34,222 bases of DNA from an uncultured Hungatella sp. (GTDB lineage: Bacteria; Bacillota; Clostridia; Lachnospirales; Lachnospiraceae): contig CATLBO010000028.1 of the NCBI GenBank assembly GCA_949879025.1, positions 1 to 34,222 on the forward strand. The letters run 5' to 3'. The notes under the pieces are model-generated. The model was not told where the DNA came from, did not search any database, and was given only the letters and a program-made list of their open reading frames with translations. Below are positions 1 through 34,222 of this stretch, piece after piece. How positions within the stretch are numbered: position 1 is the stretch's first letter; every line of letters begins with the position of its first letter. The translations under genes were made by a program, and so were the position numbers.

Positions 1-85
1 CTGGTGGATATGGATAATTGTTACTGGACATTTCAATTATACCACAGACCAGTGAGGAGTTGTTTTATTTTGTAACAAAGAGAAT

Positions 86-122
86 CCCGTATTTATGCGG
101 GTTCTGGCGTTTCGCAAACGCC
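86..122 (+). promoter_or_regulatory. Tandem leader hairpins upstream of the DUF932 gene
   Basis: Two adjacent stem-loops are visible. The first is CCCG..CGGG at 86-101, extended by a G-T and an A-T pair. The second is a 7-bp perfect stem GGCGTTT/AAACGCC at 106-122 with a CGC loop. Neither has a downstream T run, so they look like leader structure rather than a terminator. They lie 34 bases before the start codon of the gene at 156. The first 75 bases of the window stay open in frame 1 (stop TAA at 73-75) and could be the tail of an upstream gene that I cannot identify. Confidence 0.4.
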
Positions 123-155
123 TACCACACACAACAAGAAAGGAGTTGAACACGA

Positions 156-1226
156 ATGAAAGAAGGTCTTACCCTGAATGAAATGGCCGCTGAGATCACA
201 CGGCAGAACAGCATGAAGGAGGATTATCTGGTCGATACCCGGAGCCTGCAGATGGAGCCTTATGACTCCCAGATCTATCTTCATATGTTTGACGGGAACA
301 CCGAACCGGTGGAACCCATGCAGGTCAACACCATTGCCCACCGGCAGTTTGGGACCCATTTAAAGATCCCTGCGCCTTATTATGACCGGATGCTCACGGA
401 AAAGCCGGAACTTCTGGCCGCAAATGTGAACGCCTGGCTTCAGCATTCCCCGTCCAAACGGCTTCTGCGTACCATGGGAGGCACCGCAAGGGCATTCTTA
501 AGCAACCGTTACCGGCGGATCGACAACATGGAGATCGCCACCGCCGTCCTTCCTATTATAGGACAGATGGAGGGCGCCAGGTTTGAAAGCTGCCAGATCA
601 CGGACAGCCGGATGTATATGAAAGTGGTGAATCCCCGCCTCGAAGCGGAGGTTGTTCCGGGAGACATTGTACAGGCCGGCGTCATCATCTCCAACAGTGA
701 GACCGGCATGGGGGCAGTCAGTATCCAGCCCCTTGTGTACCGCCTGGTATGCAGCAACGGCATGATCGTCAATGACGCACAGACACGCCGCAACCATGTG
801 GGCCGGGTCAATGACATGGAAGATAACTTCCAGCTCTACTCAGAAAAGACTCTGGCTGCGGATGACAAAGCCTTTATCCTGAAGATCCAGGATACCGTCA
901 GGGCCGCCGTGGAAGAGGCACGTTTTGCCCAGGTGGTCGGCCTGATGCAGAATGCTTCCCAGGCCGAAATGAACACCAAAGATGTTCCCGGTATCGTCAA
1001 ACTGGCCAGCCGGGAATTCCACATCACAGACGATGAGGGGGAAGGCATCCTCCAGCATCTGATCGAGGGAAAAGACCTTACGCTGTACGGGCTTTCCAAT
1101 GCAGTCACCCGGCACAGTCAGGATGTGGAGAACTATGACAGGGCCACCCAGCTGGAGAGTATCGGCTACAACATCCTTTCCATGCCGGCCCGCCAGTGGA
1201 ACCGGATCAACCAGATGGCCGCCTGA
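156..1226 (+). CDS. DUF932 domain protein (phage/plasmid-like)
   Basis: A 356-residue protein matching the DUF932 (phage/plasmid-related TIGR03299-like) family in length and in landmark stretches: FLSNRYRRIDN near residue 115, YMKVVNP near 155, and a middle part with VQAGVIISNSETG and YRLVCSNGMI. The start is ATG 156 with AAGGAG about 11 bases upstream. Proteins of this family are common in plasmids, phages and conjugative elements. Their biochemical role is not established, although they are often found near DNA-metabolism genes. It is first in a plus-strand run of mobile-element accessory genes and is followed 55 bases later by the Cys-cluster protein. Confidence 0.85.
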   Translation: MKEGLTLNEMAAEITRQNSMKEDYLVDTRSLQMEPYDSQIYLHMFDGNTEPVEPMQVNTIAHRQFGTHLKIPAPYYDRMLTEKPELLAANVNAWLQHSPSKRLLRTMGGTARAFLSNRYRRIDNMEIATAVLPIIGQMEGARFESCQITDSRMYMKVVNPRLEAEVVPGDIVQAGVIISNSETGMGAVSIQPLVYRLVCSNGMIVNDAQTRRNHVGRVNDMEDNFQLYSEKTLAADDKAFILKIQDTVRAAVEEARFAQVVGLMQNASQAEMNTKDVPGIVKLASREFHITDDEGEGILQHLIEGKDLTLYGLSNAVTRHSQDVENYDRATQLESIGYNILSMPARQWNRINQMAA

Positions 1227-1281
1227 CGCAGCCACTCTGACACGATTACAACATCATTTTAATTTTAAGGAGGAAAACAGT

Positions 1282-2118
1282 ATGTATAACACTCAGAACA
1301 ACGCTTTGGCAGAACAGAAATTTATGCTCCCGGCAGCCATGCCGGAAGGCGAGTTTACCCAAGAAGAACTGGCGGAGGATATAGACGGCCTGCAGATGAG
1401 CTTTCCCCGGATCAAGATCCCGGCTGGCGGTACACTGCAGTTTGAGATTCCCTCTGATGATCCGGAAAATCCTGATTATGCGAAAACTTTGGAAGGGGTT
1501 ATCCTTTTCAACCATCCCAACAACGCTTACTGGCCGGAAGGCAGCGAATATGATGACAGTGCCACTCCCCTTTGCTCTTCCGTAGACGGAAAACAGGGGA
1601 TTGGGGAGCCGGGCGGTTCCTGTGCAGCCTGCGCTTTAAACCAGTTTGGTTCTGCTGCAGAGGGAAAAGGGAAAGCCTGCAAAAATATGCGTGTACTCTA
1701 CCTGCTCCGCAGTGGTGAGTTCATGCCGTTACAGGTGACACTGCCACCCACCAGCCTGAAACCTTTCCGCAACTTCATGAACCAGTCTTTTATGCTCCGC
1801 CGCCGTGCAACCTATGGCAGCGTAGTACAGATCGGACTGAAAAAAATGAACAACGGAAAGGATGATTACAGTGTTGCCACCTTCCGCCGTCTGTACGATT
1901 TCAGTGGTGAGGAGCTGGCACAGATCCGGAAGTTTGCAGACGGTTTTAAAGAGCAGATCCGCATGATGCTCCAGCAGCGCACTGCCATCAATGAAACCCA
2001 GCATGACGACGGCTGTGATTATGGTAAGAGCAATGTGGAAGTCCTGCCTGCAGGCGGAAGTGGAAAATTTAACTACGGGCAGCCCCTTGACGGAGAACGT
2101 GAGGCCCTGCCTGCCTAA
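1282..2118 (+). CDS. Hypothetical protein with a Cys4 cluster, mobile-element type
   Basis: A 278-residue protein. I chose ATG 1282 because AAGGAGG lies directly upstream, although the frame is open from about 1099 inside the previous gene. Residues about 95-135 contain four cysteines spaced C-x15-C-x2-C-x15-C in a glycine-rich context (GGSCAACALNQFG, then GKGKACK). This looks like a zinc-binding or possibly iron-sulfur knuckle. The rest is mixed alpha/beta with no signal peptide or membrane segment. Its place directly after a DUF932 gene suggests a part in element DNA metabolism, for example single-strand DNA binding, but this is inference. A hairpin followed by TTTT lies after the stop codon. 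Confidence 0.75.
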   Translation: MYNTQNNALAEQKFMLPAAMPEGEFTQEELAEDIDGLQMSFPRIKIPAGGTLQFEIPSDDPENPDYAKTLEGVILFNHPNNAYWPEGSEYDDSATPLCSSVDGKQGIGEPGGSCAACALNQFGSAAEGKGKACKNMRVLYLLRSGEFMPLQVTLPPTSLKPFRNFMNQSFMLRRRATYGSVVQIGLKKMNNGKDDYSVATFRRLYDFSGEELAQIRKFADGFKEQIRMMLQQRTAINETQHDDGCDYGKSNVEVLPAGGSGKFNYGQPLDGEREALPA

Positions 2119-2131
2119 TTTAATGTAACTG

Positions 2132-2150
2132 ATATGGCCTTATGCCATAT
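2132..2150 (+). other. Small hairpin after the Cys-cluster gene
   Basis: ATATGGC (2132-2138) pairs perfectly with GCCATAT (2144-2150) around a 5-base loop. It sits between the stop codon at 2118 and the stronger terminator-like hairpin at 2164. There is no T run after it. It may be part of an mRNA processing or stability element. Confidence 0.3.
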
Positions 2151-2163
2151 GAAACGTATGAAA

Positions 2164-2198
2164 GGATTCTCCCGGTTTAGTGCCGGGGGAGTCCTTTT
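2164..2198 (+). terminator. Intrinsic terminator or attenuator before the sigma-like gene
   Basis: A 12-bp stem, GGATTCTCCCGG (2164-2175) with CCGGGGGAGTCC (2183-2194), includes two G-T wobbles, has a 7-base loop and is followed by TTTT. It lies 24 bases before the start codon of the sigma-like gene at 2222. It could end the upstream transcript or attenuate expression of the sigma factor. Confidence 0.65.
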
Positions 2199-2221
2199 CG
2201 CATTTTAAGGAGGAAATTTTT

Positions 2222-2764
2222 ATGAAGTGTGAAGTACCATTAACCCCTGAGCAGCGTCTTTTTGCTGCTGAACACCATGATTTGGTTTATAAGTTTCTTC
2301 GGAAAAAACAGTTATCCATAGATGAATTTTATGATGTTATTATTTTTGCTTATCTTCGATCTGTTCGTTGTTATTTGACAGAACCGCGACTTAAACAATA
2401 CTCTTTTACCACTATTTCGTGGAGATTGATGAGCGGTGCTGTATCAAATTATTACAGGTCTAAAAAAACTGCAAAACATAGCGCTTTAATATTAAGCTTA
2501 CACACCAATCCCTATGATGAAAGTGGTTACGCATTAGAAGAAACTGTAGCTTCTCCCAATCCACTCATGCGCCAGCTGGAAGAACAGCTGCTCCTGCATG
2601 ATCTGGCAAAGCGGGTGTCCAAACAGCAGATGAACATCGTGCATCTGAAATCCTGCGGCTACAATGACCGTGATATCGCCCGCCAGCAGAACACAACCAT
2701 GAAACGTGTCCAGGAACTTCTGGAAGAGGTTCGCAGCGTGCTCCTGGAGATATGCTATGGATAA
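2222..2764 (+). CDS. Sigma-70-like / ECF-type RNA polymerase sigma factor
   Basis: A 180-residue protein with the layout of a short sigma factor. The N-terminal half resembles region 2 (helical, EFYDVIIFAYLRSVRCYL, then a basic YYRSKKTAKHS stretch). A C-terminal region-4-like helix-turn-helix (residues about 130-175) contains GYNDRDIARQQNTTMKRVQELL. ATG 2222 follows AAGGAGGAAATTTTT; an upstream in-frame start at 2180 has no such site. The first roughly 330 bases are visibly more AT-rich than the last 200, as if two sequence ancestries were joined. It probably directs transcription of element genes. Which promoters it reads cannot be told from here. Confidence 0.7.
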   Translation: MKCEVPLTPEQRLFAAEHHDLVYKFLRKKQLSIDEFYDVIIFAYLRSVRCYLTEPRLKQYSFTTISWRLMSGAVSNYYRSKKTAKHSALILSLHTNPYDESGYALEETVASPNPLMRQLEEQLLLHDLAKRVSKQQMNIVHLKSCGYNDRDIARQQNTTMKRVQELLEEVRSVLLEICYG

Positions 2765-2812
2765 CACAGCCGTTCCCATTTTAATTCTGAAACAGAATGG
2801 AGGTCAGTAAGA

Positions 2813-3070
2813 ATGAAAAAGAAAAATAATGAAGAAAAGAAAAAAGTAATGCTCTGTGGAACGCTCCTGTTCCCGATCACTGTCGGAAAGCCTGCTGTAT
2901 TTGCGGCCGAGGGAAGTGTCTACCGGACATCCAATGTGGTAGCCCTGCACGAGCAGACCGAAGACAATATCCATTTTGAGACCAGGAATACCCATTATCA
3001 CCTTTCTATGAGCCCTTTTCCGCTGGCGGTCATGAGTCCGCTCCCTGTGAGACTGGCCGCATGTGCGTAA
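2813..3070 (+). CDS. Small exported or membrane-associated peptide, unknown function
   Basis: An 85-residue ORF with a good ribosome binding site (GGAGGTCAGTAAGA before ATG 2813). The N-terminus is strongly basic (MKKKNNEEKKK) and followed by a hydrophobic stretch, VMLCGTLLFPITVGKPAVFAA, which resembles a signal peptide with an Ala-x-Ala-like end near residue 31. The remainder is polar and then hydrophobic (MSPFPLAVMSPLPVRLAACA). It sits in the same run as the sigma-like gene, 48 bases after its stop, and is followed by two hairpins. I do not recognise the family. The start site and codon use support a real gene, but it could be a non-conserved ORF. Confidence 0.5.
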   Translation: MKKKNNEEKKKVMLCGTLLFPITVGKPAVFAAEGSVYRTSNVVALHEQTEDNIHFETRNTHYHLSMSPFPLAVMSPLPVRLAACA

Positions 3071-3089
3071 ATGGACTCTGAGCAACTGT

Positions 3090-3114
3090 GGCAGCCGCAT
3101 CTGTGCTGGCTGCC
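3090..3114 (+). other. Hairpin upstream of the DUF4942-like gene
   Basis: GGCAGCC (3090-3096) and GGCTGCC (3108-3114) form a perfect 7-bp stem with an 11-base loop. It immediately precedes the terminator at 3125 and may be part of the same leader or terminator structure. Confidence 0.35.
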
Positions 3115-3124
3115 TCCATGTTCC

Positions 3125-3154
3125 GGCCGTGGCTTATCCAGACCACGGCCTTTT
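3125..3154 (+). terminator. Intrinsic terminator
   Basis: GGCCGTGG (3125-3132) pairs perfectly with CCACGGCC (3143-3150) around a 10-base loop, followed by TTTT. It lies between the small-peptide gene (stop 3070) and the next ribosome binding site (3164-3170). Confidence 0.7.
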
Positions 3155-3175
3155 CTAATTAAAAAGGAGGGTTTT

Positions 3176-4075
3176 ATGAACCTACTTACCAAATTTGAAA
3201 ATGTTGAAATGAAAGCAGATACCCGCATTTCAGAATCAGACCGGATATTCTGTGAAGCTCACCAGGCAGCCTATGACAGTGCCAGAACTTCCCTGCCGGA
3301 ACTGGGATTTATCTGGGATGACATGCTGAACCAGCAGAGGGAGTTACTGGCGCCGGCAGGCACATCTGCAGAAACATACCTCGTTTCTTATGACGGGTTA
3401 AAACTTTCTGATAATGTCATCCGGCAGCAGATTCGCTCCCTGCATCTCCGGTTCATATGCCAGATTGTATCCTACTTCAGCAAAACTTACCATTTTTCCA
3501 TAGACCCCAATGATATCATACACAATCTTGTTCCCCAGGAGCCAGCTGACAGATGGACAGATAACTATAAAGAACTGTGCCAAAAGTATACGCAGGACAT
3601 GGAAAAGCTGTCCCTGTGTTACACAGATATCCTCGAACAGATATTCCTTCAAACCGGTGGACGGGCCTTTTTTGAACAAGCGCTCCATGAACTCAAGAAT
3701 AAATGCCATCAGGCATCCTGGATTATCAGCAGCGGAATCCCACGGTTTGAGCAGAAAAAAAATACCATACAATTCACAGGCTACGCCTGCAGCTTCCGGG
3801 ACCGGTACAGCGTGGGAGAATGGTCATTGGCTGACAGGACAAAGGATATCTTACGGGGCATCGCCCATTATGAAACAGATTCTTTTGATCTTATTCCCGG
3901 CAGTTTATCAAGGGCTCTTAACAGAGATAATTCCCTTAGCAATCCGTATGAGTTTAACGACTGCAAAAAAATCCAGTCCCTGCGGATGTTCAAAAACGGA
4001 AGGGTTGATCTGAAATTTACCAGTGAAACCTGCGCCTCCCAGTTTATAGAGGACTATATGAAAACCATATGTTAG
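3176..4075 (+). CDS. DUF4942-like protein
   Basis: A 299-residue protein. ATG 3176 is chosen for the AAAAAGGAGG directly upstream; the frame is open from 3071 but without a comparable site. The C-terminal end (SLRMFKNGRVDLKFTSETC, then SQFIEDYM) and the central tryptophan and aromatic blocks resemble proteins annotated DUF4942, a mobile-element family often found beside or fused to DNA methyltransferases. The methyltransferase-helicase gene starts 13 bases after its stop, which fits that association. No catalytic motif is obvious. The family match is by eye. Confidence 0.6.
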   Translation: MNLLTKFENVEMKADTRISESDRIFCEAHQAAYDSARTSLPELGFIWDDMLNQQRELLAPAGTSAETYLVSYDGLKLSDNVIRQQIRSLHLRFICQIVSYFSKTYHFSIDPNDIIHNLVPQEPADRWTDNYKELCQKYTQDMEKLSLCYTDILEQIFLQTGGRAFFEQALHELKNKCHQASWIISSGIPRFEQKKNTIQFTGYACSFRDRYSVGEWSLADRTKDILRGIAHYETDSFDLIPGSLSRALNRDNSLSNPYEFNDCKKIQSLRMFKNGRVDLKFTSETCASQFIEDYMKTIC

Positions 4076-4088
4076 CGAGGTGATACGA

Positions 4089-7000
4089 ATGAAATATGCT
4101 TATCAGGAGGAATCCATCCCTCAGAATAAACGAAAAGCACTGAATGAAAAAGTCCTGTACCTGATCGACAGCGGCCGCTGTGGAGAATGCTCCATCAGCC
4201 CGGAGGATATTTATAATGCCTATACCGGCGATGGCGGCCTTCACGGTCCGGAACGGGCAGACTATGAGAATTACCATGCATACAGCGAGGCAAAGAAAGA
4301 GATTGAAAACGGCCAGTTCTTTACGCCTCCCCGCCTGTGCGAATTTATAACAGCCTGCCTGAAATTGTCTGAACATGACCTTGTGGCAGACCTTACCTGC
4401 GGCATGGGGAGTTTTTTTAACTTTATCCCCACAGAAGCGAACATCTACGGATGTGAACTGGATGTAAAAGCCGTGAAGGTGGCAAAATTCCTTTATCCGG
4501 AAGCAATGGTCGAGTGTCGGGATATCCGCACCTGCCAGCCAGAGACACGGTTTGACTATGTAGTGGGGAACCCGCCCTTTCATTTAAAGTGGTGGACCAA
4601 AAGCGGCAGGGAGATACCCTCCCAGATGTACTACTGCCTAAAAGCGGCAGAAGTATTGAAACCATTGGGAATCCTTTCGCTGATCGTACCCCAGTCATTT
4701 CTGGCAGATGATTTTACCGACAAGGGGCAGATCCGGGAGATGGAGAGCCGCTTCAGTTTTTTGGGGCAGGTTCTGTTACAAGACAATGCTTTTTCCTGTC
4801 TGGGTGTCAGCAGTTTCCCTACAAAGCTGCAATTCTGGCAGAAAAAGACAGCGGACCAGGGATGGAAGCCCCACCCATACCGGACAGAGGCCGACTACAT
4901 CCTGCCGAAAGATTTTGATATCAGGAAGGATGCGGAATATACCTATCAGAAGATACTGGCCTTTGCCAAATCAGCGCTGGAGAATAACCAGTCAAAAATC
5001 CTGTTGGAACTGGCAAGGTCACGCCATACATCCAATGATTTCAGATACCGGACGCAAAAGCTCTTATACCATATCAAGGCACATCCGCTTACCAGACCAT
5101 CCTATGCCAAATGTTGCGAGTACCTGCACCGCTTTTATACCCAGCGTCAGCCAGATGATATGAGTTATGAACAATGGTGCCGGGTCCAGCTTACGGAGAA
5201 AAAGGTACTTGTCTATCTCCGGCAGGTATTGCAGAAGCAGAATCCCGTACCGAAAACAGACTGTATCCGCCTGGTCAAAAGGAAAGGCGAGTTTGCCTAT
5301 AAAGGGTACAGTGCAGCCGCACGCCGGCAGATCAAGGACAGCAAGCGCCTGCCTGTGCCAGTGTATCAGGCAGTGCTTGAAAACACCCCGGAGTCCTATC
5401 CGGGCTATGAACGGCTGCTTTGCAGGAAACGGGCAGAATACGAGGCCCAGAACATACCCTATGCGGAAATGGATGAAGATCCGGCTATCGCCAGATGGCT
5501 GGAAGATTTTTCACTGTGGGATTCCTCCCGTATGGAGGAAATCCGCTTGAATGAGATCCAGCGGCACGACATCAACCTTACCCTCCAGAAACGCTATGCG
5601 CTGCTGCAGTGGGAACAGGGAAGCGGAAAGACCCTGGCCGGCATTGCAACAGGGCTTTACCGGATGCAGAACCAGAACGTACACAGTACCTGGGTGGTTT
5701 CCTCTGCCATCTCCATCCGCAACAACTGGAACGTGGTATTGGCAAACTATGACCTGCCCTGTGTATTTATCAAGCGTCTGGCAGACTTGGAGCGCGTCCG
5801 TCCTGGAGATTTTGTACTGCTGACACTGAACAAAGTAAGTGCTTATAAAAAACATTTACGCAGACACATGAAGCGTCTGCACCAAAATATCCAGTTCATA
5901 TTGGATGAGAGCGATGAAATATCCAACCCTGACAGCGCCAGGAGCCAGGCTGTGCTTTCCTGTTTCCGCCGCTGCCGGATGAAACTGCTCACTACGGGAA
6001 CCAGCACTAGGAACAACATTTCAGAATTTGCCCCACAGCTGGAACTGCTCTACAACAATTCCATCAACATGATCTCATGGAACCGCTATATTTACCACCA
6101 TAACAAAAGCAGCGAAATGGATACCGAACCGGATTATGACATCAATCCTTATTTCGGCCAGCCAATCCCTGCCTACAAAAAAGGATATTCTTTGTTCGCA
6201 TCCTCCCATCTGCCGGAAAAGATTACCGTATTCGGCATGGAAAAACGTACACAGGATATCTACAACGCAGATATCCTCAATGATATTTTAGGAAAAACCG
6301 TTATCACGAGAACCTTTGAAGAGGTTTCCTGCAAAGATATTAAACGGATTCATCAGTTGCTGCTCCAGTTCCCACCCGATGAAAAGGAAATCTACCATAA
6401 AGCAATTCATGAATTTTATGAGATGCGGGATAACTACTTTTTTTCCACTGGAAATTCCAGAAAGGATTCCCTGATGCGCCTGGTCCAGCAGATCGTGCTT
6501 CTCCTGCGCATCAGCGCTGCCCCGGATACGGTACAGGAATATACAGGGGATACCCCGGTGAAGGTCATGGCCGCTGTTGAGATGGCTGCCGAATGGGAGA
6601 ATGAGATCATTGCCATCGGAGTACGGCACGTTACTGTGCTGGAATCTTATGAAAAGGCACTACGGGAATATCTGCCGGACCGCCCCCTGTTTGTAGTGAC
6701 CGGCGCCAACACCAGCTTTGCCAAAAGGCGGGCACTTTGCCAGATACTGCAGGACAGCGGGAACGGGATACTACTCTGCACCCAGCAGAGCCTCCCCTCC
6801 AGCGTGAATTTTGATTACGTCAACAAGGTCATCATACCGGAACTGCATTACAACAACTCCGGCATGAGCCAGTTCTATTTCCGGTTCATCCGGTATACCT
6901 CAACGGAACACAAGGACATTTATTTCCTCACCTATGCTGGCAGCATCGAATCCAACCTGATGCAGATGGTACTGGCAAAGGAGAAGCTGAACCTGTTTAT

Positions 7001-7139
7001 GAAGGGCCAGGACGTGGATCTGGATGAAATTTATGACCGGTTCAGTGTGGATTATGACCTTCTCTCCCTCCTGATGCGTCAGGAGCGGGATGAAAAAGGG
7101 AAACTGCACATCCGTTGGGGCGAACAGAAGATCGCATAA
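4089..7139 (+). CDS. N6-adenine DNA methyltransferase-SNF2-like helicase fusion
   Basis: A 1016-residue protein with two enzymatic halves. The N-terminal part has a SAM-binding motif I (DLTCGMGSFF, about residues 101-110) and the adenine methyltransferase motif IV NPPF (about 161-164). The C-terminal half has a Walker A, GSGKT (about 511-515), a DExx-type motif II, DESDE (about 606-610), a motif-III-like LLTTGTS, and an SNF2-like end (QFYFRFIRYTSTEHKDIYFLTYAGSIE). ATG 4089 has GAGGTGA upstream; a GTG at 4080 is the alternative. There is no recognisable endonuclease domain and no separate restriction gene nearby. It could protect or remodel transferring element DNA or act as an anti-restriction factor. 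The role is inferred, while the domains are visible. Confidence 0.85.
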   Translation: MKYAYQEESIPQNKRKALNEKVLYLIDSGRCGECSISPEDIYNAYTGDGGLHGPERADYENYHAYSEAKKEIENGQFFTPPRLCEFITACLKLSEHDLVADLTCGMGSFFNFIPTEANIYGCELDVKAVKVAKFLYPEAMVECRDIRTCQPETRFDYVVGNPPFHLKWWTKSGREIPSQMYYCLKAAEVLKPLGILSLIVPQSFLADDFTDKGQIREMESRFSFLGQVLLQDNAFSCLGVSSFPTKLQFWQKKTADQGWKPHPYRTEADYILPKDFDIRKDAEYTYQKILAFAKSALENNQSKILLELARSRHTSNDFRYRTQKLLYHIKAHPLTRPSYAKCCEYLHRFYTQRQPDDMSYEQWCRVQLTEKKVLVYLRQVLQKQNPVPKTDCIRLVKRKGEFAYKGYSAAARRQIKDSKRLPVPVYQAVLENTPESYPGYERLLCRKRAEYEAQNIPYAEMDEDPAIARWLEDFSLWDSSRMEEIRLNEIQRHDINLTLQKRYALLQWEQGSGKTLAGIATGLYRMQNQNVHSTWVVSSAISIRNNWNVVLANYDLPCVFIKRLADLERVRPGDFVLLTLNKVSAYKKHLRRHMKRLHQNIQFILDESDEISNPDSARSQAVLSCFRRCRMKLLTTGTSTRNNISEFAPQLELLYNNSINMISWNRYIYHHNKSSEMDTEPDYDINPYFGQPIPAYKKGYSLFASSHLPEKITVFGMEKRTQDIYNADILNDILGKTVITRTFEEVSCKDIKRIHQLLLQFPPDEKEIYHKAIHEFYEMRDNYFFSTGNSRKDSLMRLVQQIVLLLRISAAPDTVQEYTGDTPVKVMAAVEMAAEWENEIIAIGVRHVTVLESYEKALREYLPDRPLFVVTGANTSFAKRRALCQILQDSGNGILLCTQQSLPSSVNFDYVNKVIIPELHYNNSGMSQFYFRFIRYTSTEHKDIYFLTYAGSIESNLMQMVLAKEKLNLFMKGQDVDLDEIYDRFSVDYDLLSLLMRQERDEKGKLHIRWGEQKIA

Positions 7140-7199
7140 AATACCATAAATGCCATTACGCCCCAGTCATACGGGCGAACAACGAAAGGAGGAACACAG

Positions 7200-7628
7200 A
7201 TGAATTTTCACGAAACAAAGATGGGTAATGTCTTCTTCAATCACCAGATGCCGGAGCTGATAGGAGCACTCCGGCAGATCGCCGCAGCCCTGTCAAAACC
7301 TGCCCCTGCCGTCATTCATCTGGCAGAAACAGGCGAACCCGATTTCTTACATAACCTGTTTTATGGGAAGTATGAGCCTGACATTTACGGATGCGTTACG
7401 GTTCCCTCTAAGCTGGATCAGAATGTAAAAGAGGCAGAAAAAGCACTGCTGCCTGCCCTGGGCCAGTCCCAAAGGCTTTTTGAACAGTACCAGACGGCAG
7501 TTTCCGAAAGAGACAGCGCCATAGCGGAACAATCCTACTGCTGTGGATACCGCACCGCCGTCCAGATGATCGTCAGCGGACTTATCGCTCTGCCGCCGCA
7601 GGCAGGAGGTGGATCGGATGAACAATGA
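7200..7628 (+). CDS. Hypothetical protein, mobile-element accessory
   Basis: A 142-residue soluble protein with a strong ribosome binding site (GAAAGGAGG) before ATG 7200. The sequence is mainly helical, with a VKEAEKALLPALGQSQRLFEQYQTAVSERDSAIAE stretch (residues about 78-112) that may form a coiled coil. It has a Cys-Cys pair (YCCGYRTA) but no motif I recognise. The last 11 bases overlap the start of the next gene, pointing to translational coupling. Such small helical proteins typically accompany conjugative element cores. Confidence 0.65.
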   Translation: MNFHETKMGNVFFNHQMPELIGALRQIAAALSKPAPAVIHLAETGEPDFLHNLFYGKYEPDIYGCVTVPSKLDQNVKEAEKALLPALGQSQRLFEQYQTAVSERDSAIAEQSYCCGYRTAVQMIVSGLIALPPQAGGGSDEQ

Positions 7629-8166
7629 GAGCACTGCATCCGCAAACATGCCGGAGTTTCCCAGGGAGATCTATGAGCCGGTGCTGGCACACCACATAGA
7701 GATAGAGGGATATCTGAAACAGGAACTTACCCTCTCCTATGTGGATCTGGATGGCTCCCACGAGCTGAAAACCTGCTACGGTGACATCCTGAAAACGATC
7801 AACGCACTCATGGATTATACCCGCATGCTGGATCTGGTGTGCGAACAGTGGAACCTGACCGGTTTCCACAGAGCCACCTATGAATACCAGGCCGGAAAGT
7901 TAAGGGAGATCGCAGAGAAATTCCAGGCAGCCATTGGCTATGATTATGCTGCCGCTGTGGAAAAATGCCGTAAAAAACAGGCAAAGAAGCAGCGTGTGGA
8001 TGATGTGGGGGAAGACGCCCTGACGCTTACCGCCCGCAGACAACAAAATACAGCAGGGAAAAAAGCCGAAGAGCAAAAAACAGAACACCCCGCCCCCACG
8101 GAGACAGCAGGCAGGTCCCCATCTCTGGCAGAAAACACCCTGCCGCCCTGGGAGGATGACTTTTAG
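7618..8166 (+). CDS. Hypothetical helical protein with a charged tail
   Basis: A 182-residue protein. ATG 7618 is chosen because GGAGGT lies just upstream within the previous gene (GTG 7609 is the less likely alternative). Residues 1-120 are predicted helical and aromatic-rich. From about residue 118 the protein becomes lysine- and glutamate-rich and probably disordered (CRKKQAKKQR, then KKAEEQKTEHPAPTE). It ends in an acidic PPWEDDF. A terminal acidic-aromatic tail of this kind resembles the C-terminal tips of single-strand DNA-binding proteins that recruit partners, but the body shows no OB-fold signature I can identify. Unknown function. Confidence 0.65.
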   Translation: MNNESTASANMPEFPREIYEPVLAHHIEIEGYLKQELTLSYVDLDGSHELKTCYGDILKTINALMDYTRMLDLVCEQWNLTGFHRATYEYQAGKLREIAEKFQAAIGYDYAAAVEKCRKKQAKKQRVDDVGEDALTLTARRQQNTAGKKAEEQKTEHPAPTETAGRSPSLAENTLPPWEDDF

Positions 8167-8200
8167 AGCAGACTGAATTTTGAACGATTGGAGGAATCAT

Positions 8201-8734
8201 ATGGAAAGCACTGAATTGCGAAAAGCACTGGAAGAATACCTTGACCTTTTGAAAAGGAACCTTGCCGTGGCATCTCTGGAAACATTAAAAACCAAATATA
8301 AAAAACCTTTTGATGAACTGCGGCATAATATCAGCTCCACCGCTACAGCCTATGTAAAACAGATCGCATTTGAAAATATCCGCATCCGTGCTGATTTTAT
8401 GGATGAAGCACAGCCACTGATCCAGTCAACTGTTGACCAGTCCGGCATCCTGAAACAGATATCTTCAGCCGCTTTTAAACGCCAGGATATTGCAGAGATC
8501 AACCAGCTTGCCCTGGCATTGAAAGAGCAGATCCATCAGGCACTGATCCCCTTTTATGACAGGCATATCTGTCTGTACCTGGATGATGAATGTTTTGGGA
8601 ATCCACCCAAAGCGCCTAAGTTTTACAATGTTGCAAGCGGCTGTATGTGGAAAGACGATACATGGGCGCCTGCGGAAGTGGAGAAAGGAGTGATCCTCCT
8701 TCCGGCGCAGGACATGCCAAAAACAGCAGCATAA
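8201..8734 (+). CDS. Hypothetical protein, mobile-element accessory
   Basis: A 177-residue protein starting at ATG 8201 with GGAGGA upstream (an in-frame TTG at 8180 lacks one). It is mainly helical, with basic N-terminal helices (LDLLKRNLAVASLETLKTKYKKPFDELRH). The C-terminal part contains short aromatic and cysteine segments (YLDDECFGNPPKAPKFYN, then GCMWKDDTWAP). No signal peptide or transmembrane segment is visible. It is 34 bases after the previous gene and 25 bases before the next, so it belongs to the same transcription unit. Family unrecognised. Confidence 0.65.
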   Translation: MESTELRKALEEYLDLLKRNLAVASLETLKTKYKKPFDELRHNISSTATAYVKQIAFENIRIRADFMDEAQPLIQSTVDQSGILKQISSAAFKRQDIAEINQLALALKEQIHQALIPFYDRHICLYLDDECFGNPPKAPKFYNVASGCMWKDDTWAPAEVEKGVILLPAQDMPKTAA

Positions 8735-8759
8735 TACAGACACACAGAAAGGAAACAAT

Positions 8760-9134
8760 ATGAAAACATTTGATTTGGAGAAATATGGAACCACCTATAA
8801 GATTGAGCTGAAGATCGCTTCCTATATGGAAGGGAACCTTGCCGTCACTATGACTTCCTGGGAGAACGGGGAACCGGAACCCTGGAATGTCCTCACCGTC
8901 AATCTGGATTCCGTCCGTCCTCAAAACTGCGCCTTTATCGACACCAACAATAACGGCGAAGAAATCCTGGCGTGGATCATACGGCATGGGCTGGCAGTTC
9001 CCACCGGTACATATGCCCGGAGCGGATACTGCCAGTACCCGGAATACCGGTTCCGCCCGGAAATCCTGCAGGAAATCGACCCGAAAGGGTACTGCACATA
9101 TCTGCATGACTGGAAAGAGAGGTATGGCACATGA
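8760..9134 (+). CDS. DUF4313-like protein
   Basis: A 124-residue protein with AAAGGAAAC before ATG 8760. The order of blocks fits the DUF4313 family common in clostridial conjugative elements: a beta-rich start (YKIELKIASYMEGNLAVTM), VTVNLDS-type text (LTVNLDSVRPQNCAFIDTNNNGEE), a helix ending in a GLAVPTG turn, then a YCQYPEYRF motif. The function of the family is unknown. It overlaps the next gene by ATGA (9131-9134), so the two are translationally coupled. Confidence 0.65.
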   Translation: MKTFDLEKYGTTYKIELKIASYMEGNLAVTMTSWENGEPEPWNVLTVNLDSVRPQNCAFIDTNNNGEEILAWIIRHGLAVPTGTYARSGYCQYPEYRFRPEILQEIDPKGYCTYLHDWKERYGT

Positions 9135-9466
9135 AATACAAAGCCCTTTATTCCGTATTGGAAAAACGGATAGCGGAAGTTTCTGGTTTCCAATATGATG
9201 ACCGGAGCTGCTGGCACCTTACATGTCCTACTTATGTAGACAGGCTGCACAGTCTCTGGATCATTGCGGTTGACCCTGCCACCAGAAGACGCATCTGGAT
9301 CACCCATGATGGCGGCAGCGATTTCCGTATCAGTTTTAAAAGTATAGATGAACAGATGAATAATTATGGTCCTATCCGGGATATCCGTTGTACCTCACGC
9401 ATGGATCTGGCCAGCAAATTGCAGAAACTCTTTCTGAGCCAAATACATTTGTGGATTGACCTGTAA
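9131..9466 (+). CDS. Hypothetical protein, mobile-element accessory
   Basis: A 111-residue protein beginning in the ATGA overlap with the DUF4313-like gene. It has a two-part layout: beta strands with conserved-looking tryptophans (SCWHLTCPTYVDRLHSLWIIAVD), then a glycine turn (THDGGSDFRI) and a helical end. There is no signal peptide. It is the last gene of the plus-strand run, and a 12-bp perfect terminator stem follows 16 bases after its stop. Family unrecognised. Confidence 0.6.
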   Translation: MKYKALYSVLEKRIAEVSGFQYDDRSCWHLTCPTYVDRLHSLWIIAVDPATRRRIWITHDGGSDFRISFKSIDEQMNNYGPIRDIRCTSRMDLASKLQKLFLSQIHLWIDL

Positions 9467-9481
9467 GTGAAACAGATTCCA

Positions 9482-9515
9482 GAAAAGCGCCGGGCGATAT
9501 GCTCCGGCGCTTTTC
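9482..9515. terminator. Bidirectional intrinsic terminator between convergent genes
   Basis: GAAAAGCGCCGG (9482-9493) pairs perfectly with CCGGCGCTTTTC (9504-9515) around a 10-base loop. The symmetric A and T ends make it usable on both strands. It lies between the plus-strand run ending at 9466 and the minus-strand HTH_16 gene ending at 9561. Confidence 0.85.
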
Positions 9516-9560
9516 CCTCTCATGCCACATTATGGAAATGCAGCAATCCTTTCCCATATG

Positions 9561-9743
9561 TCACATCCTGAAACGGGCAATGCACTTTAACAAGATGATG
9601 CACAGTTCCTGATACAGATCTTCATCAAACCTTCCATTGATAATCGCATACTTGACCAGAAGTGGCTTATACATCTCCAGTAAAGCCATGACCACCGACT
9701 CCCTTCCAGCTTTCGCCTGTAAAAGCATCTCCTTAAAATTCAT
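9561..9743 (-). CDS. HTH_16 conjugative-transposon protein (Tn916 orf8-like)
   Basis: A 60-residue protein matching the short helix-turn-helix family found next to sigma factors in Tn916-type elements: LLQAKAGRESVVMALLEMYKPLLVKYA followed by GRFDEDLYQELCIILLKCI. The pattern mimics sigma region 2 (short helix, K-PL--KYA, then DEDLYQEL). It starts inside the end of the upstream sigma gene (overlap 9733-9743), the same arrangement as the Tn916 regulatory pair. It probably acts with that sigma factor to control element excision or transfer genes. This role is from family knowledge, not from this sequence. Confidence 0.8.
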   Translation of the reverse strand: MNFKEMLLQAKAGRESVVMALLEMYKPLLVKYAIINGRFDEDLYQELCIILLKCIARFRM

Positions 9744-10149
9744 TTTTCATCACCCCTATCTTTCTTTTGATCTTCTGCACTGTCCGATAATAGACCGCTG
9801 CCACGCCTTTATATCCCATCCCTGTTTCCTCTGCCAGCGCCTCAAAGCTTTTCCCGTCTACTGCCCTTGCCAGGAATATGTAACGCTCCCTCTCGCTCAG
9901 TTCCCTCAGTGCATGGAGAAGCGCGCTGTCCTCCAGCTGCATGAGAACGGGCAGCCCCAGAAGCATGTCCTGCTCTATGCTGCATTCCGGCATGAACATG
10001 AAGTCTTCGGTCAGGCTCTCTATCTGCTGGCGCCTGTCCATCTGCTGTAGATAATCGTTCCTGCGGCGCTGTACTGCAGTTGCCAGATATGCCGTAAACT
10101 GATTCTGTAAGATCTCCGTTTCACTCTTTCCGTTATTTTTCTGCCACAT
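9733..10149 (-). CDS. Sigma-70 family RNA polymerase factor, conjugative-element type (Tn916 orf7-like)
   Basis: A 138-residue protein with a C-terminal sigma region 4: LHALRELSERERYIFLARAVDGKSFEALAEETGMGYKGVAAVYYRTVQKIKRKI, a classic helix-turn-helix (residues about 78-130). The N-terminal half is a short helical stretch without a full region 2, as in the Tn916 orf7 family. RBS AAGGAGGAAAAGCC precedes ATG 10149. It is coupled to the HTH_16 gene, which may supply the missing region-2-like function. A possible -10 (TATAGT on the minus strand, 10311-10316) and a hairpin-rich leader lie upstream. Confidence 0.8.
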   Translation of the reverse strand: MWQKNNGKSETEILQNQFTAYLATAVQRRRNDYLQQMDRRQQIESLTEDFMFMPECSIEQDMLLGLPVLMQLEDSALLHALRELSERERYIFLARAVDGKSFEALAEETGMGYKGVAAVYYRTVQKIKRKIGVMKNEF

Positions 10150-10322
10150 GGCTTTTCCTCCTTAAATTCCAGATTTTTTGCTGCAAAACCCGGAATTGGA
10201 GGTGAACGGCACCTTATCTTTTGCTCTGTAAAACAGCAAAAGCACAGGTAAGAATATCTACTTCCCTGTACTTTTAAATTTAATTCATATGTATCCTGCT
10301 CTATTAGTTCACTATATAGCAC

Positions 10323-10373
10323 AAAAAATGCCTGTACATGGCTGATGATTTTTTTAACCAGCCACCACAGGCA
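10323..10373 (-). terminator. Intrinsic terminator reading leftward
   Basis: TGCCTGT (10329-10335) pairs with ACAGGCA (10367-10373), and inside it TGGCTG (10339-10344) pairs with CAGCCA (10359-10364). Read on the minus strand, the stem is followed by six T (10323-10328). This would isolate the sigma gene from transcripts entering from the winged-helix gene. Confidence 0.7.
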
Positions 10374-10488
10374 TTGATACTAAAGTTTCTTAGCTGTCTG
10401 ATGTAAAAAACAGCATTACTGTATTTTATTTGCAAATATAAAATCCCCCTGGCTCTAAAACAGGGCCAGAAGGGAATAAAAATATGTC

Positions 10489-10556
10489 AACCGGCGTACT
10501 AATGTACCCGTCAAAGCACCGTTTTTTTCTTTGACGGGATTCCCCCCGGTTTTTTA
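10489..10556 (+). terminator. Nested terminator-like RNA fold reading rightward
   Basis: An outer stem AACCGG (10489-10494) with CCGGTT (10546-10551) encloses a perfect 10-bp inner stem CCCGTCAAAG (10507-10516) with CTTTGACGGG (10529-10538). A T run follows the outer stem. No plus-strand gene ends nearby, so it may end an unannotated plus-strand RNA beginning upstream of it. Confidence 0.5.
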
Positions 10557-10655
10557 TATCAATTTTATTTTCTCTTTTATTGTATCAAACGAATTTCAAT
10601 ATACTTTCAGCGAAAATTCATTTTTCTCTCGATTTTCTTATAATTATATGAAAAG

Positions 10656-10694
10656 AGCCAGAAACAACTTTATTAAAATGTGTCTGTTTCTGGC
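10656..10694 (-). terminator. Probable terminator of the winged-helix gene
   Basis: AGCCAGAAACA (10656-10666) and TGTTTCTGGCT (10684-10694) form a perfect 11-bp stem with a 17-base loop, starting 9 bases after the stop codon of the minus-strand gene at 10704. The trailing minus-strand sequence is only moderately T-rich (CTTTTC). Confidence 0.6.
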
Positions 10695-10703
10695 TGCCAC
10701 TCT

Positions 10704-11099
10704 CTATTTCTCTTTTTTGAATTGGTATCCGTATCCCCGGATATTTTGAATAATATTACGTCCCAATTTTTTTCTTATAGTATATATGCTGCTTTCAATG
10801 CCATGATAATCGCTCATTACATCTTCTCCAGTTATCGCTTTATAAATCTGTCTGGTAGTCAGTACCTGGTCATGATAGTAAGCAAGCGTATACAAAACAT
10901 CAAATTCCCTTGTGGTCAATTCCACTTCTTTTCCTTTTAGAAAAACCCGTCTTTGCTTTGTCCGTATCTCCACATCACCAAATACCATTTCTTTTCCGTC
11001 TGCAGTGGAGATACATTCTATTTCCTGATCTTCTGCCAGCACTGCTTTAATTTTTTCTACAACCTGTTCCTCCGGGTCAGAAAAAGTTACGATTATCAT
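10704..11099 (-). CDS. Stand-alone winged-helix (OmpR/PhoB C-terminal type) regulator
   Basis: A 131-residue protein. Residues about 35-131 are a complete OmpR-type DNA-binding domain: FGDVEIRTKQRRVFLKGKEVELTTREFDVLYTLA, then a recognition-helix region (SDYHGIESSIYTIRKKLG) and the wing, NIRGYGYQF. The first 35 residues are far too short for a receiver domain and contain no phospho-acceptor aspartate context, so it is not a classic response regulator. No good ribosome binding site is visible (GGTAGCTTGGGAAA before ATG 11099). It lies 64 bases downstream of malY on the same strand and could be read through from operon A. Targets unknown. Confidence 0.75.
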   Translation of the reverse strand: MIIVTFSDPEEQVVEKIKAVLAEDQEIECISTADGKEMVFGDVEIRTKQRRVFLKGKEVELTTREFDVLYTLAYYHDQVLTTRQIYKAITGEDVMSDYHGIESSIYTIRKKLGRNIIQNIRGYGYQFKKEK

Positions 11100-11163
11100 T
11101 TTCCCAAGCTACCACCTTCTCTCCCTGGCAAAATTAAGGAATTATATCCCAATGCCACATATA

Positions 11164-12345
11164 TCAGCAACTGGCCGGAACCCATTCCTCATATCCCCTG
11201 GCCCCTTCCGACAGACGTTTCATTCCATCTTCCACCCGGCTTCTGGGACAGGCTATATTCATTCTGATAAACGGACCTCCGCTTTCCCCATACTGCCGTC
11301 CTTCCGACAGATACAGCCCGGTATACTCTCTCAGATATTGTGTAAACTCTGTGGCACAACCCTGCATTTTCCGGCAGTCCAGCCACAAAAGATAAGTAGC
11401 CTCTGAAGGTACTGGTCTAATCTGTGGACCCTCTTTCTTCAGGAAGTTCTCCACATAATTTTTATTTTCCTGAATATACACTCTCAAAGCGTCCAGCCAA
11501 GCCTCCCCTTTCGTGAAAGCAGCCACCGCCGCCTCCACCGCAAAGGAATTTGGTTCTGCCACTTCATCCGTATTCAGTCCCCGCCAGACCTTATGCCGCA
11601 GATTCGGATTCGGAACGGCCACTGCCGCTGTCTGCAGTCCTGCCAGGTTAAAGGCTTTTGTAGGCGCTATGCAGGTGATGCTGTGATTCCTGCAACTTTC
11701 TGATACCGAAGCAAAGGGAATGTATTCCTTACCCGGACTGGTCAAATCACAATGAATTTCATCTGAAATTACCGTCACATGATATTTCCTGCACAGCTCA
11801 CCCACCTGTCCCAGTTCTTCCCTGCTCCAGATTCTTCCCACCGGATTGTGGGGATTGCACAGAATCATCAGCGTGGTCTGGGGATTGGAAAGTTTCCGCT
11901 CCAAATCTTCAAAATCCATCTGATAGGCACTTTCATCATAGCGCAATGGACTTTCCACAATATTCCTTCCGTTATTCACAATGGAATTGAAGAATATATT
12001 GTAAACCGGCGTCTGAACCAGTACATTTTCTCCTGGTGTTGTCAGCTTGCGCACCATACTGGAAATGGCCGGAACTACTCCCGTACAGAACACAAGCCAC
12101 TCCTTTTCCATAGAAAAACCATGCCTGCGCTCCCACCAGCCCATATAAGCCTGATACCATTCTTCCGGCACCACAGAATAACCAAATACACCATGGGCCG
12201 CCCTTTCCTGAATTGCCGCCTGAATCTCCGGCGCTGTCTGGAAATCCATGTCTGCCACCCACATAGGCAGCTCATGCTCTTTTACATCCCATTTCATCGA
12301 ATGGGTATCTCTTCTGTTGACAGGTTTATCAAAATCGTAAGGCAT
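11164..12345 (-). CDS. MalY/PatB-type PLP-dependent C-S lyase (cystathionine beta-lyase)
   Basis: A 393-residue fold-type I PLP enzyme of full length. It has the MalY/PatB signatures MWVADMDF near residue 28, the PLP-binding aspartate block VISDEIHCDL (about 192-201), and the PLP lysine in APTKAFNLAG (K230). The C-terminal arginine block (FIRMNIACPR) should bind the substrate carboxylate. The family cleaves C-S bonds of cystathionine or cysteine conjugates and also includes aminotransferase-like members. RBS GGAGGG precedes ATG 12345. It is the last gene of operon A, 45 bases after the cyclophilin-like lipoprotein. With CysE in operon B it suggests sulfur amino acid or thiol-adduct metabolism. 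Confidence 0.9.
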   Translation of the reverse strand: MPYDFDKPVNRRDTHSMKWDVKEHELPMWVADMDFQTAPEIQAAIQERAAHGVFGYSVVPEEWYQAYMGWWERRHGFSMEKEWLVFCTGVVPAISSMVRKLTTPGENVLVQTPVYNIFFNSIVNNGRNIVESPLRYDESAYQMDFEDLERKLSNPQTTLMILCNPHNPVGRIWSREELGQVGELCRKYHVTVISDEIHCDLTSPGKEYIPFASVSESCRNHSITCIAPTKAFNLAGLQTAAVAVPNPNLRHKVWRGLNTDEVAEPNSFAVEAAVAAFTKGEAWLDALRVYIQENKNYVENFLKKEGPQIRPVPSEATYLLWLDCRKMQGCATEFTQYLREYTGLYLSEGRQYGESGGPFIRMNIACPRSRVEDGMKRLSEGARGYEEWVPASC

Positions 12346-12390
12346 ACTATCCCTCCAAGTTTTCTAGCAAAGTTTATCTCACAAACAACC

Positions 12391-13095
12391 TTATTCCAAG
12401 GAAAAGGTCACAGTTACATCGCCACTTCCCAGGGCTTCCTCCCAGCCGGTCAGATTATCAATATGCCCCAGTCTTGTGTAGCTCCAGGAATTGGAGCCGT
12501 AAAAAATAACAATCTGGTTCCCGTTGTATAAGACGATATCCCCGGCCTGTGTTGTGGTCTGGCTATTGTTGGCGGGAAGGCTTGTTCCCAGAGGGCCTAC
12601 CTTTTCAAAGCCGGAATAGTCACTCATCTGGATCACTACAGGACTCTCCCGCATCATTTCCACCAAAGCAGACACGGCTTCATTCTCTTCCAGTGTCGCT
12701 GAAAATACCACATCCGCAACCTGCACATTCATATTTGTCACTTCATTTTCCTCCGTATTATTCTGAATATCTGTTTCCGTACCAGCCGTTTCACCAGGCT
12801 CCGTTTCCGGCATAATTTCCGTCTCACTCATAACTGCTGATTCGGTCATGCCTTCTGCTTCATCAGATCCGGCGCTCTCCGTCATAGTTTCTGATACAGT
12901 TTCTGTGGAATCCATATCGGCGGATGATACATCTACAGTCTCTAATCTTTCCGTAGCGTCAGGCTGTGATGTACTTTTTGCTACAGAAGATTCCGCTTCA
13001 GATACCGAGGCCCTTGCCTGTGTATCATTCTTTCTACATGCCGCCAAAGAAAGCACAACCGCCATAAGACAAAGTAAAATACAACATTTTTTCAC
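12391..13095 (-). CDS. Lipoprotein with a cyclophilin-like domain (operon A)
   Basis: A 234-residue protein with a GTG start at 13095 (GAGGAG about 9 bases upstream; the nearby ATG is out of frame). The N-terminal signal peptide ends in a lipobox LAAC with Cys20, so it should be anchored on the outer face of the membrane. Residues about 25-120 are a low-complexity Ser/Glu/Thr linker. The C-terminal domain (about 120-234) matches the cyclophilin-like fold family (PF18050-like): MNVQVADVVFSATLEENEAVSALVEMM, then AGDIVLYNGNQIVIFYGSNSWSYTRLGHI. Members are related in fold to cyclophilins, but prolyl isomerase activity is not established. It is the third gene of operon A. Similar proteins occur in operons B and C. 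Confidence 0.85.
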   Translation of the reverse strand: MKKCCILLCLMAVVLSLAACRKNDTQARASVSEAESSVAKSTSQPDATERLETVDVSSADMDSTETVSETMTESAGSDEAEGMTESAVMSETEIMPETEPGETAGTETDIQNNTEENEVTNMNVQVADVVFSATLEENEAVSALVEMMRESPVVIQMSDYSGFEKVGPLGTSLPANNSQTTTQAGDIVLYNGNQIVIFYGSNSWSYTRLGHIDNLTGWEEALGSGDVTVTFSLE

Positions 13096-13128
13096 CGTTA
13101 TCTGCTCCTCGCTTTTCAGATTTCTATT

Positions 13129-13737
13129 TTATGTCGGAATCGCCCGTATAAAAACAAAGATTCCAAACAAACTCAAAACTGCCCCGAAAATCCGGTTCAT
13201 CTTCTGGAGATTGTCCGTCCGCTTCTTCTTTCTGGCCAGGGCAACCGCGGCAGTAAGCCCTCCCCACCAGAGGTAGGTTCCAATGAAAACACCTAAAACC
13301 ACCAGCCAGCCATTTTCAGACGTACTTCCTCCCGCAATGCCAAACCAGGAAAAGGCAAACAGAAAGGTCAGGATCGCCGCCGGATTCGTAATCCCTATCA
13401 AAAAAGAAGAAAGAAACATCCGCACTCTTCCCGACACTGCCGGGATTTTGGCCGCCTCTCCTTTTCGGAAAAGCAGGCGGATTCCCATAAACAGGACAAT
13501 GGTTCCCCCTGCCAGATGGATGGCCGTCTGGTATTCCAAAAGGAAATCCGAAACCATAGTCAGGCCGAAAGCCCCGATTGCAGCATAGATACAGTCCGCT
13601 ATGGACGAGCCAATTCCCGTGAGAAGTCCTGCCTTTATCCCATGCTCCCATGTCCTTTGTACCGTCATGGCTCCTACAGCACCCACCGGCACCCCAAAGA
13701 GCAGCCCGATCAGAATCCCTTTCAAAAGCAGGCTCAT
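13129..13737 (-). CDS. LysE/RhtB-family exporter
   Basis: A 202-residue membrane protein with about six hydrophobic segments (residues about 3-25, 38-62, 68-90, 110-135, 145-168, 180-200). It has the family hallmark in the fourth segment, GITNPAAILTF, and an N-terminal GVPVGAVGAMTVQR. LysE-type carriers export amino acids or related small molecules with proton antiport. ATG 13737 is used because GGAAGGAGG precedes it (GTG 13752 is open but unsupported). It overlaps the DUF3737 stop codon by ATGA (13734-13737), so it is translationally coupled. Substrate unknown; a cysteine or amino acid derivative would fit the malY neighbour. Confidence 0.85.
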   Translation of the reverse strand: MSLLLKGILIGLLFGVPVGAVGAMTVQRTWEHGIKAGLLTGIGSSIADCIYAAIGAFGLTMVSDFLLEYQTAIHLAGGTIVLFMGIRLLFRKGEAAKIPAVSGRVRMFLSSFLIGITNPAAILTFLFAFSWFGIAGGSTSENGWLVVLGVFIGTYLWWGGLTAAVALARKKKRTDNLQKMNRIFGAVLSLFGIFVFIRAIPT

Positions 13738-14597
13738 ACCGCCTCCTTCCACTCTCTCCTGCAGATGATCTTTGTCTTTGCCGGATCTACCTTGTCTTTT
13801 TCAACAATCAGTTCATCAATACGGTCTGCACGAATCACGCCGCCGGAAGGGTTCATCACGCTGTCAATCTTTCCTGTGATGTCGGCATCCACCTTGGAAT
13901 ACTCAAAAGCCAGCGTGGTGTTCAGGAGCTTACAGTTCTTCATCACCAGATTGTCAATGTAGCACATTCCCTGCAGGCTCTCAATGGTGCAGTTAATCAG
14001 CGTCAGGTTCTTCGCATTCCATCCCAGATATTCGCCGGAGATGAAAGAATCGTATACGGTCACATTCTCGCTGTTCCAGAAGGCATCCTTGGAAAGCATC
14101 CGGGCATTATGGATTTCCATATTCTTTACCCCATCAAAGGAATAATTGCCCACCAGCTGGAAATCCCGCAGCACCATATTCCGGCTGTTCATGGCAAAGT
14201 AATCACCCTTTGCCGATACATGCTCCAAGGTCACATCCTCACAGTTCCAAAGTGTTTCCGCTGCATTGGGGAAGTTCACATTGCGCAGATTTACTGTGCG
14301 GCAGCGGCGGAAGTTCTTCGGGGCCTCGATCACGGCATCCTCCACCGTGATATTGTCCGTGTACCACACCCCTGCGCGGGCCATCTCAAACCAGGTACAG
14401 TTTCTGGCCGTAATATTCTTTGCATACCAAAAGGGATACTTCCACTTGAACATGCAGCCCTCCAGCTCAATATCATGACTCTCTTTCAGCGGGGACTCTC
14501 CATCTGCAAAGATGCTGTCATAGATCTTCAGATCCGCTCCCTGAAACAATGCTCTTTCTCCTGTCAAATACTCCTGTCTGATTTCTCTTGCTTTCAT
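13734..14597 (-). CDS. DUF3737 beta-helix protein (operon A, first gene)
   Basis: A 287-residue protein made of repeating short strands (NITARNCTWFE, NITVEDAVIE, TVNLRNVNF, DVTLEHVSA, NLTLINCTIE) typical of a right-handed parallel beta-helix, and matching DUF3737 in length and in its N-terminal LTGERALFQGADLKIYDSIFADGESPLKES. It has no signal peptide. The family has no known activity but is widespread in gut Firmicutes and Bacteroidetes, often near redox and efflux genes. RBS GAAGGAGGAAACATC precedes ATG 14597. It is preceded by promoter A with the shared operator. Confidence 0.85.
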   Translation of the reverse strand: MKAREIRQEYLTGERALFQGADLKIYDSIFADGESPLKESHDIELEGCMFKWKYPFWYAKNITARNCTWFEMARAGVWYTDNITVEDAVIEAPKNFRRCRTVNLRNVNFPNAAETLWNCEDVTLEHVSAKGDYFAMNSRNMVLRDFQLVGNYSFDGVKNMEIHNARMLSKDAFWNSENVTVYDSFISGEYLGWNAKNLTLINCTIESLQGMCYIDNLVMKNCKLLNTTLAFEYSKVDADITGKIDSVMNPSGGVIRADRIDELIVEKDKVDPAKTKIICRREWKEAV

Positions 14598-14672
14598 GAT
14601 GTTTCCTCCTTCATTATGTTCAGTAACGTTTTACTTTTTATGTCTGCCCGTTCTTTCCTTTGGCTTATAATA

Positions 14673-14748
14673 AGGATACCGGATGCAGATAACATGCCGC
14701 TAACAAATAAATAAACAATTTCTAAATGAATTCTTGCAGATTTCTCAA
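14673..14748 (-). promoter_or_regulatory. Promoter A with shared two-component operator
   Basis: On the minus strand, the operator TTTAGAAATTGTTTA lies at 14712-14726 and the candidate -10 TATCCT at 14673-14678, exactly 48 bp start to start. Four half-sites of the type (T/G)TTA(G/T) follow each other every 11 bp, the spacing expected for an OmpR-family regulator. No -35 of consensus type is seen, fitting activator dependence. The segment 14688-14748 is identical at 57 of 61 positions to 23921-23981. It drives operon A and begins right next to the stop codon of the upstream acetyltransferase. Confidence 0.7.
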
Positions 14749-14752
14749 CTTA

Positions 14753-15355
14753 TCAGACGGCTTCATCAGATGAACTTCCCTCTGAATCCGTTTCGATTGG
14801 TTTTATTACTTTTGCAGGTGCGCCTCCCACAATCACACCAGCCGGAACATCCTTTGTTACCACAGCCCCGGCTGCAACGATAGCCCCATCACCAATCGTA
14901 ACGCCCTGTAATACTGTAGCATGGGCGCCGATCCATACATTTTTTCCGATATGAATGGGCTTTGGAATAAGATCTCTTCGATGCTGCGGGTTCTGTTCAT
15001 GATTTAAAGTTGCCAGAACGACCATCGGGCCAATCAATGCCCCATCATCAATGTAAATTCCGCCCTGATCCTGAAATTGGCAGCCTCCGTTTATGAAAAC
15101 ATGCTTTCCAATGTGAAGATTTTTTCCACAATCCGTATAAAACGGCGGAAACAGTCCGAAGCTCTCATCAATCTCCCGTCCTGTAAGAAGGGAAAACAAC
15201 TCCCGTAGTTCCTGCGGTTCATGATAGCCGCAATTTATCCGGGCTGTTATTTTCATTGCCTCCTGGCTCAGTTTCCCCATATATGCAAGAACCTCTGAGC
15301 CACGCACCACCTTTTCACCAGAATTCATTGCTGAAATAAAATTTTCCGTATTCAT
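14753..15355 (-). CDS. Sugar O-acetyltransferase (maltose/galactoside acetyltransferase-type)
   Basis: A 200-residue left-handed beta-helix acetyltransferase. Hexapeptide repeats run from about residue 75 ([33 protein letters not shown]) to the characteristic end, [34 protein letters not shown], with an active-site histidine in ATLNHEQ. It matches the LacA/Maa family rather than serine acetyltransferase. ATG 15355 is chosen for AGCAGGAGGATTTT upstream; the frame extends to 15418 without such a site. It is expressed alone, from the LysR-type promoter at 15425-15495, and is followed directly by promoter A. The natural acceptor is unknown. Confidence 0.85.
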
Positions 15356-15424
15356 AAAATCCTCCTGCTTACTTTTCAATTTGAAACTACTATAAACATT
15401 CATAATGTGTTTCTCCATAGATTT

Positions 15425-15495
15425 AGTATAAGAAAGCAGGGTAAAAATAGCAAATACTTATGCTTAATAGTTTTCCATAACAAATAATTATACTT
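15425..15495 (-). promoter_or_regulatory. LysR-type promoter of the acetyltransferase gene
   Basis: On the minus strand ATAAGTATTTGCTATTT spans 15445-15461. Its TTGCTA serves as -35, followed by a 17-bp spacer and -10 TATACT (15425-15430). A second, weaker copy (AACAAATAATTATACTT on the plus strand, 15479-15495) lies exactly 30 bp upstream, three helical turns away, as expected for paired LysR sites. The same core occurs at 24030-24046 and, with one change, at 31994-32010 beside the lysR gene. Confidence 0.65.
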
Positions 15496-15585
15496 TTATA
15501 ACCGGTGTTTCATAAAGGTTAATGAAGGCCCACTTTTCGAATAGGAAATCAGTACACAGTAGTTACATTAGTTCATGCCAAAATA

Positions 15586-15620
15586 AGAGCCGGCATCCCA
15601 AAATTCATGCTGCCGACTCT
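15586..15620 (-). terminator. Terminator of operon B
   Basis: AGAGCCGGCA (15586-15595) and TGCCGACTCT (15611-15620) form a 10-bp stem with one mismatch. Read on the minus strand it is followed by TTATTTT. It begins 10 bases after the stop codon of the HPr-like gene and would end the long operon B transcript. Confidence 0.65.
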
Positions 15621-15630
15621 GCTTAACCTT

Positions 15631-15873
15631 TCATTCCTGCATATCCTGAATGCAGTATTGCTTTAATATTTCTATATTTGTTTCTGTCGTATCCGAAATT
15701 TTTAATTGCAATGGCCTTGAAATGTCCATGCTGAGGATACCCATAATAGATCTGGCCTCAACCACATAATGTCCGGAACATAAGGCAAACTTCCCTTTCA
15801 TGTTTGCAATGGCAGTTTCAAATTTTTTGATCAGGTCAAAACTTCCCAGATATATATTTAAAGTTGCAGACAT
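15631..15873 (-). CDS. HPr-like protein lacking the catalytic histidine (Crh-like)
   Basis: An 80-residue protein with the length and C-terminal pattern of PTS phosphocarrier HPr. It retains ARSIMGILSMD (residues 40-50), whose Ser42 aligns with the regulatory Ser46 of HPr, but where HPr has the LHARPA active-site segment it reads FDLIKKFE, so the His15 equivalent is absent. Bacillus Crh has the same combination, so a regulatory rather than sugar-transport role is likely (inference). ATG 15873 is chosen because GGAGGGAGGAAACAA precedes it. It is the last gene of operon B, 24 bases after dapA. Confidence 0.8.
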   Translation of the reverse strand: MSATLNIYLGSFDLIKKFETAIANMKGKFALCSGHYVVEARSIMGILSMDISRPLQLKISDTTETNIEILKQYCIQDMQE

Positions 15874-15897
15874 TTGTTTCCTCCCTCCTGGCATCTT

Positions 15898-16785
15898 TCA
15901 TCCTAAGATGCCGTATGCTTTCATCGCCAGCTCCAACCTTCTTTTGTTTGTTTCTTCCAGTTCTGTAAGGGGCATTCTTGGTATGCCTGCCGCAAATCCC
16001 ATAAGGTTCAGGGCGCTCTTTACCGGAATGGGATTTACTTCACAAAACAAAGCCTCAATCAATTCCATGGATTGCAGCTGCAGTGCGGCGCTCTTAGCAG
16101 TCTTTCCTTCAAAATACAGCTGGCAGATATCGTGTGTCTGCCTGGGCACCACATTGGACAGAACAGAAATGACACCCTTTCCGCCCAAAGAAAGAACCGG
16201 CACAATTTGGTCGTCATTGCCCGAATATACGTCTACATCGCCCTCTGCCAAAGCCAAAAGTCTCGCTGTCTGGGAAATATTCCCTCCTGCATCCTTTACC
16301 CCTACAATATTTTTTACTTCACGGCACAGTCTGACAATCGTTTCTGGCTGAATATTACATCCTGTCCTACCCGGCACATTATACAGCAGTACCGGAATCT
16401 GAATAGCCTCAGCTACCGTTTTAAAATGCTGATACAGCCCATTCTGGGTTGCCTTATTATAGTAAGGCGAAACCAGCAGAATACCATCCGCCCCCGCTTT
16501 TTCTGCCTCCACAGAAAGCTCCACTGCTGTATTTGTGCAGTTTGAACCTGTTCCTGCAATCACCGGCAGCCTTCCGGCCACTGTCCTGACACAGTGCCGG
16601 ATCAGGTTCAGCTGCTCCCCATGTGTGAGCGTGGATGCCTCCCCGCTGGTCCCGGCTACAATGATGGCATCCGATCCGTTCTGTATCTGGAATTCTGCCA
16701 GTCTGTCAAACTCTATATAATTGATGCTCCCATCTTCATGGAAGGGCGTTATGATTGCTACGCCGGCTCCCTTAAAAATCGACAT
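15898..16785 (-). CDS. dapA: 4-hydroxy-tetrahydrodipicolinate synthase
   Basis: A 295-residue TIM-barrel aldolase of the DapA family. It catalyses condensation of pyruvate with aspartate semialdehyde in the lysine and diaminopimelate pathway. The key residues are present: Thr46 and Ser47 in GTSGEAST, Tyr109 in [12 protein letters not shown], Tyr135 and Arg140 in LYNVPGRTG, and the Schiff-base lysine K164 in VGVKDAGG. Start ATG 16785 has GGAGG inside the end of cysE, with which it overlaps by 28 bp, so the two are tightly coupled. It lacks the rest of the lysine pathway here, so it may be a second, specialised copy. A related aldolase activity cannot be excluded. Confidence 0.9.
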
Positions 16786-17342
16786 GCCCCTTCCTCCTTC
16801 TGGCTGTGATAAATCTTCGTTGGCTGTTCTTCCCGTACAAGGCGCCCCTGTGTCCCAACCACTGTGGCACCGGCAGGAACCTCCTTCAGTACAACGGTTC
16901 CTGCTCCGATTCTGGCACCTTCCCCTACGGTAAAACTGCCCAAGATTTTAGCGCCTGTGCCAATAATCACGTTATCTTTGATGGTCGGATGACGCTTTCC
17001 CTGTTCTTTTCCTACCCCTCCAAGGGTAACTCCGTGATACATGGTAACATTGTCCCCAATCTCTGCAGTCTCGCCAATGACCACTCCATTTCCGTGATCT
17101 ATAAAAAGCCCTTTTCCAATCACTGCACCCGGATGAATCTCAATCCCGGTTTTTCTTGCAGCCCTCTGGGAAATCCATCTTGCAAGGAAATAATGCTTTC
17201 CCAGATACAGCTTATGTGCCAGCCGATAATACAAAACTGCCCTGAATCCGGGATACAGGATAATCTCCAGATTGCTTTTGATTGCAGGATCTCTTTCACG
17301 GATTACCTTTGCTTCCGCTTCCAAATAAGAAATAATACCCAT
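16758..17342 (-). CDS. cysE: Serine O-acetyltransferase (EpsC-type CysE)
   Basis: A 194-residue serine acetyltransferase of the short EpsC type. It forms O-acetylserine, the precursor of cysteine. The N-terminal helical part contains [27 protein letters not shown]. The hexapeptide beta-helix carries the diagnostic [24 protein letters not shown] with catalytic Asp and His, then [23 protein letters not shown] 17342 follows GGAAGGAAAGG. No O-acetylserine sulfhydrylase (cysK) is in the window, so its product must be used by an enzyme elsewhere or by a dedicated pathway. It overlaps dapA by 28 bp in operon B. Confidence 0.92.
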
Positions 17343-17365
17343 ATCCTTTCCTTCCTGTTTTCCGT

Positions 17366-18049
17366 TTACGGCTGTGAAATCTGGATAATCTTATTGCCCC
17401 ATCCTTCCAGCACCGGGTTTTCTTCCACTGCCGTTATAAATTCTTCCGTTGCATCAAATGTACCGATCTTTGTATATTCTGCTGAAATCTCCGCATCGTG
17501 GTAAAACAATACGATACGGTTAGGATCGGAATAAAATACGTCCCCCGCCTTTGCCTCTGTCACGGTTTCCGAATGGTCAGGAATCTCATACCTGCTAGGG
17601 ATATCATAATACTGCAGCACACTGTAGTCCGCATCCGGATCACGTTCATAGATGGGAAGTCTCCAGTCCGAAGTCCCCACATACCTTGCGATGGCTTCCG
17701 CAGTTTCATTGTCCAAAAGCGTCATCATAAAAGCCTCTCCGTTATCTCCGAACCGGACTTCCAACTGTGCGCTGCCGCTTTCAGCCGTCTGAGCCCCGCC
17801 AGACTGATTCTCCATACCGGCAATGTCCTCTGTATCGGTACGGTTTTCCGAAGGCTTCTCTGCTCCGGCATGTCCAATATTCGGATCATCTCCCACAACA
17901 TTGCTGCCCTCAGCAGCCGTATCTCTTGCCCTTTCGGTATCCTGGCCGTTCTGTCCGCATCCCACCAGAAGCATGGCCGAAAGTGCCGCTGCCGCCATCA
18001 TCCCCATTCCTCTTTTTACCATAATTGTCCTGTAGTTGTTGTTCTTCAT
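17366..18049 (-). CDS. Lipoprotein with a cyclophilin-like domain (operon B)
   Basis: A 227-residue protein (ATG 18049; ATG 18061 is an alternative, and neither has a perfect ribosome binding site). The signal peptide ends with a lipobox LLVGC (Cys31). A disordered acidic linker (residues about 32-90) leads to a cyclophilin-like domain (about 90-215): [31 protein letters not shown], then [31 protein letters not shown]. This repeats the order seen in the operon A protein (loss-of-substituent helix, then a GD-hydrophobic-strand block, then FY and a KIG turn). It sits between the ABC permease and cysE, so an extracytoplasmic partner role for the transporter is possible (inference). Confidence 0.85.
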
Positions 18050-18111
18050 TTTTGTTTCCATCCTTTCTTTATTTTTATTGCCTGTTATTTCGATTTTCTT
18101 TCCATCATGTT

Positions 18112-20487
18112 TTAAGATTCCGCTGTCAACACGTTCATGTCCTCCTTTCTGATCCTGCCTGATAACAGCCAGGCGAGCCCAAAGAATAACAAGATTACTA
18201 TTCCACCCGGAAGGAGAACACTTCCAAGTGTATTCCCCGATGCGAAATTGCTTATCCCGGCCAGACGCATGACAGTAGACACAACAGGGTCAGTGAACCC
18301 AATAGCCGCCATCGTCCCAATCACTGCCCCAGCCGCTGCCACCAGTCCAAAGCGGAAGGCAAAGGAGATCCGGAGCATCCGGACAGAGCATCCGATGGAT
18401 TTATAGATTCCCATATCCTTCCGCTCCGCATCCAGAATCTTTGTCCCTGCCATTCCCGTGACAATACAGATAAATACTGCACTCATTCCATACAGGACAA
18501 GAATCATCAGATGCATGGCAGATATGATTCCAAAAAGCCCAGGCCAGGAATTTTCATGGACATGGACGTCCCCGCCATAGGCTTGTTCCAAAGCCTCGGT
18601 AATAGCCTGTTTCTGGGAAACGTCTTCCAGGAAATAATGGTAACACCACAGGCGGCTGTCATCCTCTCCGATGGAGAGATACCCTTCCCTGCTCATTCCC
18701 AGATTTGCCCCCATATCGTTGGCACAGTGGTAGATTCCTGAAACCGTAAACTCCCTGCTGCCTTTATTTCCACGGATTGTAACGGAATCTCCTACATCTG
18801 CTCCCAGGTCTGCTGCCAGCGCCTCTGTCAGCACTACCTGATCGGCCTCTCTGCTGGTCTGCCCCCTGCTGATGTGGAAACGCTCCGGCTCTGTGATTAC
18901 ATTTGCCGTATAATTTGTTCCGTTCACGGAAATGCTGGGCATGGCTAACAGATAGCTGTCTATGATATCCGTATAGGAAAGCACCATCTGTTCCATTTCT
19001 TCTACAGGAAGTTTTCCCATAACCTGCACGCCCAGGTCAAGGTCTGCCGGATTAAAGGCATCCATCATCCCCTTCCCGTCCGTCCCCAGCCAGCTGTTCA
19101 TCCTACCTGCCAGGGATGCGAAGAACACCAGAAGTGCCGCTACCAGACAGGCACTCGCATAACGCCTCCTGCCCGTCAAAACCTGCCGCAACGCCAGATG
19201 GAACGTGAGCCCTTTTGCCCGAAGCCCATTGCGGAAAAAAGTGGTTCCTGACACGGATACCCTATCTGATTCTCCCCGGATGGCTGCCATCGGCGTAATC
19301 TTCCGAATTTTACGAAGGCGCAGGATACAAAAGCCAGCCGGAACCAACAGGAGAATTGCAAATATCCCCACACAGGGCAGAAGCGGAAAACGAACTGGGA
19401 GCAGGACTCCCGTAGTGGTAACGGTCATCCGGCTCACCATCCCTGCCATTGGAACCGCTAAAAGCATCCCCAGAATGATGCCGACTCCCATCGCTCCCCC
19501 ATACTGTACCAGCAGCTGACCGGAAAGTTTCCTGCCTGTAAAGCCAAGAGTTTTTAAAATCCCAAAATTTTTCCATTCCTGCTCCACCAGTCCGGAAATG
19601 CTGTGTCCCATTACCGCCATGGCAACTCCCAGCAAAACCACCGCAAAAGCCGCCATGATCGCACAAAATGCATTCTGGAGGATTGCCATGAAACCGGCAA
19701 TCGTATCTGCGCTGTGGATAAATTCCGTATACATGGAAAGAGGCGTGTTCTCTGTTAGCTCCCTGTTCATTTCGGAAGCGTTCATGCCGCTTTTTGTTTC
19801 AATATGGATCATGCCCCCGTCCCTGGCCAGGGCGTCCATCCCGGTTTCCTCTATGACAGAGCAGATTTGCTCATAGGTCTTTCCTGCGATCAGAAACCCT
19901 TTCATCCCAATCATGGAGCTGCCCATAAAAGGATCTTCATAATAACCCGCCACCGTCAGGCTTAACTTACGCCCGCCTCTGGCAATGGGAAAGGTAATTG
20001 TATCACCAGGCTCCAGATCCATCATGGATTTCATGGAAGGGGAAACGTACACTTCATCTTCCCTGATTTCTTCCGGAGCTTTTGCATAACCGGAAAGATT
20101 ATTCTGAAAGAAACGATACCTGTCCCCAAAGGAAGCTTCGCTTCCTTGAGAGTTCCATGGAATCATCTGCCCCTCGCTGTCAGATTCCATGCCGTTTGCC
20201 TCATATTCAGAAAAAACCAGTTCCTGAACCTCCGCTCCCTCTACCCCTTCCTGTTCCCGGATACTTTCCAGCAGGAATTCCATATCCGGCACATCCGATG
20301 CCCATGCGGTAAGATCTCCAAAACCTGCCCTCTCCATTTCTTCCCGGATATAGCTGTTTCCCACAAGCGCAATCATCAGTACCGTTGTCAGGGAAAGCGC
20401 TGTCAGGAACAAAAGGATTCCAATTCCGATATAACTACCCTTATGCCGTTTCATTCCCGCACGTATCATAATCTGATTTTCCAACAT
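18112..20487 (-). CDS. ABC transporter permease, double FtsX-type
   Basis: A 791-residue membrane protein with two FtsX-like modules. An N-terminal transmembrane helix (about 19-43) is followed by a large extracytoplasmic domain (about 45-265), three helices (about 265-385), a further helix near 435-460, a second extracytoplasmic domain (about 460-655), and three C-terminal helices (about 655-780). This layout matches MacB/LolC-like and bacitracin-type mechanotransmission permeases rather than solute channels. ATG 20487 has GGGAGGTG about 10 bases upstream. The ATPase stop is 15 bases before it, so the two form one transporter. It may act in antimicrobial-peptide or envelope stress defence or lipoprotein handling (inference). 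Confidence 0.88.
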   Translation of the reverse strand: MLENQIMIRAGMKRHKGSYIGIGILLFLTALSLTTVLMIALVGNSYIREEMERAGFGDLTAWASDVPDMEFLLESIREQEGVEGAEVQELVFSEYEANGMESDSEGQMIPWNSQGSEASFGDRYRFFQNNLSGYAKAPEEIREDEVYVSPSMKSMMDLEPGDTITFPIARGGRKLSLTVAGYYEDPFMGSSMIGMKGFLIAGKTYEQICSVIEETGMDALARDGGMIHIETKSGMNASEMNRELTENTPLSMYTEFIHSADTIAGFMAILQNAFCAIMAAFAVVLLGVAMAVMGHSISGLVEQEWKNFGILKTLGFTGRKLSGQLLVQYGGAMGVGIILGMLLAVPMAGMVSRMTVTTTGVLLPVRFPLLPCVGIFAILLLVPAGFCILRLRKIRKITPMAAIRGESDRVSVSGTTFFRNGLRAKGLTFHLALRQVLTGRRRYASACLVAALLVFFASLAGRMNSWLGTDGKGMMDAFNPADLDLGVQVMGKLPVEEMEQMVLSYTDIIDSYLLAMPSISVNGTNYTANVITEPERFHISRGQTSREADQVVLTEALAADLGADVGDSVTIRGNKGSREFTVSGIYHCANDMGANLGMSREGYLSIGEDDSRLWCYHYFLEDVSQKQAITEALEQAYGGDVHVHENSWPGLFGIISAMHLMILVLYGMSAVFICIVTGMAGTKILDAERKDMGIYKSIGCSVRMLRISFAFRFGLVAAAGAVIGTMAAIGFTDPVVSTVMRLAGISNFASGNTLGSVLLPGGIVILLFFGLAWLLSGRIRKEDMNVLTAES

Positions 20488-20502
20488 AAACCATGCACCT
20501 CC

Positions 20503-21264
20503 CTACCACCTGAGCCTGGAAAGCCACTGGCTTACATCTCTTTCCCGCTGCTTTTCTTCCATCTCGTTATAAGGCTTCAAAGCCAGTTCATCGCAGACCT
20601 TTCCATCCTCCAGATAAAGAATCCGGTTCCCTCTGGCTGCTGCCTGCAGGTCATGGGTCACCATCAGGATGCTCTGCCCTTTTCGGTTTAAATCCGTTAA
20701 AAGTCCCAGAACTTCACGGGTATTTGCCTGGTTTAATGCGCCTGTAGGCTCATCGGCAAACAAAAGTCCCGGCTTTCCAATCATAGCTCTGGCAATGGCC
20801 GCCCTTTGCGCCTCACCACCGGATACCTGGGAGGACAGTCTGTCCTTCGCCTCTTCCACATCCATCTGCCGCAGGAGATTTGCCGCCCTTTCTTTTACCT
20901 TTTCGGCACTGTCCTTTTTGCTCACATATCCCGCCACCAGCACATTTTCCAAAAGCGTCAGGTTACTGACCAGATGGGTCTGCTGGAATACAAATCCAAA
21001 TTCCTCCGCCCGAAGCCTGGCCATCCGGTTTTCTGAAAGACCGCTGATCTCCTGATCCCGGTAGAGCACGCGGCCTCTGCTTATCTGATCCATGCCGCTT
21101 AAACTATATAAAAGCGTAGATTTCCCGGCTCCTGACGGCCCCATGATAACGGTAAAATCTTTTTCAAATATTTTGATGTCAATTCCATCAAGGACTTTTG
21201 TTTCCGCCTTTCCCTGCCGAAAAACTCTGGTGATCTTTTCTCCCTGTAATATCGTATCTGCCAT
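20503..21264 (-). CDS. ABC transporter ATP-binding protein (MacB/BceA-like)
   Basis: A 253-residue ATPase with Walker A GPSGAGKS (residues 42-49), Q-loop region FVFQQTHLVSNLTLLENV, signature SGGEAQR (148-154), Walker B with LLFADEPTGALN, and the switch histidine in MVTHDLQAAARGNRI. The NLTLLENV and DEPTGALN texts fit the MacB/LolD/BceA class, which pairs with FtsX-type permeases. It lies 15 bases upstream of its permease. Only 3 bases separate it from the AMP ligase upstream. Confidence 0.92.
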   Translation of the reverse strand: MADTILQGEKITRVFRQGKAETKVLDGIDIKIFEKDFTVIMGPSGAGKSTLLYSLSGMDQISRGRVLYRDQEISGLSENRMARLRAEEFGFVFQQTHLVSNLTLLENVLVAGYVSKKDSAEKVKERAANLLRQMDVEEAKDRLSSQVSGGEAQRAAIARAMIGKPGLLFADEPTGALNQANTREVLGLLTDLNRKGQSILMVTHDLQAAARGNRILYLEDGKVCDELALKPYNEMEEKQRERDVSQWLSRLRW

Positions 21265-21267
21265 TTG

Positions 21268-22620
21268 TTACGCCACCTTTCCCTTTAATATCAAAGGTTT
21301 TTTTCCTGTTCGGATGTCTGGTAGAATTTCATTTACAAAATTTACATAGAACTGCACAAAATCCAGTTTTTTCTCTGACAGGATTTCCCTCATCTGTTGC
21401 AGCATCTCCTGTCTGATTCTTTCTTTTGATGCTCCATGCTCTGTTTCTGCAAACATCTCAAAAGTGTCTTTTGTAGTCTGCCGGAACTGGTAATCTTTCA
21501 GCCCCTCGATGCAGAACCCTTCAATCGCCAGCGGATGGAGAAATTCCCTGTTTCCCCTTCCGTCCTCAAACCAAAGGACATCCTCGTTCCGTCCCAGAAG
21601 CCCCACTGCTCTGGTGAATGGAAGCTCCCCTCCCTCTGGCGCTTTCAGCGTCAGCCGGTCAGAAAGGCGATACCGGATCAGCGGCTGCGCATAATTATAA
21701 AGGCAGGTAAGGTACATCACTCCGTTTTCCACCTCAATGACATTCATATCGTCAAACAGAAGCATCCCGTCCTTTGGGTTGGTTTCCACTCCAAGAGCCA
21801 GGGACTCACTAGAACCATAGAAATTGACCACCTGTGTCCGGAATATCTTTTCCAGATAGATGCGTAAGCTTGTTCCCAACGGTTCTCCACAGGAGATTAC
21901 CCTTTCCGCATCCAGACTGACTTCCCCATTCTCCATCAGCTGTGCCAGAATTTTGATAGCAGACGGATAGCCTATAACGATATTGGGCTTAAACGCTTTC
22001 AGCTGGCTGATCCATTCTGTGACCGGCGTTTTGATGTCCAGATAGAGCTGGCTGGCGCCGACTCCACGAGTCCCGTCTCCCACCGCCATAGCGCCTCCAT
22101 ATCTCCCGTCTGTGGCCGCTATATAGACAATTCTGGGACGTTTCATCAGGAGTCTCAAAATCTGCGGCATGGACATTCCCCAAAGAGCCGCCCGGATGAT
22201 ACCCAGAAGCATCTGGCTCCAAGCATCCCCATCATATACAAAGTATCCGGGTTTCCCGGTGCTGCCGGAGGAATGAACCACATGGTACTTTCCCTGATAA
22301 GGTTTCCTGTCTGCCGCTTCCCCCGCATCAAATTCCCGCAGGTTTTCCTGTTTTAAATCCGGCACTGTGACCAGTTCATCAAAATGCTCCAGAAGTGCCT
22401 GTTTATCAATGGTGGGGAAGCAGGAAAGGGGCAGCGTATCCAACTGTTCTTCCGTAATTCCTGCACGTTCAAAGGCCGTCCGGTAATAAACGGAATGTTC
22501 CCATGCGTATCTGAGAAGTTTCCGCAATTTTCCATCCTGCAGGGAACGCATCTTATCAGCGCTTAATTTCACATTCTTTTTCAGTCTGTATAAATCTGTT
22601 AAAGTCTTTAAGTAATTCAT
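21268..22620 (-). CDS. AMP-dependent ligase, phenylacetate-CoA ligase (PaaK/CapK) family
   Basis: A 450-residue adenylate-forming enzyme. It has the PaaK-like N-terminus (LRYAWEHSVYYRTAFERAGI), the adenylate-binding loop SSGSTGKP (117-124), an FYGSSES motif (about residue 275) and a YRLSDRLTL motif (about 315). Such enzymes activate a carboxylic acid as acyl-AMP and often make a CoA thioester. The substrate is not readable; CapK-like members also act in polysaccharide or specialised metabolite clusters. ATG 22620 is chosen for GAGGAGGACGAAA upstream. It lies between the Ntn hydrolase and the ABC transporter genes, so activation and removal of an acyl group may be coupled (inference). Confidence 0.85.
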   Translation of the reverse strand: MNYLKTLTDLYRLKKNVKLSADKMRSLQDGKLRKLLRYAWEHSVYYRTAFERAGITEEQLDTLPLSCFPTIDKQALLEHFDELVTVPDLKQENLREFDAGEAADRKPYQGKYHVVHSSGSTGKPGYFVYDGDAWSQMLLGIIRAALWGMSMPQILRLLMKRPRIVYIAATDGRYGGAMAVGDGTRGVGASQLYLDIKTPVTEWISQLKAFKPNIVIGYPSAIKILAQLMENGEVSLDAERVISCGEPLGTSLRIYLEKIFRTQVVNFYGSSESLALGVETNPKDGMLLFDDMNVIEVENGVMYLTCLYNYAQPLIRYRLSDRLTLKAPEGGELPFTRAVGLLGRNEDVLWFEDGRGNREFLHPLAIEGFCIEGLKDYQFRQTTKDTFEMFAETEHGASKERIRQEMLQQMREILSEKKLDFVQFYVNFVNEILPDIRTGKKPLILKGKVA

Positions 22621-22656
22621 TTTCGTCCTCCTCGTCAAGATTGTTGCATGGCTCAC

Positions 22657-23799
22657 CTATTCAACCGAAATGACATATGCCGTTTTATAATTTTCCCTGT
22701 GGTAATAAATCAGTTCCTTTGTTTCCTGATTCATCACAATACTCCATTCGGTAGATTCAAACTCGCCAAAATTATCCTTGCTCACGCTGTCCAGTGCATT
22801 CCGTACCTCTACCTCCGTCATCTCCCTGTGTTCTTCCAATGTCTGGGTAAGGATTTCATACCGGGTATGGGACTGGGCAGTTCCTATTCCCTGCTTCTCC
22901 CCCGAAGCCAGATAAAAGTTAGTGACAACAGGCGTCTTGGTGACAATCATTTCATGATCCACATATTCTACTGCCACGCTCCGGCCGTCCGCATCTGCCA
23001 GAGCCAGATGCACCATCATTCCCATGGAGCTGTGAAAATCATATTGCCGCAGCAGCTCCAGCGCTTCTTCCACATTGGCCGCTTTGTCAAGCAATAACCG
23101 GATTGCCGTGGTAGTAGTAAGGTCAGGCTTTTCCGTATCCTGATTGATACTTGCGGAGTCCTGGATCATATTCACAGAAACCGCCAACCCCTTTTCATTC
23201 ATTCCATCCAGTGGCGCATACAGGGAAACAACCGCCTGCATCTGATCCGGTAATTCTGAAAGGTCAAGTCCTCCAGCCCGGATGAAATCCATATTGACGG
23301 TTGAAACAGAAGCGTATCCATTTTCCGGCCTAGCACTGACAATCAACCCTCTGCACGCATTCCAGTCAAAATTCCTTCCGAACAGATATTCGCCGCCCCG
23401 GTTTTTCACTGACAGGGTACTGCATCCAAAAGGAGCTCCTTCCATATAGATTTCCTGTGCCAGCAGCGATGTGATATATGCCGCAACATCCGTGTCTGAA
23501 CCAGCGCCTCCCTGTTCTAAAAATGTATCAAAGCCATAATCCCCTTCATATCGGACGGTTGACAGCCCTGCTTCCAGTTCTGTGATTTCAGAAGTTGGAG
23601 TGATCCGGACTGTATTCTCATCTTTGTTTCCTTTTTCATTCTCTTCTTCCGTTATTGTTTCTTCCTCTGTCCTGCTTTTCTGCACTTCTTCGCTATGGCT
23701 GTTTACCTCAGTCTGCTCACCGGAATATCTTCCGCATCCTGACAACAGGCACGATATGCCTAAAACTAAAAGCAGACCTATATAAAATCTTTTTTTCAC
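22657..23799 (-). CDS. Exported lipoprotein of the linear-amide C-N hydrolase (choloylglycine hydrolase/C45) family
   Basis: A 380-residue Ntn hydrolase precursor with a GTG start at 23799 (AAAGGAG upstream; the frame extends to 23928 through the leader without support). The signal peptide ends in lipobox LLSGC (Cys21). An acidic linker follows (about 30-70). The catalytic cysteine is internal, Cys125 in FGCSTL. With Cys as residue 1 the GRNFDW motif places Arg and Asp at 17 and 20, the spacing of bile-salt hydrolase Cys2, Arg18 and Asp21. DGMNEKGLAVSVNM also fits the family. An autocleaved propeptide is expected. The amide substrate is unknown. First gene of operon B, with a paralogue in operon C. 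Confidence 0.88.
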   Translation of the reverse strand: MKKRFYIGLLLVLGISCLLSGCGRYSGEQTEVNSHSEEVQKSRTEEETITEEENEKGNKDENTVRITPTSEITELEAGLSTVRYEGDYGFDTFLEQGGAGSDTDVAAYITSLLAQEIYMEGAPFGCSTLSVKNRGGEYLFGRNFDWNACRGLIVSARPENGYASVSTVNMDFIRAGGLDLSELPDQMQAVVSLYAPLDGMNEKGLAVSVNMIQDSASINQDTEKPDLTTTTAIRLLLDKAANVEEALELLRQYDFHSSMGMMVHLALADADGRSVAVEYVDHEMIVTKTPVVTNFYLASGEKQGIGTAQSHTRYEILTQTLEEHREMTEVEVRNALDSVSKDNFGEFESTEWSIVMNQETKELIYYHRENYKTAYVISVE

Positions 23800-23828
23800 T
23801 CCGGCTCCTTTCTGCACATCATTAGAAG

Positions 23829-23880
23829 AATCGCTTCTCTTGCGATTTTTCAGTGTGTAACTTAGAAGTTCTTTACACAC
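23829..23880 (-). promoter_or_regulatory. Two hairpins in the operon B leader
   Basis: GTGTGTAA (23853-23860) pairs with TTACACAC (23873-23880), and AATCGC (23829-23834) pairs with GCGATT (23842-23847). Both lie between the probable transcription start (about 23900) and the GTG at 23799. There is no T run, so they may shape translation or mRNA stability rather than terminate. Confidence 0.4.
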
Positions 23881-23905
23881 TTTTCTCTCTGTGCCTGTAA
23901 CTATA

Positions 23906-23981
23906 ACTATAGCCACCCTAGATAACATGCTTCTAACAGAAAAATAAACAATTTCTAAATGAATTCTTGCAGATTTCTCAA
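23906..23981 (-). promoter_or_regulatory. Promoter B with shared two-component operator
   Basis: Minus-strand operator TTTAGAAATTGTTTA at 23945-23959 and -10 TATAGT at 23906-23911, again exactly 48 bp start to start. The 11-bp half-site series (TTTAG, TTTAT, GTTAG, GTTAT) is the same as in promoter A, and 57 of 61 positions match between 23921-23981 and 14688-14748. It should drive the eight-gene operon B down to the terminator at 15586. Confidence 0.7.
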
Positions 23982-24009
23982 TTACTTTTTGTTTTATGTT
24001 TCTGGATTT

Positions 24010-24046
24010 ATCTTAACAAGATGATATATAAATAGCAAATACTTAT
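24010..24046 (-). promoter_or_regulatory. LysR-type promoter element upstream of promoter B
   Basis: ATAAGTATTTGCTATTT on the minus strand (24030-24046) is identical over 17 bp to the element before the acetyltransferase. With TTGCTA as -35 and a 17-bp spacer, the -10 would be TAAGAT (24010-24015), a weak match. It lies about 70 bp upstream of operator B, giving operon B two stacked inputs. Confidence 0.55.
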
Positions 24047-24172
24047 ACTTTATCTATTTAACAAGGAAATAACTATACAAAAAAAATCGTAATTCACTCC
24101 CAATACAGCCACGCCCACCAAACATAGTCTGACGCATATCTACTCATCCGCACACTCAGACTTCTGCCTGCA

Positions 24173-24231
24173 CAAAAATACCGGTTTTACATGAGCAACA
24201 GATTTATCGCTGTCATTCATGCCAAACCGGT
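24173..24231 (-). terminator. Terminator of operon C
   Basis: ACCGGTTT (24180-24187) pairs with AAACCGGT (24224-24231). The arms between them add ATG/CAT and ACAG/CTGT pairs. On the minus strand a run ATTTTTG follows. It lies 60 bases after the stop codon of the double cyclophilin-like lipoprotein. Confidence 0.7.
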
Positions 24232-24290
24232 GTTTTACATCTGAAATAATATGTTATTTTTTTCTGCATGGACATTGGGTAAGGAACCTC

Positions 24291-25217
24291 TTATTTTTCA
24301 AAAATATATGTTCCCTTCGGAATGCTTTCAATATATTCCCCTCCACTTATTACCTGTCCCAGCTCATATAGTCCATTGTATGAACCGAACTCTTTATAGA
24401 ACATAACCACATCTCCCCAGGGAGCAAAATAAGCCAATGTACCCGTCTTTGCATCTGCAAGAGGCGTATTGGATGTCTCCAGGCCCTCCGGAGGATAAAA
24501 TATCTTTTCATCATCACTGTAATCAGATATTTCTACTTGAAATGGCAACTGCCCATACAATGATTCTGCTGCCGCACTGTCATTGAGTTCAAATACAATC
24601 TCATGTTCATCAACCATAATGCGCATCTGTTTCCCCATCCTGTATCCCTCCTGATCTTCTGCTGACGATTCCAGCTTTTCCAGCGTTACTGTGCCATCAA
24701 AACTTTCGAGGTACTCTGTCCCGGAGGTACAGATGCCCAGACGGTGCATCTCATCTCCCGCATAGAAATCTTCATATAAAATGAACACATCTCCCCAAGG
24801 TTCATAATAGCTCAGTTCGCCTTTTATCCCATCATGATAAGCCTCGTCAGCTGTAACAGGAAGGCTCTCTGGCGGGTAGAACATCCACTGGGCATTTCTG
24901 AAATTCTCTGTATCCAGCACAAGCGGAAGCTGCTCATACAGTTTCTCTGCCGCTTTTGTATCGTAAAGCTGAAAAACCGCTTCCTTTTCATCTGAACTGA
25001 TTTTTATAGAAAGTCCTGAAAGGTTTAACCCTGGACTTTCATGATTGCTGTGATTGTCTGCATAATCTGTTTCCAGGGATTCTGCCATATTTTCTGCAGA
25101 CTGCTCCGGCTGTTTCTCTGTTTTCTCCGAATGGATGTTTCTGTCTGTATTGCCGCATCCTGAAACGGACAACAATGTTATGGTAGACAACAGGAATAAC
25201 ACTATCTTTTTCAGCAT
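24291..25217 (-). CDS. Lipoprotein with two tandem cyclophilin-like domains (operon C)
   Basis: A 308-residue protein. The signal peptide ends in lipobox SVSGC (Cys21). Two homologous domains follow: about 68-185 (LNLSGLSIKISSDEKEAVFQL, then FYPPESLPVTADEAYH, then LSYYEPWGDVFILYEDF) and about 195-305 (MRIMVDEHEIVFEL, then FYPPEGLETSNTPLAD, then LAYFAPWGDVVMFYKEF). The shared FYPPE and PWGDV blocks show an internal duplication. The fold family is the same as in operons A and B, but here two copies are fused. ATG 25217 overlaps the stop of the CMD-cupin gene by 7 bases. Last gene of operon C. Confidence 0.85.
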   Translation of the reverse strand: MLKKIVLFLLSTITLLSVSGCGNTDRNIHSEKTEKQPEQSAENMAESLETDYADNHSNHESPGLNLSGLSIKISSDEKEAVFQLYDTKAAEKLYEQLPLVLDTENFRNAQWMFYPPESLPVTADEAYHDGIKGELSYYEPWGDVFILYEDFYAGDEMHRLGICTSGTEYLESFDGTVTLEKLESSAEDQEGYRMGKQMRIMVDEHEIVFELNDSAAAESLYGQLPFQVEISDYSDDEKIFYPPEGLETSNTPLADAKTGTLAYFAPWGDVVMFYKEFGSYNGLYELGQVISGGEYIESIPKGTYIFEK

Positions 25218-25969
25218 AATACGCTCCTATAAGCATCGTCATCCACCGGTTCCAGCCATTCGTTAGAACCTTCTTCGGCAGGAACCTCAACAGCCAGATG
25301 GGAGAACCAGCTGTAAGGCGCTGCTCCATGCCAGTGTTTTACGCCTGCCGGAATATTTACTACATCGCCGGGGAATAACTCCTGTGCCTTTTTCCCCCAC
25401 TCCTGATAATATCCCCGGCCGCTGACACAGATCAGAATCTGTCCTCCTCCGCTCTTTGCGTGATGGATATGCCAGTTGTTACGGCAGCCAGGTTCAAAGG
25501 TCACATTAAAGATGCCCACCTGCTCAGCAGAAACCGGTGCCAGATAACTCTGTCCGATAAAATACTGCGCAAAAGCTTCATTGGGCTGCCCTATGGGAAA
25601 CAGCATGGAAGCTGCATGTGCAGATTTTGCATCCGCTTCGGAACATTCCTCTGACCAGATTTCTTTGGCCATCCGGAATGCCGCCCATGCCTTGGGCCAT
25701 CCGGCATAAAAGGCTGCATGTGTCAATATTTCCGCAATTTCCGTTCTGGTAATCCCGTTCTTTTTCGCACTCATCAGGTGGAACTGAAAAGAAGAATCCA
25801 CCAGTCCCTGAGCCATCAGTGAAACCACCGTTACCAGTGACCGGTCCCTCAAAGAGAGTTTATCTTCCCTGCTCCACACTTCTCCAAATAACACATCATC
25901 GTTTAACTGTGCAAATTTCGGGGCAAATTCACCCAGTGTGTCTCTGCCCGCTGTCTGTTTTACTGCCAT
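25211..25969 (-). CDS. Carboxymuconolactone decarboxylase-cupin fusion protein
   Basis: A 252-residue protein. The N-terminal half (about 10-105) is a carboxymuconolactone decarboxylase/AhpD-like helical domain (LSLRDRSLVTVVSLMAQG, then FHLMSAKKNGITRTEIAEILTHAAFYAGWPKAWAAF). It lacks the CxxC of true AhpD peroxidases. The C-terminal half (about 130-235) is a cupin with the metal-ligand pattern HIHHAKSGGGQILIC, and GDVVNIPAGVKHWHGA. The fusion is widespread in gut bacteria beside flavodoxins and alpha/beta hydrolases, typically under LysR control. Role unproven. ATG 25969 follows AAGGAGGACAAG. It overlaps the lipoprotein gene by 7 bases. Confidence 0.88.
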   Translation of the reverse strand: MAVKQTAGRDTLGEFAPKFAQLNDDVLFGEVWSREDKLSLRDRSLVTVVSLMAQGLVDSSFQFHLMSAKKNGITRTEIAEILTHAAFYAGWPKAWAAFRMAKEIWSEECSEADAKSAHAASMLFPIGQPNEAFAQYFIGQSYLAPVSAEQVGIFNVTFEPGCRNNWHIHHAKSGGGQILICVSGRGYYQEWGKKAQELFPGDVVNIPAGVKHWHGAAPYSWFSHLAVEVPAEEGSNEWLEPVDDDAYRSVLC

Positions 25970-26031
25970 CTTGTCCTCCTTGTAATTCCTATGATTTTCT
26001 CTGCCAACGCTATCCAGCCATCCTCTTTTTA

Positions 26032-26973
26032 TCACTGCATATTCACTGTAAAGAAATCTGCCAGTCTGTCAAAGGGAATACGGTCTCTCCGGTCATACAG
26101 GTCGATATGCTCCGCATCTTCCACCACCAGCATTTCTTTCGGCTCTAAAGCCCGCTCATAAGCCGCATCGCTGAAAAACCGGGAATGTGCCCTGTCTCCA
26201 ACAACAAACAGGATTGGGCGGGGAGAAATCTCGTCAATGAAATCCAACGGCCGGAAATTCATGATCGCCAGCTCACTGGTCGTAGTAAACCCGCCTCTGG
26301 CGCTCGGATGATGCCCCCTCTTCAATGCATAAAAACGGAACCACTCCGCCCCCGGCTCCGGAATATCCTCCGGCACCTTGTCGATTGGCTGCTCCGGGAA
26401 TCCCGGCAGGTACTCTGGATATCCGTTTTCCGCATCAATCCACCGTTGATTTGAAAGGCGCTCCTTTACGCTCTGCAGTTCTTCCCTGTCCATATTTCCC
26501 CTGACTGCCACATTCATATCATACATGCTCATAACGGCAACTGCACGGATTCTGGTATCACACTGAGCCGCTGAAAGCGCAAACCCGCCGGAACCGCATA
26601 TCCCGATTACACCGATTTTTTCCCTGTCTACAAACTTCTGAAGCCCCAGAAAATCCACCGCCGCACTGAAATTCTCCACAAAAATATCCGGTGACGACAC
26701 ATTTCTGGGAAAGCCCCCGGATTCCCCCATAAAGGACTGGTCAAAGGTCAGCACAACAAATCCTTTCTGTGCCAGTTCATTGCCGTACACACAGGGGCCC
26801 TGTTCCTTCACCCCTCCATACGGCGCACCGATAATCAGCGCCGGATGCTTCTGATCCAGAGAAATTCCCTTTTCAAAGTAAAGTTCTCCTGTAATATCCA
26901 GCCCATATCGGTTCCTGTAAACTACTTTTTTCCTCTCCACACTCTGTGATAATTCTAAAATATGTCCGCTCAT
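26032..26973 (-). CDS. Alpha/beta hydrolase with a Cys nucleophile elbow (YcjY/dienelactone-like)
   Basis: A 313-residue alpha/beta hydrolase. The elbow reads GVIGICGSGG with Cys126 at the nucleophile position instead of the usual Ser, like dienelactone hydrolase and YcjY-type proteins. Supporting blocks are the oxyanion turn HPALIIGAPYGGVKEQG, FDQSFMGESGG, the acid-loop candidate PILFVVGDRAHSRFF, and a terminal EDAEHIDLYD histidine motif. There is no signal peptide, so it is cytoplasmic. ATG 26973 has GGAGG 9 bases upstream. It lies between the Ntn hydrolase and CMD-cupin genes of operon C. Substrates may be lactones or thioesters of reactive carbonyls (inference). Confidence 0.85.
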   Translation of the reverse strand: MSGHILELSQSVERKKVVYRNRYGLDITGELYFEKGISLDQKHPALIIGAPYGGVKEQGPCVYGNELAQKGFVVLTFDQSFMGESGGFPRNVSSPDIFVENFSAAVDFLGLQKFVDREKIGVIGICGSGGFALSAAQCDTRIRAVAVMSMYDMNVAVRGNMDREELQSVKERLSNQRWIDAENGYPEYLPGFPEQPIDKVPEDIPEPGAEWFRFYALKRGHHPSARGGFTTTSELAIMNFRPLDFIDEISPRPILFVVGDRAHSRFFSDAAYERALEPKEMLVVEDAEHIDLYDRRDRIPFDRLADFFTVNMQ

Positions 26974-27046
26974 GTTCCATTCCTCCTTCAATTTTTTATT
27001 TTCTTTTGCGGATAACTTATTTTTTTTCTATACCAGTACTGCTTTC

Positions 27047-28105
27047 TCAGGAACTGCCTGCCATAAAGGAATAATATTTCTGGTAGTTTTCCCTATGGTA
27101 ATAGCGTGCCTCCCCGGTACTCTGATTATAGACAATGCTCCACTCCGTAGACGCAAAATCAGAATCAAAATTGTGCTTGCTCACACTGTCAAGGGCATCC
27201 CGTATCCCGTCCATACTAAATGGGAAACCGCTCTGCAGCATATCATCCAGCATGGCATATCGGATTTTGGATTCTTCTGTTCCGATGCCGTACTTCTCAC
27301 CGGGCGACAGGTAATAGTTTGTGACAACCGGAGTTTCTGTTACCACCATTTCATTGCCAATATACTCTACAACCACAGAATGCCCGGCTGCATCAGCAAT
27401 GGCAAAATGCACCATCATTCCCGCCGATGCGTGCATGTCATACTGAGAAAGCAGCTCCAACGCTTCCTCCACATCAGATGCCTTATCAAGCAGCAAACGT
27501 ACTGCCATTGTCGTAGTCAGATCCGGTTTCCCTGTATCCTGCTGGAATCCCGGACTGTCCTGGATCATCAGAACCGCCACACACAGCCCCCTTTCATTCA
27601 TCCCATCCATAGGCGCAAAAGGCGCTGCCACTGACAAAAGACGCATCTGTGTTTCTTCCGGCATATTCAGTCCCAAGTTTAGGAAATCCATGTTTACGGT
27701 GGAAACAGAATCGTACCCTTCCGCCGGATTGGTCAGCACGATTAGCGCCGTACAGGTTCCCCAGTCAAAATTCCTTCCAAACAAAGCATCGCCCTCCGGT
27801 GTCCTGGCAGAGATGGTGCTGCACCCAAAAGAACCGCCCCTCAAATCTATGGGAAGCAAGCCATGGAACACATCCTGTATCACAAATTCCGCCACCGCCA
27901 GATCATCGGATGCACCTCCCTGCTCCAGAAAGCCGTCCAGATTATAATCGCCTTTATATTCCATGGAATACAACCCATCCTCCAGTTTCCTGACACTTGC
28001 GGCTGTCCGAATATTCCTTTGGAAAAGCAGTATAAAAGTAATAAGTACCACTACCAGCAAAACGAAAAAGGTATAAACGATATATTTCAATTTTATTCTT
28101 TTCAT
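27047..28105 (-). CDS. Membrane-anchored linear-amide C-N hydrolase (choloylglycine hydrolase/C45 family)
   Basis: A 352-residue paralogue of the operon B enzyme. It has an N-terminal membrane helix (YIVYTFFVLLVVVLITFILL, about residues 9-28) instead of a lipobox, then a shorter propeptide. The Cys nucleophile is Cys95 in FGCSTI, and GRNFDWG keeps Arg and Asp at positions 17 and 20 counted from it. DGMNERGLCVAVLM and the C-terminal ALDSVSKHNF with STEWSIVYNQ closely match the paralogue (ALDSVSKDNF, STEWSIVMNQ). It should face the outside. ATG 28105 follows AGGAGCATGAT. Third gene of operon C, directly after the response regulator. Confidence 0.88.
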   Translation of the reverse strand: MKRIKLKYIVYTFFVLLVVVLITFILLFQRNIRTAASVRKLEDGLYSMEYKGDYNLDGFLEQGGASDDLAVAEFVIQDVFHGLLPIDLRGGSFGCSTISARTPEGDALFGRNFDWGTCTALIVLTNPAEGYDSVSTVNMDFLNLGLNMPEETQMRLLSVAAPFAPMDGMNERGLCVAVLMIQDSPGFQQDTGKPDLTTTMAVRLLLDKASDVEEALELLSQYDMHASAGMMVHFAIADAAGHSVVVEYIGNEMVVTETPVVTNYYLSPGEKYGIGTEESKIRYAMLDDMLQSGFPFSMDGIRDALDSVSKHNFDSDFASTEWSIVYNQSTGEARYYHRENYQKYYSFMAGSS

Positions 28106-28142
28106 ATCATGCTCCTGATTGCTTTTTTTCCCTCCAACTTTT

Positions 28143-28844
28143 TTAATCAATCCGGAACCGGTATCCCGCTCCCCACACTGTTTCAATAAACTGGTTCTCT
28201 GCATCAATTTTCCCCATCTTATCCCGCAGGCGGTTGATATGGACCGTCACAGTAGCCGCATCCCCCAGAGAATCCATTCCCCATACCCGGTCAAACAGGG
28301 TATCCTTTGAAAATACCAGATTGGGATTTTCCGCCAAAAACAGTAGCAGTTCAAATCCTTTATTGACCAGTATGACTTCCTTTTTATCCAGATAAACTCT
28401 TCTGGACTTCGGCAGGATCGTCAGATTCCGGTAGGTAATCTCTGTTTCCTGCTGTTCATCCTCTTTTTCCGCAGAAGAAAGTAGGTTATGGATATAGATG
28501 TGGGATTTCACCCTGGCCACCAGTTCCGTAGGGCTGAAAGGTTTTATCAGGTAATCATCTGCCCCCAATCCCAGTCCACGAATCTTGTCAATATCCTCTT
28601 TTTTGGCTGTCACCATAATGATTGGCAGCCGCAGGCTCCTGCGCAGCTCCCGGCATACATCAAAGCCTGTTTTGCCGAGGAGCATCACATCCAACAGAAT
28701 GGCATCATATTTTTCGGTTTTCGCCTTCTTTTCTCCGGTGATACCGTCAAAGGCCAGATCGGTTTCGTATCCGTTCGCCTCCAGATAGTCACGTTCTAAT
28801 TCTGCAATTAACTCATCATCTTCTATAATCAGTACCCTTTCCAT
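28143..28844 (-). CDS. OmpR-family response regulator
   Basis: A 233-residue two-domain regulator. The receiver domain (1-120) has acidic pocket IIEDD (Asp9, Asp10), phospho-acceptor Asp52 in AILLDVMLLG, the switch Thr in IIMVTAKKED, and Lys in YLIKPFSPTEL. A linker leads to a winged-helix domain (about 135-233) with LPKSRRVYLDKKEVILVNKGFELLLFLAENP, DAATVTVHINRLRDKMG and the wing VWGAGYRFRID. Start ATG 28844. The gene follows the kinase by 73 bases. It is the natural candidate to bind the TTTAGAAATTGTTTA operators of promoters A, B and C. Confidence 0.93.
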   Translation of the reverse strand: MERVLIIEDDELIAELERDYLEANGYETDLAFDGITGEKKAKTEKYDAILLDVMLLGKTGFDVCRELRRSLRLPIIMVTAKKEDIDKIRGLGLGADDYLIKPFSPTELVARVKSHIYIHNLLSSAEKEDEQQETEITYRNLTILPKSRRVYLDKKEVILVNKGFELLLFLAENPNLVFSKDTLFDRVWGMDSLGDAATVTVHINRLRDKMGKIDAENQFIETVWGAGYRFRID

Positions 28845-28917
28845 TGTAGCTGATTCCTTTCCTTATCTCTGCCCGTATTTCAGGGCATTATGGTACACCC
28901 TTGTGGTGTTTCCTCTA

Positions 28918-30402
28918 TCAGTCTATAACCGGAATGCTGACAATCACTGCCAGCCCTCCTCTGTTTTCTGCCTTTATGGTTCCTCCATGGCCAAAGACGA
29001 TTTCCCTCACTACCGCCAGCCCGATGCCGCTTCCCTTTTCTGCACTGTTTCTGGAATCATCCACCCGGTAAAAGCTGTCAAATATCTGTTCCAGACATTC
29101 TTCTGGAACCCCTGGACCGTCATCCTGAAATACCAGTTCCAGATTGTTTCCCTCTATGGTCCTTTTTAGGGAAATAATGACTCTCGAATTTTCTTTTCTC
29201 CGATATCTCACCGTATTGGCAAACAAGTTATTAAAGATGCGCTTAAATTCTTCCCTGTCCAGCCGAACCAAAAAACTTCCCTTTCCGCAGAAATATTCAA
29301 TCTGCACCTGCTGATTTTCCATATCCGGACGCACAAGCTCCAGATATTTTTCCACATAATCTTTGAAATCCGTTTCTTCCATATGATACCGGAAACCAGC
29401 ATCCAGCCTGCTGTATTCTGAAAGGCTGTCTACAAGGCTGACCAAGTTCCCGGTCCTTGTCTTTATGGCCTGCAGATAACGGAGCCTCTTTTCCGGTGTA
29501 TCTGCAATGCCCTCCAGAAGTCCGTCCAGATATCCCATAATGGTAGTCAAAGGCGTCCGAAGGTCATGAGAGATTCCGGTGTTCAAATCCCGTCTGCGCT
29601 TTTCATCCTTCAGACGCTGCTGTACGGATTCCTGCAGGTAGGCACGCATCTCGTCAAAATCCCTACATACCTGGCCGAACTCATCTTTTTTCTCATACTG
29701 CATGGGCGTATCCAAATTTCCCTCCCGAATCTCTTTTGTACCAAGACTCAATTTTCCAAGGGGCTTTAAAATACTGCCGGAAATCCACCAGGAGAGGATG
29801 CCGTTAATACACACCGTCAATACCACAAAAAGGATCAAAATGCCGGCCAGATAACGCAGGATACAGTTCTTCAGATAATTTACCATGGCTCCATCAGTTT
29901 CCTGGGGATGGACTGCCGTAATGCAGAAGACGTTCTCCCCATGCCAGAAAGTGCTTTTAATGACTGACACCTCATACCGACTGGCTGTCAGCATTTTCGC
30001 ATAGTCGATTGCATCTCCCGCCACAGACCGCGCTGTTTCCAAATCCGTTTCGGACAGGTTGGAATAAATACTCTCTCCGTCCTTTGTAATCATAAAGCGG
30101 TATCCCAGACCAGACAGTTTATTTTCCAGATGTGTCATCTCATCACTGTGCCGGATCTGGGCCTGACACTCATCCATCTCCGGGCAATGCCCCCAGTTGT
30201 TTTCCCACAGCTCCTGCTGATAGTTGTAGATCATGCTCTGGGCAAACTGCACACCATTTTCATCACTGTACATATCCACAAACGTATGCCAGTAGCTTCC
30301 CAGAGAGGTGTTCAGACACACAATAAATACAATCGTTGTAAATAAAATCGGTATCAGAACCATCATGATATTAGATAATCTGATTTTTTTCTTAATGGTC
30401 AC
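28918..30402 (-). CDS. Sensor histidine kinase
   Basis: A 494-residue kinase with a GTG start at 30402 (AAAAGGAG about 11 bases upstream). Transmembrane helices at about 11-30 and 183-207 flank an extracytoplasmic sensor of about 150 residues. HAMP follows (about 208-260), then the HisKA dimer domain with His279 in GISHDLRTPLTTIMG, and the HATPase domain with N box (NLFANTVRYRRKE), DDGPGVPEE and GSGIGLAVVREI. The sensor domain holds several cysteines (CPEMDEC near 73-79). It is the first gene of operon C, behind promoter C, and is presumably autoregulated. The large sensor domain differs from the short BceS-type kinases. Confidence 0.93.
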   Translation of the reverse strand: MTIKKKIRLSNIMMVLIPILFTTIVFIVCLNTSLGSYWHTFVDMYSDENGVQFAQSMIYNYQQELWENNWGHCPEMDECQAQIRHSDEMTHLENKLSGLGYRFMITKDGESIYSNLSETDLETARSVAGDAIDYAKMLTASRYEVSVIKSTFWHGENVFCITAVHPQETDGAMVNYLKNCILRYLAGILILFVVLTVCINGILSWWISGSILKPLGKLSLGTKEIREGNLDTPMQYEKKDEFGQVCRDFDEMRAYLQESVQQRLKDEKRRRDLNTGISHDLRTPLTTIMGYLDGLLEGIADTPEKRLRYLQAIKTRTGNLVSLVDSLSEYSRLDAGFRYHMEETDFKDYVEKYLELVRPDMENQQVQIEYFCGKGSFLVRLDREEFKRIFNNLFANTVRYRRKENSRVIISLKRTIEGNNLELVFQDDGPGVPEECLEQIFDSFYRVDDSRNSAEKGSGIGLAVVREIVFGHGGTIKAENRGGLAVIVSIPVID

Positions 30403-30512
30403 TTTCTATGTTCTCCTTTTCCTGCCAGCTCTACTGTATATCCACAATGCCTTATACTTAGCATAACCTGTTCGCTTTCCTGATTATGAACAAAAACCTT
30501 CTATCTACGTTC

Positions 30513-30582
30513 AGATTAGCATGGCAGGATAAAAGAATTCACAATATTATCTAAACAATTTCTAAACTAAACTCTTTCTAAA
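30513..30582 (-). promoter_or_regulatory. Promoter C (two-component operon) with duplicated operator
   Basis: Minus-strand operator TTTAGAAATTGTTTA at 30552-30566 with -10 TAATCT at 30513-30518, again exactly 48 bp. A second copy, TTTAGAAAGAGTTTA, lies upstream at 30568-30582, so the half-site TTTAG occurs four times. The operator overlaps the stop codon of flavodoxin gene 2 (30562). It suggests autoregulation of the kinase operon. Confidence 0.7.
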
Positions 30583-31083
30583 TGCTTTCAGTTCCTCCAG
30601 CTTTTCTTTCGATTTGTTCTGTTTGTCATACGCTGTAAAGATTCCCATATTTTCCAGTTTCAGATAATCCAGGAATGAGTTCTGGTATTCATAGATTGCA
30701 CCGTCATAGACCTTGTCGCTCCCAGAGCTTAAAATCAGCGCCGCCTTTTTCAGATTTACCGGTTTATCCAGAGCATAAATACGGTTGATGGCGCACTGGA
30801 GCTGTCCGGTAAAGCTATGGTAATACACCGGGGATGCCAACACGATCATCTCTGCCTCCGAAAGTACCGGGTAAATCTCCTGCATATCATCCTGTTGGAT
30901 ACATCTTCCCTCACCTTTGGTATGGCAATACTCACAGGCCAGACAGCCTGCAATTTTCTTCTGGCATACCGGCACAACTGTAATCTCATGTCCGTTCTCT
31001 TTTGCCCCTTCCACAAAGGCATCAACCAAAGCCGCCGTATTTCCGTTTGGGCGGGGACTTCCGTTCAAGACTAAAATCTTCAT
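30562..31083 (-). CDS. NAD(P)H-dependent flavodoxin-fold oxidoreductase
   Basis: A 173-residue flavodoxin-like protein of the NAD(P)H-dependent FMN reductase type. It has the FMN phosphate loop GSPRPNGNTAAL (residues 8-19), a Cys-rich segment (CLACEYCHTKGEGRC, about 47-61), and FMN-ring blocks ASPVYYHSFTGQLQCAINR (about 84-102). It probably reduces quinones, nitro compounds or disulfides with FMN. It is the last gene of operon D and starts in an ATGA overlap with flavodoxin 1 (31080-31083). Its end carries operator C, so it may be read through into operon C. Confidence 0.9.
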   Translation of the reverse strand: MKILVLNGSPRPNGNTAALVDAFVEGAKENGHEITVVPVCQKKIAGCLACEYCHTKGEGRCIQQDDMQEIYPVLSEAEMIVLASPVYYHSFTGQLQCAINRIYALDKPVNLKKAALILSSGSDKVYDGAIYEYQNSFLDYLKLENMGIFTAYDKQNKSKEKLEELKAFRKSLV

Positions 31084-31619
31084 ACCTGTCTCCCCATCTC
31101 ACGGGCTTTTTCCAAAGCAGCGTGTTCCTTTACTGTTCCCGGAGCGTCCACACCACCGGCAAAGACACAGCCCGCCAAATGCACCCTCTCAAAGCAGGCT
31201 ATAAATCCTGCCAGTCCTTTTTTTGCCCCGTCTATGGCATGTTCGGCCTCATCTGCCGCTGCTGCCAGAAGATACACGTTACGATACGCATAATCTGCCG
31301 TATATAACGGGTTTGCCCGATCCAGCAAGGTCTTCATCTGACCGCTCATTTCATAATAATAAATGGGGGTAGCAAACACCAGTACATCCGAATGCAGCAT
31401 CTTCTCCACGATTGCTCCGGCATCATCCCGAATCACACAGCTTCCTGTTTTCTGACAAGCCAGACAGCCTTTACAGAATCCTATGGTTTTGTCTTTCAGG
31501 CTCACTTTTTCCACCTCATGTCCTGTTTCCCTGGCTCCCTCGATAAATGCCTCTGCCAGCATATCAGAATTGCTGTTTGCTCTCAGACTGGTTGAAACCA
31601 CTAATATTTTTTTGCTCAT
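31080..31619 (-). CDS. NAD(P)H-dependent flavodoxin-fold oxidoreductase
   Basis: A 179-residue paralogue of the next gene. FMN loop STSLRANSNSDML (9-21), Cys motif FCKGCLACQKTGSC (about 48-61), and ATPIYYYEMSGQMKTLLDRANPLY (about 84-107). The start is ATG 31619, with AAAAAGGAGG upstream (the frame opens at 31667 without support). The pair is typical of LysR-regulated quinone or electrophile response cassettes together with CMD-cupin proteins. Second gene of operon D. Confidence 0.9.
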   Translation of the reverse strand: MSKKILVVSTSLRANSNSDMLAEAFIEGARETGHEVEKVSLKDKTIGFCKGCLACQKTGSCVIRDDAGAIVEKMLHSDVLVFATPIYYYEMSGQMKTLLDRANPLYTADYAYRNVYLLAAAADEAEHAIDGAKKGLAGFIACFERVHLAGCVFAGGVDAPGTVKEHAALEKAREMGRQV

Positions 31620-31690
31620 TTTTTCTATTCCTCCTTTTTGCCCGGCCTTTTGGACATATAGGTACACCCAACGGGTATTTCCTCTTTCTT

Positions 31691-31942
31691 TTAGATTTTA
31701 TCCTTGTTCTTTCCTGTCGTCTTTCCCTGAATCTGATAAATCAGATAATCCAGGCAGGAAATCCTTCTCTCATCCGTGTGAACCCTGCCAAGCAGATATT
31801 CCCTTTGATGTTCCAACAGTTCCAACTGTTTTGTCTGCTGCCCTTTGTCAAACCATCCCATGAAATCCCGAATCATTTCGGTTTCACATCCGGCATCCTC
31901 CAGATTTTGTATAACGGATTCCCTGTTTCCTATGGCTATCAT
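31691..31942 (-). CDS. Small helical protein, first gene of operon D
   Basis: An 83-residue protein. ATG 31942 is chosen because AGGGGGTG precedes it. The frame extends to 32002, but that part overlaps the promoter elements. The C-terminal half is a long charged helix (ELLEHQREYLLGRVHTDERRISCLDYLIYQI) likely to form a coiled coil, resembling the dimerisation end of MerR-type regulators, but no DNA-binding domain is present. The N-terminal part reads NLEDAGCETEMIRDFMGWFDKG. I recall similar short proteins near flavodoxin genes in gut clostridia; the function is unknown. Divergent from lysR. Confidence 0.65.
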   Translation of the reverse strand: MIAIGNRESVIQNLEDAGCETEMIRDFMGWFDKGQQTKQLELLEHQREYLLGRVHTDERRISCLDYLIYQIQGKTTGKNKDKI

Positions 31943-31974
31943 TCCTGCACCCCCTGACGTATTTGATAGTTCCA

Positions 31975-32010
31975 CTATAAGACTATGTAAGAAAAATAGC
32001 AAATATTTAT
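31975..32010 (-). promoter_or_regulatory. LysR-type promoter of operon D
   Basis: ATAAATATTTGCTATTT on the minus strand (31994-32010) differs by one base from the elements at 15445 and 24030. TTGCTA serves as -35, with a 17-bp spacer and -10 TATAGT (31975-31980). It lies in the divergent region between operon D and lysR and is the expected regulator binding site. Confidence 0.7.
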
Positions 32011-32092
32011 ATATAATCTGTTTTCATAGTTGAAACCTATTGAAAGTTGTGATAAGATTTTTTTAGAAAAACAGACAGCAAGGAGCAAAGAT

Positions 32093-32992
32093 ATGGAAAT
32101 ACGGGTACTTCAATACTTTCTTGCCATCGCAAGAGAACAGAGCATCATTCGGGCTGCAGAGTCCCTTCATCTCTCACAGCCTACTCTTTCCACACAAATT
32201 AAAAACATGGAAGAAGAACTGGGAAAACAGCTGCTGATTCGTGGCACAAAGGGTTCCCGTAAGGTCACGCTGACGGAAGAGGGAATGATTCTTCGCAAAC
32301 GTGCAGAAGAAATTTTAGATCTGGTAAAGAAAACGGAACATGAAATTACACTTTCAGATAATGTGGTGATTGGAGATGTATATATTGGCACCGGTGAGAC
32401 CGATGGAGTCCGTCTGCTGGCAAAAGCCGCCGGGAAACTGAAAAAGCTGTATCCGGGAATCCATTACCATATTTCCAGCGGAAATGCTATCTTTGTCAAA
32501 GAACAGCTGGATAAAGGGCTGATTGATTTCGGAATTATATTCGGAACGCCTGACCTGACCAAATATGAAGCGTTAAAGCTCCCTGCAAAAGATATCTGGG
32601 GTGTCTTAATGCGGAAAGATTCTCCCCTGGCGGAAAAAGAGGCTATTTTCCCGGAAGATTTGTGGAGCCAGCCATTACTGATATCTCAGCAGGAATCAGA
32701 GGGTGGAGAACTCGTCCAATGGATGAAACGCAGTATATCAGAACTGGATATTGCCATGACTTATAACCTGTTGTTTAATGCCTCCCTGCTTGTGGAAGAA
32801 GGTTTTGGGTATGCGATCTGTTTTGACAGGATCATCAATACTTCCGGTGACAGCAAACTGTGTTTCCGTCCCCTTTCCCCTACGATTGAGATTGAAATGT
32901 ATATGATCTGGAAAAAATATCAGGTCTTTTCTAAACCGGCGGAAAAGTTTTTGATGATGATGCAGGAAAATATAAACGTAATTCAGAAATAG
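32093..32992 (+). CDS. LysR-family transcriptional regulator
   Basis: A 299-residue regulator. The N-terminal winged helix-turn-helix (residues 1-65) reads MEIRVLQYFLAIAREQSII, then AAESLHLSQPTLSTQIKNMEEELGKQLLIRG. The remaining 200 residues form the periplasmic-binding-protein-like effector domain (IGDVYIGTGETDG, LDKGLIDFGIIFG, and LVEEGFGYAICFDRI). ATG 32093 follows AAGGAGC; the frame opens at 32030 without a site. Divergent from operon D, it is the likely reader of the ATAAGTATTTGCTA elements at 31994, 24030 and 15445. Effector unknown; regulators of this type near flavodoxins often respond to electrophiles. Confidence 0.93.
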   Translation: MEIRVLQYFLAIAREQSIIRAAESLHLSQPTLSTQIKNMEEELGKQLLIRGTKGSRKVTLTEEGMILRKRAEEILDLVKKTEHEITLSDNVVIGDVYIGTGETDGVRLLAKAAGKLKKLYPGIHYHISSGNAIFVKEQLDKGLIDFGIIFGTPDLTKYEALKLPAKDIWGVLMRKDSPLAEKEAIFPEDLWSQPLLISQQESEGGELVQWMKRSISELDIAMTYNLLFNASLLVEEGFGYAICFDRIINTSGDSKLCFRPLSPTIEIEMYMIWKKYQVFSKPAEKFLMMMQENINVIQK

Positions 32993-33024
32993 CATAAGTT
33001 ATTTGTTCATGTATAAACTGAAAT

Positions 33025-33083
33025 ATATGTTCATTCCGTTTTTCAGCCTTCATTAGTACAATCTTACTGGGAGGTGAACATAT
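33025..33083 (+). promoter_or_regulatory. Inverted repeat over the leader and ribosome binding site of the XRE gene
   Basis: ATATGTTCA (33025-33033) is the perfect inverse of TGAACATAT (33075-33083). The right arm overlaps the Shine-Dalgarno GGAGGTGA before GTG 33085, and another TGTTCAT lies at 33004-33010. It could be an operator set for the XRE protein or an mRNA fold hiding the ribosome binding site. Confidence 0.4.
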
Positions 33084-33084
33084 A

Positions 33085-33408
33085 GTGGAAGATAAACATG
33101 AACTTTTTGGACTGGCAATTAAAAATGCACGTATAGATTGTGGCTTAACACAAGAGGAACTGGCAGAGCGGGCAGGAATCAGCTGCCGTTATCTTATCGC
33201 CATCGAAAATGAAGGACGCATTCCGAAACTCCCCACAGTCTATCGGTTAATTTATGCCATGCATATTTCAGCAGATCAGATATTTTATCCGGAACATCCG
33301 CAAGTGGATTCTGAACGGGCACAGCTTATTCACATATTGGAAGCCTGCTCAGATCGGGATATTCATATTCTTCTTAGTACTGCCAAAGCCATGCTGCAAA
33401 AACAATAA
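33085..33408 (+). CDS. XRE-family helix-turn-helix regulator
   Basis: A 107-residue protein with a GTG start at 33085 and GGGAGGTGA upstream. The helix-turn-helix (residues about 8-62) reads FGLAIKNARIDCGLTQEELAERAGISCRYLIAIENEGRIPKLPTVYRLIYAM. A helical C-terminal tail (residues 70-107) probably mediates dimerisation. It is 92 bases after lysR and followed by a strong terminator. Proteins like this are common in clostridial integrative elements. Target operators are probably the TGTTCAT repeats around its own start. Confidence 0.85.
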   Translation: MEDKHELFGLAIKNARIDCGLTQEELAERAGISCRYLIAIENEGRIPKLPTVYRLIYAMHISADQIFYPEHPQVDSERAQLIHILEACSDRDIHILLSTAKAMLQKQ

Positions 33409-33452
33409 ATACAGAGCCATTTCTGATATATTTTAGGAAATGGCTCTGTATT
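33408..33452. terminator. Bidirectional terminator after the XRE gene
   Basis: AATACAGAGCCATTTC (33408-33423) pairs perfectly with GAAATGGCTCTGTATT (33437-33452), a 16-bp stem with a 13-base loop. On the minus strand a T-rich tail (TTTATTGTTTTT) follows, so it can also end the minus-strand gene at 33489. The left arm begins in the stop codon of the XRE gene. Confidence 0.8.
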
Positions 33453-33488
33453 AGAAATCATTTCAAAAATTACTTGCTTTTGAAACTT

Positions 33489-33773
33489 TCACAATACACC
33501 TAATCTTTTTAACAATTCAATACAATCTTTTGCTCCTTGTACATAAAGATATAGACAATCATGATCTGCCACCAGTGCAGATGTTTCTATATATTCTGTA
33601 ACTGTCATTTTTACATCTACTGGCAATCCATTCAGTTTTTTCTGTACTTGTATACTTAATTCCTGAACATGTTTTTTTAACTCGTTTTCTTCTGGATGTT
33701 CTTCATCGCGTTTCTGTATCGCTAATTCTGTCATTTCTCGAATGACCATATCATAAATTTCATCTTTTTCCAT
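33489..33773 (-). CDS. Small DUF6809-like protein
   Basis: A 94-residue acidic-basic helical protein (MEKDEIYDMVIREMTELAIQKRDEEHPEENELKKHVQELSIQVQKKLNG) ending in a helix DCLYLYVQGAKDCIELLKRLGVL. The end resembles DUF6809-type proteins (YIxGFRLGxxLxxEx) found beside XRE regulators in clostridial mobile elements, but the match is loose. ATG 33773 has AAGGAG about 11 bases upstream. It is divergent from the next XRE gene and driven by a good promoter (TTGATT, 18-bp spacer, TATAAT at 33878-33907). Confidence 0.6.
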   Translation of the reverse strand: MEKDEIYDMVIREMTELAIQKRDEEHPEENELKKHVQELSIQVQKKLNGLPVDVKMTVTEYIETSALVADHDCLYLYVQGAKDCIELLKRLGVL

Positions 33774-33877
33774 TATTAGAATTTCTCCTTGTCAAATGCT
33801 CACTCTGAACATGATAGCTTGTATATAGCATAACCTTCCAGAGTATCCACATTATTATTTTTCTAAATTTTGTTTTT

Positions 33878-33958
33878 ATTATACATGCTATGGAAGAATA
33901 AAATCAACCATAATCGCTTAATACTTCATGCCATAGCAGATAAAATTAGTCCATAGCA
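33878..33958. promoter_or_regulatory. Divergent promoter region with XRE operator repeats
   Basis: A leftward promoter reads TTGATT (33902-33907), 18-bp spacer, TATAAT (33878-33883) on the minus strand. Within the spacer lies TGCTATGG (33886-33893), whose inverse CCATAGCA occurs twice at 33931-33938 and 33951-33958, 20 bp apart. The two right copies flank a -10-like TAAAAT (33941-33946). This pattern suits a repressor that controls the small minus-strand gene and its own gene. Confidence 0.55.
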
Positions 33959-33975
33959 AGAGAGGAGGCAAGGGA

Positions 33976-34222
33976 ATGGATGACTTATTAAGGCAAATCG
34001 GCAGCCGCATATTGAGCCGCAGGAAACAGCTCCGCATGACACAGGAGGAACTGGCAGAAAAAGCAGGTATTACTCCACAGACCGTTTCCTCTGCGGAACT
34101 CGGCAAAAAAGCGCTCCGCCCGGAAAATATCATTCGGGTATGTTCCGCCCTTGACATCAGCACCGATTACCTGCTCCTTGGTGAAACAAATGCCAGTGAC
34201 CATTCCATACTGCTCACCAAAA
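33976..34222 (+). CDS. XRE-family regulator, C-terminus beyond the window
   Basis: An open frame from ATG 33976 (GAGGAGGCAAGGGA upstream) to the window end, 82 complete codons. The helix-turn-helix reads LLRQIGSRILSRRKQLRMTQEELAEKAGITPQTVSSAELGKKALRPENIIRVCSALDISTDYLLLGE, a complete Cro/CI-type domain. The remaining text (TNASDHSILLTK) starts the C-terminal part, which is cut off. It probably binds the CCATAGCA repeats upstream. Because it has no stop in the window, its full length is unknown. Confidence 0.85.
   Translation, partial: MDDLLRQIGSRILSRRKQLRMTQEELAEKAGITPQTVSSAELGKKALRPENIIRVCSALDISTDYLLLGETNASDHSILLTK

Follow-up and report, generated by a model that had tools for sequence, protein, structure and literature searches.

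Excerpts of the published work on the closest described systems outline several regulators with repeated binding sites. RR_1586, an OmpR-family regulator of Clostridioides difficile, has the consensus DRTTAAGNWWWDRTTAAGNWWW arranged in 11-bp direct repeats, and its listed targets include sporulation and germination genes (PMC6222199, excerpt). Arrays of the ArcA/PhoB type in Escherichia coli consist of direct repeats spaced 11 bp centre to centre and often extend past the dimer site by one to three further repeats (PMC3798270, excerpt). The promoter that VanRS activates has a poor -35 and, upstream of it, directly repeated 12-bp sites (PMC4405338, excerpt), and the WalR box of the WalRK (YycFG) system of Firmicutes has the consensus TGTWAH-N5-TGTWAH (PMC9210968, excerpt).

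The locus compared with these systems lies in a window of 34,222 nucleotides (the whole stretch of DNA analysed) from an uncultured Hungatella sp. A preliminary description had assigned 18 genes to three operons sharing one operator and had proposed that the two-component system embedded in operon C runs them as a regulon. The gene count is right if A comprises four genes, B eight and C six, and C2 does carry the Response_reg and Trans_reg_C domains of an OmpR-type regulator, which the 11-bp repeats fit. On comparative evidence, we consider it probable (roughly 0.8) that the C1–C2 system controls A, B and its own operon through a four-repeat array and a fixed -10 hexamer. The features are given below, each operon being a putative single transcript.

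14683..14726, minus strand: operator array A, half-sites TTTAG, TTTAT, GTTAG and GTTAT at 11-bp steps
14673..14678, minus strand: -10-like hexamer TATCCT of promoter A at +48, with the alternative TATTAT at +54
13734..14597, minus strand: A1, DUF3737 protein, first gene of operon A (Pfam PF12541, E 1.4e-133)
13129..13752, minus strand: A2, LysE-type exporter (Pfam PF01810)
12391..13095, minus strand: A3, cyclophilin-like protein (Pfam PF18050)
11164..12345, minus strand: A4, PatB-family C-S lyase (NCBIfam TIGR04350 above cut-off)
23916..23959, minus strand: operator array B, four 11-bp half-sites
23906..23911, minus strand: -10-like hexamer TATAGT of promoter B at +48
22657..23778, minus strand: B1, C45/choloylglycine-hydrolase-like Ntn amide hydrolase (Pfam PF02275/PF03417; NCBIfam NF040521 above cut-off)
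21268..22656, minus strand: B2, PaaK/F390-synthetase-like adenylate-forming enzyme (below family cut-offs)
20503..21264, minus strand: B3, LolD/MacB-type ABC ATPase
18112..20487, minus strand: B4, FtsX/MacB permease
17366..18061, minus strand: B5, cyclophilin-like protein
16758..17342, minus strand: B6, serine O-acetyltransferase CysE (TIGR01172 above cut-off)
15898..16785, minus strand: B7, DapA (TIGR00674 above cut-off)
14753..15418, minus strand: B8, hexapeptide O-acetyltransferase
30523..30566, minus strand: operator C, weaker, TTTAG, TTTAG, TTGTG and TTTAT at 11-bp steps
30513..30518, minus strand: -10-like hexamer TAATCT of promoter C at +48
28918..30402, minus strand: C1, sensor histidine kinase (HAMP, HisKA PF00512, HATPase_c PF02518)
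28143..28844, minus strand: C2, OmpR/VanR/YycF-like response regulator (Response_reg PF00072, Trans_reg_C PF00486)
27047..28207, minus strand: C3, second CBAH/C45-like Ntn hydrolase (Pfam PF02275; NCBIfam NF040521 just under cut-off)
26032..26991, minus strand: C4, alpha/beta hydrolase (weak matches)
25211..26035, minus strand: C5, carboxymuconolactone-decarboxylase and cupin protein
24291..25217, minus strand: C6, protein with cyclophilin-like domains
32030..32992, plus strand: LysR-family gene

The N-terminus of B1 is of the lipoprotein type as read by eye, the stop codon of B8 lies 26 bp ahead of operator A, and the true start of C3 is probably downstream of 28207, because its reading frame overlaps C2. 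Sequence searches of the PDB returned OmpR-type regulators for C2, PaaK-like ligases for B2, and choloylglycine hydrolases at weak E-values together with spurious repeat proteins for B1. The structure model of C1 residues 1-260 was weak (mean pLDDT 66 from 9 sequences), so that nothing was concluded from it, its best fold match being a WalK model at a TM-score of 0.36. Scans of the window with Rfam at the gathering threshold and for tRNAs gave no matches, and generic promoter and terminator scans stayed near chance (34 versus 27.8 and 15 versus 16.9, respectively).

The shared 15-mer, TTTAGAAATTGTTTA, is exact on the minus strand at all three positions described previously (14712-14726, 23945-23959 and 30552-30566). 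These are the only exact copies in the host assembly (3,794,409 bases, 82.8% complete), for which about 0.02 copies would be expected from composition alone (56% A+T). Loose matches are attributed to chance, as up to two mismatches gave 18 host places compared to 30 for the pattern read backward. At A and B the 15-mer is the start of a longer element, with half-sites TTTAG, TTTA, GTTAG and GTTAT at 11-bp steps followed by the -10 hexamer; both arrays match the derived 38-position pattern with zero mismatches. The tandem direct repeats, of about 11 bp period, are clear at A and B and weaker at C. A motif scan of the host genome with the 38-position pattern located two further sites on contig C22, one preceding a LysR gene and the other a gene with a transglutaminase core. 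The three operons of the island thus share the element as proposed, but the regulon extends beyond the island.

The preliminary description had overlooked these two sites, as well as half-sites three and four (at +22 and +33) and the run of 40 identical bases shared by A and B, 22 of which lie upstream of the 15-mer.

The distance to the -10 hexamer is nearly invariant. TATCCT, TATAGT and TAATCT each start 48 bases from the operator start, as had been claimed (14678-14673, 23911-23906 and 30518-30513). Across 41 non-redundant site clusters from the host and its relatives, defined without regard to the -10, TAnnnT was present at exactly +48 in 36, whereas no other offset between 38 and 65 had it in more than six. 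Promoter A also holds TATTAT at +54, a better hexamer taken alone; among eight A-type promoters, TAnnnT occurred at +48 in all eight and at +54 in six. Of the nine sites in the family sample, one (G179, contig C4) lacks the -10 at +48. A conserved -35 was not found 16–18 bp upstream of the hexamer, where only 3/41 clusters had at least four of six matches to TTGACA, compared to 15% of random sequences; its absence suggests activation rather than repression. Information per half-site block in the 11-bp register was 15.1, 11.6, 8.9 and 8.6 bits, values that arise partly by construction as the sites were picked by these same half-sites.

Operator C departs from this form. Its first two half-sites are intact and are followed by TTGTG and TTTAT; the FMN-reductase gene upstream has its stop codon inside the first. 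It escapes the 38-position pattern and scores 10.2, under threshold, with a matrix built from A- and B-type sites, on which A reaches 58.0 and B 59.4. Of nine relatives with 400 bp of sequence upstream of the kinase gene, seven have a site there, six with the exact 15-mer and TAATCT or TAATGT at +48 and one (L073) with one mismatch and without TAnnnT; none was found in L026 and L044. Because of this weakness of operator C, and because two relatives lack it ahead of the kinase, the main reading is held slightly lower, and its rivals slightly higher, than they would otherwise be.

Control by the embedded system is supported by its co-occurrence with the element. The 80 B1 loci collected from relatives correspond to 77 genomes (three sharing a genome were omitted), of which the first 50 by rank were searched. 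With the 38-position pattern at no more than one mismatch, the element was present in 17/17 genomes with a C2 orthologue and in 3/33 without. Three mismatches proved noisy (83 places versus 30 for the backward control), hence only sites with at most one mismatch were counted. In a family sample of 299 genomes, in which the pattern gave 14 places and its backward form three, the element occurred in 4/4 genomes with a C2 orthologue and 5/295 without; the two counts are not independent, since three of these four genomes are also among the 50. In one relative, 11 of 12 places found at up to three mismatches lie on one contig and one strand within 72 kb around the regulator gene. Three genomes have the element without a regulator orthologue (G302, G306 and G317); the loci of G302 and G306 reach a contig end at, or a few kilobases from, the regulator's place, whereas that of G317 does not. 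Blautia schinkii (L037), which on the B1 tree branches within the group that bears the element, lacks both a site at up to two mismatches and a regulator match at E ≤ 1e-78. On that tree the element label is explained by only three changes, two of them forced by well-supported branches, so the independent events are few.

Orthologous regulators in site-bearing genomes have HINRLR or HVNRLR in a segment that we take to be the recognition helix, whereas regulators from family-sample genomes without a site (L110-L133, 52–56% identical) have HIKKIR in 17 of 24 cases. That an NRLR helix is always accompanied by the element was rejected, as G223 and G104 lack a site; neither the genome of G223 (HVNRLR, 62% identical) nor that of L114 (HINRLR) has one within three mismatches.

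Judged from sequence, the element is not private to C2, and a paralogous regulator may read it. Paralogues of 61–64% identity occur in G299, G301, G305 and G310; that of G301 (63–64% identical to C2) sits among element sites, which flank it on both sides, and the paralogue helix is likewise HINRLR. In G253 a site lies about 400 bp before a regulator of just 29% identity. It is nonetheless unlikely that the paralogous regulator of a second island reads the element, alone or in cross-talk with C2, so that A and B are not mainly under the embedded system. The two sites on contig C22 would fit such an arrangement, but in the host assembly, 82.8% complete, the only other regulator found at E ≤ 1e-70 is 53% identical (contig C12), nothing beyond orthologues is reached at E ≤ 1e-78 in 13 of the 17 regulator-bearing genomes, and operator C lies ahead of the kinase gene of the embedded system.

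WalR commonly controls cell-wall genes, and peptidoglycan genes follow the element in some relatives. Half-sites three and four of A and B also form a near-perfect WalR box, TGTTAG-N5-TGTTAT (14689-14705 and 23922-23938), one base off the consensus (PMC9210968, excerpt), and YycF ranks second among the NCBIfam matches to C2 (E 2.6e-57, below cut-off). That WalR (YycF), a housekeeping regulator encoded elsewhere, reads the element is still improbable. With one mismatch the box occurs in the window at chance level (five found, 3.0 expected) and is absent from operator C, and the first two half-sites, richest in information, are not WalR-like. Nor does the distribution of the element follow the ubiquitous WalR: it is present in 9/299 family genomes, compared to 243/299 with C2-like regulators at E ≤ 1e-70, most of which are taken by assumption to be of the WalR/YycF kind. 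C1–C2, unlike WalRK, is a separate, sparsely distributed system beside its targets.

It is hardly credible that the shared sequence is merely a recent copy, with the A and B upstream regions duplicated and C alike by chance, and duplication of A and B was rejected as the whole explanation: the 40-base run and the weakness of operator C past its first two half-sites would suit it, but C has other flanks and yet keeps the exact 15-mer with its +48 hexamer in six relatives too, and the array and +48 hexamer are kept, within differing flanks, in the B1 promoters of species with B1 proteins of 59–71% identity.

RR_1586 is similar in its 11-bp direct repeats with a TTA core, a site at its own operon and a regulon predicted from conserved sites (PMC6222199, excerpt); the locus here differs in its TTTAG/GTTAG/GTTAT half-sites, four copies and fixed -10, and among the operators only C matches the RR_1586 repeat DRTTAAGNWWW, at two mismatches (two in the window versus 1.1 expected). 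A VanR group is the best NCBIfam match of C2 (E 1.9e-58, below cut-off), and directly repeated sites with a poor or absent -35 are common to both systems (PMC4405338, excerpt). The NCBIfam VanR and VanS cut-offs were not reached, however (197.7 versus 350 bits and 149.9 versus 400 bits), and the VanR consensus (T/C)CGTANGAAA(T/A)T is absent from the three operators at two mismatches (34 in the window versus 31.5 expected). ArcA/PhoB-type arrays belong to an unrelated regulon, with repeat number and spacing variable there and nearly fixed here (PMC3798270, excerpt).

Under control by C1–C2, the kinase would sense an extracytoplasmic signal and phosphorylate C2, two dimers of which would bind head to tail on one DNA face over the four 11-bp half-sites. 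The half-site array would occupy the place of a -35 element, and bound C2 would recruit RNA polymerase to the hexamer starting 48 bp after the first half-site. The array before A would couple the DUF3737/LysE/C-S-lyase operon to the signal, that before B the exported amide-hydrolase/ABC-exporter cassette, and the weaker operator before the kinase operon would create a feedback loop. We regard the OmpR-type regulon as real and of a familiar switch type, with predicted binding and predicted gene functions, while the gene set under the switch is undescribed. As a tentative guess, its theme may be a response to cell-envelope conditions or amide compounds.

Upstream of B1, relatives have either the element or a divergently oriented LysR gene, or lack both, but in no case do the two occur together; the tables covered those of the 80 loci with at least 500 bp of sequence ahead of B1, six being shorter. 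Fisher values computed on such tables disregard relatedness and are not read as probabilities here. In many, a homologue of the window's LysR gene (32030..32992) is divergent to B1, in the operator's place. One possible history, which we hold doubtful, is a regulator swap in gut Clostridia, by which a two-component system took over an amide-hydrolase/adenylation/ABC-export cassette ancestrally controlled by LysR, and copies of the four-repeat promoter came to stand ahead of as many as about ten island operons on the same strand, linking one envelope signal to a chemical-defence programme. The island operons in such a history include exporters, cyclophilin-like proteins, flavoproteins and a dedicated penicillin-binding protein paired with a RodA/FtsW protein.

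In the collection of papers searched there was none on DUF3737, only a review on efflux systems for a Lachnospiraceae two-component regulon with a binding motif, and nothing on a Robinsoniella two-component regulon or on these gene families together. The element would provide a sharp operator for a regulator of Lachnospiraceae and related genomes, so that much of the regulon could be read from sequence as the array plus a -10 at +48. DUF3737, cyclophilin-like proteins and C45 hydrolases, whose roles are obscure, would be tied to one signal, and the mutual exclusion of LysR gene and operator before the same gene would offer a natural case of regulator replacement.

The preliminary description had placed one 15-mer before all three operons, and TTTAGAAATTGTTTA is present exactly at each of the three operators, with the reported −10 hexamers starting at +48 (counted from the operator start) in every case. 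The host genome assembly contains no further exact copy, against an expectation of about 0.02 from base composition. A 38-position pattern comprising the operator and the next two half-sites, searched in the host at ≤3 mismatches, matched four places: operators A and B and two sites on contig C22, against none for the backward control (the same pattern read backwards). The sites are as follows:

14712-14726, minus strand: operator A, before the operon of the DUF3737 gene
23945-23959, minus strand: operator B, before the operon of B1, a C45/choloylglycine-hydrolase-like Ntn hydrolase
30552-30566, minus strand: operator C, before the operon of the kinase and the OmpR-type regulator C2
G000:C22:2373-2410 (L205, host contig C22): site before a LysR gene
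G000:C22:24782-24819 (L206, host contig C22): site before a transglutaminase-core gene

The first C22 site has the −10 TAAACT at +48; at the second, CATAAT occupies this position. Operator C falls outside the 38-position matches, as it retains the 15-mer followed by half-sites TTGTG and TTTAT; with a matrix built from 18 A- and B-type cores, A scored 58.0, B 59.4 and operator C 10.2. The 22 bases preceding operators A and B (14727-14748 and 23960-23981) are identical and continue the 11-bp rhythm (TTGAG, GCAAG), possibly as a third dimer site. A similar stretch precedes the DUF3737 gene at the more distant locus L043.

The element (four half-sites at 11-bp steps plus the −10 hexamer) was then defined across relatives, in whose loci it lies mostly upstream of the B1 hydrolase, DUF3737 or kinase genes, the exceptions being L012, where the AMP ligase gene follows it, and L044, where it precedes an unnamed gene. 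Across the loci examined, host included, all hits to the 38-position pattern (≤2 mismatches) or to the exact 15-mer gave 61 distinct sites in 41 clusters (80% identity). A TAnnnT hexamer begins at +48 in 36 of the 41 clusters, compared to 6 for the next best offset (+53), confirming the shared operator at a fixed 48 bp. The remaining five comprise TATTTC, CATAAT, TTCCGG and two sites (L136 and L140) from genomes without a regulator orthologue, which look like chance matches. The consensus of the 41 clusters is TTTAGaaAttG TTTAt.ttTtT GTTAg....aT GTTAT.t.... followed by TAt..T at +48, in which half-site conservation is partly due to site selection and that of the hexamer is independent of it. 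No conserved −35 was found among the clusters. In the OmpR/PhoB family, activation by a regulator that takes the place of the −35 is established, and such activation would fit the element. Direct repeats of 11 bp, with extra copies, are likewise documented in this family, for example for ArcA (PMC3798270).

Co-occurrence with the regulator was assessed in 299 genomes of the family using a 27-position pattern of the element at ≤2 mismatches. Regulator matches of at least 72% identity were present in four genomes (G000, the host; G013; G033; G179), all of which carry the element, at nine places in all; one of these, on contig C4 of G179, has no −10 at +48. Among the 295 genomes without such a regulator, five carry the element at one place each (backward control, three places), and only G253 has the full array with a −10 at +48 (L135, G253:C70:1878-1904). 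The gene about 400 bp downstream of this array codes for a response regulator with only 29% identity to C2, so the element may serve more than one type of regulator. A second sample comprised 50 genomes that carry a B1 homologue. A regulator with ≥67% identity is encoded in 17 of them, and a site with ≤1 mismatch was found in 17/17 of these versus 3/33 others, counts that are not independent of the family sample because three genomes, recognized by identical places, are common to both (G013/G300, G179/G312 and G033/G313). Looser sites were left uncounted, as the 38-position pattern at ≤3 mismatches gave 83 places versus 30 for the backward control. For two of these three exceptions, the locus (L028, L032) breaks off at a contig end, either where the regulator would lie or no more than a few kb from there; L043, the locus of the third (G317), does not. 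The element on its own was also searched for in 391 further genomes of the order, which partly overlap with the family sample; there was no site with ≤1 mismatch and three with 2 mismatches, below the backward control (15 places).

WalR would be an alternative reader of the element, as half-sites 3–4 of A and B are one base off the WalR box, but such boxes occur at chance level in the window, none lies at operator C, and regulators of this kind are far commoner than the element. RR_1586 resembles these operators in repeat logic but not in consensus. For VanR, the consensus is absent from the three operators and the family cut-offs are not reached.

For control of the kinase operon by its own regulator, nine relatives with 400 bp upstream of the kinase gene were compared. 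In six, the 15-mer is intact and TAATCT or TAATGT lies at +48; L073 has one mismatch and GATACC at +48, and L026 and L044 have nothing nearer than 6 mismatches. This distribution makes self-regulation likely in close relatives of the host and leaves it unproven outside them.

Mapped onto a tree of 81 B1 proteins, presence of the element upstream requires three changes, two of them forced by well-supported branches. The main element-bearing group (19 rows) has Blautia schinkii nested within it without the element, and no regulator orthologue was found there. An Enterocloster bolteae MAG, Clostridium transplantifaecale and Clostridium sp. H5 form a separate element-bearing group; all three have the regulator orthologue, and their B1 (59–63%) is as distant as that of many element-free loci. 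The independent events are few but agree in direction. Upstream of B1, 74 loci offered 500 bp for comparison: the element is present at 21, a divergent LysR gene within 700 bp at 31, both at none and neither at 22. We read this as one regulator having been replaced by another upstream of B1, the direction and history of the change being inferred. In the window, the LysR gene is instead divergent to the FMN-reductase genes that precede the kinase operon.

C. transplantifaecale has 12 places at ≤3 mismatches. Eleven share a contig and a strand and fall within 72 kb that include the regulator gene; some of them are nearer to a second regulator, which has 52% identity to C2. First genes after sites in this species and Clostridium sp. 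H5 include B1, the kinase, a flavoprotein-DUF3737-C-S-lyase set, a MATE exporter and a choline-binding-repeat protein. In Clostridium sp. H5 these first genes also include one for a penicillin-binding protein, accompanied by a RodA/FtsW partner; in C. transplantifaecale the penicillin-binding protein lies about 4 kb past a site, after NlpC/P60 and subtilase genes. In the host, the 38 bases of the C22 site before the LysR gene are identical to a G301 site that has a paralogous regulator about 10 kb away. As no such paralogue was found in the host at E ≤ 1e-70, cross-talk and an assembly gap hiding it are both possible. Around the C22 sites lie several LysR genes, a CMD gene 81% identical to C5 (the CMD plus cupin protein) and, as read from the sequences, aldo-keto reductases.

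Elsewhere in the window, a separate left block (156-10149) encodes a DUF932 protein, DUF6809, a sigma-70 region 4 protein and a 1019-aa fusion of N6-methylase and SNF2-like helicase motifs, and possibly belongs to a mobile element. A candidate terminator of operon C lies in the gap between this operon and operon B (24171-24240): an inverted repeat at ACCGG/CCGGT with a large loop, seen by eye and followed by TATTTTTG. No paper in the library searched names DUF3737 (13734-14597), a gene present in many related loci.

The comparative sequence evidence supports the proposed regulon, in which regulation is of an already known kind and the gene set is undescribed. Lipoprotein-type hydrolases, an ABC exporter and a LysE exporter, with cell-wall enzymes in relatives, point to a role of the island genes outside the cytoplasm; as a tentative guess, with the odds somewhat against it, the theme may be a cell-envelope or amide-compound response.
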